53,545 nt of DNA from an uncultured Bacteroidales bacterium. GTDB lineage: Bacteria; Bacteroidota; Bacteroidia; Bacteroidales; Paludibacteraceae. Positions within the stretch are counted from its first letter, which is position 1. Every line of letters starts with the position of its first letter. Shown here one piece after another: positions 1 through 53,545 of the stretch. The DNA lies in assembly GCA_902798965.1 (NCBI GenBank), contig CADBYS010000020.1, forward strand, positions 1-53,545, given 5' to 3'. Made by a program: the position numbers and the translations under genes. The notes under the pieces are model-generated. The model saw nothing but the letters and a program-made list of their open reading frames with translations. It made no database searches and was not told where the DNA came from.

Positions 1-2
1 AC

Positions 3-221
3 AAGCGCGTAGGTGACCCGAGCGAAGACGAGTTGGCAGCACGTACGCGATTCAGCATCGTATCGGCGCAGGTGGCACAGCGCAAGAAGAACCTGGCGAC
101 GATGAACCAAGACCGCGAGGCGTTCTATGCGCAGAAGGACACCCCGGGCGGCAAGAAGACCCTCGTATCCTACCTGTGGATGGTTGTTGGTGCAGCCTAC
201 GACGCCGAGCACCAAGGTTAG
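3..221 (+). CDS. C-terminal part of an unrecognised protein (5' end outside window)
   Basis: The reading frame is open from the window edge to a TAG at 219-221 and encodes about 72 residues. A TTG at 33 could start translation, but the residues before it fit the same charged composition, so I read this as the tail of a longer gene. The tail is charged and ends in a short hydrophobic stretch with YLWMVVGAAYD. I see no signal peptide or known motif and cannot name a family. A GC-rich hairpin lies 42 bases after the stop. Confidence 0.5.
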   Translation, partial: KRVGDPSEDELAARTRFSIVSAQVAQRKKNLATMNQDREAFYAQKDTPGGKKTLVSYLWMVVGAAYDAEHQG

Positions 222-263
222 TAAGCGATTACATCCCGAATCCTAACCGATTACGTCCCTGAT

Positions 264-281
264 CCGGAGCGTCAGCTCCGG
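264..281 (+). other. Perfect 7-bp hairpin, possible weak terminator
   Basis: Arms CCGGAGC (264-270) and GCTCCGG (275-281) enclose a GTCA tetraloop. The following bases are mixed and the T-runs only begin near 299, so this is not a classic intrinsic terminator. It may still end transcription of the partial upstream gene or stabilise its mRNA end. Confidence 0.35.
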
Positions 282-342
282 TTCTCGGACAATCAAAAAT
301 TTTTGGCTATTTTTGGGTAATTTTTGACTAAAATGAAATTCT

Positions 343-525
343 ATGAAGCGATTATTTATGATTTTTGCAGGGCTGTTGTGCGTTGCTGCCTGTGGTGCGC
401 TGATAAGTTCCTGCAACGTCACCCGCACCGTGACAACCTCCAGCCAATACGTCCAGCGCGGCGACACGACGGTGGTGATACAGAGTAAAACCATCGAGTC
501 CTACGACGCCAGCAAGCGTTTATGA
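343..525 (+). CDS. Small putative lipoprotein, 60 aa
   Basis: The protein begins MKRLF, has a hydrophobic stretch to about residue 20, and then a lipobox-like LISSC with Cys about 24, which predicts signal-peptidase II processing and a lipid anchor. The mature part is only about 36 residues and polar (VTRTVTTSSQYVQRGD). Similar tiny lipoproteins occur in Bacteroidales accessory regions, but I know of no assigned function. A strong hairpin terminator starts 27 bases after the stop, so the gene is probably transcribed alone or with the partial upstream gene. Confidence 0.6.
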   Translation: MKRLFMIFAGLLCVAACGALISSCNVTRTVTTSSQYVQRGDTTVVIQSKTIESYDASKRL

Positions 526-551
526 CGCTTGCGGCGAACCACCCACCACTC

Positions 552-590
552 AGAGAGATATCCCACCGGATGTCTCTCTTTGTTTGCTTA
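552..590 (+). terminator. Rho-independent terminator after the small lipoprotein
   Basis: An 11-bp stem pairs 552-562 (AGAGAGATATC) with 569-579 (GATGTCTCTCT), with one G-U pair and a 6-base loop. TTTGTTTGCTT follows. It separates the small lipoprotein from the DUF4325 gene. Confidence 0.75.
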
Positions 591-700
591 TATCCGACTG
601 CTACAATTGTATTTCGCGCTCAATTTTTGGGCGCGAAATCTCTTTTTCCGTTAAATTCTGCATTTTTCTCTTCCATTTTTACTGAAAAATGCACTTAACT

Positions 701-732
701 CTTGCATATGTCAGATTTTTTTTGTAACTTTG
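701..732 (+). promoter_or_regulatory. Bacteroidetes-type promoter for the DUF4325 gene
   Basis: The -33 element CTTG (701-704) and -7 element TAACTTTG (725-732) are 20 bases apart, the preferred spacing of the primary sigma factor (sigma-ABfr) in this phylum. Start of transcription is expected near 738-742, giving a leader of about 50 bases. The block from about 685 to 735 is nearly repeated upstream of the ORF6N gene at about 2103-2153. Confidence 0.8.
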
Positions 733-788
733 CAGTCGAAATTAATAGACATATTGTTTTAATATGTATGACTATATGAGTTAGAGTT

Positions 789-1124
789 ATGAAGCAGATT
801 ATCAAAATAAAAGAACAATATGGCTCAGAGCTGCACACGCGGCAGATGATTGAGCGGATGGCAGCATCGTTTAATCCGGAAGATGCTTATCTGTTGGATA
901 TGAGTGGAGTAGAGCAGATCTCCCGATCAGCAGCAGATGAGTTGTATAACCTTACGCATGGTTCAATGTATGTAGATATGATACATGTAGAGCCGTTCGT
1001 GGAGAAAATGTTATCAGCAGTAACGTTAGGTCGTTTCCTGCCTCGTCAGCATACTGCAGGCGATATGCCTATCGTTCAATGTGACACGATCAGCAGCGTT
1101 CTTTCACAACTCGCAGCCTCATAA
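789..1124 (+). CDS. STAS-like domain protein (DUF4325)
   Basis: The 111-residue protein fits the DUF4325 STAS-like family. It has a predicted beta-alpha core with the typical segment LLDMSGVEQISRSAADEL (about residues 36-53), where a strand is followed by the conserved ISRS/ADEL helix start. STAS-like domains usually act as small regulatory or binding modules, often next to ATPase or conflict-system genes; no enzymatic residues are expected. The gene has its own promoter and no partner on the same strand. The convergent neighbour is an Abi_2-type gene, which fits a defence-type setting. Family assignment is from motif recognition only. Confidence 0.7.
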   Translation: MKQIIKIKEQYGSELHTRQMIERMAASFNPEDAYLLDMSGVEQISRSAADELYNLTHGSMYVDMIHVEPFVEKMLSAVTLGRFLPRQHTAGDMPIVQCDTISSVLSQLAAS

Positions 1125-1266
1125 ACGAGCGATGAGGAAACAAATGCTGCGCAAGAAAATAGCGAGCTCTAACACCAACCATGACTCGGAAAGTTCGGGG
1201 AAAAGGTTCGGGGAAACGCATTGGAACCACAGCGAGAATGATTGTTGTATAGAGAAATAACGTTTC

Positions 1267-1926
1267 TTACCTCCATCCCATAGCCTTACGAATAGAGACA
1301 CAGACATTGTCAAACGGGTCAATAGGTGCAAGCCATGCCGGCATATCGGCATTCATCCAACCAAGAACGGTTATCAGATTAGCGTGCAGGCATGTTACGT
1401 AATCCAAATCCCAACAAATAGCCTCGTGGTGGAAAATGCGGTTACGCAATTTGCGAAATGAGTTGCAAGGAGAGGAAACATTCTTGCGTTTACGGTCAGA
1501 TTTGGGCATGTTAGGGAATGCCTTACGAAGCGATTTCCATAGGACGCGCTCGTACTGACTATTGAGTAGCATCACCCAGAAGCCAAATGTCATTTCTGAA
1601 ATAATTTTGTCAGTAGTTACCGTTTCTCCGCGATGTCGGATGAGTTTCTTCGCTTGGTCAATATCGGGGACAAGAGATGATAGCTCAGGAGTGGTGTAGA
1701 ATACATCAAACCAATCATCTTTGCCCGCCATATTGTGTAACTCACGGCTCAATGCGTTTCGAAGAGTTACCTCAAAAACGGATAAACTGATGTACAATGA
1801 CTCGGCAAGACGTAAGTTCGACTTGTAATGCTCAACGGCTTGATTTGTGTTACCTTTGTTGAATGCAACATATTTACTCAAACGTTGAGTAGTAAAGGCG
1901 GTAGTGATAATATCAAATTCGCTCAT
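1267..1926 (-). CDS. Abi family protein (Abi_2 / AbiD-F type, HEPN-like)
   Basis: This 219-residue protein matches the Abi_2 family of abortive-infection proteins. The N-terminal helical region has the family's YISLSVFEVTLRNALSRELH segment (about 45-64). The C-terminal helix carries R161-x4-H166 within RNRIFHHE, the R-x4-6-H signature of HEPN ribonucleases, so it probably cleaves RNA to block phage growth or induce dormancy. The start at 1926 (MSEFDII) is chosen because a good promoter lies at 1999-2030; a longer frame from 2001 would begin inside that promoter. Length fits the family. It stands alone, convergent with the DUF4325 gene and divergent from the ORF6N operon. Confidence 0.75.
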   Translation of the reverse strand: MSEFDIITTAFTTQRLSKYVAFNKGNTNQAVEHYKSNLRLAESLYISLSVFEVTLRNALSRELHNMAGKDDWFDVFYTTPELSSLVPDIDQAKKLIRHRGETVTTDKIISEMTFGFWVMLLNSQYERVLWKSLRKAFPNMPKSDRKRKNVSSPCNSFRKLRNRIFHHEAICWDLDYVTCLHANLITVLGWMNADMPAWLAPIDPFDNVCVSIRKAMGWR

Positions 1927-1998
1927 GATTGTAAAATAAAAAAACCCGGATTCTTCACCAGCACGATGTCTGGGAGAGGAATTACCGGGACTGCGATG

Positions 1999-2030
1999 CA
2001 AAGGTACAACATTTTTCTGACATATGCAAA
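1999..2030 (-). promoter_or_regulatory. Promoter of the Abi_2 gene (minus strand)
   Basis: On the minus strand TTTG (2027-2030) is followed after 20 bases by TACCTTTG (1999-2006), a perfect Bacteroidetes spacing. It supports the downstream ATG at 1926. The -33 region reads TTTGCATATGTCAGA, almost the same as in the DUF4325 promoter on the other strand. Confidence 0.8.
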
Positions 2031-2118
2031 TCTTTTAGCAAAAAAATGCTATAATAGTATGCTTTTTTGTCAAAACATCATATTATCATGACATTTTCGC
2101 CAAAAAATGCACTTGCCT

Positions 2119-2150
2119 CTTGCAAATATCAGATTTTTTTTGTAACTTTG
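2119..2150 (+). promoter_or_regulatory. Promoter of the ORF6N-sigma-dynamin-Hsp70 operon
   Basis: CTTG (2119-2122) and TAACTTTG (2143-2150) are 20 bases apart. The first gene starts 51 bases downstream. No terminator is visible from here to the IS at 10674, so this is the likely main promoter for the eight-gene series. Confidence 0.8.
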
Positions 2151-2201
2151 TAGGCATATTTATATAATAAGTATTTATGTACCATTGACCTCGGTAATAA
2201 T

Positions 2202-3275
2202 ATGGCAAAACACAGCGACATAGCGACAGTTGAAACCGGAGCTCTGCAACCATTGGAGCAAATTGAGAACCTCATCCATGTCATCCGTGGCAAGCAGGTC
2301 ATGCTTGACCGTGATTTGGCGCGGCTATATGGTGTGGAGACTTTCCGTTTAAATGAGCAGGTAAAACGTAACATTGAGCGCTTTCCTGAAGACTTTATGT
2401 TTAAGCTTACTAGAGAGGAGGCAGAATCTTCAAGATCGCAATTTGCGATGTTGAACGATGATAGCATCTCATCGCAAAATGCGAGGACATCTAGTACTGA
2501 AGAAATCTTGAAGTCACAAATTGTGACATCAAGTGATAACTCTTCAACATCGCAAATTGCGATATTGAAAGGAAGAGGACACAATATCAAGCATTTACCC
2601 TACGCCTTCACCGAAAACGGCGTAGCCATGTTGAGCAGTGTTCTCCGCACCCCCTTAGCCATCAGCACAAACATACAGATTATGCGTGCCTTTACGGCAT
2701 CACGGCATTTCTGGGCATCGAATGCCCAAATGTTCCAACGGCTGGAGAACATAGAACGCAATCAATTAGCTTTGAGCACACAACAAGTTGAGTTGTCTTC
2801 TCATCAAGAAGAGATGTCAACGCACCTATCAGAGAATGACAAAAAGCTCGAAGAAGTCTTCCGCCGCTTGGATAACGGCGAAGCCAAGCCAACACAGGGA
2901 TTGTTCTTCAACGGGCAGATCTACGATTCGTATGCTTTCGTTTGTGGCTTGGTCAAAAGTGCACAAAAGCGCATCGTCCTCATCGACAACTATATCGACG
3001 AAACCGTCCTAACGCTTCTTGACAAACGCGCAGCAGGTGTAACTGCCAAGATCTACACCAAGTTCTTCACCAAGCAGTTACGTCTGGATATCGACCGCTA
3101 TAACGCGCAATACGCCCCGATTGATGTCCTTCCGTTCCAAGACGCTCACGATCGGTTCTTATGCATCGACGACGAGGTCTATCATTTCGGCGCATCAATC
3201 AAGGACTTAGGACAAAAGTGGTTCGCCTTCAACAAGATGGAAATCACCACCGACATGCTCCTCAAGAAGATGTAA
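2202..3275 (+). CDS. ORF6N domain protein with degenerate PLD-like C-terminus
   Basis: Residues about 18-75 form an ORF6N domain (ENLIHVIRGKQVMLDRDLA, then YGVETFRLNEQVKRN), a KilA-N-related DNA-binding module of phage and accessory regions. A Ser/Thr/Gln-rich insert (about 77-125) with four SQ-x repeats precedes the usual YAFTENGVAMLSSVL segment. A predicted coiled coil (about 175-225) leads to a C-terminal domain of alternating strands with H316-x-R318-x4-D323 and a downstream GAS, which looks like the PLD HKD motif with Arg in place of Lys. The stop is 3 bases from the sigma-factor start, so the gene is first in the operon and may regulate it. Function beyond DNA binding is inference. Confidence 0.75.
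   Translation: MAKHSDIATVETGALQPLEQIENLIHVIRGKQVMLDRDLARLYGVETFRLNEQVKRNIERFPEDFMFKLTREEAESSRSQFAMLNDDSISSQNARTSSTEEILKSQIVTSSDNSSTSQIAILKGRGHNIKHLPYAFTENGVAMLSSVLRTPLAISTNIQIMRAFTASRHFWASNAQMFQRLENIERNQLALSTQQVELSSHQEEMSTHLSENDKKLEEVFRRLDNGEAKPTQGLFFNGQIYDSYAFVCGLVKSAQKRIVLIDNYIDETVLTLLDKRAAGVTAKIYTKFFTKQLRLDIDRYNAQYAPIDVLPFQDAHDRFLCIDDEVYHFGASIKDLGQKWFAFNKMEITTDMLLKKM
2435..2563 (+). repeat. Four near-palindromic repeats inside the ORF6N gene
   Basis: Near-palindromes lie at 2435-2449, 2472-2484, 2513-2527 and 2549-2563, each of the form TCGCAAAnTGCGA or TCACAAATTGTGA, about 35-40 bases apart. Each encodes an SQ dipeptide (SQFA, SQNA, SQIV, SQIA). Related ORF6N proteins, as I recall them, have one such SQ segment, so this looks like local amplification. 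Confidence 0.7.
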
Positions 3276-3278
3276 TAT

Positions 3279-3878
3279 ATGCCCTCCGCCATATCAAACA
3301 TATCCTCCCTCTCTGACCGCGAGATTGTTGCAGCACTCTTAGCGCGGGACAGAGCAATCACGGAAGCCTACTTCTATAGGAAGTGCTATCCGTTGTTCAA
3401 GTCGTGTTTTGATAAGTATTACACCGACTGCGAGACCTGTTTGGAGTTCATCAACGAGATATACTTGTATATCATGCTTCCCAATCCCCAAACGCACCAG
3501 TCATATATGGAGCGCTTCTCGTTCCGTTGCACTCTGACCGGTTGGTTGAGGATTGTTGCCGAGTCATATTGTCATCAACTTTTCCGGAAAAGAGGAGAAA
3601 TAATTCAAGAATCGTTAGATGATGCTGATAGATTTACCGAACTTGCTGACTCTCTACCTATAGAGCATAGCAATTTTGCCGGTGAAGATTTGCAGCATGT
3701 CTTGGCGATGATGCCCAATGTTCGTTACCGCGAGTTAATCCAATTACGCTACGTGGACAATTACACGAACGAGCAAACGGCCGCGAAACTTGGCATGACA
3801 ATGGACAATTACTACAACAAGCATTTATTGGCTAAGAAACAATTCATTACTGCATTGAAGAAGGAGGGCTTAGTATGA
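3279..3878 (+). CDS. Sigma-70 family RNA polymerase sigma factor (ECF-like)
   Basis: The 199-residue length fits an ECF-type sigma factor. An N-terminal region 2-like part (about 10-110) contains a helical stretch with the aromatic-rich SFRCTLTGWLRIVAESY. The C-terminal region 4-like HTH (about 145-195) contains YRELIQLRYVDNYTNEQTA and AAKLGMTMDNYYNKHLLAKK, the usual promoter -35 reader. The stop overlaps the start of the C39-like gene (ATGA), so the two are translationally coupled, a position often held by an anti-sigma gene. I infer that it directs transcription of this operon or linked genes, probably in response to a signal handled by the adjacent protease. The divergence is too high to assign a subclass. 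Confidence 0.75.
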   Translation: MPSAISNISSLSDREIVAALLARDRAITEAYFYRKCYPLFKSCFDKYYTDCETCLEFINEIYLYIMLPNPQTHQSYMERFSFRCTLTGWLRIVAESYCHQLFRKRGEIIQESLDDADRFTELADSLPIEHSNFAGEDLQHVLAMMPNVRYRELIQLRYVDNYTNEQTAAKLGMTMDNYYNKHLLAKKQFITALKKEGLV

Positions 3879-4975
3879 GTAAATTGGATATCACACCGGA
3901 TATTGCCGAATTGATGGGAGCCTATTTGGAAGGCAATCCGCTTTCCTCGCAGGAGCGAGAGATCGTGCAGAACGCAATGAATCGTTCAGGCATGGATAGC
4001 ATCCTGTCCGAGGTGTCATCTTTCCCTGTCATGGAAAACGACACGTTCCCTGTTGGCACCGAACTGTTGGCTGGCGAAATGGCTATGGACTTTATGGACA
4101 ATAACTATTTAACAGCAGCAGATATGCATACAGATTCTATCATCGGAGATGTGACTCCTTGCCCGGATATGATGAGTCACGACATTATTCAGCATCAGAG
4201 CGATACTTGTGCCATCAAGTCGCAGCAGATCATTTTACATTCTTTCGGCGTAGATATACCGGAAGAGATTCTTACCATCGAAGCCACAAGCCGAGGCTAT
4301 TACGTCCCCGGAAAAGGTAGTGCTCCTTCCCTTGTGGGCATGTTGCTCGAAGATCATGGTGTAGGCACGCACACCAAGTATCACGCCACGGTCTATGACT
4401 TGGCTGCCGAACTGGCACAGGGACACAAGGTTATCGTCGGAGTGGATGCCGATGAGTTGTGGCGTCCGTCTTTCTATAACGATCTGTTTGGCGAGCAAGC
4501 CAACCATGCGCTCATCGTTACCGGTATCGACACGTCCAATCCCTACGATGTCCACGTCCTGATTACCGACCCTGGAACGGGTGATGTAGCCCGTTCGTAT
4601 CCCATGGCGCAGTTCCTTGACGCATGGCATGACTCCTCGTGCATGATGGTCGCTACCGACACGGCTCCGCTGATATCGTATGATGGCGTTGTAGTCAATC
4701 CGGAAATGATCAATTTCGATTACGCTTCCGGTCATATCCCTTATATTGCCAACATCCCGTACGACATATTCGCCGACAATATGCTGCCGCGGTTTGATTA
4801 TTATTTCGATCATCAGCTCAGCGACCTGCATTCAACTATCGACTATCAGCATCTCTTTGACCACATGGACGATGCGTATGATAATTTCGATCAGCATTTT
4901 GCTTCGAATGACTCTAGCAACGACAACTGGGATATAAACGGAATAGATGATTTGTTTAGCCCTTTACTCATTTAA
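3875..4975 (+). CDS. C39-like (papain-fold) cysteine peptidase domain protein
   Basis: The N-terminal about 45 residues (AELMGAYLEGNPLSSQERE) resemble the cytoplasmic start of anti-sigma-like proteins. Residues about 105-260 form a C39-like papain-fold domain: DTCAIKSQQIIL places the catalytic Cys at 112, NHALIVTGID the His at 211, and ITDPGTGD the Asp at 232. The triad looks intact. The C-terminal about 100 residues are acidic, rich in Asp, His, Tyr and Phe, and low in complexity. There is no signal peptide or membrane segment, so it should act in the cytoplasm. It overlaps the sigma gene by 4 bases and ends 3 bases before the first dynamin gene. I infer a protease that may control the sigma factor or the GTPases; the substrate is unknown. 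Confidence 0.7.
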   Translation: MSKLDITPDIAELMGAYLEGNPLSSQEREIVQNAMNRSGMDSILSEVSSFPVMENDTFPVGTELLAGEMAMDFMDNNYLTAADMHTDSIIGDVTPCPDMMSHDIIQHQSDTCAIKSQQIILHSFGVDIPEEILTIEATSRGYYVPGKGSAPSLVGMLLEDHGVGTHTKYHATVYDLAAELAQGHKVIVGVDADELWRPSFYNDLFGEQANHALIVTGIDTSNPYDVHVLITDPGTGDVARSYPMAQFLDAWHDSSCMMVATDTAPLISYDGVVVNPEMINFDYASGHIPYIANIPYDIFADNMLPRFDYYFDHQLSDLHSTIDYQHLFDHMDDAYDNFDQHFASNDSSNDNWDINGIDDLFSPLLI

Positions 4976-4978
4976 GAT

Positions 4979-6880
4979 ATGAATTACACGGATATTGAAA
5001 GACAAAGCAAGCAGGTGAGAAACCTTTTGCAAGACGTCTACTTGCGAATCTCTCAACAGAGTTCTAACAACCTTCTTCCCACTCCCGATGCTTCGGTGCG
5101 TGCCGCCGGGAGTCTTATTCGTCAAGAGCAGTACGATGTAGTAGTTTGCGGTGAGGTCAAGAAAGGCAAGTCTTCTTTTATCAACGCACTCATGGGCGAG
5201 GAGATTCTTCCTACCAACACCCAAGTAGCAACTTCGCAAGTCTGCCGAATCATCAATAGCGACACCGAGGAGTATAACCTCGTCTTCACCGATGGAACGC
5301 GCAAACAGATTTCCCGCAAGGAGTTGTCGCGTTATGGTTCACAGGTTGATGCCGATATGTACGGCGAACCGGTCTTCCGCAACCATCAGTTGGACTATAT
5401 CGAGGTCAAACATCCGCTGCCCAACTTGCCCAAGTCCGTCGCATTAGTGGACACTCCGGGTATTGGTGCTGTGTATGCCGCACACGAACAGATAACACGC
5501 AACTATCTTAAGAAAGCCGCTGCCGTTATCTTTATCATCGATCCGAAGAATCCTATCGTCAAAGCCGAACAGGAGTTCATCGCCAGTGCCCTGAAAGTCA
5601 CCAAGCAGATCATGTTCGTGATGACTAAGATGGACAACTACGATGAGGGCGTCATCCAAACCATGATTAGCCGTGATATGGAGATTCTTGCTCCCCTGGC
5701 TTCGCAGACCGCCACGCGCAGGATTGATATTCTGCCCATCTCCAGTACGCTCCTGTTTGATGCCACGAAAGAGAAAGATGAACTGCTGTTGGAGATGAGT
5801 CGCTTTGAGGACATCAAGGATGCATTGCTTAAGATGATTTACAACACTCTCGGCTTTGAAATCAATGCACAAGTTTATAACATCTTGAACGGTTACAACA
5901 CGCGTGCCATGCAGTCTTTGGCAGAATTGCACACAGCTGTAACCTCGCAGCCTGCTGCCGCCAAAGAGTTAGCGGACAAGAAGTTTGCCAAGCAACAGGA
6001 GTTCATGCGCGATTGGGGAGCAAACGGTAGCAAGATCCGCGAAATCAACGATGCTATCAAGCAACCCATCCGTGGCTTGGAGAATGAGGCACGTAGCCTC
6101 TTTAGCCAGACGCACCATATCTACAAGAACATGGCTGCTGAGATTGACAATCTCTCCTCTTTGGACGAGGCAAAACGTCTGTCGAATAACATGAGTGCTC
6201 GTCTCTCGGATTCCTACGGCAAGTCATGGAAGGATACGATTGAGAACTGTGCGGAGCAGATTGAATCAATCTTGGCAAGTTACAATGCTCATCTCAACGA
6301 TTTGGATAGTGCCAACGCTCGCGTATCCGTGGATGCATTCAGCATCAAAAAGTCCTCGTTCGCCGAGCGGCTGACATCCGGTAGGAATAGTTATTTTACA
6401 GGCATGTTCATCACATCAGTCTTTGCTATTCCTTTGACTCTGGTTGCAGCTCCGCTCACTTTGGCTGTGGCTGCTATAGGTGCGTTACTCGGCATAGGCG
6501 CAGGAGTGATGACGCATCGTGATACGGAACTCAAGCAGTACAAGCAGCAACTAAAGGAACATCTCAACAAATGTTTCTCGCAGATTCATGATGAGTTCCT
6601 CGTCAAACCGCAATCGGACGGATTGACCCGTCTGCAAGAGACAGAGGATGATCTTCAGCGCAATACGCAGAAGACAATGGAACAGATCTTTGAGCAGCAC
6701 AAAGCGAATAACGAAAAGCAACTGAAATTAATAGAAGAACAAGTTCAGGCAGATGCGGAGAAACGCAAGCAAAAACTGGCTGAGATAACGCAACTGCAAC
6801 AGCAATGGAAACCTGTTGTGACCGGCTTGCAGCAGGCTAAAGCCATCTTATCGCAATTAGAACAAAACAAAGCATTATGA
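4979..6880 (+). CDS. Dynamin-like GTPase with membrane-inserting hairpin
   Basis: The 633-residue protein has a full dynamin-type GTPase domain: G1 GEVKKGKS (58-65), a switch Thr near 81-85, G3 DTPG (158-161) and G4 TKMD (216-219). A long helical region follows (about 290-470), then a hydrophobic stretch of about 40 residues (about 475-515, Leu/Ala/Val/Gly-rich) like the paddle or hairpin of bacterial dynamin-like proteins, and a C-terminal coiled coil rich in Gln, Lys and Glu. It should bind and remodel membrane in a GTP-dependent way. Its stop overlaps the Hsp70 start (ATGA). A second dynamin follows the Hsp70 gene, matching the paired arrangement of other bacterial dynamins. The coupling to Hsp70 is unusual. 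Confidence 0.85.
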   Translation: MNYTDIERQSKQVRNLLQDVYLRISQQSSNNLLPTPDASVRAAGSLIRQEQYDVVVCGEVKKGKSSFINALMGEEILPTNTQVATSQVCRIINSDTEEYNLVFTDGTRKQISRKELSRYGSQVDADMYGEPVFRNHQLDYIEVKHPLPNLPKSVALVDTPGIGAVYAAHEQITRNYLKKAAAVIFIIDPKNPIVKAEQEFIASALKVTKQIMFVMTKMDNYDEGVIQTMISRDMEILAPLASQTATRRIDILPISSTLLFDATKEKDELLLEMSRFEDIKDALLKMIYNTLGFEINAQVYNILNGYNTRAMQSLAELHTAVTSQPAAAKELADKKFAKQQEFMRDWGANGSKIREINDAIKQPIRGLENEARSLFSQTHHIYKNMAAEIDNLSSLDEAKRLSNNMSARLSDSYGKSWKDTIENCAEQIESILASYNAHLNDLDSANARVSVDAFSIKKSSFAERLTSGRNSYFTGMFITSVFAIPLTLVAAPLTLAVAAIGALLGIGAGVMTHRDTELKQYKQQLKEHLNKCFSQIHDEFLVKPQSDGLTRLQETEDDLQRNTQKTMEQIFEQHKANNEKQLKLIEEQVQADAEKRKQKLAEITQLQQQWKPVVTGLQQAKAILSQLEQNKAL

Positions 6881-8133
6881 GTGTTACCATCGGAATAGAT
6901 TTCGGAACAAGTTTCTGTTCTGCTTCATGGATTAATCCCAATACTGGAAAACCCGAAGCCGTTCGGTTCAAGGATACAGGAAGCGAGAAATTGCCTTCCG
7001 TTATTGCTTTCTCTAATTCAGGGAAAGCTTTTGTCGGAAGTGGACCATATACGCAATTGGAGAATCTTTCCATCGATGCTTCTTTGTCCGAAGATGAACG
7101 AGAAATGCAATTGTGCAATTTCTTCACAAGCATCAAAACACATATCCGGCAAGGGCAGACATGGAGGCGCCCGGAGAAATCGTACACAGATGCAGACTTG
7201 ATTGCTATTATTCTCAAAAAGATCAAAGATGAAGTAGAAATCTCTGTACCTGTAGAGGGCAAAATAGACAAGGTAGTTCTGACACATCCTGTTGAGTTCG
7301 AGGAATGGAAGAAAGAGATATTAAAACATGCAGCCGCTTTGGCTGGGTTTAAGAAAGTCAAACTACTGGAAGAACCCAATGCCGCAGCCATCTATGCGTT
7401 AAAAGCAAAACTCATTCCTGCTACTTGCAAAGGTCTTCTGGTATATGACTTTGGTGCAGGAACATTTGATGTGACTTATCTTCAGATTGATTCAGATGGT
7501 CAACCGCACATGCCCGTGTCACCTCAAGGAGATGCGAAGTGTGGCGGAGATGATATTGACAAAGCACTTTACGATGATTGGAACAAATACACCAAAGCAA
7601 CGAAGAATCGCGAAGTATCAGCAAATCCTAATGAACTGGATATCGCATTTATGTATCGTTGCCGTCGTCTAAAGGAGCAACTGAGCAAAGGCTTTATAAG
7701 CGATGAGATTAGCGAGTATATTCCGGGCATTGGTCGAATCCGTCGCCCGTTCAACGAAAAAGATTTCAATCGTATCGTTGAACCAATCGTGGATAGAACG
7801 ATTGCCAAGGTGAAAATTGTTCTTGATGAGATCAAACAGAAGAATCTTCCTCTAACTCACGCTGTGCTCATTGGTGGTAGTTCCAATCTGCCTTTAGTTC
7901 AGACCAAGATGCAGAACGTCCTCGGTAATGGTGTCAAACTAATCACTACCGGCAATTATGACATAGCCGTGGCCGTTGGTGCAATGTATTCGGTAGATAC
8001 TGTTATTAATGTTATTAAACCGAAAAAGGAAGAACCTAAAGAGTGCTATTGTATCTACTGTGGACATAAGATATTGACTTCCCATAAGGTTTGTATGTAT
8101 TGTGGTAAACCTAATTTCTCGTATAAGCCATGA
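6877..8133 (+). CDS. Hsp70-family ATPase with C-terminal zinc ribbon
   Basis: Residues 1 to about 380 make an Hsp70/actin-fold ATPase domain: phosphate 1 loop IGIDFGTSFC (5-14), phosphate 2 VYDFGAGTFDVT (about 189-200), the LLEEPNAAAIYAL segment, and the adenosine loop VLIGGSSNLPLV. The beta-sandwich substrate-binding domain and lid are missing. A short Lys/Glu/Pro linker instead leads to a zinc ribbon with CIYC (about 391-394) and CMYC (about 407-410). At 418 residues it is far shorter than DnaK (about 640). It probably uses ATP cycling to hold or load partners through the ribbon, not to refold clients. Starts and stops overlap both flanking dynamin genes (ATGA on each side). Confidence 0.85.
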   Translation: MSVTIGIDFGTSFCSASWINPNTGKPEAVRFKDTGSEKLPSVIAFSNSGKAFVGSGPYTQLENLSIDASLSEDEREMQLCNFFTSIKTHIRQGQTWRRPEKSYTDADLIAIILKKIKDEVEISVPVEGKIDKVVLTHPVEFEEWKKEILKHAAALAGFKKVKLLEEPNAAAIYALKAKLIPATCKGLLVYDFGAGTFDVTYLQIDSDGQPHMPVSPQGDAKCGGDDIDKALYDDWNKYTKATKNREVSANPNELDIAFMYRCRRLKEQLSKGFISDEISEYIPGIGRIRRPFNEKDFNRIVEPIVDRTIAKVKIVLDEIKQKNLPLTHAVLIGGSSNLPLVQTKMQNVLGNGVKLITTGNYDIAVAVGAMYSVDTVINVIKPKKEEPKECYCIYCGHKILTSHKVCMYCGKPNFSYKP

Positions 8134-9770
8134 ACCCCATTGAAGAGCGAACGCTGGACATATTAAACCGAAGTACGGACATCATCCGCGACTTGCCGAA
8201 CTCCGCCACATGGTTGGATCAAATCAATACGCTCAAATCCAAAGTGCACACCAAATGTACCTTGGCGGTCGGTGGTCGTGTCAAAGCAGGCAAAAGTACA
8301 TTCATCAATACACTACTTGGCGAGAAACTTGCATTAGTCGGCACGTCCGAGACTACAGCCACTATCAACTACTTTGTATATGGCAAACCGGTTGATCCCA
8401 ACAAACCTGTCAAAGTAGTATATAAAGATGGTCGAGAGGTGTATGAAAGCCAAGCCTTTATGGATGCCTTCCAAGGAAATGATGCACGTACCATGGCGCT
8501 CAGCAAAGGTATCCTGTATTTTGAGCGGGCTTTAGAAAATCCCATCCTCAAAGAGATAGACCTTGTGGACACTCCGGGTACGGGAGCCGTTGTCGATGAA
8601 CATCAAGGCGCAGCAGAGAGTGCGTTTGGTATCAATGACCTGCAAGACCTTCGCAAAGAACATAGCGAACAAACGCAAGACTTGGTTAAGAAAGCAGATG
8701 CCGTAATATACTTGGTTGGCGCAGTAGCGAATCAAGACAATAAACAATTCCTTGATAACTTCCAACAGGCTTGTGATGGCGCGTCTGCATTAAATGCAAT
8801 CGGCATCATTTCCCGTATTGACGAGGAAGAAGCTACCTTGTACAATAGTCAAAGCCAAGCGGAATATGTTGCTGATAGCCTGAAAGAGCAACTTAGTGGT
8901 GTCATGCCAGTATCAGCGGCATTATACGAAGCCGTTCAAAAGCATTCTGCACAATTCGAGCAATGGCGTGCACAACTACAAACTATTCCGCAGGATATCT
9001 TTGATGCTTACGTGTCTAAGATGCAAGATGCATGGGATGGCAAATATGATACTGCGCTTGTCAAGAAATGCCCGAATCTGTTGGATGTTACAACGCGTCG
9101 TCGGATGAAAGGCGATATTCCTTGGGGCGTGTTCCGCGCAATCATAAAAACTCTATATAAATCCAACTCTGCGGAAGAAGCAACCCAAGAACTTCTCAAA
9201 CTCTCCAATTTTGAGGAAGTAAGAAGAGTGCTCCGAGATCAGTTCTTCGCTCGCGCCAAAGCCATCAAATGTACTGTGCTGCTTTCGCAACTGAATAAGA
9301 TCCTGTTGCTCATCCGCAATGACGCACTATATACACTCAAACGCTCAGCAAAGAAGTCCAAGGATTGGATACAACTGATTGACAAAAATATTCGCCCGAA
9401 TGACGCTTCTGCCGCAGCAGAATTGACAGCTTTTATCCAAAGTAATATTAAATCTTCCGCAGAGATTGATCGTATCGAAAAAGCTATAATGTCTCAATTA
9501 GTTCTCCCCTTGGAGCAACTGATGATTGAGATTGAGCAAACGAACATGGATTATAAGATGCTGCAAATCGTTCACCGCATGAAAGATGCGTTCGGTACGT
9601 ACTATGAGGAACTATGTAACCTCTTTGGCATGTATGGTTCTAAGCCGCGACTTACTGACGAGCAAAAGATGAATCGTCAGATGTTCTGGCAAAGCAAATC
9701 AATGCGCTATGCTGACCCGCAAATGCAAGAGATAGCTGCGTATGCCGCCGGTGTGTATGGAAAACTGTAA
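8130..9770 (+). CDS. Second dynamin-like GTPase
   Basis: The 546-residue protein has G1 GRVKAGKST (49-57), a switch region TSETTATIN, G3 DTPG (147-150) and an altered G4, SRID (228-231) instead of T/NKxD. The rest is helical with several charged coiled-coil stretches. I see no clear hydrophobic hairpin, unlike the first dynamin, so this may be the soluble partner of a heteromeric pair. Paired bacterial dynamins (for example DynA/DynB or IniA/IniC) are known to act together at membranes. It overlaps the Hsp70 stop by 4 bases. The membrane GrpE-like gene follows after 40 bases. Confidence 0.85.
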   Translation: MNPIEERTLDILNRSTDIIRDLPNSATWLDQINTLKSKVHTKCTLAVGGRVKAGKSTFINTLLGEKLALVGTSETTATINYFVYGKPVDPNKPVKVVYKDGREVYESQAFMDAFQGNDARTMALSKGILYFERALENPILKEIDLVDTPGTGAVVDEHQGAAESAFGINDLQDLRKEHSEQTQDLVKKADAVIYLVGAVANQDNKQFLDNFQQACDGASALNAIGIISRIDEEEATLYNSQSQAEYVADSLKEQLSGVMPVSAALYEAVQKHSAQFEQWRAQLQTIPQDIFDAYVSKMQDAWDGKYDTALVKKCPNLLDVTTRRRMKGDIPWGVFRAIIKTLYKSNSAEEATQELLKLSNFEEVRRVLRDQFFARAKAIKCTVLLSQLNKILLLIRNDALYTLKRSAKKSKDWIQLIDKNIRPNDASAAAELTAFIQSNIKSSAEIDRIEKAIMSQLVLPLEQLMIEIEQTNMDYKMLQIVHRMKDAFGTYYEELCNLFGMYGSKPRLTDEQKMNRQMFWQSKSMRYADPQMQEIAAYAAGVYGKL

Positions 9771-9810
9771 ATTTATTTTAATATGGGAGTTGTTTAACGA
9801 ATTAATAATT

Positions 9811-10452
9811 ATGGATTTTTTAAGATTAAATAAAATTAAAGACGTAAGAAATTTTGACACTATACCATATGTGCCATTTATAACACGTCTTTGTGCAATA
9901 TCTTTTTTGATTTTCCTTGTTCTTAAATTATGTGGTGTTATTACTTGGTCATGGTGGTGGGTAACTGCACCTATTTGGATGCCAACATGTATAGCTCTTA
10001 CTCTTTTAATGTTGTTTGTCTGCCTGGAACGTAATGAACAGCAAAGCAATAAGATTGAAAAACCAGCGCAGCGACATCATCAGCTCACCGAGATGCTCGT
10101 GGAACGAGAGGTTATCACGCATGAGGCTGAGGCAGGTGAGTTATCTATGGACTTTCAGCAACTCTGCCGGAAATTAGCAGAGATGGTGAAGATGTACGAT
10201 CAGATGGCAAAACAGATGCCTGCAGGCGAAGCGAAAGACTTGGCAGAAGATTTCTCTGACCAGATCATTACCACACTCAGCTTGTGCGATGGTTGCACGG
10301 CTATCATCAACGAGCCGACTTTCGACGCCCACCGCCATACACCTGTTCCTTTCTCTATGGCCGAAGATGGTACACCTATCCAATCCTTCCTCCGCATGGG
10401 AATCGCGATTAACGACCAAGTAATAATTCCTGCTAAAGTTAAAATTTCATAA
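9811..10452 (+). CDS. Membrane-anchored GrpE-like protein (predicted nucleotide exchange factor)
   Basis: The 213-residue protein has two predicted membrane helices (about residues 24-70, with many Leu, Ile and Trp), then a helical stretch (about 80-165). The C-terminal about 45 residues match the GrpE beta-domain pattern: F171-D172-A-H-R-H-T-P-V like the FDPxxHxAV of GrpE, then GIAINDQVIIPAKVKIS like GYxLxDRVLRPAxVxVS. GrpE releases ADP from Hsp70, and an Hsp70 gene lies two genes upstream. I infer a membrane-tethered exchange factor for that Hsp70. The start at 9811 is chosen over an earlier ATG at 9742 because the upstream frame overlaps the dynamin gene and adds no conserved sequence. The assignment rests on the C-terminal pattern. 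Confidence 0.65.
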   Translation: MDFLRLNKIKDVRNFDTIPYVPFITRLCAISFLIFLVLKLCGVITWSWWWVTAPIWMPTCIALTLLMLFVCLERNEQQSNKIEKPAQRHHQLTEMLVEREVITHEAEAGELSMDFQQLCRKLAEMVKMYDQMAKQMPAGEAKDLAEDFSDQIITTLSLCDGCTAIINEPTFDAHRHTPVPFSMAEDGTPIQSFLRMGIAINDQVIIPAKVKIS

Positions 10453-10454
10453 TT

Positions 10455-10679
10455 ATGCCACGAAAAATGGGTACACTACAGCAAGAAGGATATAATTATG
10501 CTGATTCCCTTATACAAAATTACAATGACCCTAATTGTGCATCAAGGATAGAGACATGGCGAAATCGAATAACACGAGGGCATGATATAGAGAATTTCAT
10601 AAATAAGAATGGCAATTTTAATCGACGTCAAGTTAAACAAATTGTTGACTATGCCAAGTCTTATATTAGAAATCATTAG
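10455..10679 (+). pseudogene. Small operon gene interrupted by IS insertion
   Basis: The frame starts 2 bases after the GrpE-like stop and encodes a basic, Asn/Arg-rich protein (GYNYADSLIQNYNDPN, WRNRITRG). The last His codon and the TAG stop (10674-10679) belong to the left end of the IS. Removing the IS and one copy of the 9-bp target duplication joins Asn73 to codons 12040-12075 (MINEYYRQTGLY) and a TAA at 12076-12078, restoring an 85-residue protein. The missing 12 residues may or may not be needed. No known domain is recognised. The restored stop would be 11 bases before the BspA-type gene, so the operon ran through here before insertion. Confidence 0.75.
10665..10673 (+). repeat. Left copy of 9-bp IS target duplication
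   Basis: ATTAGAAAT directly before the IS left end; the identical copy is at 12031-12039. Confidence 0.9.
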
Positions 10680-12030
10680 TGTCCACTAAATAAAATTTAT
10701 AATAGATGTTAACATGCGTATTTATAAGTGTTTAGATAGTAAAATTCCTCCGTGAGGGTTCTGGCGTACTTTTTGCTGAGGATAGGTCGGATTTTAAGAT
10801 TCGACTTAGGATGAGCAAATACGTGTTTCGGCAGTTGGTGGACTTGTTGCCCCATCGAGTGTTCGACAGAATGGTTGATAAATATCAAGGCAACAAGTAC
10901 GTGCGTTCTTTTACATGTTGGAATCAATTGCTGGTGATGATGTTCGCTCAGTTGATTGGATTTGGCAGTTTGCGCGAGATGATTCTGTTCTGTATGGCTC
11001 ACAAAGCCAAGACGCAACATCTTGGATTCGGAGACATCGGAGTCACTCGAAGTAACCTCTCCAAGGCTAATCAGCAACGAGATTACAGGATATTTGAGGA
11101 GTTTGCATATCATCTTGTCAGTATGGCTCAAAGTAAACGAATCAATAGAATCTTTGAGTTGAAGGGTAAATTCTATGCCTTTGATTCTACGACTATTGAT
11201 CTTTGTTTGAGCATCTTTTGGTGGGCGGCCTTTCGCAAGAAGAAGGGAGGAATCAAGGTGCACACCTTGTTTGATATAGTGACGCAGATCCCTACGTTCT
11301 TTCATATTACTGCCGCTAATGTGCACGATGTCAGAGCGATGGACGAGATCCCTTACGAGCAACACGCTTACTATATCTTTGACAAAGGCTATTACGATTG
11401 GGCTAGATTGTACAATATCAGCACTTTGCAAGCCTACTTTATCATCCGTGAGAAGAATAATATCCAATACGAAATCACCGATGGAGACGAGGTGCTTGAC
11501 GGAAAAGATAACATCCTGTTTGACCAGCGAATCCGCTTGACGACTTATACAGCTAAGAAGCGGTTTCCGGGTGAGCTCAGACGAATAGGTTTTTACAGCG
11601 AGGAGTACCACCGGACGTTTGTCTATCTGACCAACAACTGGGAGATAAGTGCGAAGGATGTTGCTCTGTTGTACAAGTATCGCTGGCAAGTCGAATTGTT
11701 CTTTAAGTGGCTCAAGCAGCACTTGCAAATCAAGAAGTTTTGGGGCACAAGCGAAAATGCTGTGCGCATCCAAATCTATACTGCCATTAGTGCGTATTGC
11801 TTGGTTGCTATTGCGGAACACGACTACGGGTTGGATAGAAGCATGTTTGATGTCCTGCGTGTAGTCAGCAACTCGTTGCTCGATACGATGCCTATCCGAG
11901 AGTTGTTTGGCAACCTCGAAGCGGATAAAACCATATGTGATGATACTCAACAGCAAATTGATTTCGATTGTTAAAAATGTACGATTTTTAAGATTGATTT
12001 TTTAACAGTCCATTTTAGTGGACACTAATG
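10674..12030 (+). mobile_element. Complete IS4-family insertion sequence, 1357 bp
   Basis: The ends are perfect 17-bp inverted repeats: CATTAGTGTCCACTAAA at 10674-10690 and its exact complement at 12014-12030. A perfect 9-bp direct repeat flanks them. One transposase gene fills the element. Because the repeat and both ends are intact, the insertion is probably recent and the element may still be active. It sits inside a small gene of the dynamin-Hsp70 operon and divides that operon. Confidence 0.93.
10811..11974 (+). CDS. IS4-family DDE transposase
   Basis: The 387-residue protein has an N-terminal DUF4372-like domain (FRQLVDLLPHRVFDRMV, WNQLLVMMFAQL) and an IS4-type RNase H-fold catalytic domain. 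The DDE triad can be read as D125 in AFDSTTIDL, D191 in YIFDKGYYD and E295 in YRWQVELFFKWLKQHL, the last also matching the IS4 Y-(2)-R-(3)-E-(6)-K signature. Length and motifs are intact, with no frameshift. It catalyses cut-and-paste movement of the surrounding element. IS10-group members of IS4 also make 9-bp target duplications, as seen here. Confidence 0.93.
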   Translation: MSKYVFRQLVDLLPHRVFDRMVDKYQGNKYVRSFTCWNQLLVMMFAQLIGFGSLREMILFCMAHKAKTQHLGFGDIGVTRSNLSKANQQRDYRIFEEFAYHLVSMAQSKRINRIFELKGKFYAFDSTTIDLCLSIFWWAAFRKKKGGIKVHTLFDIVTQIPTFFHITAANVHDVRAMDEIPYEQHAYYIFDKGYYDWARLYNISTLQAYFIIREKNNIQYEITDGDEVLDGKDNILFDQRIRLTTYTAKKRFPGELRRIGFYSEEYHRTFVYLTNNWEISAKDVALLYKYRWQVELFFKWLKQHLQIKKFWGTSENAVRIQIYTAISAYCLVAIAEHDYGLDRSMFDVLRVVSNSLLDTMPIRELFGNLEADKTICDDTQQQIDFDC

Positions 12031-12039
12031 ATTAGAAAT
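12031..12039 (+). repeat. Right copy of 9-bp IS target duplication
   Basis: ATTAGAAAT directly after the IS right end; identical to 10665-10673. The rest of the interrupted small gene continues at 12040-12078. Confidence 0.9.
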
Positions 12040-12089
12040 ATGATAAACGAATATTATAGACAGACTGGATTGTATTAAATATTGAGAAT

Positions 12090-13910
12090 ATGGCTTATTT
12101 TGATAAATATGATGTCGAGTTTAGTGACGACCGCAAAACATTAGTTCGCTGTCCAGAGGACTTTGAGGGAGATTATGTCATTCCCAATGGTGTCACATGC
12201 ATAGGAGATGACGCTTTCTCTGATTGCGATAGGATGACCTCAGTTGAAATCCCGAATAGTGTCACAAGTATTGGAGATGATGCTTTCTCTGATTGCATAG
12301 GTATGAATTCGGTAATCATCCCCAATAGCGTCACGCATATTGGAAAATATGCTTTCTCCGGCTGTTCCTGTTTGACCTCTGTGACAATTCCTAATAGCGT
12401 CACAAGCATTGGAGATGGTTCTTTTGAAAATTGCGCGGTTCTGACCTCTATCGAAATTGAAAAGAGAAATCAATATTATTGTTCAGATAATGGGATACTC
12501 TTTAATAAAGACAAGACAACATTAATTCAATATCCCGCTGGCAAAAAGGAACTATCATATGTTCTCCCCAACAGCGTTACATGCATCGGAGATTTGGCTT
12601 TCTCTGGTTGCACCGGTTTGACCTCAATCGAAATTCCCAATAGTGTTACAATTATTGGATATAGGGCATTCTCTGGTTGTTGTTTGACCTCTGTGACAAT
12701 TCCTAACAGCATCACAAGCATTGGAGATGGTGCATTTGAAGATTGCTCGGTTTTGAACTCTATCGAAATAGATGAGAGAAATCAATATTATCATTCAGAT
12801 AATGGGATACTCTTTAATAAAGACAAGACAACATTAATTCAATATCCCGCAGGCAAAAAGGATAAATCTTTTGCTGTCCCCACCAGCATTATATGCATCG
12901 GAGATTTGGCTTTCTCAGGTTGCATTAAGTTGACCTCAATTGAAATCTCCAATATTGTCACAAGCATTGGAGACGATGCTTTCTATGGCTGCATTGGTTT
13001 GACCTCTGTGACAATTCCCAATAGCGTCACAAGCATTGGAGATCGGACTTTCTGTAAATGCAGCAGTTTGACTTTTGTGACCATCCCCAACAGCGTAACA
13101 AGCATTGGTGATTGCGCTTTCTCGGATTGCACAGATTTGTCCACTATTGAAATTCCGAATAGTGTCACTATCATTGGGAATCATGCTTTCGATGGTTGCA
13201 GAAGTTTGACTTCTGTCAAAATTCCCAATAGTGTCACAAGCATCGAACATGGCACTTTCTGTGATTGCAGTAGTCTGAATACTGTGACGATAGGCAATAG
13301 CGTTAATAGCATTGGCGATGAAGCTTTCTATGGCTGCACTTGTCTGACCTCTGTGACAATTCCCAATAGCGTCACAAGTATTGGAGATCGGACTTTTTGT
13401 AAATGCAGCAGTTTGACTTCTATGACTATCCCCAACAGCATCACAAGTATCGGAATATGTGCGTTCTCTGATTGTTCTGGTTTGACTTCAGTTGCTATAG
13501 GCAATAGTGTCACAAGCATTGGAGAATACGCTTTCTCTGATTGCGCCAGTTTGGTCTCCGTGGCAATCCCTAATAGTGTCACAAGCATTGGAGAGGAGGC
13601 ATTCGATGGTTGCAACAATTTAACATCAGTCTTGATTCCAAGCAGAGGGGATGATATAGAAAAACTAGTTAAACAAACTTTTGGAGAGACTGTTAGAATA
13701 ATTAGACGCGATCCAAAAGAGACTCACTTTTGGACAAATAATGAAACTGCGCGACTCGTAACATGCACAAAATGTAAAAAAAGGTATAGCGCTTCGTATA
13801 AATTCTGTCCTCATTGTGGCACAGAGCAATCGCATTCTTGCCCTCGGTGTGGACATAACAACATTCCCGTTGATGCTCTCTTTTGCCCTGAATGTGGAAC
13901 TAAAATATAA
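12090..13910 (+). CDS. BspA-type leucine-rich repeat protein with two C-terminal zinc ribbons
   Basis: After a short head (MAYFDKYDVEFSDDRKTLV) come about 18 LRR_5 repeats of 23 residues with the pattern SVTSIGDxAFSDCxxLTSV. Two islands with NGILFNKDKTTLIQYPAGKK interrupt the ladder; at DNA level they are nearly identical and 312 bases apart. The C-terminus has two C4 ribbons, CTKC...CPHC and CPRC...CPEC. There is no signal peptide, so unlike adhesin-type BspA proteins it should be cytoplasmic, probably a binding or sensor scaffold. It follows the IS-cut small gene and is 18 bases before the DUF2971 gene. A paralogue lies at 52492-53490. Confidence 0.85.
   Translation: MAYFDKYDVEFSDDRKTLVRCPEDFEGDYVIPNGVTCIGDDAFSDCDRMTSVEIPNSVTSIGDDAFSDCIGMNSVIIPNSVTHIGKYAFSGCSCLTSVTIPNSVTSIGDGSFENCAVLTSIEIEKRNQYYCSDNGILFNKDKTTLIQYPAGKKELSYVLPNSVTCIGDLAFSGCTGLTSIEIPNSVTIIGYRAFSGCCLTSVTIPNSITSIGDGAFEDCSVLNSIEIDERNQYYHSDNGILFNKDKTTLIQYPAGKKDKSFAVPTSIICIGDLAFSGCIKLTSIEISNIVTSIGDDAFYGCIGLTSVTIPNSVTSIGDRTFCKCSSLTFVTIPNSVTSIGDCAFSDCTDLSTIEIPNSVTIIGNHAFDGCRSLTSVKIPNSVTSIEHGTFCDCSSLNTVTIGNSVNSIGDEAFYGCTCLTSVTIPNSVTSIGDRTFCKCSSLTSMTIPNSITSIGICAFSDCSGLTSVAIGNSVTSIGEYAFSDCASLVSVAIPNSVTSIGEEAFDGCNNLTSVLIPSRGDDIEKLVKQTFGETVRIIRRDPKETHFWTNNETARLVTCTKCKKRYSASYKFCPHCGTEQSHSCPRCGHNNIPVDALFCPECGTKI
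12465..12862 (+). repeat. Internal 312-bp-period duplication in the BspA-type gene
   Basis: Segments 12465-12550 and 12777-12862 differ at only a few bases over 86, far less than the surrounding 69-base LRR units. This indicates a recent duplication of 104 codons (four LRRs plus one island), in frame. Confidence 0.75.
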
Positions 13911-13928
13911 TTAAAAAAGATTGATACG

Positions 13929-14756
13929 ATGAAAAATTATACAAGACAAAATCGTGCAGACTTGCTAAAAAGAGCTGATGACTCGCTTGCGTGTGAAGCA
14001 GAGTTAAGAAGAGATGCTAATGCCATTAATCTGACATTAGACACTCCGATATATAGAATTTTTCGTTATGAGCGTTTTGTCGAGCTTCTCAAGTCAGGGA
14101 AAAATACCTTAGTGCGACCTTCCACGTGGGAAGATCCGTTTGAGAATGTTTTATTCAACCATCAATATCTTGATGCTTCTGGAAAAGAAATAGACCTGTC
14201 AAGCATTCGTGATAGTTGGTATGGTCAATGCTGGACAGATAAAGAAGCAGAGTGTGATGGGTTGTGGAGAGTCTATAGTGATAATGGAAAGAACAGAAGT
14301 GTAAGAGTCAAGACAACAGTGCGCAAGATTTTTGAACCATTTTTTGACGGAAGTAAAGATAAAGAATGGCAGTATTTTATAGGCAAAGTGGACTATTCCC
14401 ATGTAGAGGACATCACTGGTATAATAAATGATTTTGCCCAAGCTTTTGTCGGAGATGAGCAAAATGTAAATCAAATGCAATTACTACTAACAAAGCGCCA
14501 AGAATTTGCTTATGAAAGCGAAGTAAGATTGTTATATTGCAAGGGTGTTGATATGAATAATCATGATGTAGTCTATCAATATGCAATTAATCCCAATGAA
14601 GTGTTCGAGGATGTCTTATTAGATCCATGGTGCCCTGATAGATTGGTTAGAAATTATAAAGATGAACTTTATAATGCTGGCTATCACGGAGATGTTCGCA
14701 AAAGCGAACTCTACGCGCCAATAAATCTAAAAACAAAACTTAATTTTATCGTATGA
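13929..14756 (+). CDS. DUF2971 family protein
   Basis: The 275-residue protein fits DUF2971: IYRIFRYERFVELLKSGKN (about 38-56), PSTWEDPFENVLF (about 60-72), a CWTDKEAECDGLWRVYS segment (about 97-113) and the late FAYESEVRLLY. DUF2971 proteins are common in defence and accessory loci, but I know of no proven activity. There is no signal peptide or membrane segment. The gene lies 18 bases after the LRR gene and overlaps the next zinc-ribbon gene by 4 bases (ATGA), so it belongs to the same unit. Confidence 0.75.
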   Translation: MKNYTRQNRADLLKRADDSLACEAELRRDANAINLTLDTPIYRIFRYERFVELLKSGKNTLVRPSTWEDPFENVLFNHQYLDASGKEIDLSSIRDSWYGQCWTDKEAECDGLWRVYSDNGKNRSVRVKTTVRKIFEPFFDGSKDKEWQYFIGKVDYSHVEDITGIINDFAQAFVGDEQNVNQMQLLLTKRQEFAYESEVRLLYCKGVDMNNHDVVYQYAINPNEVFEDVLLDPWCPDRLVRNYKDELYNAGYHGDVRKSELYAPINLKTKLNFIV

Positions 14757-15283
14757 AATACTGTTCAAAATGTGGGGAGCAGAACCCCGACGAAGCAAAA
14801 TTCTGTTCAAGTTGTGGCGAACCGTTAACCGCGAAGGAATCGGTCTCTAATAAGATTGCTGCCACTTGGGATTTGGATGCGGTTGACTTAGATCAGATCA
14901 AGGTCATCTTCGCTGATGGCTACAATATAGAAGCGGAATATGAATCCGGCGAAGATAGTGCTAATGTTGATTCTTGCTTGTCAATAGATTTCCTAAGGGG
15001 CAAATTAAATGGAATCGACTACAAGCACCCTAATAGTCAAGTTGCATTGTGCGTAGGATTTACGCCAGAGGTGATAACGCACTTCTTCAAGCCCGACGAG
15101 TACACCGGTAAAATCTTGCACACCCACAACTGCTATGACAATAGCGGCTGCGTAATAAGTGATGATGAGTGGTGGAGGAAATATGGCAAGATTTTCTTTG
15201 AAGATGTTGAACCTCTAAGAGCTAAACTCACAGAATTCTTCGGCTTTGACATCATCGAAGATAAATATTGGGCAGAAAGATAA
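14753..15283 (+). CDS. Zinc-ribbon protein of unknown function (176 aa)
   Basis: A C4 zinc ribbon opens the protein (CSKCGEQNPDEAKFCSSCGE, Cys 4, 7, 18 and 21). The rest (about 35-176) is an acidic alpha/beta region that I do not recognise, with WDLDAVDLDQIKVIFADGY and a C-terminal WWRKYGKIFFEDVEPLRAK. No catalytic motif or membrane segment is clear. It overlaps the DUF2971 gene and is followed after 18 bases by another zinc-ribbon gene. The ribbon closely matches those at 15302, 17027 and 18275. Confidence 0.7.
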   Translation: MKYCSKCGEQNPDEAKFCSSCGEPLTAKESVSNKIAATWDLDAVDLDQIKVIFADGYNIEAEYESGEDSANVDSCLSIDFLRGKLNGIDYKHPNSQVALCVGFTPEVITHFFKPDEYTGKILHTHNCYDNSGCVISDDEWWRKYGKIFFEDVEPLRAKLTEFFGFDIIEDKYWAER

Positions 15284-15301
15284 TTAAACAATAAAGCACA
15301 A

Positions 15302-15952
15302 ATGAAAACTTGTCCGAATCCAAAATGTAATATGTCCGGCATCCCTGATGATGCCAAGTTCTGCCCTGATTGCGGAGCGTCTTTGTGTTTGCCCAAACCG
15401 GCGAAAAGAAAGAATACTGCAAAATCATCCCTCTTTGGTGGAACAGGCACTCCAAGTTCTATTAAAGGATGTCTCCTTGTAGATATACGTCAATGTCGGC
15501 GTATGAGCGGACTTGGCTGGGATGGTATGTATGAGTTTTCCCCGGGCTTGCCGGTAGGCTATACCGGATTCTTTGCTGTGTTTGATGAATCTCTAAATAT
15601 TCAGATTAGGGTGGAACATGGAAAAATATCCAAGATTTTCTTTGTGGCTGGTGATTATGAACTTAGAGTTTGGCGAGGAGAAAAAGAAGTTTCATATACG
15701 GTAATTGAAGGATGGTGGATATTCAAAGATCTATATGAGAAACATCGGAATGTTCCTGTGACTTATTTTGGGTGGTATAAGAAGAATGTCTTACTTTCCG
15801 AAAAAGATGCAGAAAAAGAAGTGAGTGGTGTTTCTTCAACAATTGATAAGCTCCTTGATAAATGTGATACTACGTATAAAAAAGAGTCACAAGATTTCTT
15901 TGGTATGTCGTGGGAGCAACTAATGGAACACTCTGAGTATTTCGCTTCCTGA
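15302..15952 (+). CDS. Zinc-ribbon protein with a duplicated novel domain (216 aa)
   Basis: The start is a CPNPKC...CPDC zinc ribbon (about residues 4-25). After a short linker, residues about 48-216 form a domain also present at the C-terminus of the protein at 17027-17905. Shared positions include VDIRQCRRMSGLGWDGMYEF, GLPVG, GFFAVFDES, GKISKIFF and a final DFFGMSWEQL. I do not recognise this domain. No signal peptide or membrane segment is present. The gene sits 18 bases after one zinc-ribbon gene and 28 before the HD gene. Confidence 0.7.
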   Translation: MKTCPNPKCNMSGIPDDAKFCPDCGASLCLPKPAKRKNTAKSSLFGGTGTPSSIKGCLLVDIRQCRRMSGLGWDGMYEFSPGLPVGYTGFFAVFDESLNIQIRVEHGKISKIFFVAGDYELRVWRGEKEVSYTVIEGWWIFKDLYEKHRNVPVTYFGWYKKNVLLSEKDAEKEVSGVSSTIDKLLDKCDTTYKKESQDFFGMSWEQLMEHSEYFAS

Positions 15953-15980
15953 TGATACTAAGTTAATTTAACATAAAACT

Positions 15981-17027
15981 ATGAATTTACTGGAAACATA
16001 TAATAAAATTCTGAGCAATCCAGAAAAATGGAAGTATTATTCTCGGATGGATCTAAGTGGTATCCGGTGTGAAGTGAGTACATTATTTCGTAATGATGAT
16101 AATGCACGTAGATTTATAGAACGTTACTTCCAAGCCGGTAATAAACTTAATATCTTTTATGACCATTCGCAAACGGGAATGGAGAGCCGTTGGACTCATA
16201 CATTATCTGTCTTTCTGTTAGGTATCGTATTAAGCGATGTACTTGGAATTGATATGACGGAAGAGAATGAATGTCATAATAAGGCGAATTTATATCATTG
16301 GTTCTTAACATGTCTTTATCATGACTACGGTTACGTAATAGAGAAGAATCCTAGTGTATATCCTCCCCGTGAATACAGGCTACACAAGTTGTATCGGGAT
16401 TGTAATGGTAATCCCAAATACTACTTGCGCAACAGAAAAAGGGAGAGCGAGTTCTCTGATTCTGTAAGATGGAGATATTATGAATGGGGAAGGCGCAAAC
16501 GTGATGGTTTTGTTAATCATGGAATAATAGGAGGGCTAATGTTATATAGCCAATTGTGTGAGTTCTTGGAAATGATGATCAAGAATCATGGTGGACAGAC
16601 TGATTTTATTGATGATAATATCGGATTGCACTATTCAATCAATCAAATTACGGACTTCGCCTTATGTGCCGATGCAATTATTGCACATAACATTTGGTTT
16701 AATGTATCACCACTTTCGGAATTAAAACTAATTGATGGTGAACGACATGTTTACAAGCAATGGTTAACTGCATTATTAGTCCTGTGTGATACTATTGAGC
16801 CACTCAAAGCTTTTCCTAACGATGATTATATATCAGTACTTGAGAATATCAATATAGATTTTAACTCCACTACTGATAGTATTAATATTTCAGGAGACTA
16901 TTCAGGTGTTGATTACTCCCAATATTTGGGAAAGTGTGAATCACTCAAAACATGGACGTATGCGAAAGTAGATAAAGATGATAGAAACGTCACGCTTAAT
17001 AATATTCGCAAACTATACAGATTGTAA
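15981..17027 (+). CDS. Predicted HD-superfamily phosphohydrolase
   Basis: The 348-residue protein shows an ordered set of HD-type ligands: H73 in RWTHTLSV, H114-D115 in CLYHDYGYV, H180 in VNHGIIGG, H236 in ADAIIAHNIW and D270 in LLVLCDTIE. This matches the H...HD...H...H...D order of metal-dependent HD phosphohydrolases, which often cleave nucleotides or cyclic nucleotides. The substrate cannot be read from sequence. A basic, Tyr-rich insert (about 121-170) separates the HD pair from H180. The gene lies between two genes that share a novel domain and overlaps the second by one base (TAATG), so the three are probably co-translated. Confidence 0.65.
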   Translation: MNLLETYNKILSNPEKWKYYSRMDLSGIRCEVSTLFRNDDNARRFIERYFQAGNKLNIFYDHSQTGMESRWTHTLSVFLLGIVLSDVLGIDMTEENECHNKANLYHWFLTCLYHDYGYVIEKNPSVYPPREYRLHKLYRDCNGNPKYYLRNRKRESEFSDSVRWRYYEWGRRKRDGFVNHGIIGGLMLYSQLCEFLEMMIKNHGGQTDFIDDNIGLHYSINQITDFALCADAIIAHNIWFNVSPLSELKLIDGERHVYKQWLTALLVLCDTIEPLKAFPNDDYISVLENINIDFNSTTDSINISGDYSGVDYSQYLGKCESLKTWTYAKVDKDDRNVTLNNIRKLYRL

Positions 17028-17905
17028 TGAAAACTTGTCCTAATTGTAAAACAATAGGCATCCCGGATGATGCAAAATTCTGTCCTAATTGTGGCACATC
17101 TTTATGCTTTTCTGAACCCGTTAAGCGGATGACGGTTTCTGAATGCCGTATAGTTCCTAGTATCATTTCGAAGGGTGAATCATGTAAATTAATATGGAAA
17201 GGGGAAAACGTCAAATCTATTGAAATCGAAGGCATACCATATAATATCTGTGAAGATATTGTGCTCAAGCCATCCCATTCGCGCACTTGGAATATCCTTT
17301 TTATTGGCGAAGACAGATACAAAAATATTATCCGTGATCAAATAGTGATTACTGTAAAATCACCGTTCCTATTTGATGGCAAGGGGACAGAGAGCGAAAT
17401 TAAAGGTTATTATAAAGTGGACGTTCGCCAATGCAAACGCACAAATGGATTAGGTTGGGATGGGGAATATGAATTCCCACAAGGATTGCCTGTCGGCTTC
17501 TCTGGATTTTATGCCTTGTTTGATGACTCTCAAACTATACAGATTTTGATAGAAGAAGGGAAAATATCCACTATATTCTTTACTTCAGAAGGCTATACTT
17601 ATAAATTCTGGAGAGGATTCCAAGAAGAGGAGTATTCTACCTGGGAAGGTAGTAAATGGTTTGGCGGTTTTGTAACAAAATATCGAGATAAAAAAGTCAT
17701 ATTTTATGGACTTTATGATAAAGATAACAAACTGCTGTATCATTCTGTGGCTAACTGTAATAAGGCGAGAAGTTGCATCGATTTATTAGATATGATGGAT
17801 GATAAATATAAGAACGAAGTGATTGATTTCTTCGGAGTTTCATGGAGCCAATTATATGAAGATGAAGATGTTGTAGATTATGAAAGTTACATATCTAAAA
17901 ACTGA
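17027..17905 (+). CDS. Zinc ribbon + Ig-like fold + duplicated novel domain (292 aa)
   Basis: There are three parts. A C4 ribbon (CPNCKTIGIPDDAKFCPNCG) opens the protein. A beta-rich segment (about 35-110; SIISKGESCKLIWKGENVKS, then LKPSHSRTWNILFIG) reads like a small Ig-like sandwich. The C-terminal about 170 residues match the protein at 15302 (VDVRQCKRTNGLGWDGEYEF, GLPVGFSGFYALFD, GKISTIFF, DFFGVSWSQL). It shares one base with the HD gene. A hairpin starts 41 bases after the stop, so this may be the last gene of the main operon. The role is unknown. Confidence 0.7.
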   Translation: MKTCPNCKTIGIPDDAKFCPNCGTSLCFSEPVKRMTVSECRIVPSIISKGESCKLIWKGENVKSIEIEGIPYNICEDIVLKPSHSRTWNILFIGEDRYKNIIRDQIVITVKSPFLFDGKGTESEIKGYYKVDVRQCKRTNGLGWDGEYEFPQGLPVGFSGFYALFDDSQTIQILIEEGKISTIFFTSEGYTYKFWRGFQEEEYSTWEGSKWFGGFVTKYRDKKVIFYGLYDKDNKLLYHSVANCNKARSCIDLLDMMDDKYKNEVIDFFGVSWSQLYEDEDVVDYESYISKN

Positions 17906-18274
17906 TGACATTAAACCATTTAATGGTTGGGCTATAAAGCATTAAAAATGGCTAAGAGTCGTCACCCCTAGCCATTATGCATTTTTGTTTATAGACATTA
18001 CGCGAATATAATGCACAAAATGATAAGCGCTGTCTTTAAAACCGATTAATGGTTTCTGTTTCTACTATTAAGCATAGCGTCTATGCCCTTGATAAGGTAG
18101 TAACCACAGACCTATGCTAATACGGTAGAAAGAAATTCAATGAAAATAGTTTCCATGTCTTTTCCTCCATTTCTAATATTAAACAATCAATTTCAAGAAT
18201 CTTTAACGTCCTCCTCCAGGACGATTGTCATGACAATATAAAGAATAACAAAAATTGTACCAAATAGTGTGAGT
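17906..18274. other. Structured intergenic region, 369 bp, no gene seen
   Basis: No convincing ORF is present. It holds a terminator-like hairpin (17947-17976), two copies of an AAACC-nn-TTAATGGTT element (about 17914 and 18039), a CGTCCT/AGGACG hairpin (18207-18223) and a perfect 14-bp palindrome ATTGTCATGACAAT (18224-18237). Some of this may be a leader for the following zinc-ribbon gene or a small RNA. Confidence 0.45.
17947..17990 (+). terminator. Possible terminator of the main operon
   Basis: AATGGCTA (17947-17954) pairs with TAGCCATT (17969-17976) over a 14-base loop. ATGCATTTTTGTTT follows. The loop is longer than usual, so confidence is moderate. Confidence 0.5.
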
Positions 18275-18724
18275 ATGAAAACTTGTTCAAATCCTAATTG
18301 TAATGCAACTGGCATCCCTGACGAAGCCAAATTCTGCCCCGTTTGTGGTCAGCCAATGCCTTCCGGTGAGCAACTTAAAAAGCAAAAAAAGAAAGAGAGA
18401 CAACAATTGAGAAGAGAAGCGGAACTAGCATGGGATGCTTATCCGAATAAACCTCTACCCAAGAAGAATCCATACTCAATCTTATGGAAAGTATTTTTAG
18501 TGATAGGCATAATTGTTGGGGATATTATGTTCTATTTAGGCGAAGACACATACCGCTTCAACAACACTTTTCAAGGATCAATACCTGTTGTTGCTATCGG
18601 CTTCATTATCGTCATCGTTTATTTTATGGTCAAAGCATCTGGTTTTAACAATGCAGAAGAAGTAAAAATGTATGATGCTGAAGAAAAATTTATCGAAAAG
18701 TATATAAAGGATCACATGGAATAA
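18275..18724 (+). CDS. Zinc-ribbon membrane protein (149 aa)
   Basis: The protein starts with a CSNPNC...CPVC zinc ribbon nearly identical in pattern to the one at 15302. A strongly basic Lys/Arg/Gln-rich helix (about 30-48) follows, then two hydrophobic helices (about 70-90 and 103-123) and a short acidic tail. I predict an inner-membrane protein with the ribbon in the cytoplasm. The ATG at 18275 is preferred over a GTG two codons upstream because the related ribbon proteins begin MKTC. It is bounded downstream by a strong terminator. It could anchor a ribbon-mediated complex to the membrane (inference). Confidence 0.7.
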   Translation: MKTCSNPNCNATGIPDEAKFCPVCGQPMPSGEQLKKQKKKERQQLRREAELAWDAYPNKPLPKKNPYSILWKVFLVIGIIVGDIMFYLGEDTYRFNNTFQGSIPVVAIGFIIVIVYFMVKASGFNNAEEVKMYDAEEKFIEKYIKDHME

Positions 18725-18762
18725 AAAATGCCACTCCACTGATAGAAACCAATAATTCTGCA

Positions 18763-18798
18763 CTCTCTAATAGTAAAGACGCTATTAGAGAGTTTTTT
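18763..18798 (+). terminator. Strong Rho-independent terminator
   Basis: A perfect 11-bp stem, CTCTCTAATAG (18763-18773) with CTATTAGAGAG (18782-18792), has an 8-base loop and is followed by six T (18793-18798). It ends transcription of the zinc-ribbon membrane protein gene. Confidence 0.92.
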
Positions 18799-18866
18799 AT
18801 TGCCATTAAACCGAATAGTATAGATCATCTAAAAGTTGCGCACGACACGAACCAGTGCTTTCGATT

Positions 18867-18938
18867 ATGTATGCTTTGATTACCGGACTTATCGCTTTTG
18901 CATTGTGGTATCTCATTTGGGGAAGAAAGGGGGAATAA
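18867..18938 (+). CDS. Possible 23-aa membrane peptide
   Basis: An ATG at 18867 opens a frame that encodes MYALITGLIAFALWYLIWGR plus three residues and stops at 18936-18938. It is one hydrophobic helix with a short basic end, as in small membrane proteins. No clear ribosome site or promoter supports it, and such frames can arise by chance. Confidence 0.35.
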   Translation: MYALITGLIAFALWYLIWGRKGE

Positions 18939-18939
18939 T

Positions 18940-19011
18940 ATGTTACTCGCAATTATTATCTTTGTCGTCTGTGGCATCATCATCATGAAGATCGTGAATG
19001 CCCTTAGTTAA
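18940..19011 (+). CDS. Possible 23-aa membrane peptide or leader ORF
   Basis: ATG at 18940 lies one base after the previous stop, with a purine-rich GGAAGAAAGGGGG just upstream. It encodes a very hydrophobic peptide ending MKIVNALS. A TATCTTTG box lies inside (18957-18964), and the last eight codons are repeated at 19511-19534 before the next gene. The true function may therefore be promoter plus leader DNA with a short MKIVN micro-ORF. Confidence 0.35.
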   Translation: MLLAIIIFVVCGIIIMKIVNALS

Positions 19012-19030
19012 TAACAATATGACTTGCTAT

Positions 19031-19450
19031 ATGAAACGTCTTATTACAATTTTTCTAATTACAGCCACGAGTCTCGGCGCATTCGCGCAGAGCATGGGCA
19101 TACGTTTTAATGATCGTCAAGGCAGAGAGTTTGTTGTTTATGCCCCAAGCGGACAATTCTCTTACTCCCTGTATGAAGGCGATTACATAACGCGAGATTA
19201 TGAAGGTCGTGTGACCTGTGTTGGAAACACATACATCTCGTATAACTATTACGATCAAGTCTCATGCATTGGGGATATATACATATCTTATGATAGTTAC
19301 GGTCGTGTTGTGCAAGTCGGAGGACTGTTCTTGACCTATGACTATAACGGCAACATCACCAACACAAGCGGACGTGTGAGGAATAATTCCAATGGAGGAC
19401 AAAATAACGGTTATTATATAAAACAAAGTACCGTAAGGCGAAATTGGTAG
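19031..19450 (+). CDS. Secreted protein with YD-like beta repeats (139 aa)
   Basis: The start MKRLITIFLITATSLGAFAQ is a clear Sec signal peptide with cleavage after AFA. The mature part has three to four short repeats of the type Y-x-GRV-x-x-(V/I)G-x-x-(Y/F)-(I/L)-(S/T)YD (YEGRVTCVGNTYISY, YDQVSCIGDIYISYD, YGRVVQVGGLFLTYD), suggesting a small beta-meander outside the inner membrane. Upstream ATGs at 18998 and 19019 are possible, but the signal peptide fits the start at 19031. Function is unknown. It follows copy 1 of the duplicated leader. Confidence 0.65.
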   Translation: MKRLITIFLITATSLGAFAQSMGIRFNDRQGREFVVYAPSGQFSYSLYEGDYITRDYEGRVTCVGNTYISYNYYDQVSCIGDIYISYDSYGRVVQVGGLFLTYDYNGNITNTSGRVRNNSNGGQNNGYYIKQSTVRRNW

Positions 19451-19461
19451 AAACTTTCCCT

Positions 19462-19493
19462 TCATTGTAAAATCGCAAAATTGCATAACTTTG
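19462..19493 (+). promoter_or_regulatory. Probable promoter upstream of the gene at 19626
   Basis: TAACTTTG at 19486-19493 is a good -7 box, followed by the duplicated leader. The -33 region is weak: ATTG at 19464-19467 with an 18-base spacer. Confidence 0.4.
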
Positions 19494-19625
19494 TCGATTG
19501 TGGCATCATTATGAAGATCGTGAATGACTTATGAAAAGATATAGCAAACGAGTTAAAAGTATCGTGTAATAGACTTATACACCGATTCAATGAACGTAAT
19601 AATGTAATTCAAAATTTTCACAATT

Positions 19626-20123
19626 ATGAACGATGATAAAAAGATTTGTGAGTTTAAGGCTCAAATTAAATTTCTTCTATTAGAAGCAGGTTATGAAGTG
19701 ACCGATGATGTATTGGTAACCATTACAAAAGGTCATTTTGTGGCAGAATTAATGACCTATTTCCCTGAAGAGGGTAATGGTTGCTCTTTGTGTTTCCGTA
19801 TTAGAGTGAGAGGGAAGGCACTCAATCAGTTAAGCGTGATCGGACGAATAGTTTTGGTAAACGCGCTCTCGGTGAATAATCCTGCGTTTAATATCACGTA
19901 TCATCATCGGGGAAGAGCTATAACCCTTCGCTATTATTGTAATTTGTATGAACCCGAAGACGTCATCTATCAATTAACTCAAGTGAAAGAATGTTATGAC
20001 GACTTACGGAAAGATTTGAAGAAACGTTTACCTGATTTCATAAAGCAATTCCCCTGTCCCGAAACACAGGATAAGCAATTGGTAAAGACATTACGATATT
20101 TACATCGTTGGCGTTTAGAATAA
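19626..20123 (+). CDS. Unrecognised protein, possibly YbjN-like (165 aa)
   Basis: This is a soluble alpha/beta protein with no signal peptide or membrane segment. A central set of strands (LVTITKGHFVAELMTYF, CSLCFRIRVRG, FNITYHHRGRAITLRYY) is flanked by helices, a layout like YbjN or secretion-chaperone folds, but no diagnostic motif is present and I leave the family open. It follows copy 2 of the duplicated leader by about 90 bases. A small membrane protein gene follows after 32 bases. Confidence 0.55.
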   Translation: MNDDKKICEFKAQIKFLLLEAGYEVTDDVLVTITKGHFVAELMTYFPEEGNGCSLCFRIRVRGKALNQLSVIGRIVLVNALSVNNPAFNITYHHRGRAITLRYYCNLYEPEDVIYQLTQVKECYDDLRKDLKKRLPDFIKQFPCPETQDKQLVKTLRYLHRWRLE

Positions 20124-20155
20124 GCCTTTGCAAAAAATTCAAAATAGAACTAATC

Positions 20156-20380
20156 ATGAAAAAATCTTTTAAAGTAACCAGTCTCATCGCTGCAATTGGC
20201 ATGAGTATTTATGCATTGACAGAAATCGCTTGGCACATCAGAGACATCTTTGCTTTTGACGCGCTACAGTTTAGGCTATTCCGAGAAGTGATAGGCCTGA
20301 TAAATATAGTTGCATTGCTGATCGGTATAGGCTTTGCATGCGTCGCCTTATTCCTGTATATAAAGACAAAGAATGTGTAA
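20156..20380 (+). CDS. Small two-helix membrane protein (74 aa)
   Basis: The start MKKSFKVTSLIAAIG is followed by one hydrophobic helix, a short linker with WHIRDIFAFDALQFRLF, and a second helix (VIGLINIVALLIGIGFACVA) ending in a basic tail. I predict an inner-membrane hairpin. The start at 20156 is preferred over 20108 because the upstream codons overlap the previous gene. No family is recognised. Confidence 0.55.
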   Translation: MKKSFKVTSLIAAIGMSIYALTEIAWHIRDIFAFDALQFRLFREVIGLINIVALLIGIGFACVALFLYIKTKNV

Positions 20381-20436
20381 CTAACTTACATGACTTGGTT
20401 AGTAAGACAACATTACACCATAAGTAATAAACAATT

Positions 20437-21378
20437 ATGAAATCCTTTATCCCCCTTGCACTCACCGTAGTGCTCACCATCCTTCTCGCTTCATGCGGCA
20501 AGCCGAAGCCTGAAAGTAATCCCGAGGAATCAGATAGTATAGCTAAAATAGCCAAAGAAGAGGCTAAGCCTATCAAGAAAGACGGGAAAGAAAAGACTGA
20601 GCTTCCAAAGAGCAGTTCTGCACAATCTTCGTTCCCTCAAATAACCTCTTTCACGGATTATGTATATGAGGATCATTATGTTTACACATTTACTGAGACG
20701 CGGGGAATCCTCCGACAGTTGGATATAGAGTTCCCGACAGGCATGAAGAACAAGAAAGTGCTTGCGAGGATTCAAGAACAACTTATCGACACACTCTTCC
20801 ATAAGCATTACCACACAACGCACTTAGATACTGCTATGTCAAAATACTGGCCTTTGAAGCCGGAAAAACTAAAATGCCTGACAACATATCCGCAAAATGT
20901 CCCAAACGATTCGGATGAGTATTTTGACTATGGCGAAGTGGACAATATACACTTTGAGCATCTTTGCGGCCGTACATCGTATAATCAGAATGCCTTGTAC
21001 ATCATGCGTCATCATTATGTATGGTACGATGGTGGTTGCCACCATTTCCCTGATACGCAATACTTTGCTTTCGATACCCGAACCGGCGAGATGGTACATT
21101 TCACGGATATCTTCAGCGAGAGGTATGACGATCATGAAAAACAGATGACTGTCGACATCAATTATTATGTTACCAAGGCTTATTTGGAAAGATACAATCC
21201 CAACATCTCATTGCATAATTGGATTCACGCATCATTCACGATTACCTCAACATCACTTGTCTTGCACTACACCCACTACACCTTAGGAAGTTGGGCAGAT
21301 GGCGAACAAGAATTCGAAATCCCGCTAGAAAGCATCAAACCGCTTCTTAATCCGAAATGGAAACATCTGATTCCTTAA
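20437..21378 (+). CDS. DUF3298 / RsiV-like lipoprotein (313 aa)
   Basis: A lipobox LLASC with Cys about 20 follows a short hydrophobic signal. A Ser/Pro/Lys/Glu-rich linker (about 22-70) leads to a folded domain whose C-terminal half is DUF3298: YDGGCHHFPDTQYFAFDTRTGE (about 197-218), then MVHFTDIF, ending with EIPLESIKPLL. The family includes the lysozyme-binding domain of RsiV and many Bacteroidales envelope lipoproteins. The protein probably sits on the periplasmic face of a membrane. A HAD-type gene follows after 18 bases. Confidence 0.75.
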   Translation: MKSFIPLALTVVLTILLASCGKPKPESNPEESDSIAKIAKEEAKPIKKDGKEKTELPKSSSAQSSFPQITSFTDYVYEDHYVYTFTETRGILRQLDIEFPTGMKNKKVLARIQEQLIDTLFHKHYHTTHLDTAMSKYWPLKPEKLKCLTTYPQNVPNDSDEYFDYGEVDNIHFEHLCGRTSYNQNALYIMRHHYVWYDGGCHHFPDTQYFAFDTRTGEMVHFTDIFSERYDDHEKQMTVDINYYVTKAYLERYNPNISLHNWIHASFTITSTSLVLHYTHYTLGSWADGEQEFEIPLESIKPLLNPKWKHLIP

Positions 21379-21396
21379 ATAGGCGAAATCAAAAAT

Positions 21397-21930
21397 ATGT
21401 CATTATTCTCTTACATCTGTAGCATCTTCCGTAAGCGCCCCGTTCGTAAGATCATTTTTCTTGACTTTGATGATGTGATGACCACCACCAAGTATTGTCT
21501 GACGCTCAATCGAAAAAAACAACCAGAGAAAGACGAGTATGGTGTACTCTTTGATCCGGATTGTGTTGCCGCACTCAAGCATATAGTTGATAGGACGGAT
21601 GCCGAAATAGTCATAACATCATCATGGCGGGAAGTGGATATGCCTATGCAAAGGCTCAAAGAAATGTGGGAGTCGCGGCATCTTCCCGGAAAATTCGCAG
21701 ATGTAACTCCACCAATTAGCCGCTACCGTGGTGAGGAGATTGCCGCATGGTTGACCTTTTGCCCCGACAATTGCCAATACGTAATTATCGACGACCTGCC
21801 ACAAGACCAGTTCCATACCAATCAATATGACCACCTCGTCACCACCGACGGCTATGCCGGTCTTACAATGGCACTCGCAGAAGAAGCAATAACAATCTTA
21901 AACCTATCAGACACCATCACAGGTACATGA
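21397..21930 (+). CDS. HAD-superfamily protein of the RNA-repair-associated type
   Basis: HAD motif I is FLDFDDVM (nucleophile Asp in F-L-D-F-D, about 21-25), motif II is VITSSWRE (about 75-82) and a late VIIDDLP (about 132-138) supplies the acidic motif. The pattern FLDxDxV ... SSWR ... R-x-EEIAAWL ... IDD is that of the HAD domain of Swiss-army-knife RNA-repair proteins, here standing alone with a short basic N-terminal extension. Expected activity is phosphate removal from a nucleic acid end or small substrate. It follows the DUF3298 gene by 18 bases and is the last intact gene of the island. Confidence 0.7.
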   Translation: MSLFSYICSIFRKRPVRKIIFLDFDDVMTTTKYCLTLNRKKQPEKDEYGVLFDPDCVAALKHIVDRTDAEIVITSSWREVDMPMQRLKEMWESRHLPGKFADVTPPISRYRGEEIAAWLTFCPDNCQYVIIDDLPQDQFHTNQYDHLVTTDGYAGLTMALAEEAITILNLSDTITGT

Positions 21931-21978
21931 ACCATCCTGACCACAGGAACGACTCTGGAAAGGTTACCATCCACCGGT

Positions 21979-22112
21979 GTCTACCTTTGAGGACGAATGT
22001 CTATGTTTTTAGGAACATGTCAATAAATTTAGGAAAAGACATTCCTTACCATAAAAGTAGACTTTTTTTTTTATTTTACAATGTGTCTACTTTTTTCAGG
22101 ACAAGACAATAA
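21979..22112. repeat. Degenerate direct and inverted repeats resembling IS ends
   Basis: Three related units start with GTCTA: 21979-21996, 21999-22026 and 22085-22112, the last two with T-run + AGGA + CA + CAATAA in the same order. AAAAGTAGAC (22053-22062) is the exact inverse of GTCTACTTTT (22085-22094). No transposase is present. This may be the remains of an element end. Confidence 0.5.
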
Positions 22113-22211
22113 CAACTATAACTTTTCCGGTACGTATACCGAATTTTAGCAATCTTATCAATGCAAAAATGACAAATCTATCAATAAAAATGAGATAATT
22201 CTATCAATTTG

Positions 22212-22243
22212 TTTGCGTAAGTCATTTATTTTTTGTATCTTTG
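22212..22243 (+). promoter_or_regulatory. Promoter in front of the DUF4143 remnant
   Basis: TTTG (22212-22215) and TATCTTTG (22236-22243) are 20 bases apart. The promoter looks intact although the gene it serves has lost its 5' part. Confidence 0.75.
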
Positions 22244-22272
22244 CACAATCAATAGCAAACAACAATTTTTAA

Positions 22273-22944
22273 ACAGCTAAAACGACGCATCGTGTTGACG
22301 GAGTAGATAAGAACCCGTTACGTGTGCGTAAACTATTGGAGTCTTACGCACGCAACCTGTCCACCATGGCATCCAACGAAACCATCATGGCTGACGTACG
22401 TGCAACCGATCAGTCAATCGCAGTAAACACGTTTTCTTCCTATCTGTCTGCCTTGCGACGCATCTTCATTATTGACGATGTGCCGGCATGGTCACCGGCA
22501 TTACGTTCAAAGACAACTATTCGCACATCTTCCAAAAGGCATTTTGTGGATCCGAGTATAGCGGCTGCATTAATGCGCATAAGTCCTATACGGCTGCAAA
22601 AAGATTTCAATACATTTGGATTCCTGTTTGAGGATCTTTGTGCCCGTAATCTGCGGGTATATGCGCAAGCAAATGATGGCGATGTGTTCCATTATCACGA
22701 CAAGAAAGATTTGGAGTGTGACCTTGTTTTGGCACTCAGAGACGGACGTTGGGCTGCAGTGGAAGTAAAAATGGGTATGCTTGAGGAGGAAGATGCAGCA
22801 AAGAATCTGTTGGCATTGGCAGCCGATATCGATGAACAAAGAATGCTCAAACCGTCCTTCCTTATGATTTTGACAGGTGGGCAATATGCCTACCGTCGAG
22901 AGGATGGAGTATATGTTGTTCCTGTAGGATGCTTGAAACCATAG
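22273..22944 (+). pseudogene. 5'-truncated DUF4143 ATPase (AAA_14 type) remnant
   Basis: The frame is open from 22273 with no ATG near the start and encodes the C-terminal half of an AAA_14/DUF4143 protein. Conserved parts are VDGVDKNPLRVRKLLESYAR, DVPAWSPALRSKTTIRTS, SKRHFVDPSIAAALM, FGFLFEDLCARNLRVYA and a nuclease-like DLVLALRDGRWAAVEVKM. Full members are about 400 residues with an N-terminal P-loop ATPase, which is missing here. Homology begins just before the first conserved block, 30 bases after the promoter-proximal leader, so the ATPase was deleted. Internal starts such as the GTG at 22324 could make a fragment. Confidence 0.75.
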
Positions 22945-23031
22945 AACATAATAGTCGAAGTAAATCAAAAATTACTCAATATTTATCAAAAATATTACTA
23001 TGGACTTGGCAGGTCACCCATTGGCTGTTCG

Positions 23032-24333
23032 CTATTCAACGTGCTCGAGCAGGAAGAGCTTGTCGGCACGATGGAGCGGGGCAGTGGTGCGGATGGCAAA
23101 AAGCGTACCTTGTGCAACGGTCGGGACAGAGATGTCCTGACCGTTCTGCGTAATATGCATGTCGTGGGCTATGGCTTGATAGACACCTGTGGTGTGCCCT
23201 GTCACAAGCAGCTCGTCGCCCTCGTGGAGCTCAGGAATAGCCTCGAGCAGGAACTCCGCCACGCCGATGTTCTTGAAGTAGTTGGTGCACTTGCCGGCAT
23301 AGACCTTGCGTCGGGTAGCCTTGCTGCCGTAGTTGTTCGTCCACTCGCCAAGACGCTGACCGAGGTAATAGCCGTTCCAGAAACCACGGTTGAAGACCGT
23401 GGCAAGGCGCTCGTCCCAAGCGGCAATCTTTTGCTCGATGCTTGCTTTCGACTTTTGACTTTCGACTTTCGACTCTACGTTGTACTCCCCGTTGCGCCAG
23501 GCTTCGACGGCTTCGCGATAGCAGCTGACGACCGTATATACGTACTCCGCGCCGCGTGCACGTCCCTCAATCTTGAGCACCCGCACACCCGCATCGAGCA
23601 TAGCGCCGAGGAAATGGATGGTCTTCAGATCCTTGGGCGACATGATATACTCGTTATCAACATCGAGCTCGATATCCGAGGACTTGTCGTGCACCGTATA
23701 TGCCCGCCGGCAGACCTGCGCACACGCCCCGCGGTTGGCGGAGCTGTTGAGGTTATGCAGGGAGAGGTAGCACTTGCCGCTGACCGCCATGCAGAGTGCT
23801 CCGTGGCAGAACATCTCGATACGTATCTGCTCGCCGTGACGGCCGCGTATGTCCTGTTCGACGATGTCGCGATGGATAGCAGCCACCTGATTGAGGTTGA
23901 GTTCGCGGGCGAGCACCACGACATCGGCAAACTGTGCGTAGAACTTCAGCGCCTCGGTGTTGGCAATGTTCAGTTGGGTAGAGAGATGCACCTCCACACC
24001 TTGCTCGCAAGCATACTGCATGACGGCAATATCCGAGGCGATGATAGCATCCACGCCCGCCTCACGGGCATGATTGACGATGGTTTGCATCATCGGTATA
24101 TCCTCGGGGTAGATGACCGTATTGACCGTGAGATAGGTCTTCACGCCCGCTTCGCGGCAGATCGCCACGATCCGGTGCAGGTCGTCGGTGGTGAAGTTAG
24201 CGGCAGAGCGGGCACGCATATTCAGGTGCTCTATGCCGAAATATACGCTGTTTGCTCCGGCTTGTATGGCGGCTGCCAGACTCTCGTAGGAGCCGACGGG
24301 AGCCATGATTTCTATGAATGTTGATGATTGCAT
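23032..24333 (-). CDS. Peptidase U32 family protein (YegQ/TrhP type)
   Basis: The 433-residue protein has the U32 TIM-barrel start MAPVGSYESLAAAIQAGANSVYFGI, the signature EMFCHGALCMAVSGKCYLS (about 172-190) and a Cys set (CHGALC, GKC, GACAQVCRR) consistent with an iron-sulphur site. Characterised relatives (TrhP, RlhA) hydroxylate RNA bases with prephenate-derived groups rather than act as peptidases. Residues about 287-297 (VESKVESQKSK) are encoded by a dispersed short repeat inserted in frame, between the barrel and the C-terminal domain. It is the third gene after uvrA and asd on this strand; the spacer to asd is wholly repeat sequence. Confidence 0.88.
   Translation of the reverse strand: MQSSTFIEIMAPVGSYESLAAAIQAGANSVYFGIEHLNMRARSAANFTTDDLHRIVAICREAGVKTYLTVNTVIYPEDIPMMQTIVNHAREAGVDAIIASDIAVMQYACEQGVEVHLSTQLNIANTEALKFYAQFADVVVLARELNLNQVAAIHRDIVEQDIRGRHGEQIRIEMFCHGALCMAVSGKCYLSLHNLNSSANRGACAQVCRRAYTVHDKSSDIELDVDNEYIMSPKDLKTIHFLGAMLDAGVRVLKIEGRARGAEYVYTVVSCYREAVEAWRNGEYNVESKVESQKSKASIEQKIAAWDERLATVFNRGFWNGYYLGQRLGEWTNNYGSKATRRKVYAGKCTNYFKNIGVAEFLLEAIPELHEGDELLVTGHTTGVYQAIAHDMHITQNGQDISVPTVAQGTLFAIRTTAPLHRADKLFLLEHVE
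23445..23475 (-). repeat. Family A repeat inserted in frame in the U32 gene
   Basis: CTTTCGACTTTTGACTTTCG-type sequence (GTCGAAAGTC on the minus strand) encodes VESKVESQKSK. The same family occurs at 31266-31325 and 50976-51006. Confidence 0.8.
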
Positions 24334-24362
24334 GTTAGTGACTGCGTGTTAGTGACTGCGTG
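24334..24362. repeat. Family B repeat filling the U32-asd spacer
   Basis: TTAGTGACTGCGTG is tandemly repeated between the asd stop and the U32 start codon, which itself lies in the related GATTGCATG. Related copies lie inside asd (24546-24593) and uvrA (26483-26545). Confidence 0.8.
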
Positions 24363-25424
24363 TTATTTTTTCGTTAGGAGGTACTCGGCGATTTGTATGG
24401 CGTTGAGGGCTGCACCCTTGCGAATCTGGTCACCCACGCAGAAGAACGAGAACGAACGGGCATCCGCCAAATCTTTGCGTATGCGTCCGACCGCCACATT
24501 GTTCATGCCGCTGCGGTACAGAGGCATGGGGTAGGGGAACTGCTCGTTGGTGACTGCGTGTTGCTGATTGCATGTTGGTGACTGCGTGTTGGCAGGGTCG
24601 TCCACCAGTTCGCAACCCGGGGCATTGGCTATAGCGCGGCGTATGAGATCGATGGACAGCGGGGTTTGCAACTGCACCCACACGGCTTCGGCATGGGCGC
24701 GCAAGGTAGGCACACGCACACAGGTGGCACTAACGCGCACCTCGGAGTGCATGATCTTACGCGTCTCGTTGTACATCTTCATCTCCTCCTTGGTGTAGTC
24801 GTTGTCCATAAAGATATCGATATGCGGAATGACGTTATACGCCAGCGGGTAGAGGAACTTGTTGCAGGTAGGTTCCTGTCCGTTGAGCACCTGCCTGTGT
24901 TGCTCCTGGAGTTCGAGCATAGCCTGCGCTCCTGCTCCCGATGCCGACTGATACGTAGCCACATGTACGCGCTCGACATGCCCGAGCACATGCACGGCAT
25001 TGAGCACTACCGTCAGGATGATGGTCGTGCAGTTGGGGTTGGCTATGATACGGCGACTGCCCGGCTCGAAGACCCGTAACGCATCTTCGGCATTCACTTC
25101 GGGCACTACGAGAGGCACATCGTCGTCCATGCGGAAGGCGGATGAGTTGTCGATAAGGATAGTGCCGTAGCGGGTAATAAGCTCGGCATACTGCTTGCTG
25201 ACGGACGCTCCGGCAGACGCAAAAGCGATATCGATGCCCTGGAACGAACTGTCGGGAGTGAGCTCCTCAACCGTGATCTGCTGACCGCGGAACATGTACG
25301 ACGAACCTGCGCTACGCTTCGATCCGAATAACCGAAGACTGTCGCAGGGAAAACGGCGCTCTTCGAGGAGCGTGAGCAGTTCTTGTCCGACTGCGCCTGA
25401 GGCGCCGATGATGGCTATATTCAT
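24363..25424 (-). CDS. asd: Aspartate-semialdehyde dehydrogenase
   Basis: This enzyme reduces aspartyl phosphate to aspartate semialdehyde in the pathway to lysine, methionine, threonine and diaminopimelate. The N-terminal NADP-binding motif is [12 protein letters not shown] (5-16), the active-site Cys is in ANPNCTTI (about 130), and the substrate-site His is in [12 protein letters not shown]. At 353 residues it is slightly long; the extra length is an insertion of about 17 residues ([15 protein letters not shown]) between DDPA and YPMPLYRSG, encoded by a dispersed repeat. Related enzymes, from memory, read DDPxNxxYPMPL without the insertion. All catalytic motifs remain, so it is probably active. 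Confidence 0.93.
24546..24593 (-). repeat. Family B repeat inserted in frame in asd
   Basis: GTTGGTGACTGCGTGTTG-type units encode [15 protein letters not shown] on the minus strand, almost the same peptide as in UvrA. Confidence 0.85.
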
Positions 25425-25490
25425 ATTGATTGACGATTGAACGATTGACTATTTACGATTGATTGACGATTTACTATCCATTGACGATTG
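25425..25490. repeat. Family C repeat filling the asd-uvrA spacer
   Basis: ATTGACGATTGA units, several imperfect copies, occupy the whole 66-base spacer from the asd start codon to the uvrA stop. The same family follows relA at 38661-38708. Confidence 0.8.
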
Positions 25491-28196
25491 TTAGAGGAAG
25501 CGAGCCGTGATGGATTGCTCCTTGAGTTGGCGGATCTCGGCTACGGTACCTTGTGCGACGATCTGACCGCCGGCGTTGCCGCCTTCGAGTCCGAGGTCGA
25601 TGATGTAGTCGCAACAGCGGATAACATCCAGGTTATGCTCGATGATGATAACCGTATTGCCCTTATCGACGAGCTTGCGCAGCACGCCCATCAGCACGCG
25701 TACATCATCGAAATGCAGACCCGTAGTGGGCTCGTCGAGGATATAGACGGTCTTGCCTGTAGAGGGACGAGCCAACTCCGTAGCCAGCTTGACGCGTTGG
25801 CTCTCGCCGCCCGAGAGGGTCGTGGATGACTGCCCGAGTTTGATGTAGCCCAAGCCGACCTCCTGCAAGGATTTGATCTTGCGCAGGATATACGGCTGCG
25901 TCTCGAAGAACTCGACCGCCTGGTTGACGGTCATGTCGAGAATATCGCTAATGGTCTTACCTTTGAAGCGCACCTCAAGGGTCTGGCGGTTGTAGCGCGC
26001 TCCGCCGCATACATCGCACGGCACGAAGATGTCGGGCATGAAATGCATGCGCAGGGTCTTGTAGCCGTTGCCCGCACACTCCTCACAGCGTCCGCCCTTG
26101 GCGTTGAACGAGAAGCGGTTCTGCTTCCAGCCGCGAATCTTTGATTCGGGCAGGGAGGCAAAGAGCTCGCGGATGTCGGTGAAGACATTGGTGTAGGTGG
26201 CAGGATTGCTGCGCGGCGTACGACCTATAGGACTCTGATCCACGCTGATGACCTTGTCGATATACTGCATGCCGTCGATGGACTCGTAGGGCATGGGAGC
26301 CGTAAGACTGCGGTAGAAATGTTGCGAGAGAATGGGGTAGAGAGTATGGTTGATCAGGGTGGATTTGCCCGAACCCGACACTCCTGTGATACATACCATC
26401 TGCCCGAGCGGAATACGCAAGGTCACGTTCTTGAGGTTGTTGCCGGTGCAGCCTGTGAGGGTCAGCCAGGATTGACTGACCGCTGTTGGTGACTGCGTGT
26501 TGGTGACTGCGTGTTGGTTATTGTATGTTGGTGACTGCGTGTTGGCCAACTCCGTTGTTGATGGTGTAACGGACAAATCGCCGCGCAGGTATTGTGCGGT
26601 CAGGGTGTCGGCTTTGAGCAGTTCGGCGGGTGTGCCGGCAAAGATCAGTTCGCCGCCCAAACGACCGGCACGCGGACCTATATCGAGAATATAATCCGCC
26701 TCGCGCATCATCTGCTCGTCGTGTTCGACCACGATAACCGTGTTACCCATATCGCGCAGTTGTTTGAGTGAGTCGATCAGCCGCTGGTTGTCGCGCTGAT
26801 GCAGACCGATAGACGGCTCGTCGAGAATATAGAGCACATTGACCAGCCTGGAGCCGATCTGCGTAGCCAGACGTATACGTTGGCTCTCGCCGCCCGACAG
26901 GCTGTCAGAAGGACGCGAGAGGGACAGATAGGTCAGTCCTACCTGCTGCATGAACGTGAGGCGTTTGCGTATCTCCTTGAGCACAGGCTCCGCCACGGCT
27001 GCCTGACGTGCGGTGAGCGGGATAGGGGAGTGCTCGCTCTCTTGCAGGGCTGTGATGAAGTCAAGTAACTGATTGATATCCATCTCGGCAAGGTCGGCAA
27101 TGTTCTTGTCGCCCAGGCGATACGATAACGACTCCTTGCTCAGCCTGCGGCCGTTACAGAGCGGACAAACGAGGTACTGCTCCTGCTTGTTGTTGTCATC
27201 CTCTTCAGCTGCAGCCTCCTTGGATTTTTCGATATAATCGAGCATTCGTTTGTACCAATCGCTATCGTCGTGCACGATATCTGTCAGTTCGTCGTCGGCT
27301 GCCGTGGCAATATCTGCGGCTTTGATACGTCCCAGACCCTTGCAACGCGGGCACCAGCCTTGCGGAGAGTTGAAGGAGAATGTGTGCGGAGCGGGTTCAC
27401 GGTAGGAGATGCCCGTAGTGGGGCACATCAGGTTCCTTGAAAGGAAGCGCGGGTTGGCGCCATCCGCCTCGCAAACAAGGATCATTCCATTACCTTGCTG
27501 CATGGCTTTGTCGAGCGATTGCGCAAGGCGCTTGGTGGTGTCGTCAAAGGCTAACTCATTGAGTTTGAGCTTGTCAACAACAATCTCAACGGTGTGGTTC
27601 TTGTAGCGGTCGAGCTTCATGCCGGGCGTTATCTCCATGAGTTCGCCATCCACACGCGCCTGAATGAATCCCTTGAGACGAATCTGCTCAAACAGCTCCT
27701 TGTAGTGGCCTTTGCGGTTCTGCACGACAGGAGCCAGGAGCAGGAGTTTCTTGCCCATGTAATGCTCGAAGAGGAGGGCGATGATCTGTTCGTCGGTATA
27801 ATGAACCATCTTTTCGCCCGTGACGTAGGAATACGCATCCGCCGCACGGGCATACAGCAGACGCAGAAAATCGTAAATCTCCGTGATGGTGCCCACAGTA
27901 GAACGCGGATTGCGCACGGTGGTGCGCTGGTCGATACTGATCACGGGCGATAGACCGGTGATCTTATCAACGTCCGGGCGTTGCATATTTCCTATGTATG
28001 AGCGCGCGTACGCAGAAAAAGTTTCCATATAGCGCCGTTGTCCCTCGGCGTAGATGGTATCGAAAGCCAACGAGGATTTGCCGGAGCCGCTAAGCCCGGT
28101 AATGACGGTCAACGCATATCGAGGTATTCGTGCGTTGATATTCTTTAAGTTATGTTCGCGTGCTCCGCGAATCTCAATGTAGGTTTTGTTGTTCAC
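25491..28196 (-). CDS. uvrA: Excinuclease ABC subunit A
   Basis: UvrA is the damage-recognition ATPase of nucleotide excision repair. Both ABC halves are present: Walker A GLSGSGKSS (about 34-42) and GVSGSGKST (about 603-611), signatures SLSGGESQRI and TLSGGESQRV, and zinc-finger Cys pairs including CPRCKGLG, CPLCNGRR and CEECAGNGY/CDVCGG. The length of 901 is normal. Residues about 551-571 (NTQSPTYNNQHAVTNTQSPT) come from a family B repeat in the linker before the second ATPase half. The start codon is a GTG that lies in the first of three tandem 35-bp repeats. Confidence 0.96.
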   Translation of the reverse strand: MNNKTYIEIRGAREHNLKNINARIPRYALTVITGLSGSGKSSLAFDTIYAEGQRRYMETFSAYARSYIGNMQRPDVDKITGLSPVISIDQRTTVRNPRSTVGTITEIYDFLRLLYARAADAYSYVTGEKMVHYTDEQIIALLFEHYMGKKLLLLAPVVQNRKGHYKELFEQIRLKGFIQARVDGELMEITPGMKLDRYKNHTVEIVVDKLKLNELAFDDTTKRLAQSLDKAMQQGNGMILVCEADGANPRFLSRNLMCPTTGISYREPAPHTFSFNSPQGWCPRCKGLGRIKAADIATAADDELTDIVHDDSDWYKRMLDYIEKSKEAAAEEDDNNKQEQYLVCPLCNGRRLSKESLSYRLGDKNIADLAEMDINQLLDFITALQESEHSPIPLTARQAAVAEPVLKEIRKRLTFMQQVGLTYLSLSRPSDSLSGGESQRIRLATQIGSRLVNVLYILDEPSIGLHQRDNQRLIDSLKQLRDMGNTVIVVEHDEQMMREADYILDIGPRAGRLGGELIFAGTPAELLKADTLTAQYLRGDLSVTPSTTELANTQSPTYNNQHAVTNTQSPTAVSQSWLTLTGCTGNNLKNVTLRIPLGQMVCITGVSGSGKSTLINHTLYPILSQHFYRSLTAPMPYESIDGMQYIDKVISVDQSPIGRTPRSNPATYTNVFTDIRELFASLPESKIRGWKQNRFSFNAKGGRCEECAGNGYKTLRMHFMPDIFVPCDVCGGARYNRQTLEVRFKGKTISDILDMTVNQAVEFFETQPYILRKIKSLQEVGLGYIKLGQSSTTLSGGESQRVKLATELARPSTGKTVYILDEPTTGLHFDDVRVLMGVLRKLVDKGNTVIIIEHNLDVIRCCDYIIDLGLEGGNAGGQIVAQGTVAEIRQLKEQSITARFL
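26483..26545 (-). repeat. Family B repeat inserted in frame in uvrA
   Basis: Four GTTGGTGACTGCGTG-like units in tandem encode the NTQSPT...QHAVTN...TQSPT linker. The frame matches that of the copy in asd. Confidence 0.85.
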
Positions 28197-28287
28197 GAAT
28201 TAAGCGAATTACACTAATTTTTGTTGTTCACGAATTAAGCGAATTACACTAATTTTTGCTGTTCACGAATTAAGCGAATTACACTAA
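28191..28287. repeat. Three tandem 35-bp repeats at the uvrA 5' end
   Basis: Units 28191-28225, 28226-28260 and a partial 28261-28287 begin GTTCACGAATTAAGCGAATT and are nearly identical. The first contains the uvrA GTG start codon, so the others repeat the start region upstream of the gene. There are no spacers, so this is not a CRISPR. Confidence 0.92.
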
Positions 28288-28318
28288 AATTGTATATACA
28301 AAAATCGTGCCAATTAAG

Positions 28319-28350
28319 CAGTCAGTAATCAGCAATCCGTATTCAGTATT
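28319..28350. repeat. Family D repeat (CAGTAATCAGCAATC) between uvrA and lon
   Basis: A short run of CAG-AATCAG units of the same kind as those at 32818-32854 and 35316-35374. Confidence 0.65.
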
Positions 28351-28439
28351 TGAGTACGCTAATTTACGTTATGTAAAATAGCATTTGTGTAAATGCATGA
28401 GAATTGCATAAAAATAGCGTAAACAGTATACTACTCCGT

Positions 28440-28454
28440 ATGACAAAATGTCAT
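28440..28454. promoter_or_regulatory. Inverted repeat upstream of lon
   Basis: ATGACAAAATGTCAT is a perfect 6-bp inverted repeat around 3 bases, 67 bases before the lon start. It could bind a dimeric regulator. I find no standard promoter next to it. Confidence 0.3.
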
Positions 28455-28521
28455 AAGAATTGTCGTGGCGGGGAATGTGGCACAAATTTTGTAGTAAAAA
28501 AGAATTGTAAAAAAAAGGATT

Positions 28522-30882
28522 ATGACAGAAGAACCAATAATTACCAAGAATGTGAAGAGCGATGATGTGGTAACCGTGTTGCCATTGAGGAACATCGTAT
28601 TGTTCCCGGGCGTGCTGTTGCCCGTGACGTTGTCACGTCCCAAATCGATGAAGCTGGTTGAAGAGGCATATCAGAACGAGGAGATCATAGGCGTATTCAG
28701 CCAGAAGGACAATGAAAAGAAAGAACCCGAGATAAGCGATATTTATCCCATTGGCACAGCAGCACGCGTAGTGCGTATATTCGAAGCTCCGGATGGTTCG
28801 ATGATGGCCATACTGGAAGGAACGGAACGGTTGTGGATGAAGGAATATGTGGGTGTCAGACCAAGGCTTCGTGTGCGCATAACGGTGGAACCGGATATAG
28901 TGCCGCCAAGTAGCGACAAGCAGTTTATGGCGCTCTGTTCCGCCATCAAGGAGAAGGCGCTGTACATCCTCGACCGAGGCACTAACCTACCCCAGGAAGT
29001 GAAGATGCTGCTACGGGGCGTCAGTTCGCCGGAGATACTGATCAACTACATCTGCGTCAACTTCAACATGTCGCTCGAGGAGAAGCAGAAACTACTGGCT
29101 ACGCCGTATATGCAGATGCGTGGCGAGCAGCTGTTGGAGTTCCTGACACGCGAAGCAGAGATGGTGAAGACCAGCGCAGACATCAAGGAGAAAGCCGCCG
29201 AGAACATCAACAAAGACCAACGCGAGTATTTCCTGCACAGGCAGCTCGAAGCTATCCAGAAAGAACTGGGCGAGACCGACAGCGAGCGATGCAAGGAACT
29301 GCGTGAGCGTGCCGCCAAGAAGAACTGGCCGGAGCATGCCAAGCAAGCCTTTGAGGAAGGGATGAAGAAGGTGGAACGCGAGTCGCCACACTCGTCGGAT
29401 TATCAGATAGATATAACCTATCTGGAGACCTTGCTTGACCTGCCGTGGAATGATTGCACGGAGGATAAGTACGATATACGCGAAGCCAAAGAAGTGCTGG
29501 ACAAGGACCATTACGGCATGGAGAAAGTGAAAGAGCGTATATTGGAGTATCTGGCAGTATTGAAGCAGACGCATGAAGCCAAGACGAAAGATACGAAAGC
29601 CCCTATCCTATGCTTGTACGGTCCTCCGGGCGTGGGCAAAACCAGTCTGGGCAAGAGCATAGCTACCGCCTTGGGCAGAAAGTATGCCCGTGTGTCGTTG
29701 GGCGGTCTGCACGACGAGGCGGAGATACGCGGACACAGGCGGACGTATATCGGCGCTATGCCCGGACGAATCATCAGCAATATCAAGAAAGTACAGAGCA
29801 GCAACCCCGTGTTTGTGCTCGACGAGATAGACAAGATCGGCGCGGACTACAAGGGCGATCCTACAAGCGCCTTGCTCGAAGTGCTTGACCCCGAGCAGAA
29901 TGCCACGTTCCACGACAACTATCTGGATGTGGATTACGACCTGAGCAAGGTGTTGTTTGTGGCTACCGCCAACTCGCTGGACAGCATTCCCCGCCCCCTG
30001 CTCGACCGTATGGAACTCATAGAGATGACCGGTTACTTGCAGGAGGAGAAAGAAGAGATCGCCAAACGCCACTTGATGCCTAAATGCCTGCATAGCAACG
30101 GATTGAAATCGACAGACCTTCGTATAGGCAAGGCCGCCATGGGCGAGATTATCGACCATTATACGCGTGAATCGGGTGTGCGTAACCTGGAACGCCAACT
30201 ATCAACCATCTGCCGCAAGGTAGTGACGAAGATTGCCTTGGAAGAGGAATACAACCACTCGTTGACCCACGAAGATATACTCGCCTATCTGGGCAAGCCA
30301 CGTTTCAACCGCGACATGTGGGAGAACAACAAGTATTGCGGTGTGGTGACCGGCTTGGCATGGACAAGCGTAGGCGGCGAGATACTGTTCATCGAGACCT
30401 CGCTGAGCAAGAGCAAGACCCCTACCCTGACCCTGACCGGCAACTTAGGTGACGTGATGAAGGAATCGGCAACAATCGCCTTAGGGTACATCAAGGCGCA
30501 TGCCGAGCATTTCGGTATTCCGCAGAAAGATATAGAGTCGATGAGCGTTCATCTGCACGTACCCGAAGGAGCTGTGCCCAAGGATGGTCCATCGGCAGGA
30601 ATCACGATGACTACGGCTATGGTAAGTGCGTTCACCCGCAGAAAGGTGCGTCCGCGTATAGCTATGACCGGCGAGATGACCCTGCGCGGCAAGGTGCTGC
30701 CTATTGGCGGCGTGAAGGAGAAGATACTGGCTGCCAAACGTTCCGGTATAACCGATATTGTGCTCTGCGAGGACAACCGCAAGGATGTGGATGAGATACC
30801 CGAGATGTACGTCAAGGGACTGACGTTCCACTATGTGAAAGACATTGACGAAGTAATCGATTTTGCTTTGCTCAAGAAATAA
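28522..30882 (+). CDS. lon: ATP-dependent Lon protease
   Basis: Lon degrades damaged and short-lived regulatory proteins in the cytoplasm. The 786 residues give the usual order: N-terminal substrate domain (VLPLRNIVLFPGVLLPVTL, about 18-36), coiled middle, AAA+ domain with Walker A GPPGVGKT (about 367-374) and Walker B VFVLDEIDK, and a C-terminal protease domain with the catalytic Ser in KDGPSAGIT (about 690) and Lys in GGVKEKIL (about 733). The IMPACT-family gene starts 6 bases after the stop, so the two may be co-transcribed. Heat or stress induction is likely from the family. Confidence 0.97.
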   Translation: MTEEPIITKNVKSDDVVTVLPLRNIVLFPGVLLPVTLSRPKSMKLVEEAYQNEEIIGVFSQKDNEKKEPEISDIYPIGTAARVVRIFEAPDGSMMAILEGTERLWMKEYVGVRPRLRVRITVEPDIVPPSSDKQFMALCSAIKEKALYILDRGTNLPQEVKMLLRGVSSPEILINYICVNFNMSLEEKQKLLATPYMQMRGEQLLEFLTREAEMVKTSADIKEKAAENINKDQREYFLHRQLEAIQKELGETDSERCKELRERAAKKNWPEHAKQAFEEGMKKVERESPHSSDYQIDITYLETLLDLPWNDCTEDKYDIREAKEVLDKDHYGMEKVKERILEYLAVLKQTHEAKTKDTKAPILCLYGPPGVGKTSLGKSIATALGRKYARVSLGGLHDEAEIRGHRRTYIGAMPGRIISNIKKVQSSNPVFVLDEIDKIGADYKGDPTSALLEVLDPEQNATFHDNYLDVDYDLSKVLFVATANSLDSIPRPLLDRMELIEMTGYLQEEKEEIAKRHLMPKCLHSNGLKSTDLRIGKAAMGEIIDHYTRESGVRNLERQLSTICRKVVTKIALEEEYNHSLTHEDILAYLGKPRFNRDMWENNKYCGVVTGLAWTSVGGEILFIETSLSKSKTPTLTLTGNLGDVMKESATIALGYIKAHAEHFGIPQKDIESMSVHLHVPEGAVPKDGPSAGITMTTAMVSAFTRRKVRPRIAMTGEMTLRGKVLPIGGVKEKILAAKRSGITDIVLCEDNRKDVDEIPEMYVKGLTFHYVKDIDEVIDFALLKK

Positions 30883-30888
30883 TCAACC

Positions 30889-31302
30889 ATGGCAGACCGC
30901 ATCAACATACCGACTTCCGCGGAAGGAATATACAAAGACAGAGGCAGTAAGTTTCTGGCTTTTGCGGAGCCTGTAAGCGACGAGGAGCAAGCCAAGAAAC
31001 GTATAGCTTGGTACAAAAAGAAGTACCACGATGCGCGTCATGTATGCTATGCGTACCGCCTGGGCGAGAACCTTTGGCGCACGAAAGATGACGGCGAACC
31101 GCACGGCACGGCAGGTCTGCCTATTCTTCGCAGCATAGATGCGCGAAATCTGGATATGGTGCTTGTGGTGGTCGTTCGGTATTTCGGCGGCACACTGTTA
31201 GGCACAGGAGGACTGATGGTGGCATACAGGGAGGCGGCTTGTGCGGCGTTGGACAAGGCGATGGCAGTCGAAAGTCAAAAGTCGAAAGTCGAAAGCAAAT
31301 AG
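30889..31302 (+). CDS. IMPACT/YigZ family protein, C-terminally shortened
   Basis: Residues about 12-125 form the UPF0029 domain (YKDRGSKFLAFAEPV, KYHDARHVCYAYRLG, DDGEPHGTAGLPIL, VVVVRYFGGTLLGTGGL). Full YigZ proteins are about 200 residues with a second domain. This one is 137 and ends in AVESQKSKVESK, encoded by a family A repeat. The repeat probably replaced or cut off the second domain; the catalytic or binding fold of the first seems whole. IMPACT relatives link to translation control and stress, but the bacterial role is poorly known. Confidence 0.82.
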   Translation: MADRINIPTSAEGIYKDRGSKFLAFAEPVSDEEQAKKRIAWYKKKYHDARHVCYAYRLGENLWRTKDDGEPHGTAGLPILRSIDARNLDMVLVVVVRYFGGTLLGTGGLMVAYREAACAALDKAMAVESQKSKVESK

Positions 31303-31325
31303 TCGAGAAAGTCGAAAGCAAATAG
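31266..31325. repeat. Family A repeat at the end of the IMPACT gene
   Basis: GTCGAAAGTC-type units cover the last about 12 codons and the spacer up to the acyltransferase start at 31329. Confidence 0.85.
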
Positions 31326-31328
31326 GAT

Positions 31329-32342
31329 ATGGATAAATTCAAGAAAATACGGGCGTACAGAACGGAATGGTTGCAGGCCATACTGGATTGGGTGATTACT
31401 CTACCCTACCTCAAGTATATGGAATGGAAGACGACCACGTCGGTCGAGTTGGCGTACCTGGGCGACCGCAAACGCATCGAGCAGGACATACGCCACGGGG
31501 CGTTCTTCATGACCAATCATCGGGACATATGTATGGACTCGGCGTGGCTGAGTATGCTCCTCAGGTACGAATATAACATTCGTCCGTACATAGGCATAGG
31601 CAACAACTTGTTCGGCAAGTGGTGGATCGAGCCGTTGGTTCGCAGCCAGCGGTGTTTCGTAGTGATACGTAACGTGTCGCCTCGCGAACAACTCGCCAAC
31701 TCACAACTGCTATCGGAATACCTGCAATACCTGCGTAAGAAAGGCAAATCGATATGGCTGGCACAACGCCAGGGACGTGCCAAGGACGGCAACGACGTGA
31801 CGCAACCCGGCGTACTGAAGATGCTGACCCTGAGAAGCGAGGATTTCTTCAAGGAAGTGAAGGCGCTGAACATCTGTCCCGTTTCGATAACCTATGAGTA
31901 CGACCCCTGCGACTATCTGAAAGCCCGCGAGATGCAACTGGTTCGCGATAATCCTGCCTGGAAAAAGAGCAAGAGAGATGACCTGATAAGCATGAAGGTG
32001 GGCATAGAAGGACAGAAAGGACGCGTGGTGTATCGCCTGACACCCAGTATCAATCCCGAGATTGATGCCCTGTTGGCCGAAAAGCCCGAGGTGCGCAAGC
32101 TGCCAAGAAACGAACAGATACTACTCGTATGTGAAATAATCGACAGGCATATACACCAAGGCTACGAGGTATTTTTGCGAGGCAGGATGTTCGAGGAATA
32201 TCTGAAAGGACAACTCGAGAAGATCCATCTGCCCAATAAGGACGAGGACTTCCTGATGCAGAAGATGCATGAGATGTATGAGATGCCGATGATCAATCGC
32301 AGGAAAGCGTGGGAAAGGTTAAAAGTGAAAGGTGAAAAGTGA
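31329..32342 (+). CDS. Putative 1-acyl-glycerol-3-phosphate acyltransferase family protein
   Basis: The acyltransferase NHx4D motif is read as NHRDICMD (about 58-65), followed by a second conserved block at IGNNLFGKWWIEPLV and a third at KSIWLAQRQGRAKDG (about 138-152), the equivalent of the FPEG box but with QRQGR. At 337 residues it is longer than PlsC and resembles the larger Bacteroidales acyltransferases acting on phospholipid or ornithine-lipid precursors. No signal peptide; probably a peripheral membrane enzyme. The last residues (KVKGEK) come from a family E repeat. Confidence 0.78.
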   Translation: MDKFKKIRAYRTEWLQAILDWVITLPYLKYMEWKTTTSVELAYLGDRKRIEQDIRHGAFFMTNHRDICMDSAWLSMLLRYEYNIRPYIGIGNNLFGKWWIEPLVRSQRCFVVIRNVSPREQLANSQLLSEYLQYLRKKGKSIWLAQRQGRAKDGNDVTQPGVLKMLTLRSEDFFKEVKALNICPVSITYEYDPCDYLKAREMQLVRDNPAWKKSKRDDLISMKVGIEGQKGRVVYRLTPSINPEIDALLAEKPEVRKLPRNEQILLVCEIIDRHIHQGYEVFLRGRMFEEYLKGQLEKIHLPNKDEDFLMQKMHEMYEMPMINRRKAWERLKVKGEK

Positions 32343-32374
32343 AAGGTTAAAGGTGAAAGGTTAAAGGTGAAAGG
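32319..32374. repeat. Family E repeat (GTGAAAGGTTAAAG)
   Basis: Tandem GTGAAAGGTTAAAG/GTGAAAAGT units cover the acyltransferase C-terminal codons and most of the spacer to coaD. Confidence 0.8.
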
Positions 32375-32382
32375 TAAGAGAT

Positions 32383-32817
32383 ATGAGAAGAGTATTGTTT
32401 GCAGGGAGTTTTAATCCATTCACGGTGGGACATGCGGACATCGTGAAGCGCGGTCTGGAACTATTCGACGAGGTAGTGATAGGCATAGGCGAGAACCAGG
32501 ACAAATCATCGGCGGATATTGATGAGCGATTGCAGGCTATTCGTGCGATATACAAGGATAGCCCGCGTGTGCGCGTAGAAGTGTACCACTCGCTGACGGT
32601 GGATTATGCGCGCGAAGTAGGCGCATGTGCTTTGCTGCGCGGCGTAAGGACGATGGCTGACTTCGAGTACGAGCGTCAGATGGCCGATGCCAACCGTGCC
32701 TTGGCAGGACTGGAGACCGTGGTGCTGTTCACCCGACCGGAATTAGGATATATCAGTTCGTCGTTGGTTCGCGACCTCAGACGCCACGGAGCGGATGTGT
32801 CGGGGTTGGTAATGTAG
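32383..32817 (+). CDS. coaD: Pantetheine-phosphate adenylyltransferase
   Basis: CoaD makes dephospho-CoA from phosphopantetheine and ATP. The 144-residue protein starts MRRVLFAGSFNPFTVGHADI, with the nucleotidyltransferase T/HxGH motif as TVGH (15-18). RGVRTMADFEYE (about 87-98) and the late YISSSLVRDL (about 126-135) match the ISSTxVR motif. Length is slightly short of the usual 155-160 but all motifs are present. Family D repeats fill the spacer to the S41 protease. Confidence 0.94.
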   Translation: MRRVLFAGSFNPFTVGHADIVKRGLELFDEVVIGIGENQDKSSADIDERLQAIRAIYKDSPRVRVEVYHSLTVDYAREVGACALLRGVRTMADFEYERQMADANRALAGLETVVLFTRPELGYISSSLVRDLRRHGADVSGLVM

Positions 32818-32854
32818 CAATCAGCTATCAGTAATCAGCAATCAGTTATCAGAA
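32818..32854. repeat. Family D repeat between coaD and the S41 protease
   Basis: CAATCAGCTATCAG/TAATCAG units fill the entire spacer from the coaD stop to the next start. Confidence 0.8.
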
Positions 32855-32855
32855 T

Positions 32856-34454
32856 ATGAAGAAAAAGATTATAGTATTGGTAAGCGTGTTGATTGCATGT
32901 GTAGGCATGCAGGCTCAAAGCAAATCGGCACGTGTGGAGCAGTCGATCATCACGTTCAACGACGTGCTTCGGCAGTTGGATAACAATTATGTGGACACAC
33001 TACCCTACGAGATGATGACCGAGACAGCCATCAATCAGATGCTCAGGCAGGTAGATCCATACACCGTGTATTATCCCAAGGACAAGGACAAAGATCTGCG
33101 GATGATGACCACGGGCAAGTACGGCGGTATAGGCGCTATCATCCAGTTGCGTGACGAGAAGACCGACTCAACGACTACCAAGAAGAAGGACAAGAAGAAA
33201 GATACGTACGTAATCATCTCCGAGCCGTACGAGGGCAAACCTGCCCAGAAAGCAGGTCTATTGGCGGGCGACCGCATTCTGGAGATTGACGGCAAGAAGA
33301 TGGCCGGCAAGACCGTATCGGAAGTGAGCGATGCCTTGCGCGGCACACCCCACTCCACGGTAAGCGTGAAGGTGCAGCGCTACGGAGTAGCCGATCCCTT
33401 GGTATTCACCTTTGAGCGCGACGAGGTGAAGTTGCCGGCTGTTAGTTATGCCGGGATGGTAGGCGACAAGGTAGCATATGTGATGTTCAGCGAGTTTACC
33501 GAACAATCCTCGAAGGATGTGCAGCAAGCTCTGCATGAGCTCGTGGACGAGCAAGGCGCACGCGCCTTGGTGTTTGACCTCAGGGACAATGGCGGAGGCA
33601 TCATCGATGAGGCGGTACAGATCGTGAATATGTTCGTGGAGAAAGGTCATACCGTCGTTTCTACGCGCGGCAAGACCCAACGCAGCGAGCGTATATATTC
33701 CACCACCCAAGCGCCCCTGTATCCCAATCTGCCTGTAATTCTGCTGGTTAATCACAATAGTGCCTCGGCATCGGAGATCGTGGCGGGTAGCATGCAGGAC
33801 ATGAAACGCGCTACGTTGATCGGCGAGCGTACGTTCGGCAAAGGACTGGTACAGAGCGTGCGATCGGTAGCTTATGACGGATATATCAAGGTTACGACCG
33901 CCAAGTACTACCTGCCTTCCGGACGTTGCATACAGGCCATTGACTATTCCAAGCACAAAGGTAAAGTCGAGAAAGATACCACAGGCGGCATATTGCCGGA
34001 CATCGTGTTGAACGACAGCAACCGCAAGGTGGATATCAGCTATACCCTGTATACCAAGCAACTGATCTTCGACTACGCGACGCGCTACCGTTTAGCCCAC
34101 GAGAGCATAGCGCCTGTACAGGAGTTTGCCCTGACAGACAAGGACATAGAGGACTTTTGCACCTTCCTGGAGGAAGAGAAATTCACGTACGAGACCGAGA
34201 CAAGCAAGTACTACAAGGACATGCTCGATATGGCTCGTCATGAGGACTTGGACTCCGCCACCATCGCGCAGATGCAAGCTCTGGAGCCCCTGCTGCGCCC
34301 CTCGTTCCGAGAGGCTGTATGGCGCCATAAAGCAGATATATGCAAAATGCTCGAGGCGGAGATTATCGAGCGATACTACTACCAGCACGGACGCATAGAG
34401 TACATGCTCAAGCACGATGACGCTCTGCAAAAGGCACTTGAAGTAATTAAGTGA
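32856..34454 (+). CDS. S41 family carboxy-terminal processing protease
   Basis: A Sec signal peptide (MKKKIIVLVSVLIACVGMQAQ) leads to a CtpA-like protease of 532 residues. It has a helical N-terminal domain with VDPYTVYYP, a PDZ domain (about 95-175; GLLAGDRILEIDGKKMAGK) and the S41 core with LVFDLRDNGGG, the Ser-containing SASASEIVAG (about 302-311) and the Lys in ERTFGKGLVQS (about 329). It probably trims periplasmic or outer-membrane proteins. A long helical C-terminal extension follows. It overlaps the next gene by 4 bases (GTGA). Confidence 0.92.
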   Translation: MKKKIIVLVSVLIACVGMQAQSKSARVEQSIITFNDVLRQLDNNYVDTLPYEMMTETAINQMLRQVDPYTVYYPKDKDKDLRMMTTGKYGGIGAIIQLRDEKTDSTTTKKKDKKKDTYVIISEPYEGKPAQKAGLLAGDRILEIDGKKMAGKTVSEVSDALRGTPHSTVSVKVQRYGVADPLVFTFERDEVKLPAVSYAGMVGDKVAYVMFSEFTEQSSKDVQQALHELVDEQGARALVFDLRDNGGGIIDEAVQIVNMFVEKGHTVVSTRGKTQRSERIYSTTQAPLYPNLPVILLVNHNSASASEIVAGSMQDMKRATLIGERTFGKGLVQSVRSVAYDGYIKVTTAKYYLPSGRCIQAIDYSKHKGKVEKDTTGGILPDIVLNDSNRKVDISYTLYTKQLIFDYATRYRLAHESIAPVQEFALTDKDIEDFCTFLEEEKFTYETETSKYYKDMLDMARHEDLDSATIAQMQALEPLLRPSFREAVWRHKADICKMLEAEIIERYYYQHGRIEYMLKHDDALQKALEVIK

Positions 34455-36292
34455 AACGCCTATTTTACATAGCATTAGCATTTTCGGCACTACTCGTTTC
34501 GAGTTGTGCCAACCGTGGTTCTGGCCCGCAAGGAGGACCTAAGGACTCTATTCCTCCCACTCTGCTTCGCGAGACACCTGAGAACGGCACATGCAACTTC
34601 ACGGAGAAGATAATCGTACTGCAGTTCGACGAGTACGTGCAACTGAACAATGTGTCGGAAAACGTGCTTATCTCGCCCCCGCAACTCAACCCTCCCATCG
34701 TCAAGGCTATAGGCAAACGCGTGATAGTTACCTTTGAGGAAGACCTGAAGGACAGTACGACCTATACCATTGATTTTGGGGAAGCTATATGCGACAACAA
34801 CGAGAAGACGCCGTTGGGCAAATACAGTTTTTCGTTTGCTACAGGCGACCATATCGACACCCTGGCCATGTTCGGCAAGGTGATTAACGCCTACAACCTG
34901 AATCCCGTACAGGGCGTGACTGTAGGTGTGCACGAGGAATTGGACGATTCGGCGTTTGCCACTGTTCCGTTCACGCGCATAGCCAAGACGGATTCGGCAG
35001 GGCAGTTCGGGGTACTGAACATGCGTGGCGGCACGTACCGCATCTATGCCTTGCGTGAAGGAAGCAAGGACTATATGTATCAACCATCAGAGTTATTGGC
35101 ATTTACGGATGAGGTGTTCAGCCCGTCGCTGGCTTGCGATTCGGATAGCGTGTGGTACCATGTGCCGGATACGATAGTGCTTAAACTGTTCTCGGAGAAT
35201 ATACAACGGCATTACTTCATTCGTGGTTTGCGCGACCAGGAGGCACACTTCTTTACCCTGTATTTCTCTGCCCCGCAGGCCGAGCTGCCCACCATCGTGG
35301 CGTTGCGTCCGGATAGTAGTCAGCAATCAGTTATCAGCGATCAGCAATCAGGCGATAGCATTCAGCAATCAGGGGACAGCACATGGGTGGATTTTACCAA
35401 ATATATGTTGTGTCAGGCTAATCCCACAAAAGATACGCTCGTGTATTGGCTAACGGACTCGCTGGCCATACGGATGGATACCTTGCTGTTTGCGATGACG
35501 TATAAGATGTCCGACTCGCTGTATCAGTTGGTGGACACGACCGATACGCTGCAGATCATCTATCGCCATCCGAAGTTGAATCAGAAAGCCCTGGAAGCCA
35601 AGCAACGCAAGGATGCCTACCGCAAGGTGGAACTGAAGAGTAACGCATCATCGAAGTTCGATATCTACAAGCAGATTGAATGGTATGCGGGTACGCCTAT
35701 CCACGACTACGAGACGGACAGCATTCACTTGTACGAAAAGAAAGATACGCTCCTGCTGCCGGTATCCTATACGATGGCAGCCACGGATTCGTCAGGGTTG
35801 CGGTACGTATTGCAAGCCGACCTGCAGCCGGAACATATCTATACCTTACGCATGGACAGCGGAGCCATGCATGATATTTACGGCATACCGAACAACGCCT
35901 TCACAGCCGATTACCGTTTGCGCTCGCTGGATGAATATTCGACCTTGACTATTCATCTGACTCATTATGATGAGCGCGCGCGCATACAGATCCTTGACGA
36001 GAAGGACAAGGTGATACGCGAAGAACCGGCATTGGCGGAAGGAACGAAATTCACCTATCTGGAAGCCAAGAGCTTCTATGTGCGTATGTACCTCGACCTG
36101 GACGGAAACGGCGAGTGGACGACCGGCAGTTGGGCACAGAAACGTCAACCTGAACCAGTCTATTACTTCTCAAGCAAACTGACCTTGCGAGCCAATTGGG
36201 AGTTCGAAGAGAACTTCGACCATTTGTCCACACCATTGCTCAAACAAAAGCCAAAATCGCTCATTCAAGTGGACAACGGAAAGGCAAAATAG
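34451..36292 (+). CDS. Bacteroidales Ig-like domain lipoprotein (613 aa)
   Basis: The start is a GTG that overlaps the S41 stop. The signal ends in a lipobox LLVSSC (Cys about 19). The first domain (about 35-135) is an SbsA-type Ig-like fold (IPPTLLRETPENG, LQFDEYVQLNN, YTIDFGEAICDNNE), followed by a carboxypeptidase-regulatory-like region and further beta domains. This is a common Bacteroidales envelope lipoprotein with no assigned function. Residues about 289-308 (SQQSVISDQQSG) are encoded by an in-frame family D repeat. Coupling to the S41 protease suggests joint action in the envelope (inference). Confidence 0.85.
   Translation: MKRLFYIALAFSALLVSSCANRGSGPQGGPKDSIPPTLLRETPENGTCNFTEKIIVLQFDEYVQLNNVSENVLISPPQLNPPIVKAIGKRVIVTFEEDLKDSTTYTIDFGEAICDNNEKTPLGKYSFSFATGDHIDTLAMFGKVINAYNLNPVQGVTVGVHEELDDSAFATVPFTRIAKTDSAGQFGVLNMRGGTYRIYALREGSKDYMYQPSELLAFTDEVFSPSLACDSDSVWYHVPDTIVLKLFSENIQRHYFIRGLRDQEAHFFTLYFSAPQAELPTIVALRPDSSQQSVISDQQSGDSIQQSGDSTWVDFTKYMLCQANPTKDTLVYWLTDSLAIRMDTLLFAMTYKMSDSLYQLVDTTDTLQIIYRHPKLNQKALEAKQRKDAYRKVELKSNASSKFDIYKQIEWYAGTPIHDYETDSIHLYEKKDTLLLPVSYTMAATDSSGLRYVLQADLQPEHIYTLRMDSGAMHDIYGIPNNAFTADYRLRSLDEYSTLTIHLTHYDERARIQILDEKDKVIREEPALAEGTKFTYLEAKSFYVRMYLDLDGNGEWTTGSWAQKRQPEPVYYFSSKLTLRANWEFEENFDHLSTPLLKQKPKSLIQVDNGKAK
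35316..35374 (+). repeat. Family D repeat inserted in frame in the Ig-like lipoprotein
   Basis: CAGCAATCAGTTATCAG units encode a Ser/Gln-rich loop. The same DNA motif fills the coaD-S41 spacer. Confidence 0.82.
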
Positions 36293-36341
36293 GAAAAAAC
36301 GATAGAATTATATTCTATTTTGCTAAAAAAATGCAAAAATA

Positions 36342-36373
36342 TTTGCATATTTCATTTTTTTTTTGTAACTTTG
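36342..36373 (+). promoter_or_regulatory. Promoter of the RelA/SpoT gene
   Basis: TTTG (36342-36345) and TAACTTTG (36366-36373) are 20 bases apart. The expected transcript start leaves a leader of only about 25 bases before the ATG at 36405. Confidence 0.85.
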
Positions 36374-36404
36374 TACGTTTTTTTATGATTTCTACGTTGC
36401 AGGG

Positions 36405-38660
36405 ATGACAAACAGTGAATTCACATCGGCTGAAACGGAGATGATCGAGCAGGAGTTTGCCTCGCTATTGGACGCGTATGCTCACACCTCGCATCGTCAA
36501 CACGTTGAACGTATAGAGCAAGCTTACCGGTTTGCCTATAAGGCGCATTATGGTGTTCGTCGTTTGAGCGGCGAGCCGTATATCATGCACCCCTTGGCCG
36601 TAGCCAAGATTGTGGTAAGCGAGATAGGCTTGGGCAGCACATCGATTAGTGCGGCTCTGCTGCACGATGTGGTGGAAGATACGGATTATACGGTGGCCGA
36701 CATCGAGAACCTGTTCGGAGCTAAGATAGCTCAGATCGTTGACGGCCTGACCAAGATTTCCGGCGGTGTGTTTGGCGACAAAGCTTCGGAGCAAGCCGAG
36801 AACTTCCGCAAGCTGCTGCTGACCATGTCCGATGATATCCGCGTGGTACTCATCAAGATTGCCGACCGCTTGCATAACATGCGTACGCTAAGCGCGCAGC
36901 CTCTGAACAAGCAATACAAGATTGCCGGCGAGACGCAGTACATCTACGCTCCGTTGGCACATCGTTTGGGTTTGGGCTCTATCAAGAGCGAGCTGGAGAA
37001 CCTGGCATTCAAATACGAACATCCGGATACGTATGCCGAACTGAAAGCAAAAATAGAGGCTGACAGCATAGCCCGAATGGATTACTTCGAGAAGTTTGCC
37101 AAGCCTATACGCGAGAAGCTGAAGATGTTAGGGTACGATTTCGACCTTACGGCACGTATCAAATCGCCCTACTCCATTTGGGTGAAGATGAATACAAAGC
37201 ATGTGACCTTTGAGGAGATCTATGACTTGCTGGCTGTACGTATCGTATTCACGCCGAACCAGTCGTTCAGCGAGAAAGACCAATGCTGGATGATCTATTC
37301 CGCCATAACGGAGATTTACCGTCCGCATCCCGAGCGTATCCGCGACTGGATATCCACGCCTAAAGCCAACGGCTACGAGGCCTTGCATATCACGGTGATG
37401 GGTCAGAACGGCGAGTGGGTAGAGATACAGATCCGTACGCGCCGCATGCACGAGTTGGCCGAGCAAGGTCTGGCGGCACACTGGAAGTACAAGACCGGCG
37501 TGCTTGAAGATACGGAGCTGGACAAGTGGATTCGCGATATCAAGGATGTGCTGGCCAGCGAGGCTCCGGATGCCATGGCGTTCCTGGATACATTCAAGCT
37601 CAACCTGTTTGCCAAGGAGGTATTCGTGTTCACCCCCAACGGCGACATACAAACGCTGCCACAAGGCGCAACCGTGCTGGATCTGGCGTATCAGTTGCAC
37701 TCGGAGTTGGGCGAACATTGTATCGGAGCCAAGGTTAACCACTCGCTCAAGAGTAGCGATTACATCCTGCATGCAGGCGATCAGGTAGAGGTGTTGACCG
37801 CACAACAGCAGCAACCGCAACCCGAGTGGTTGAAGTACGTGACAACCGCCAAGGCACAGCAAGCCCTGAACGGCTACTTCCGCAAGCAGGAACGCCAGCA
37901 GGAGAAGTTGGGTGAACGACGTTTGCTGGATGCGTTGGACGCTTTGGACTTGTCGGAACAGCATTTGGATATGGCTGTGCAACATCTGCTCAACCATTAC
38001 CATCTGACCAAGCGTAATGAGCTGTTCCGACAGATCGGATTGGATGCTATCAAGCTGCAGAACCTGAAGGATATCATTACGCCAAAGCGCAGTATTTGGG
38101 CACGCATCAATCCTTTTGGTTCAGGCAAAGAGAAGCAACAAACCCTACCCTTGGATACTACTGAATCGGCAGAACAAGGAGTACAGATGGATACCCGCAA
38201 GGACAAATCCAAACGAAACATCGTACTTACCGACGAGAACCTGAAGGATGTTATTCTGGAAGAGTGCTGCCATCCTATCCCGGGCGATGCGGTTATAGGT
38301 TTCAAAGACACAACCGGCAAGATGCATGTTCACTACCTGAATTGTCCGGTAGCCGAGCGCCTGAAATCGAGTTACGGCAAAGCTATCTACTCGATCACCT
38401 GGGATACGCATCGCATGACGCAATACAAGGAGAAACTGGAGATTGAGGGTATAGACCAGTTCGGTCTGCTCGTGGAGATGCTACGCGTCATATCCGACAA
38501 CTTCCATATCAACCTGCAAGAACTGCACGTGACAGCCAACAACGGAATCTTTAGCGCGCGTATTGAGTTATACGTATTCGACAAGCAGGAGCTGGAGGAA
38601 CTGATCGACTCGCTGAAGAAACTGCACAACATCCAATCCGTCAAACGCGTGTTTACGTAA
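36405..38660 (+). CDS. Bifunctional (p)ppGpp synthetase/hydrolase (RelA/SpoT family)
   Basis: The 751-residue protein has the full Rel layout: HD hydrolase domain with LLHDVVEDTDYT (HD at about 86-87), a synthetase domain (about 230-345; ARIKSPYSIWVKMN, VRIVFTPN, GYEALHITVMG), a TGS domain (about 405-465; VFTPNGDIQTLPQGATVLDLAY), a Zn-finger-like region (LEECCHPIPGDAVIGF) and a C-terminal ACT domain. It makes and degrades the stringent-response alarmone. Both catalytic halves look intact, as expected for the single Rel of this phylum. It has its own promoter. Family C repeats follow the stop. Confidence 0.96.
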   Translation: MTNSEFTSAETEMIEQEFASLLDAYAHTSHRQHVERIEQAYRFAYKAHYGVRRLSGEPYIMHPLAVAKIVVSEIGLGSTSISAALLHDVVEDTDYTVADIENLFGAKIAQIVDGLTKISGGVFGDKASEQAENFRKLLLTMSDDIRVVLIKIADRLHNMRTLSAQPLNKQYKIAGETQYIYAPLAHRLGLGSIKSELENLAFKYEHPDTYAELKAKIEADSIARMDYFEKFAKPIREKLKMLGYDFDLTARIKSPYSIWVKMNTKHVTFEEIYDLLAVRIVFTPNQSFSEKDQCWMIYSAITEIYRPHPERIRDWISTPKANGYEALHITVMGQNGEWVEIQIRTRRMHELAEQGLAAHWKYKTGVLEDTELDKWIRDIKDVLASEAPDAMAFLDTFKLNLFAKEVFVFTPNGDIQTLPQGATVLDLAYQLHSELGEHCIGAKVNHSLKSSDYILHAGDQVEVLTAQQQQPQPEWLKYVTTAKAQQALNGYFRKQERQQEKLGERRLLDALDALDLSEQHLDMAVQHLLNHYHLTKRNELFRQIGLDAIKLQNLKDIITPKRSIWARINPFGSGKEKQQTLPLDTTESAEQGVQMDTRKDKSKRNIVLTDENLKDVILEECCHPIPGDAVIGFKDTTGKMHVHYLNCPVAERLKSSYGKAIYSITWDTHRMTQYKEKLEIEGIDQFGLLVEMLRVISDNFHINLQELHVTANNGIFSARIELYVFDKQELEELIDSLKKLHNIQSVKRVFT

Positions 38661-38708
38661 TTGACGATTGAGCGATTGACGATGTACGATTGATTGACGA
38701 TTGACTGG
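38661..38708. repeat. Family C repeat downstream of relA
   Basis: Imperfect ATTGACGATTGA units start immediately after the TAA, the same family as the asd-uvrA spacer. Confidence 0.8.
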
Positions 38709-38760
38709 GATTGGACAAATTAACAATTAATACACATAAAAAAAGATTAAACATAACAAA

Positions 38761-39852
38761 ATGAAAAAAGTATTTGTAAGTATGGCAATGGCATTGGTAG
38801 CCGTAGCCATGATGGCACAACAACCTGTCATCACTTTTGAACGTACCGAACATGACTTTGGAAAGATTAACGAAGCCGACGGCAAAGTAACAACTATCTT
38901 CACATTCAAGAACGAAGGTATGGAACCGCTCGTTCTGTCCAATGTTCGCGCATCCTGCGGTTGCACGACGCCGAAATGGCCGCGTCAACCGATCGAGGCC
39001 GGACAGACTGGCGAGATAACCGTAACGTATAACCCCAACGGTCGTCCGGGACGATTCACCAAGACCGTAACCATCACTTCCAACGCCACTGAGCCTACCA
39101 CGCGCGTGACTATCAAAGGTGAGGTTATTCCCAAGCCCGCCAAGCCGGTGGACAACTACCCCGTTAAGATGGGTGAACTGAGCCTGAAGAGCAAGGACGT
39201 GAACTTCGGCAAGCTGAATGACCACGTAACCAAGACCCAAGAGATTGAGTACGCCAACCAGACCGATCATGACATTACAGTCGAGCTCCTGCCCGCCAAG
39301 GCTAACGGCAAGGTGCTGGATGCAGTAGTTACATTGGCTACCCTCAAACCGAAAGAGACAGGTAAGGTACAGATTGCTTTTGTTACCGAGAATATGAATG
39401 TATATGGTCCGCAGGAAGGCTCGTTCCTGATCGTAGTTAACGGCAAGCAGGAGCAAACAGAGGAATATACCATTCATGTTCGGGCTGACGTAGAGGAAGA
39501 CTTCTCGAACCTTACGCCGGAAGACCATCGCAATGCCCCGATCCTGGATGTAGCAACCACCGTGAACATGGGTGTCATCAAGGCCGGCAAAGCGGTTAAG
39601 AGGAGTGTTGTTCTGACCAATGTGGGCGCAGACCCGCTGAAGATCCGTCGCGTGATTAGCAACGATGCTGATATGAAGGTCGCAGTCAGCAAACTGGAGC
39701 TCAAGAACGGCAAGCAGGGACAAATAAAGATTGATGTTCTCCCCGCAGCCGACAGCAAGCCCGGAGCATATAGCCGTCAGATTACCCTCATTACCAACGA
39801 TCCTGCCAAACCGCGCATGAACGTAGTGGTAAACTGGACGATTGCCGAGTAA
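38761..39852 (+). CDS. DUF1573 protein, exported (363 aa)
   Basis: A signal peptide (MKKVFVSMAMALVAVAMMAQ) precedes two to three beta-sandwich repeats. The first DUF1573 unit reads FERTEHDFGKINEADGK and ASCGCTTPKWPRQPIEAGQT; related units begin VNFGKLNDHVTKTQEIEY and VNMGVIKAGKAVKRSVVL. The ASCGCT motif is the family hallmark. These are abundant Bacteroidales periplasmic or surface proteins of unknown role, with an MSP/ASH-like fold. The gene is followed by a repeat-like spacer and meaB. Confidence 0.88.
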   Translation: MKKVFVSMAMALVAVAMMAQQPVITFERTEHDFGKINEADGKVTTIFTFKNEGMEPLVLSNVRASCGCTTPKWPRQPIEAGQTGEITVTYNPNGRPGRFTKTVTITSNATEPTTRVTIKGEVIPKPAKPVDNYPVKMGELSLKSKDVNFGKLNDHVTKTQEIEYANQTDHDITVELLPAKANGKVLDAVVTLATLKPKETGKVQIAFVTENMNVYGPQEGSFLIVVNGKQEQTEEYTIHVRADVEEDFSNLTPEDHRNAPILDVATTVNMGVIKAGKAVKRSVVLTNVGADPLKIRRVISNDADMKVAVSKLELKNGKQGQIKIDVLPAADSKPGAYSRQITLITNDPAKPRMNVVVNWTIAE

Positions 39853-39898
39853 TAGTTGAGAGTTGAACACGAAACGCTCAACTCCAAACGCTAAACAA
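39853..39898. repeat. Low-complexity spacer repeat (family G) before meaB
   Basis: AGTTGAGAGTTGAACACGAA and ACGCTCAACTCCAAACGCTA-type units fill the spacer. An upstream ATG at 39863 would translate part of it, which argues for the start at 39905. Confidence 0.55.
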
Positions 39899-39904
39899 AA
39901 AAAC

Positions 39905-40999
39905 ATGGAACATCCGGAGAATAACGAAGAATACAAAGGATTGCAGGTCAATTCGGGCGTAGTGCCCCTACCCTCAGTCAATCCGTATGCCACTTTCCGC
40001 CGCAAGAAACGTATGCTGACGGTGGATGAGTATGTGGCAGGTATACGTCGTGGCGACATATCTATCCTCGGTCAGGCCGTTACATTGGTGGAGAGCAGTC
40101 TGCCATCCGACCAGGAAGCGGCACAGAAAGTGATAGAGGCATGTCTGCCCTTCTCCGGCAATTCCATACGCGTAGGCATAACCGGCGTACCCGGTGCAGG
40201 TAAATCCACCTTCATCGAGGCGCTGGGTATGCAGCTGTGCAAGCAAGGGAACAAACTGGCGGTTCTGGCTATTGACCCCTCGTCCGAGCGCTCGAAAGGC
40301 AGTATATTGGGCGACAAGACCCGCATGAACGAGCTATCTACAGCCGCTAACGCCTTTATCCGTCCCAGCCCGTCGGCAGGTTCGCTTGGAGGTGTGGCTC
40401 GTAAGACAAGAGAGACCATCGTGCTATGTGAAGCCGCCGGGTTCGATACGATTCTCGTTGAGACCGTAGGTGTCGGGCAGTCGGAAACAGCCGCACACTC
40501 GATGGTGGATTTCTTCCTGCTGCTGCAAGTAACCGGCACAGGCGACGAGTTGCAAGGCATCAAACGCGGCATCATGGAGATGGCTGACGGTATAGCGATC
40601 AACAAGTGTGACGGCTCGAACGTCGAACGGGCACAAGCCGCACGCGTAAGCTTCAAGAATGCTTTGGCACTCTTCCCGCCTACCGACAGCGGATGGAAAC
40701 CGTATGCAGAGACCTGCTCATCGGTAGAGAACACGGGCATAACGACCGTGTGGAAGATGATAACCGACTACATCGCCTTCACACAAAAGAACGGCTACTT
40801 CGACTACAAACGCAGTCAGCAAGCCAAGTACTGGATGTACGAGACGATTCATCAGTCGCTTCTTGACAGCTTCTATCACAACAGCACGATCGAGCGGCTT
40901 ATCCCGCAATACGAGCAACGTATACTCAATAACGAGATTAGCAGCTTCATAGCCGCACACGAATTGCTCAATACGTACAAGACATTGAATAACAAATAG
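39905..40999 (+). CDS. meaB: Methylmalonyl-CoA mutase-associated GTPase MeaB
   Basis: This G3E-family P-loop GTPase loads or protects B12-dependent methylmalonyl-CoA mutase. Walker A is GVPGAGKSTF (about 95-104), followed by AVLAIDPSSERSKGSILGDKTRM, VETVGVGQSE and the guanine motif NKCDG. The 364-residue length is normal. The start at 39905 (MEHPEN) is chosen over 39863 because the intervening codons are repeat-derived. The mutase genes are not in the window. It is 6 bases before dnaB, so the two may share a transcript. Confidence 0.93.
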   Translation: MEHPENNEEYKGLQVNSGVVPLPSVNPYATFRRKKRMLTVDEYVAGIRRGDISILGQAVTLVESSLPSDQEAAQKVIEACLPFSGNSIRVGITGVPGAGKSTFIEALGMQLCKQGNKLAVLAIDPSSERSKGSILGDKTRMNELSTAANAFIRPSPSAGSLGGVARKTRETIVLCEAAGFDTILVETVGVGQSETAAHSMVDFFLLLQVTGTGDELQGIKRGIMEMADGIAINKCDGSNVERAQAARVSFKNALALFPPTDSGWKPYAETCSSVENTGITTVWKMITDYIAFTQKNGYFDYKRSQQAKYWMYETIHQSLLDSFYHNSTIERLIPQYEQRILNNEISSFIAAHELLNTYKTLNNK

Positions 41000-41005
41000 T
41001 AACTA

Positions 41006-42553
41006 ATGGCGCAAATCGCAACAAATAAGAAAAAGAGTGAGCTGCCGAAACCCGGCGTGGATGCTTTAGGCAAGATGCCGCCGCAAGCCCCCGAACTGGA
41101 GGAGGCTGTGTTGGGTGCTATCATGATCGAGAAAGATGCCTACCCGACCATAGCCGACTTGCTGCAACCGCGGTCGTTCTACAACGACAAGCATCGTCTT
41201 ATCTACGAGGCCATACAGTCGCTTGCCGCAACCGACAAGCCTATCGACATGCTGACCGTAGCCGAGATGCTCAAGCAGCAAGGCAAACTGGTGGAAGCCG
41301 GAGGTATAGCTACACTTGCCGACCTGACAAGCAAGATCGCTTCGACAGCACACCTGCGTTACCATGCGCAGATCGTGGCACAGAAAGCTACGGCACGCGA
41401 CCTGATAGCCCTGGCCAGCAAGATTAGCGAGCAAGCCTACAACGAGACGCAGGATATAGCCGAGCTGATGCAGTTCGCCGAAGGAAACCTGTTTGAGATT
41501 TCCCAGCGTAGCACCAAGCGTGACGTGACGCAGATCGACCCCGTCATTACCGAAGCTTTCGAGCGTATGCACAAGGCTGCGGAGAACGAGGGAAACATAT
41601 CCGGAACGCCATCCGGCTTTACCGAGCTGGACAAGATAACCTCCGGCTGGCAGAAGTCCGACCTGATCATCCTTGCCGCTCGTCCGGCTATGGGTAAGAC
41701 GGCTTTCGTGCTGTCGATGGTTAGGAACATAGCCGTTGATTACCATAAGCCCGTGGCGATGTTCTCGCTTGAGATGTCGAATGTTCAGCTTGGTAACCGA
41801 CTGATCATGAACGTGTGCGAGATGGAAGGCGACAAGATCAAGAACGGTAAGTTTACCGCCCAGGAGTGGCAACAGCTTGACAGCCGTGTTACATCGTTGC
41901 GAGGGGCACCTATCTATCTCGACGACACCCCTTCGCTATCGGTATTCGAGCTGAACAGCAAGGCACGCAAACTCAAACGCGAGCACGACATACAGCTTAT
42001 CATCATCGACTACCTGCAACTGATGAATGCCTCGGGCATGAATTTCGGTAGCCGTGAGCAGGAGGTAAGTATCATCTCACGTAACCTCAAGGCTTTGGCC
42101 AAGGAGCTGGATATACCTATCATAGCCCTGTCGCAGTTGAACCGTAACCTCGAGTCGCGCGGTAATGGAAAGAACGATAACTCCGTGGATGGCAAAGCGC
42201 CGCAACTGTCCGACCTGCGTGAGTCAGGAGCCATCGAGCAAGACGCTGATATGGTGCTCTTTATCCACCGACCGGAGTACTTCCGTATCTATACGGATAC
42301 CAACGGCAACGACCTGCGAGGAATGGCTAAGATCATCATAGCCAAACACCGTAGCGGTAGTATCGGAGATGTCACATTACGGTTCAGGGCGCAGTATGCC
42401 AAGTTCCAGAACGTGGACGATACCGACGAGCCGCTGGATAATATGCCTGCTCCACCCCGCCCGAGCGATATGCGTATCGAGTCCAAACTCAACAGTATGA
42501 ACATGGCGGACATGAACGACGGCATATCGGCCAACGACGACCGCCCGTGGTAA
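41006..42553 (+). CDS. dnaB: Replicative DNA helicase
   Basis: DnaB unwinds DNA at the replication fork. An N-terminal domain (PPQAPELEEAVLGAIMIEK, about 19-37) contacts primase. The RecA-like domain has Walker A AARPAMGKTAF (about 226-236), LIIIDYLQLM for Walker B, SQLNRNLESR, and a late arginine-finger region AKHRSGSIGD. The 515-residue length is typical. No intein or insertion is present. An alternating-GC tract follows the stop. Confidence 0.96.
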   Translation: MAQIATNKKKSELPKPGVDALGKMPPQAPELEEAVLGAIMIEKDAYPTIADLLQPRSFYNDKHRLIYEAIQSLAATDKPIDMLTVAEMLKQQGKLVEAGGIATLADLTSKIASTAHLRYHAQIVAQKATARDLIALASKISEQAYNETQDIAELMQFAEGNLFEISQRSTKRDVTQIDPVITEAFERMHKAAENEGNISGTPSGFTELDKITSGWQKSDLIILAARPAMGKTAFVLSMVRNIAVDYHKPVAMFSLEMSNVQLGNRLIMNVCEMEGDKIKNGKFTAQEWQQLDSRVTSLRGAPIYLDDTPSLSVFELNSKARKLKREHDIQLIIIDYLQLMNASGMNFGSREQEVSIISRNLKALAKELDIPIIALSQLNRNLESRGNGKNDNSVDGKAPQLSDLRESGAIEQDADMVLFIHRPEYFRIYTDTNGNDLRGMAKIIIAKHRSGSIGDVTLRFRAQYAKFQNVDDTDEPLDNMPAPPRPSDMRIESKLNSMNMADMNDGISANDDRPW

Positions 42554-42558
42554 CCATC

Positions 42559-42573
42559 GCGCGCGCCGCGCGC
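42559..42573. other. Alternating GC palindrome after dnaB
   Basis: A 15-base run alternating G and C, with 7-base arms (GCGCGCG and CGCGCGC) around one C. It may form a hairpin in RNA or Z-DNA. It has no U-tract, so it is not a normal terminator. Confidence 0.6.
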
Positions 42574-42597
42574 ACATAACACGCGTAATAATAATGT

Positions 42598-42617
42598 ATC
42601 CGCCACACTTGGCGGAT
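42598..42617 (+). other. Hairpin in the asnS leader
   Basis: ATCCGCC (42598-42604) pairs with GGCGGAT (42611-42617) over ACACTT. An A-rich stretch follows, so it could be an mRNA leader structure rather than a terminator. Confidence 0.5.
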
Positions 42618-42654
42618 CAACCCAAAAGAATAAAACAAACACAAACATATATAC

Positions 42655-44052
42655 ATGAAACGAACAGTAATCATAGATGCTTTGAAGAGTACCGCCCTGA
42701 ACGAGCCGATACATGTATGCGGCTGGGTGCGCTCGCGTCGAGGCAACAAGAACGTCTCGTTCATCGCTTTGAACGACGGCTCAACCATCAAGAACATTCA
42801 GATTGTGGCTGACCTTAGCAAGTTCAGCGAGGAGCAACTCAAGCCCGTAACCACCGGCGCATGTATCGGCGCTACAGGAATATTGGTAGCCAGCCAGGGT
42901 GCAGGCCAAGCCGTAGAGATTCAGCTAACGGATCTGGAGGTGTTCGGTACAGCCGATCCCGAGAAATATCCGCTGCAGAAGAAAGGTCTGAGCATGGAGT
43001 ACTTGCGTACCATAGCCCATCTGCGTCCGCGTACCAACACGTTTGGTGCCGTGCTGCGCATCCGTCATAACATGGCGATGGCTATTCATACCTACTTCCA
43101 CGAGCATGGCTACTTCTATTTCCATACGCCTCTGATCACGGCTTCGGACTGCGAGGGCGCAGGACAGATGTTCCAGGTAACGACGAAGAACCTGTACAAC
43201 CTCAAGTTCGACGAGAACGGACAGATTGATTACTCCGACGATTTCTTCGGTCGTTCGGCAGCCCTGACCGTTAGCGGACAGCTCGAGGGCGAACTGGGAG
43301 CCATGGCGTTGGGCAAGATTTATACCTTTGGTCCCACGTTCCGCGCCGAGAACAGCAACACCCCGCGACATCTGGCTGAGTTCTGGATGATCGAACCCGA
43401 GGTTGCCTTTATCGACAAAGACGAACTGATGGATCTGGAGGAAGATTTCATCAAGTATTGCGTACGTTGGGCGCTTGACAACTGTATGGACGACCTGGAG
43501 TTCCTGAATCAGTTTATCGACAAGGGACTGATCGAGCGTCTGCGTTCGGTTATCAATACCGAGTTCGTTCGCCTACCCTACACCGAGGGTATCAACATCC
43601 TGCAGGAAGCCGTAAAGAACGGTAAGAAGTTCGAGTTCCCCTGCAACTGGGGCGACGACCTGAGCTCGGAGCATGAGCGTTACCTGGTTGAGCAACATTT
43701 CGGCAAACCGGTTATCATGACCGATTATCCGCGTGATATCAAAGCCTTCTACATGAAGATCAACGAGGACGGAAAGACCGTACAAGGTACGGATGTTCTG
43801 TTCCCGCAGATTGGCGAGATTATCGGCGGATCGGTTCGTGAGGCTGACTACGACAAGCTCAACGCCGAGATCGAACGTCGTCAGATTCCTATGAAGGATA
43901 TGTGGTGGTATCTGGATACCCGCCGCTTTGGCGCAGCTCCGCATGCCGGATTCGGCTTGGGCTTTGAGCGCTTGATGTTGTTCGTAACGGGCATGCAGAA
44001 CATCCGCGATGTCATACCGTTCCCGCGCACACCGAAGAATGCCGAGTTCTGA
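42655..44052 (+). CDS. asnS: Asparagine-tRNA ligase
   Basis: This class IIb synthetase charges tRNA-Asn. The N-terminal OB-fold anticodon domain ([20 protein letters not shown], about 20-39) precedes the catalytic core, with motif 2 around [21 protein letters not shown] (read in two parts, FRAEN and [12 protein letters not shown]) and motif 3 [11 protein letters not shown] (about 440-450). The 465-residue length is usual. The AEFWM pattern separates it from AspRS. It sits alone between dnaB and the TonB receptor. Confidence 0.95.
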
Positions 44053-44118
44053 TGCAAGTCAGAACAAGGCCATCTTCGTTAACTGAAAAGCAAATAGAAA
44101 ACACAAAATTATAATCAC

Positions 44119-47100
44119 ATGAAAAAAACACTATTCTTCCTTCTTGCCCTGTTTGCAGCCACCTGCAGTATTGCGGCTCAGGCACGAATTACCGGGCAAG
44201 TCACGACCAATGATCAGCAGCCTGTAGTAGATGCAAACATTGCTGTGAAAGGGACTACCTTGAGTACCGTAACAGACATGGACGGACGATTCGAGTTGCG
44301 TGCCGAGACCGGCGCAACACTCGAGATCCGCTTCCAGAACTACGATGTGAGTACCGTGACAGCCGAGCCGGAAATGGTGATTATCCTGCAAGCCGGCAAG
44401 TTCGTGGCTATCCGTCAGATCAAACAGCAAGAGAAAACCGCTCATCCCTCTACACGACTGATAGGTCAGCTCGTTAACGAGGATGGTCAGCCGGTTCCGG
44501 GATTTGCTACCATCACGCTGGGCAATCAGAACATCTCCACCACCACCAACGAGCAGGGTGAGTTCCAACTCTCCTACCTCGAGGCTATTGACGAGGAAGT
44601 GATGATCGAGGCTGAGGGATTCATCTCGAACATCGAACTGGTGCAACTCATCGACGGGCAGACCACGGATATGGGAAAGATCGTCATGACTCCGGATCTT
44701 GCCCGTGCTGCACAGGAAGAGGTATTGCTTACGCTGGCAGAAGCCGATCTGAACGACGACGAAGGCAAGTCGCAATCCGTTGCTTCCGCTTCCAGCGCCA
44801 GCCAGGATGTATTCAATACCGTGACGAGTTTTGCCTGGTCAACGGGTCGTTACCGCAATCGTGGTTACGAACAGACCTACGAGAAGAACTACATCAACGG
44901 TTTGGCTTTCAACACGGCTGAACGCGGTACGTTCTCGTTCTCGTCGATGGGTGGCTTGAACGACGCTTCGCGCAACAAGGAGGTAGTGAACAATATTGAG
45001 GCAGCCAACTTCACCTTTGGTGGCATAGGTAACTCTACCAACTACCTGATGGACGCATCGCGTTATGCCCAAGGCTGGAAGGTCGGCGTAGCCGGAACCA
45101 ACCGCCAGTACAAAGGCCGTGTGAACGCTTCGTATGCCAGCGGTCCGACGAACAGCGGATGGTCGTATATAGCCCAACTCGCTTGGCGCTACTCGCCGTA
45201 CATCAACGCCAAAGGCATCATCGGCGAAGGTATAGCCTACAACTCGTTCGGTTACTTCCTGTCTGCACAGAAAGACTGGCAGAACGGCCATCGTCTGTCG
45301 CTCATCACCTTTGGTGCTCCTACCGAGCGCGGACAGTCGGGTGCTGTAACGCAAGAGGTATATGACCTGACGGGTTCCATCAACTACAACCCGTATTGGG
45401 GCTATTGCCAAGGCAAGGTACGCAACTCGCGTATCGTCAAATCTTTCGACCCCACGGCTATCGTTTCCTACGAGTGGATCATCGATCCGATGCAGAAACT
45501 CCGTGCTGCCGCAGGTTACCACTATGCATGGTATTCCAACTCGGCCATCACGTTCTACAACGCTCCCGACCCTCGTCCGGACTACTATCGTAACCTGCCC
45601 TCGTTCCTCTATGACAATCAGTTGGATGCCAATGGTGCACTTATCGTGAAGGATAATACCAACCTGATGAACCCGCTGGGTATAGTACAACCCGACGGCT
45701 CGCTCGTAGAGCAGACCTACAACGGCAATATCGTAGGCCGCACGATGGATATGGCTACCTACAAGACGCTGACCGACCTGTGGAAGGCACGCGACGACAA
45801 GACCACACAGATCGACTGGGACGGATTGTATGCCGCCAACCGCGCAAACAACATTGCCGACCCCAAGGCTTCCGCTTCGTACATTCAGGAGCGCCGTCAC
45901 AACGACCTGCAAGAGGCTATCATCAACCTCAACTACTCCAACTCGAAGGTCGATCACCTGAAACTGACAGTAGGCTTGGATGCCAAGTACGCACAAGGTA
46001 TTCACTACAAGTCGGTTGACGACCTGCTCGGTGGCAACCAATGGATTGATGTTGACGCATTTGCAGAGCGTGATATCAAGGAGCTGGCTACGGATATTGG
46101 CCTCACGCAGGAAGGTATAGCCAACGTAAAGCAGAACGACATCTTCCACCCCAATCAGGTGAAGCATCAAGGCGACCGCTTCGGTTATAACTACATGATG
46201 GATATGGTACAAGCCAACATCTGGGCACAGAACGAGTGGAACTTCAACGAGTTCGACCTCTACTACGCCATCAAGGTGGCTTACTCGTCGATGCAACGTT
46301 CCACCTCGATGGTCAACGGTCGTGCATGGTTCCTGGCTACCCGTTATCCGGGAGATGAGGCAAGGTACCTTGGCCAAAGTGCCGCACAGATCATGGCCGG
46401 CAAAGAGCTGCCGATCTACAAAGGTATAGCACACGAGTTCGTCGATCCGGCTGCCAAGCTTGGATTCACGTACAAGATCAACGGCCGTAACCGAATCAAA
46501 GTCAATGCCATAGCTCAGACGGAAGCTCCTCTTGCACGCGACGCATACATCTCTTCACGTGTACATGACGCAGTTATTCCTACCATCTACGAGCATGACG
46601 CGGCTAAAAACCTGAAAGAGTATTTTGCAGCTTCGCAGAGGATTGTAGGCGGCGACTTGACCTATGAGTTCAACTACAACCCCATTCGCGGACGAATCAC
46701 GGCTTACTATACGCAGTTCTGGAACGGATCGGAGATGAACGGCTACTACGACGACAACGCCCGTACGTTCGTTAACCAGACCCTGACAGGTATCAACCGC
46801 GCACACCGTGGTATAGAGGCTGCTGCAGCTGTCAAATTAGGTTCGATGTTCACCTTGACCGGTGCCGTAAATGCTGCCGACTACCGCTACACATCCAACG
46901 TTCTGTCGATCAGCTCGGCTGAGAACGGTATGCCGGTTATGCAAGCCGGAAACGAGAAAATCTACGAAATGGTTGACTCCGTATATATGAACGGTCTGCG
47001 CGTAGCTAACGGTCCGCAACTGACCGCCTCGCTCAAGCTCTCGTTCTTCTACAACATGTGGTTTGCCGACCTGACCTGTACGTACTACGACTGGAACTTC

Positions 47101-47613
47101 CTGGATATAGCTCCGTCGCGCCGTATGAGAAGTCTGTACACCGGCCAACTGCTGGACGGCACGACGATCCAAGGCACGTATCAGACTGTTAGTAGCGGAC
47201 AGAACGACCAATCGACGGATAATGCCGTGATGATGGATGAGAAGGGAGAGATGATCCTGGATAAGTTCGGCACGCCGCAACTCAAGTACCCGTACAGCCT
47301 GATGGCAGGACAAGAGTCGCTGGTTAGCACGAACGTATGGAACCGTTTCGTATTCGATGCCAGCGTTGGTAAGGTGATCTACCTGCCTAACCGCCAGCAG
47401 TTGTCCATCAACCTGTCTGTTTCGAACCTGACGAACAACACCCATCTGCGTACAGGCGGCTACCAACAGGCTCGTCTGCCCCGTGGAACCAAGCAAGGTG
47501 TGACGGCTAAGGAAGGAAACTCGGTAATCATGCCTAACGCATGGAAGTTCCCGTCGAAGTACTACTACGCTTGGGGAACGAACTTCTATCTGAGTATGAC
47601 CTACAAGTTCTAA
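44119..47613 (+). CDS. TonB-dependent receptor with two carboxypeptidase-like N-terminal domains
   Basis: A signal peptide (MKKTLFFLLALFAATCSIAAQ) is followed by two CarboxypepD_reg-like domains (about 23-95; ITGQVTTNDQQPVVDANIAV, and about 113-190; LIGQLVNEDGQPVPGFATI). A plug-like region precedes a very long beta-rich barrel ending in F (YLSMTYKF), as expected for an outer-membrane protein. At 1164 residues it is in the range of SusC-type proteins. The partner is the DUF5689 lipoprotein 48 bases downstream, a pairing often seen in this order. The ligand is unknown; energy would come from TonB-ExbBD. Confidence 0.88.
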   Translation: MKKTLFFLLALFAATCSIAAQARITGQVTTNDQQPVVDANIAVKGTTLSTVTDMDGRFELRAETGATLEIRFQNYDVSTVTAEPEMVIILQAGKFVAIRQIKQQEKTAHPSTRLIGQLVNEDGQPVPGFATITLGNQNISTTTNEQGEFQLSYLEAIDEEVMIEAEGFISNIELVQLIDGQTTDMGKIVMTPDLARAAQEEVLLTLAEADLNDDEGKSQSVASASSASQDVFNTVTSFAWSTGRYRNRGYEQTYEKNYINGLAFNTAERGTFSFSSMGGLNDASRNKEVVNNIEAANFTFGGIGNSTNYLMDASRYAQGWKVGVAGTNRQYKGRVNASYASGPTNSGWSYIAQLAWRYSPYINAKGIIGEGIAYNSFGYFLSAQKDWQNGHRLSLITFGAPTERGQSGAVTQEVYDLTGSINYNPYWGYCQGKVRNSRIVKSFDPTAIVSYEWIIDPMQKLRAAAGYHYAWYSNSAITFYNAPDPRPDYYRNLPSFLYDNQLDANGALIVKDNTNLMNPLGIVQPDGSLVEQTYNGNIVGRTMDMATYKTLTDLWKARDDKTTQIDWDGLYAANRANNIADPKASASYIQERRHNDLQEAIINLNYSNSKVDHLKLTVGLDAKYAQGIHYKSVDDLLGGNQWIDVDAFAERDIKELATDIGLTQEGIANVKQNDIFHPNQVKHQGDRFGYNYMMDMVQANIWAQNEWNFNEFDLYYAIKVAYSSMQRSTSMVNGRAWFLATRYPGDEARYLGQSAAQIMAGKELPIYKGIAHEFVDPAAKLGFTYKINGRNRIKVNAIAQTEAPLARDAYISSRVHDAVIPTIYEHDAAKNLKEYFAASQRIVGGDLTYEFNYNPIRGRITAYYTQFWNGSEMNGYYDDNARTFVNQTLTGINRAHRGIEAAAAVKLGSMFTLTGAVNAADYRYTSNVLSISSAENGMPVMQAGNEKIYEMVDSVYMNGLRVANGPQLTASLKLSFFYNMWFADLTCTYYDWNFLDIAPSRRMRSLYTGQLLDGTTIQGTYQTVSSGQNDQSTDNAVMMDEKGEMILDKFGTPQLKYPYSLMAGQESLVSTNVWNRFVFDASVGKVIYLPNRQQLSINLSVSNLTNNTHLRTGGYQQARLPRGTKQGVTAKEGNSVIMPNAWKFPSKYYYAWGTNFYLSMTYKF

Positions 47614-47661
47614 GACTGAATACGGATAAAGGAATAATGAATACTTAAAAAGCAATAGCAT

Positions 47662-48864
47662 ATGAAAACAAGTAAATATCTATTCATAGCCGCCGTTAGC
47701 GCAGTCGTATTCACGGCTTGCTCGTACGATGTGAATCCGGATAAACTCTCCCTGGATGAGGAGGGCGTAAAGGCACAGATAGCGGATGGTAAGCTCTATA
47801 CCATCAACGAGTTTCTGGATGCGTTCATGACGGAGGAAGGTAACTATCTGTCCGATACCTCGCTGTATCGTACGCGTGCTACCAACGGCAACGGCATCTA
47901 TCTTTACTCGATTGATACCCTACCCTCGTATGGTCCCGGCATCTATCTCCGCGGACGTGTAACGACCGACGATTACGGAGGAAACTTCTACAAGGCGCTG
48001 GTGATCCAGCAGATTGTCGATGGCAAGCAGCAGAACCTGCGTCTGTCGGTTGACCTCGGCTCGGTATCGGGTTTGTTCCCGCGCGGACAGGAGATCCTGA
48101 TCCGTTGCAACGGCCTGGCTGTAGGACGTTATGCCAACCAACCGCAACTCTGCGTGCCCTCGTACAACAACAACACTAACGCTCAGAAAGCCGGCGAGAA
48201 GATCGGCTGGAACCCGGGACGTATACCTGCTCCGATCTGCCGCAAGCAATTCATGCATGTAGGTGTGCCCGACGAGAGCAAGCTGCAATACGACGAGGTA
48301 ACGATAGCCGAGTGCATAGCCAACTACAACGATATCAAAGGCGCACGTAAGATCGACGGACGACTCGTTATCCTCAAAAACATTTGGTTCGACGGCAAGT
48401 ACAAACCCCAGAATGCTGACCCCGCCATGTGCGTACATTACGATCCCGAGACTGGAGCCGGCAACCCCGAGGTAGCCGACAGTAATGCCGATGTATTTGC
48501 GCCTACCACCAACAACGTAGGTTTCCCGCAGAGCCGTTGCATTACCGATGGTACAGACTGGACGCTTGTCTCCACGTCGGAGTACGCCAAGTATGCACAC
48601 TTCTACCTGCCTTACGAGTGGGTGGACAATGCGCCCAAGTACGGCACATTCAAGGGATCGGTTAAGGGTATTCTCGGCTACTACATGGATAATGCCGGCT
48701 ACGATCCCGACAAAACAAAGTGGGCTATCACCATCTGCGACTTGAATGATCTGGATCTCGTTGCTGACGGTACAGGCGAAGTGCCCGCAGGTACAAAGTG
48801 GGACGGCAAGCTGCGCAAAGAATGGCAGTTGAGCAAGAAATCCACATCCATCCTTGCTGATTAA
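47662..48864 (+). CDS. DUF5689 surface lipoprotein
   Basis: A signal with lipobox VFTACS (Cys about 20) predicts a lipoprotein. The DUF5689 region (about 50-280; YTINEFLDAFMTEEGNY, GIYLRGRVTTDDYGGNFYKA, LFPRGQEILIRCNGLAVGRY) is OB-like in pattern and typical of proteins encoded next to TonB receptors in Bacteroidales. It probably works with the receptor in ligand capture at the surface. The 400-residue length is normal. The cvpA-like gene starts 2 bases after the stop. Confidence 0.87.
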   Translation: MKTSKYLFIAAVSAVVFTACSYDVNPDKLSLDEEGVKAQIADGKLYTINEFLDAFMTEEGNYLSDTSLYRTRATNGNGIYLYSIDTLPSYGPGIYLRGRVTTDDYGGNFYKALVIQQIVDGKQQNLRLSVDLGSVSGLFPRGQEILIRCNGLAVGRYANQPQLCVPSYNNNTNAQKAGEKIGWNPGRIPAPICRKQFMHVGVPDESKLQYDEVTIAECIANYNDIKGARKIDGRLVILKNIWFDGKYKPQNADPAMCVHYDPETGAGNPEVADSNADVFAPTTNNVGFPQSRCITDGTDWTLVSTSEYAKYAHFYLPYEWVDNAPKYGTFKGSVKGILGYYMDNAGYDPDKTKWAITICDLNDLDLVADGTGEVPAGTKWDGKLRKEWQLSKKSTSILAD

Positions 48865-48866
48865 CA

Positions 48867-49349
48867 ATGAATTATTTGGATATCATCATATTGCTGCCGC
48901 TGGTTTACGGACTGATCCGTGGCATTATGCGTGGCATCGTTCAGGAAGTGTTTGCCCTACTCGGCATCATCCTTGGCATTGTTGTGGCAAGGATGTATGC
49001 CGGTAGCGTGGCAGCATGGTTGCAACAGGTCAGCACCTGGGATGTGCAACTGTTGCGTCCTATTGCGGCTTTCGCCATCTTTATGGTGGTGGCTATTGCG
49101 TGCAACCTGCTTGCACGGCTGCTCACCAAGCTCTTCAAACTCATCTCATTAGGCTGGCTGAACCGACTCGCAGGAGGACTGTTCGGCGCGCTGAAATGGA
49201 TCATCATCGTGGCTATCATCATCACATGCATCGATATGCTCGATGAGGTGCTGCACTTCATACAACCCGAACTCAAGCAGAGCTCCAAGTGTTATATGTA
49301 CGCCTTGCAACTGACTGATAAACTGCGGATGATGATACTTAACGGATAA
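48867..49349 (+). CDS. CvpA family membrane protein
   Basis: The 160-residue protein has four hydrophobic helices. It starts with MNYLDIIILLPLVYGLIRGI, and the typical CvpA spacing continues through GIMRGIVQEVFALLGIILGI. The family is linked to colicin V production in E. coli and to envelope stress tolerance elsewhere. Inner-membrane location is expected. It starts 2 bases after the DUF5689 stop, so it is probably co-transcribed. Confidence 0.85.
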   Translation: MNYLDIIILLPLVYGLIRGIMRGIVQEVFALLGIILGIVVARMYAGSVAAWLQQVSTWDVQLLRPIAAFAIFMVVAIACNLLARLLTKLFKLISLGWLNRLAGGLFGALKWIIIVAIIITCIDMLDEVLHFIQPELKQSSKCYMYALQLTDKLRMMILNG

Positions 49350-49378
49350 CAATCAAACAAACTTTTAACTATCTTACC

Positions 49379-50035
49379 ATGGAAAAATTTACTCCACAAG
49401 AAGCCATTGAATATATCTACGCATCCGGACATACCGAGGGATTACCGGGCAAGGAAGAGGCATTAGCCATGTTGCCGGATATCAACTCGTTCTTCAAGAT
49501 CGGTGTGCGCCAATCCAGCGTGAAGATTATCAACGGACAAAAAGTAACGGCCTTCATCACGCCCAAATACGTGCCGATAGAGGATATGCTGGCATATCTG
49601 CGCAATCGCCAATCTGGTGTCTCGCAGGATGAGATACAGGAGATGAGCCCGACGGAAGATACCGAGGCGAACCCCTTGCTGCGTATTCTGCGTAATGCCG
49701 TTTTCCATGTCAACCCCACAGCAACAGGCTCACTCGAAGAATCGATAGTCAAGGCTATCAACCATTGTATTTCTTCGCGTACGCTCGAGCCAAGCAAGGA
49801 GAAACTGTTCGTATATATAGCCGGAAACAGCGGCGATGTGACGTACGGCTTTGTGATCAAGGAACGTCCGAAAGCCGAGGCGTTCACCTTGCCGTTCTGC
49901 ATCCAGCGTAACACGAACACCATGGGCGGCTCGTCCGTTACCTATACAGGCCGCTTGCTGTCACCACTACGCGTCGAGAGCATCGAATCACTCGGCAAAT
50001 GCCTCAACGAGGTGATCCGATACGTCACGGAATAA
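49379..50035 (+). CDS. Unrecognised soluble protein (218 aa)
   Basis: No signal peptide, membrane segment or known motif is seen. The N-terminal part is helical and acidic (FTPQEAIEYIYASGHTEGLP), the middle is linker-like (QDEIQEMSPTEDTEANP), and the C-terminal about 100 residues alternate strands and helices (KLFVYIAGNSGDVTYGFVI, SSVTYTGRLLSPLRVES). Codon use and GC resemble the core genes around it. It lies 29 bases after cvpA and converges on rlmB. Confidence 0.65.
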   Translation: MEKFTPQEAIEYIYASGHTEGLPGKEEALAMLPDINSFFKIGVRQSSVKIINGQKVTAFITPKYVPIEDMLAYLRNRQSGVSQDEIQEMSPTEDTEANPLLRILRNAVFHVNPTATGSLEESIVKAINHCISSRTLEPSKEKLFVYIAGNSGDVTYGFVIKERPKAEAFTLPFCIQRNTNTMGGSSVTYTGRLLSPLRVESIESLGKCLNEVIRYVTE

Positions 50036-50061
50036 GGATAATTGTCCTGAAATAAGGATAT

Positions 50062-50859
50062 TTAGATGGTTTTGGCCAAACGTTGGCGCACGGCTTCATA
50101 GATCATCACGCCTGCAGCCACCGATACGTTCAGGCTTTCCAACTTGCCCAACATGGGTATGCGCACCTTGTCGGTAGCCAGATTCAGATTGGCTTCGTAT
50201 ATGCCGTGCTCCTCGCTGCCCATGATGATAGCCAAGGGCTGACACATATCCACATCCGTATAGTTTGCCGTGCTGTGCTCCGTGGCGGCTACGATACGCA
50301 GACCCGAGTCACGCAAGAACTGTAAGGCTTCCTGCATGTTCGTCACCTTGCAAACAGGCAGACTGTGCAACGCTCCCGCCGAGGTCTTGATAGCATCGCC
50401 GTTAACAGCCACACCACTACGCGCGGCAATCACTATACCATCCACACCCGCACACTCGCACGTACGGGCTATAGCGCCGAAATTACGCATATCCGTTATG
50501 CCGTCCAGCACAACCAGCAGAGGTGTCCTACCCTGCTCGAACAGCAGCGGAACAAGCGACTCCAACGGAGTGAACTCAACCGGCGACAGAAAAGCAATCA
50601 CGCCTTGATGGTTCTTGTCGGTATATTGATTCAGCTTCTCTACAGGCACACGCTGAACCGTGGTCGGCACGTTGGCAAGCTTGGTTATCAACTCACGACC
50701 GATGGCGGACGACATATCCCTGCGCAGCAACACCTTATCCAAGGTCTTACCCGCATCTATCGCCTCAATCACGGCACGGATGCCAAAAATCATCTCCTTC
50801 TCAGGAGGACGTTTCGTATCATACACCTTCGAACTGCTGCTCGGTCTTTTCGTTATCAT
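50062..50859 (-). CDS. 23S rRNA 2'-O-methyltransferase, RlmB/TrmH type
   Basis: The 265-residue SpoU/TrmH-family protein has an N-terminal L30e-like substrate domain (FGIRAVIEAIDAGKTLDKVL) and a trefoil-knot domain with VLDGITDMRNFGAIARTCE, IIMGSEEHGI and LESLNVSVAAGVMIYE. The last two are the SAM-binding knot motifs. RlmB methylates G2251 of 23S rRNA; the exact target here is inferred. The start at 50859 (MITKRPS) is chosen because a promoter at 50883-50914 lies just upstream and would be inside a longer frame. Confidence 0.88.
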   Translation of the reverse strand: MITKRPSSSSKVYDTKRPPEKEMIFGIRAVIEAIDAGKTLDKVLLRRDMSSAIGRELITKLANVPTTVQRVPVEKLNQYTDKNHQGVIAFLSPVEFTPLESLVPLLFEQGRTPLLVVLDGITDMRNFGAIARTCECAGVDGIVIAARSGVAVNGDAIKTSAGALHSLPVCKVTNMQEALQFLRDSGLRIVAATEHSTANYTDVDMCQPLAIIMGSEEHGIYEANLNLATDKVRIPMLGKLESLNVSVAAGVMIYEAVRQRLAKTI

Positions 50860-50882
50860 AACTGTAATATTTATTTTTTGTG

Positions 50883-50914
50883 CAAAGGTACGAAAAAAAT
50901 CCCACATTTGCAAG
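50883..50914 (-). promoter_or_regulatory. Promoter of the rlmB-type gene
   Basis: On the minus strand CTTG (50911-50914) and TACCTTTG (50883-50890) are 20 bases apart; the ATG follows about 24 bases after the -7 box. Confidence 0.85.
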
Positions 50915-50975
50915 TATTGTGGGATTTTCTGCTACAATTTCTTAATTTTGTCAAATTTGCCTATCGCCTAATTAG

Positions 50976-51006
50976 GCTTTCTACTTTCTACTTTCGACTT
51001 TCGACT
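50976..51006. repeat. Family A repeat downstream of the HTH gene
   Basis: CTTTCTACTTTCTACTTTCG and CTTTCGACT units fill the spacer next to the stop codon of the HTH regulator. Confidence 0.75.
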
Positions 51007-51009
51007 ACT

Positions 51010-51414
51010 CTACCTCTCCTCATACGTGCCATCGGTATAATACACGATGATCTTCGCTATCTGCTTCTGTGCTGCAGCCGGCTGATACACCACATGCTGC
51101 GCCATGGGCTGACGGGGCGCATCCTCATCCGTCTGCTCTACGGGCACATCCAGCGGACGCATATCGCCAAACAGACTCGTCTGCTGCAATCCTCCGTTAG
51201 GGCGGTACATGCTGCCTGTGCCTAATAGCAGCCAATCTGTGTTGATCGTACGGAACCGGTTGAGGATACGCACATACAGATCCGTGCTTGGTTTGTTCCT
51301 CTCTGCCAATATATTAGATATCGTACTGGCTGCTACGCCAATCTCTGCAGCAAACTGCTTTGCTGTCATTTGCTCAGATTCGATTATTTTGGCTATTCGT
51401 TCACGCTCGTTCAT
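51010..51414 (-). CDS. Helix-turn-helix (XRE-like) regulator
   Basis: Residues about 1-60 form an XRE-type HTH: MNERERIAKIIESEQMTAKQ, then FAAEIGVAASTISNILAERN and a supporting segment ending NTDWLLLGTGSMY. The C-terminal about 60 residues are polar and Pro/Gln-rich and end in IIVYYTDGTYEER. Such small regulators are common in Bacteroidales; no target is evident. The start at 51414 gives the family-typical beginning; a longer frame from 51453 is possible. A good promoter lies at 51485-51516. Confidence 0.78.
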   Translation of the reverse strand: MNERERIAKIIESEQMTAKQFAAEIGVAASTISNILAERNKPSTDLYVRILNRFRTINTDWLLLGTGSMYRPNGGLQQTSLFGDMRPLDVPVEQTDEDAPRQPMAQHVVYQPAAAQKQIAKIIVYYTDGTYEER

Positions 51415-51484
51415 TCTATTCAATTCTCGTAAAAGTTGCACAATTTTTAGCAAATTTCAGCATTTCTCCCGCCGAAATTTTCTG

Positions 51485-51516
51485 CAAAGATACGAAAATT
51501 TTTTCACATTTGCAAA
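51485..51516 (-). promoter_or_regulatory. Promoter of the HTH gene
   Basis: On the minus strand TTTG (51513-51516) and TATCTTTG (51485-51492) are 20 bases apart. Confidence 0.85.
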
Positions 51517-52099
51517 TTTTTGAACAGAAAATATTTTACGCGAAAATATTCATTTGTGTGAATAGTTGCATAGAAGAGACTGAGTGTTTCACATTGCTGT
51601 AAATTCCTAAATAGCACACAGTTATTAATATTGCATCTTAGTTTAGGTAATCGCCATAATTCTAACAATATGTGCTATTTGCAAAACATAGCTATTCAAT
51701 ATTCCTTGTATCCGGCTATTTTCAAGCAAAACGCTCAAATCCATAATTCATCACTTTAAGTAATCTTGCTATAAGTTGTTTTATAGTGATTTATGCTATT
51801 TATAAACTCTTTCGTGGAACATTTTAAAAGCGTGATTCAGTGCCTTGTATGCAGTTTTGGATGGTGAATAGATTTCTCGCAATTTTGTTATTGATTTGTG
51901 AATTTCGTGGTGTTTTTGATTGTGAATTTCACGACTCAAAATTTTACTTTTGTGATTTTGACTTTGCGAAATGTCGTGAGATTTCAAAATTTTGAACGTG
52001 ATTTTCACCACCCTAAAATATGAAATTTTTCACAAACTGTAAAAACTACTATTCCCCCTACTCTCATGACAACGGTCGTAAGCATCCAATGGAGTACAT
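51517..52099. other. AT-rich gene-free region
   Basis: About 580 bases with no convincing gene. A 71-codon minus-strand frame here is basic, low in complexity, starts with GTG and has no promoter. Repeated motifs such as GTGAATTTC and GATTGTGAATTTCACG are present, including short inverted repeats. No tRNA or other RNA gene was recognised. Confidence 0.5.
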
Positions 52100-52131
52100 A
52101 TTGTAGGAGTCAAAGTTTTTTTGTATCTTTG
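52100..52131 (+). promoter_or_regulatory. Promoter before a frameshifted remnant
   Basis: ATTG (52100-52103) and TATCTTTG (52124-52131) are 20 bases apart. The -7 box is perfect; the first base of -33 is off-consensus. An ATG follows at 52163. Confidence 0.65.
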
Positions 52132-52162
52132 CAGAAAATTTAGATTTCTAAAGTATGTGATT

Positions 52163-52349
52163 ATGGAAAAAGGTCAATTTTTAGAATTGTTGCACGAAAA
52201 ACAGAAAATGACAAAGATATTTTCCAGCTTTTGCCGCAGAATTGGATTGTGTCGCATCCGGAAGCTTGTATAGGTGCCACGCAACAATAAATCAAACTGT
52301 AACTCCAACCGGTTACAGCCCTAATTTTATATCCCGACCTGCACTATAG
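52163..52349 (+). pseudogene. Frameshifted remnant of a small DNA-binding or IS66-TnpA-like gene
   Basis: ATG at 52163 encodes MEKGQFLELLHEKQKMTKIF and stops after 36 codons. In the next frame, from about 52227, the sequence continues plausibly as FAAELDCVASGSLYR and runs to a TAG at 52347-52349. The start resembles short HTH proteins of the IS66 TnpA type, but this is a weak match. A one-base shift near 52220-52227 would explain the break. It follows an intact promoter. Confidence 0.35.
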
Positions 52350-52413
52350 TGGGTGGTTACATTTGAACTTGATTCATGGTCATATCATTCGTTGATTTGT
52401 TTTGAATTTTGTG

Positions 52414-52445
52414 CAAAGGTACAACAAAAAAACGAAACTCACAAA
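52414..52445 (-). promoter_or_regulatory. Orphan minus-strand promoter
   Basis: TTTG (52442-52445) and TACCTTTG (52414-52421) are 20 bases apart on the minus strand. It lies downstream of the BspA-type gene and points into the remnant region, where no minus-strand gene is visible. Confidence 0.65.
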
Positions 52446-52491
52446 TTTAAGTGTCATTTTCAATTAATTTGAGAAAATTCTCTATTTTAGG

Positions 52492-53490
52492 CTATACAAA
52501 CTCCCATATGATTTTGTATGCCTGATAAGTTCTTCCATTATAAATGTCTTCTACTAACTCTGTCGATTTGACATGAATAATATCTCCAACATCTATTGGT
52601 CCTGCACAACTGGAATGTTTGTTGAAAAGCGGTTTCTGCTTAACGCGCACTTTCTCATCCTCTTCCTCAAGAAACTCATCCGAAGAAAAAAGATTATAAT
52701 AGCATACTAACATAGTGTCATTTCCTTCGCTTTCTATTCCAACGATCTTATAATATCCTTGTCTTGGCGTAAATAGCCCTAAGCTATTTACCAGAGCATA
52801 TAATCGTGCCAACTCATGAATTTCATTTCCGCTTTTACACCAGAACATCCAAAAAGGAATAGTATGTCCATCCTTTTTGAATTGCGAATACTCTTGAAAG
52901 GACAACTCGATGCCAAATGGAGGGAACTCCAACGGCGTGCCACCATTCTTATTCTGGATGTTAGGATTCTCCTTTTGTCTTCTTTCAAAATATGCCCGAT
53001 ATTCGGAATTAACTTCTTCCCATGTTCTTGGTTTCTGGTCTTCCATAGATGCTTCAACTATTTTGTCCTTGAAATCTTTTATACCAGCCATTTTCTCAAA
53101 GCGTGCTTTTTGACCTTTTGGAACTCGGATTTCTTTGAGATCATTACAGCCACGAAAAGTCCATAATCCAATATTTCTGACACTGTTTGGAATCGCAATT
53201 GCAGCCAACCTGCTACATCCTGTAAAAGCATTATGTCCAATGCCTGTAACGCCATTGCCAATGGTCACAGAGGTCAAGCCAATACACCCGAAGAAAGCAT
53301 TCTCTCCAATCTTTGCGACGCTATTGCCAATCGTCACAGATATTAAACCGATGCAACCCAAGAATGCATTGCCTCCAATGTTCGTGACGCTATTAGGAAT
53401 TTCACATGACCCCTGAAAATCTTTTGGACATTTCACTAATGTCTTACGGTCATCGGAGAACTCAACACCATATTTATCAATGTATGCCAT
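52492..53490 (-). CDS. BspA-type LRR protein, paralogue of the island protein (332 aa)
   Basis: The head MAYIDKYGVEFSDDRKTLVK is nearly the same as in the protein at 12090. About five LRR_5 repeats follow (NSVTNIGGNAFLGCIGLISV, NGVTGIGHNAFTGCSRLAAI). The rest (about 150-332) is a different domain with no zinc ribbon (FPPFGIELSFQEYSQFKKDG, HELARLYALVNSLGLFTPRQ), unknown to me. There is no signal peptide. The start at 53490 matches the paralogue. Its promoter is probably beyond the window. It may pair with a partner gene outside the window. Confidence 0.8.
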   Translation of the reverse strand: MAYIDKYGVEFSDDRKTLVKCPKDFQGSCEIPNSVTNIGGNAFLGCIGLISVTIGNSVAKIGENAFFGCIGLTSVTIGNGVTGIGHNAFTGCSRLAAIAIPNSVRNIGLWTFRGCNDLKEIRVPKGQKARFEKMAGIKDFKDKIVEASMEDQKPRTWEEVNSEYRAYFERRQKENPNIQNKNGGTPLEFPPFGIELSFQEYSQFKKDGHTIPFWMFWCKSGNEIHELARLYALVNSLGLFTPRQGYYKIVGIESEGNDTMLVCYYNLFSSDEFLEEEDEKVRVKQKPLFNKHSSCAGPIDVGDIIHVKSTELVEDIYNGRTYQAYKIIWEFV

Positions 53491-53545
53491 GGTAAAGATA
53501 TTTATATGTGTTCTTGTATAAATTTCACAAGATGTTTAGCCTCTT

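What the first reader, a model, noticed from the sequence alone, without database searches (positions are those of the whole stretch)
2119..17905. Candidate new system: sigma factor, C39 protease, two dynamins, Hsp70 and membrane GrpE in one operon
From the promoter at 2119 the genes for ORF6N, sigma factor, C39-like protease, dynamin, Hsp70, dynamin and GrpE-like membrane protein follow with overlaps or gaps of a few bases (three ATGA overlaps; largest gap 40 bases). Both dynamins and the Hsp70 have intact nucleotide motifs. Known: bacterial dynamins remodel membranes and some protect against phage or membrane damage; GrpE drives Hsp70 nucleotide exchange. Inference: the Hsp70/GrpE pair controls assembly or disassembly of the dynamin pair at the membrane, with the sigma factor and protease as the switch. 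I do not know a named system with this set.
Basis: partly seen in the sequence, partly recalled or inferred. Interest (0 to 1): 0.92.

Follow-up and report, generated by a model that had tools for sequence, protein, structure and literature searches.

The report
Dynamin, Hsp70 and GrpE membrane operon
A gut bacterium carries an operon, recurring in distantly related bacteria, that joins two membrane-bending GTPases to a cut-down Hsp70 switch, its own GrpE partner and a regulatory protease; it looks like an undescribed membrane-directed defence or stress machine, but its function has not been tested.

Summary
The gene observation holds. Sigma factor, C39-fold peptidase, dynamin 1, Hsp70, dynamin 2 and GrpE follow in one operon (3279-10452) with three ATGA overlaps. 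ORF6N is not part of the conserved unit, and the promoter-like site is no better than chance.

The set recurs. Of the 17 loci with the most similar Hsp70, 17 carry dynamin 2, 16 dynamin 1, 16 GrpE and 13 C39. A C39-first search gave two more strong loci, both beside a dynamin. Versions lie on Anabaena and Rhodococcus plasmids. GrpE and C39 folds are supported.

New details: (1) the Hsp70 has no substrate-binding domain; a zinc ribbon takes its place. (2) All seven Zn_Ribbon_1 matches in this genome lie in this island, and WG and FGE-sulfatase domains occur either fused to an Hsp70 or behind a ribbon, so the ribbon looks like an adaptor. (3) In the Bacteroidota loci examined, C39 has an anti-sigma-like N-terminus only with a sigma gene. 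(4) Dynamin 1, not dynamin 2, has a hydrophobic segment.

Best reading: an inducible, membrane-directed conflict system, a dynamin-based variant of the GTPase/HSP70 systems of Kaur et al. 2020. The gene set is well supported; the function is inferred.

The parts
3279..3878 (+). ECF-like sigma factor, 199 aa; first conserved gene of the operon
   Evidence: TIGR02937 6.9e-11 (42.1 bits, cut-off 42.9); Sigma70_r4_2 1.2e-5; present in 6 of the 17 closest loci
3875..4975 (+). anti-sigma-like N-terminus plus C39/papain-like cysteine peptidase, 366 aa
   Evidence: Q106, C112, H211, D232 invariant in 14 aligned sequences; PDB fold matches 3erv, 6mpz, 3k8u; Peptidase_C39_2 in relatives L045, L123, L124 near or at its cut-off
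4979..6880 (+). dynamin-like GTPase 1, 633 aa, with a hydrophobic segment near residue 488
   Evidence: Dynamin_N 2.2e-25; PADLOC LeoBC 1.1e-21; PDB 2j68 8.7e-18, IniA 2.3e-15; hydropathy
6877..8133 (+). Hsp70 nucleotide-binding domain with no substrate-binding domain; C-terminal zinc ribbon at 8047-8112
   Evidence: HSP70 residues 5-370; listed PDB matches end at 371-373; ribbon over cut-off
8130..9770 (+). dynamin-like GTPase 2, 546 aa, no strongly hydrophobic segment, G4 motif SRID
   Evidence: Dynamin_N 1.1e-14; IniA 2.6e-5; motifs and hydropathy
9742..10452 (+). GrpE-like protein (likely start 9811): hydrophobic helices, then GrpE helix pair and beta domain
   Evidence: alignment A4; model residues 131-236 pLDDT 85-97; top 12 PDB matches are GrpE entries
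10663..12041 (+). insertion sequence (DDE transposase 10811-11974, 28-base inverted repeats) inside the island; not part of the system
12090..13910 (+). BspA-type leucine-rich-repeat protein with two C-terminal zinc ribbons; candidate sensor or effector
   Evidence: LRR_5 1.1e-142, Zn_ribbon_3 1e-9
13929..14756 (+). DUF2971 protein, PADLOC candidate PDC-S31; accessory, membership uncertain
   Evidence: 4.7e-70
14753..15283 (+). N-terminal zinc-ribbon protein; candidate adaptor-linked accessory
   Evidence: Zn_Ribbon_1 7.5e-10
15302..15952 (+). N-terminal zinc-ribbon protein (weak match); accessory
15981..17027 (+). 348-aa protein of unknown family inside the island; membership uncertain
   Evidence: no Pfam family
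17027..17905 (+). N-terminal zinc-ribbon protein, close relative in L040
   Evidence: Zn_ribbon_3 6.7e-7; L040 relative 3e-101
18269..18724 (+). zinc-ribbon protein of 151 aa (weak match); just outside the given coordinates
2202..3275 (+). ORF6N protein (PDC-S05-like), 3 bases upstream of sigma but not conserved with the system; not part
   Evidence: not beside sigma in relatives

Best explanation
The operon encodes an inducible, membrane-directed conflict (probably anti-phage or abortive) system. SHOWN by sequence or model: the gene set and order and their recurrence, the GrpE and C39 folds, an Hsp70 without a substrate-binding domain, a hydrophobic segment in dynamin 1 and not in dynamin 2, and the association of zinc ribbons with the Hsp70. 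INFERRED: (1) the anti-sigma-like C39 protein holds the sigma factor; a signal activates or removes the peptidase and frees sigma, which raises expression. (2) Dynamins 1 and 2 assemble as a heterotypic pair on the inner membrane, dynamin 1 inserting into the lipid. (3) The Hsp70 is not a folding chaperone but an ATP-timed switch that carries interchangeable binding or effector modules, docked by zinc ribbons or fused directly, to the dynamin assembly. (4) The membrane-held GrpE exchanges its nucleotide there and so sets assembly and release. (5) The triggered pair remodels, seals or permeabilises the membrane.
For: Synteny: of the 17 loci with the closest Hsp70 (L040-L056 of 80 kept), dynamin 2 is in 17, dynamin 1 in 16, GrpE in 16, C39 in 13, sigma in 6; of the other 63 loci, 7 have a dynamin. 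C39-first search of 395 Bacteroidota genomes, the window's own included: two other strong hits, both beside dynamin 1, one also with dynamin 2 and two Hsp70s. Other phyla: Anabaena plasmid with Hsp70, DO-GTPases, C39, two dynamins; Rhodococcus plasmid with C39, sigma and, about 4 kb on, dynamin, GrpE-like, dynamin, two Hsp70s. Distances of dynamin 1, Hsp70, dynamin 2 and GrpE correlate, r 0.86-0.95, 0 of 1000 permutations as high. Ribbons: 7 of 7 Zn_Ribbon_1 matches of the whole genome lie in this 10.3-kb island; over nine genomes with a ribbon or degenerate ribbon on the Hsp70, 37 of 52 matches lie beside the operon; over four without, 0 of 12. WG repeats: fused to Hsp70 in L050, behind a ribbon in one of 32 ribbon proteins (L043 by motif). 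FGE-sulfatase: fused to Hsp70 in L123, behind a ribbon in one of the 32 (L051, and L044, by reading). C39 N-terminus: present in 8 of 8 loci with sigma, absent in 5 of 5 without; two later loci agree. Hydropathy: dynamin 1 1.84-2.44 (18 copies), dynamin 2 at most 1.56 (19 copies). Defence context: PD-T4-5-like gene upstream, AbiE pair beside L041, CRISPR array with cas4 and cas1 beside L123.
Against: No functional data; no Hsp70-dynamin or Hsp70-GrpE complex was modelled. GrpE was not found in L056, L120 or L123, although my profile also missed the L098 copy that Pfam finds. Sigma is in only 6 of 17 loci and its distances agree poorly (r 0.32-0.68, n 6-8; 12 to 117 of 1000 permutations as high). 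The distance test has no species-tree control, so vertical descent could explain part of it. The window's C39 N-terminus lacks the zinc motif of anti-sigma factors; the Anabaena C39 has an acidic N-terminal extension with no sigma gene beside it. The Anabaena dynamin 1 reaches hydropathy 1.45 only. Two plasmid loci without a ribbon on the Hsp70 each gave one ribbon-like regex match (L120, L122). No known toxic effector was recognised in the window; an insertion sequence separates the ribbon genes from the operon. N-terminal amphipathicity of GrpE beats shuffles in 5 of 17. Defence neighbours may be only neighbours.
Confidence: 0.5

Rival explanations
1. Envelope-stress and membrane-repair machine rather than immunity: the sigma/anti-sigma-C39 pair senses envelope damage and induces a dynamin pair that patches the membrane, with Hsp70/GrpE recycling the coat.
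For: ECF-like sigma factors with anti-sigma partners often control envelope stress (established knowledge). Dynamin 1 has a hydrophobic segment; the window and Rhodococcus GrpE proteins have N-terminal hydrophobic helices. DynA of B. subtilis is reported in membrane surveillance and phage resistance (PMC8844932, abstract start in the listing).
Against: Patchy distribution (strong dynamin 2 match in 3 of the 149 other genomes of a sample of 150), plasmid copies, variable ribbon-linked domains and CRISPR, AbiE and DO-GTPase neighbours fit conflict systems better.
Confidence: 0.3
2. A membrane-vesicle or export machine like LeoABC: the dynamin pair buds membrane and the Hsp70 with ribbon proteins loads cargo.
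For: Dynamin 1 matches PADLOC LeoBC (1.1e-21). [quoted passage not shown]
Against: Hsp70 and DnaK do not occur in that paper's text. No secretion signal was looked for in the ribbon proteins.
Confidence: 0.12
3. No single machine: a cluster of separately acting parts (sigma/C39 control unit, dynamin pair, Hsp70/GrpE switch) that travel together.
For: Hsp70 with a GrpE-like gene and no dynamin in 14 of the 63 more distant loci; in three of four read (L076, L083, L101, not L104) beside genes that look like kinase, vWA and PP2C. Sigma-C39 with GTPases but no Hsp70 in L016.
Against: Tight overlaps, the same order in distant loci and correlated distances, 0 of 1000 permutations.
Confidence: 0.08

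Closest known systems
GTPase-centric conflict systems (DO-GTPase/GAP1; GAP1-N2 theme with HSP70 and GrpE), Kaur et al. 2020, PMC7159879
   Same: GTPases often in pairs, HSP70 with GrpE, an HSP70 without its peptide-binding domain in a subset, zinc ribbons, membrane parts, variable domains coupled by shared small adaptor domains. Relatives L015/L056 and L120 carry DO-GTPase pairs beside the dynamins, one of each pair over and one under the Pfam cut-off; L078 by similarity to these.
   Different: The window has dynamins and no DO-GTPase; sigma and C39 belong to the operon. The words dynamin, C39 and sigma factor do not occur in that paper's main text.
Eleos / LeoABC paired dynamins
   Same: Two dynamins in tandem; LeoBC match for dynamin 1 (1.1e-21); weak LeoA match for dynamin 2 (2.9e-7).
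   Different: Hsp70 and DnaK do not occur in the LeoABC paper. Dynamin 2 matches LeoBC (4.7e-10) better than LeoA.
Cyanobacterial dynamin 'chaperone clade', PMC5827413
   Same: A DnaK-domain protein is encoded downstream of a dynamin (passage).
   Different: In the passages seen only the adjacency is noted; C39 does not occur in the text; GrpE, sigma and zinc ribbons were not searched there.
DnaK-GrpE chaperone pair
   Same: Hsp70 nucleotide-binding domain and GrpE fold.
   Different: No substrate-binding domain; no DnaJ among the 20 window ORFs scanned; GrpE with N-terminal hydrophobic helices.
Bacterial dynamins of solved structure: Nostoc BDLP, IniA, 5owv
   Same: Nearest solved relatives of dynamin 1 by sequence: 2j68 8.7e-18, IniA 2.3e-15, 5owv 3.9e-7.
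   Different: No Hsp70/GrpE switch is known to me for these (recalled).

Membership tests
DO-GTPase/GAP1 systems (Kaur et al. 2020) | DO-GTPase gene | tested here: not met
   none among the 20 window ORFs scanned with Pfam between 789 and 21375; present in relatives L015/L056 and L120
DO-GTPase/GAP1 systems (Kaur et al. 2020) | GAP1 protein | tested here: inconclusive
   no GAP1 family among the same 20 ORFs, nor in the candidate proteins of L015 and L120; whether this Pfam copy holds GAP1 models was not checked
DO-GTPase/GAP1 systems (Kaur et al. 2020) | HSP70 with GrpE (theme 2 only) | tested here: met
Eleos / Leo dynamins | LeoBC-type dynamin | tested here: met
   dynamin 1, 1.1e-21 over residues 146-609
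Eleos / Leo dynamins | LeoA-type partner | tested here: inconclusive
   dynamin 2: LeoA 2.9e-7 over part, LeoBC 4.7e-10
Eleos / Leo dynamins | anti-phage activity | not testable with these tools
   needs phage assays
Hsp70 chaperone (DnaK type) | nucleotide-binding domain with ATP motifs | tested here: met
   D8-S12, D191, G193, G195, T196, D198, G333, G334 invariant in 16 sequences
Hsp70 chaperone (DnaK type) | substrate-binding domain | tested here: not met
   match ends at residue 370-373 of 418, then a zinc ribbon
GrpE nucleotide exchange factors | helix pair plus beta domain | tested here: met
   (low whole-model TM-score); Pfam GrpE over cut-off in the L098 copy (34.5 bits), under it in Rhodococcus L121 (22.2 bits) and in the window (10.9 bits)
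GrpE nucleotide exchange factors | nucleotide exchange on its Hsp70 | not testable with these tools
   needs biochemistry
C39/papain-like cysteine peptidases | Gln, Cys, His, Asp catalytic residues | tested here: met
   Q106, C112, H211, D232 invariant in 14 sequences; their catalytic role is by analogy
C39/papain-like cysteine peptidases | fold | tested here: met
   3erv 5.2e-5, 6mpz rmsd 2.7, 3k8u rmsd 3.2, on a model of mean pLDDT 62
Zinc-binding anti-sigma factors | HxxxCxxC zinc motif in the N-terminus | tested here: not met
   absent in the window copy by reading; present in L045 (zf-HC2 E 0.017, under cut-off) and L124 by reading (no zf-HC2 hit)
Bacterial dynamins | G1, G3 and G4 motifs in dynamin 1 | tested here: met
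   GEVKKGKS, DTPG, TKMD
Bacterial dynamins | G1, G3 and G4 motifs in dynamin 2 | tested here: inconclusive
   GRVKAGKS and DTPG present; G4 reads SRID; no G4 by my pattern in 7 of 19 copies

The most novel reading that the evidence does not exclude
A widespread, unnamed class of bacterial immune machines in which an Hsp70 stripped of its peptide-binding domain has become a pure ATP-driven switch: a membrane-tethered GrpE resets it, zinc-ribbon tags plug interchangeable recognition modules (leucine-rich repeats, WG repeats, FGE-sulfatase domains) onto it, and it gates the assembly of a paired dynamin coat on the inner membrane, all under a sigma/anti-sigma-protease switch.
Probability: 0.35. 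Interest if true: 0.87.

Novelty: new variant of a known kind. Interest (0 to 1): 0.74.

Why it matters
Most bacterial dynamin genes are paired in operons (abstract start of PMC6104087, listing), and how the pairs are controlled is open. Here the pair comes with its own ATP switch (an Hsp70 without a substrate domain), a dedicated GrpE and a built-in transcriptional control, in a layout that persists down to about 26-35% Hsp70 identity and reappears on plasmids of other phyla. If the reading is right, Hsp70/GrpE cycling can time membrane remodelling much as Hsc70 acts on eukaryotic coats (recalled), and zinc ribbons act as plug-in adaptors comparable to the effector-associated domains of other bacterial conflict systems. 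Two records named as strains carry it (Xylanibacter rodentium PROD, Marseilla massiliensis An824), so it can be tested.

Tried and rejected
ORF6N as part of the system: rejected; not beside sigma in relatives, though only 650-1240 bases upstream are visible in L045, L047 and L053. Promoter at 2119-2168: no more sites than chance. Phage origin: no C39 match in 50,697 phage records; in IMG/VR 17 stretches matched a pattern and none encoded a relative. Amphipathic N-terminus as a general GrpE feature: 5 of 17 beat their shuffles at 0.05 (the 17 include the duplicate L049 and the near-duplicate L046), left as suggestive. GAP1 in the DO-GTPase-bearing relatives: no Pfam hit. Literature searches found no paper that describes the set (held open-access library only).

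Rows dropped or set by hand. L049 is 99.99% identical to L048, and L046 96.9% identical to L047 over 4451 bases; both, and L041 (split Hsp70, partial C39), were left out of the distance test, as were the second Hsp70 of L054 and the partial one of L055. All three loci are still in the 17-locus counts. Of the weak hits, L007 and L009 were not pursued as the system; L008 led to L016 (sigma and C39 with divergent GTPases). Ribbon genome searches covered the window's genome and 12 others; those of L041, L042, L046, L049, L051 and L054 were not searched. The regex ribbon scan missed ribbon proteins of L052 and L053 and the degenerate Hsp70 ribbon of L048; I set these as present. Absence of ribbon proteins in L054 rests on the regex alone. 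The 11-against-5 and 8-against-5 classes behind the p-values were set by me, and related loci inflate those p-values. The 32 ribbon proteins were chosen by me; 31 match Zn_Ribbon_1.


Full report
WHAT IS IN THE WINDOW. The window is a whole contig of a genome of 2.85 Mb (G000:C20); its nearest named relatives are Bacteroidales. The conserved unit is sigma (3279-3878), C39-like (3875-4975), dynamin 1 (4979-6880), Hsp70 (6877-8133), dynamin 2 (8130-9770) and GrpE-like (9742-10452, probably from 9811). The three ATGA overlaps are real. ORF6N (2202-3275) sits 3 bases before sigma here, but relatives do not have it there. An insertion sequence (28-base inverted repeats at 10663 and 12014) separates this unit from zinc-ribbon genes (12090-18724). 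Locus L040 has a zinc-ribbon gene directly after GrpE and no such insertion.

THE DOUBTFUL CALLS HOLD. Pfam alone does not show GrpE (E 0.36) or C39 (no hit) in the window copies. An alignment of 15 homologues gave a model with block pLDDT 85-97 over residues 131-236; the best 12 PDB matches, E 2.0e-4 to 1.9e-2, are GrpE entries, with low whole-model TM-scores (0.21-0.28), probably because the long helices lie differently. The copy in L098 passes Pfam's GrpE cut-off (34.5 bits); one on a Rhodococcus plasmid reaches E 1.2e-4, under the cut-off. The peptidase alignment keeps Q106, C112, H211 and D232 in all 14 sequences. Its model is modest (mean pLDDT 62; 75-91 over 111-190, 58-85 over 191-260) but the best matches are C39 and other papain-like peptidases; copies in L045, L123 and L124 hit Peptidase_C39_2 at E 5e-5 to 1.5e-4.

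THE GENES TRAVEL TOGETHER. A scan of the collection of 84,980 bacterial and archaeal species genomes with the Hsp70 alignment found 178 relatives and kept 80. Of the 17 closest (L040-L056), 17 have dynamin 2, 16 dynamin 1, 16 GrpE, 13 C39 and 6 sigma; two of the four without C39 (L046, L051) are contigs that begin inside or about 400 bases before dynamin 1. Of the other 63 loci, 7 have a dynamin. The reverse search, C39 first, over 395 Bacteroidota genomes (own included) gave 10 with a match: the window's own, two strong (G154, G247) and seven weak ones in frames of 1086-2766 residues. Both strong ones lie beside dynamin 1; G154 also has dynamin 2 and two Hsp70s, while the G247 contig ends inside dynamin 1. 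A strong dynamin 2 match is in only 3 of the 149 other genomes of a sample of 150 relatives, so the system is rare and patchy. Pairwise distances of dynamin 1, Hsp70, dynamin 2 and GrpE correlate at 0.86-0.95 (13-16 loci), those of C39 with them at 0.82-0.87 (11-13 loci), none of 1000 permutations as high; sigma is weaker at 0.32-0.68 (6-8 loci). There was no species-tree control.

OTHER PHYLA. Of 72,556 plasmid records, 24 have the C39 domain and 29 a dynamin 2 relative; of the 20 dynamin records listed, 18 are among the 24, most from two related genera. Anabaena sp. 90 pANA01 has, in order, Hsp70, an unknown protein, a DO-GTPase over and one under Pfam's cut-off, an unknown protein, C39, an unknown protein and two dynamins, with a CHAT protein upstream. 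Rhodococcus qingshengii RQCS_2 has C39, a small gene and sigma, then about 4 kb of other genes, then dynamin, GrpE-like with an N-terminal hydrophobic helix, dynamin, Hsp70, Hsp70. Rhodococcus USK13 has one dynamin, Hsp70, C39 and sigma. Labels such as Kiritimatiellae, Lentisphaeria or Methanobrevibacter rest on short metagenome contigs and may be binning errors; L049, labelled Oscillospiraceae, is 99.99% identical to the Xylanibacter strain L048.

THE HSP70 IS A SWITCH WITHOUT A SUBSTRATE DOMAIN. Family and listed PDB matches end near residue 373 of 418. What follows is a zinc ribbon in most loci (degenerate in L048 and L052), WG repeats in L050, Sel1-like repeats and ferredoxin-like cysteines in L055 (by reading) and an FGE-sulfatase domain in one Hsp70 of L123. 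Ribbons are concentrated: all 7 Zn_Ribbon_1 matches of the window's genome (5 over the cut-off) lie between 8047 and 18355 of this contig, as do all 4 of Zn_ribbon_3. I searched 12 further genomes and placed dynamin 2 in them. Over the nine genomes whose Hsp70 has a ribbon or degenerate ribbon, 37 of 52 matches lie on the operon's contig within about 10 kb: window 7 of 7, L040 5 of 5, L043 4 of 7, L044 7 of 14, L045 5 of 5, L047 6 of 6, L048 2 of 5, L052 0 of 1, L053 1 of 2. Over four without it, 0 of 12: L050 0 of 0, L055 0 of 8, L056 0 of 2, L098 0 of 2. The counts are of ribbons and include the Hsp70's own. Per locus, a ribbon on the Hsp70 and ribbon proteins nearby go together in 11 loci and are both absent in 5 (related loci, so p 2e-4 is too good). 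Two plasmid loci outside this set (L120, L122) had one ribbon-like regex match each without a ribbon on the Hsp70. Of 32 ribbon proteins, 4 match LRR_5, 2 DUF285, 1 WG repeats, 1 FGE-sulfatase and 1 Fib_succ_major. WG and FGE-sulfatase thus occur both fused to an Hsp70 and, in other loci, behind a ribbon, which is the argument Kaur et al. used for effector-associated domains.

THE CONTROL UNIT. In 8 loci with sigma next to C39 the C39 protein has an extra N-terminus of the ELLxAYLDG type; in 5 loci without sigma it does not (classes set by reading). A profile found no sigma in the five. Two later loci agree: L124 with sigma has an N-terminus with H-x3-C-x2-C, L123 without sigma has none. In L098 the N-terminus is a gene of its own between sigma and C39. 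L045 also has the zinc motif (zf-HC2 E 0.017). Against it, the Anabaena C39 has an acidic N-terminal extension without a sigma gene beside it. I read the unit as an anti-sigma factor fused to a peptidase; that it binds sigma is inferred.

THE MEMBRANE SIDE. Dynamin 1 has a hydrophobic segment in its last third in all 18 copies examined (maximum 19-residue hydropathy 1.84-2.44); dynamin 2 stays at 1.56 or less in 19 copies. On the plasmids the Rhodococcus dynamin 1 reaches 2.21 but the Anabaena one only 1.45. The window GrpE model has long helices before the GrpE part, at lower confidence, in a hydrophobic stretch, and the Rhodococcus one has a hydrophobic helix (2.29); other copies often have a short hydrophobic-basic start that beats shuffles in 5 of 17.

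CONTEXT. Defence genes are close by: a PD-T4-5-like gene upstream (2.6e-13), PDC-S05 and PDC-S31 matches, an AbiE pair beside L041, and a 98-copy CRISPR array with cas4 and cas1 beside L123. Hsp70 with a GrpE-like gene and no dynamin occurs in 14 of the 63 more distant loci; in three of the four that I read, beside genes that look like kinase, vWA and PP2C (labels by eye), so the pair looks like a portable switch.

WHAT IS KNOWN. Kaur et al. 2020 (PMC7159879; passages, two parts of the text) describe GTPase-centric conflict systems, one theme with HSP70, GrpE and an HSP70 without its peptide-binding domain; dynamin, C39 and sigma factor do not occur in that text. LeoABC (PMC4159319, passages) are paired dynamins linked to secretion. 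A cyanobacterial 'chaperone clade' of dynamins has a DnaK-domain gene downstream (PMC5827413, passages). CoCoNuT systems use Hsp70-like domains; dynamin and GrpE do not occur in that text (PMC11090510, passages). DynA of B. subtilis gives phage resistance (PMC8844932, listing). That Eleos is an anti-phage system is recalled. I found no paper that describes this set (open-access library only).

VERDICT. The finding is real and recurs, and the combination is not described in what I could search. I file it as a new variant of a known kind: a dynamin-based relative of the GTPase/HSP70 conflict systems. The claim of a conserved gene set I hold at about 0.95, the conflict mechanism at 0.5, membrane repair at 0.3.

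Noticed in passing
L123:11135-17566 and 17814-19793: A CRISPR array of 98 copies with cas4 and cas1 directly beside the C39/dynamin/Hsp70 locus of genome G154.
   Followed up: partly
L076, L077, L079, L080, L083, L084, L091, L092, L094, L095, L100, L101, L102, L104: Hsp70 relatives of about 490 aa with a GrpE-like gene and no dynamin (14 loci); in three of four read, beside genes that look like a kinase, vWA proteins and a PP2C phosphatase.
   Followed up: partly
window 10663-12041: Insertion sequence with a DDE_Tnp_1/DUF4372 transposase and 28-base inverted repeats between the operon and its zinc-ribbon genes.
   Followed up: partly
window 1267-2001 (-): PD-T4-5-like/Abi_2 defence candidate on the opposite strand just upstream.
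   Followed up: partly
window 52492-53490 (-): A second protein at the other end of the window with nearly the same N-terminus as the LRR-zinc-ribbon protein at 12090.
   Followed up: no
L013/L041:2149-3521: The Hsp70 gene is split into two reading frames in genome G019 (frameshift or assembly error).
   Followed up: no
L049 and L048: A contig labelled Oscillospiraceae is 99.99% identical over 13.9 kb to one of Xylanibacter rodentium PROD, probably a binning error.
   Followed up: partly
L032-L039: Weak C39 matches inside frames of 1086-2766 residues in eight genomes of one family.
   Followed up: no
window 9742-10452, residues 97-131: A short stretch of the GrpE protein resembles a segment of frames of 664-739 residues in five genomes, the window's own among them (FtsH by recollection).
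   Followed up: no
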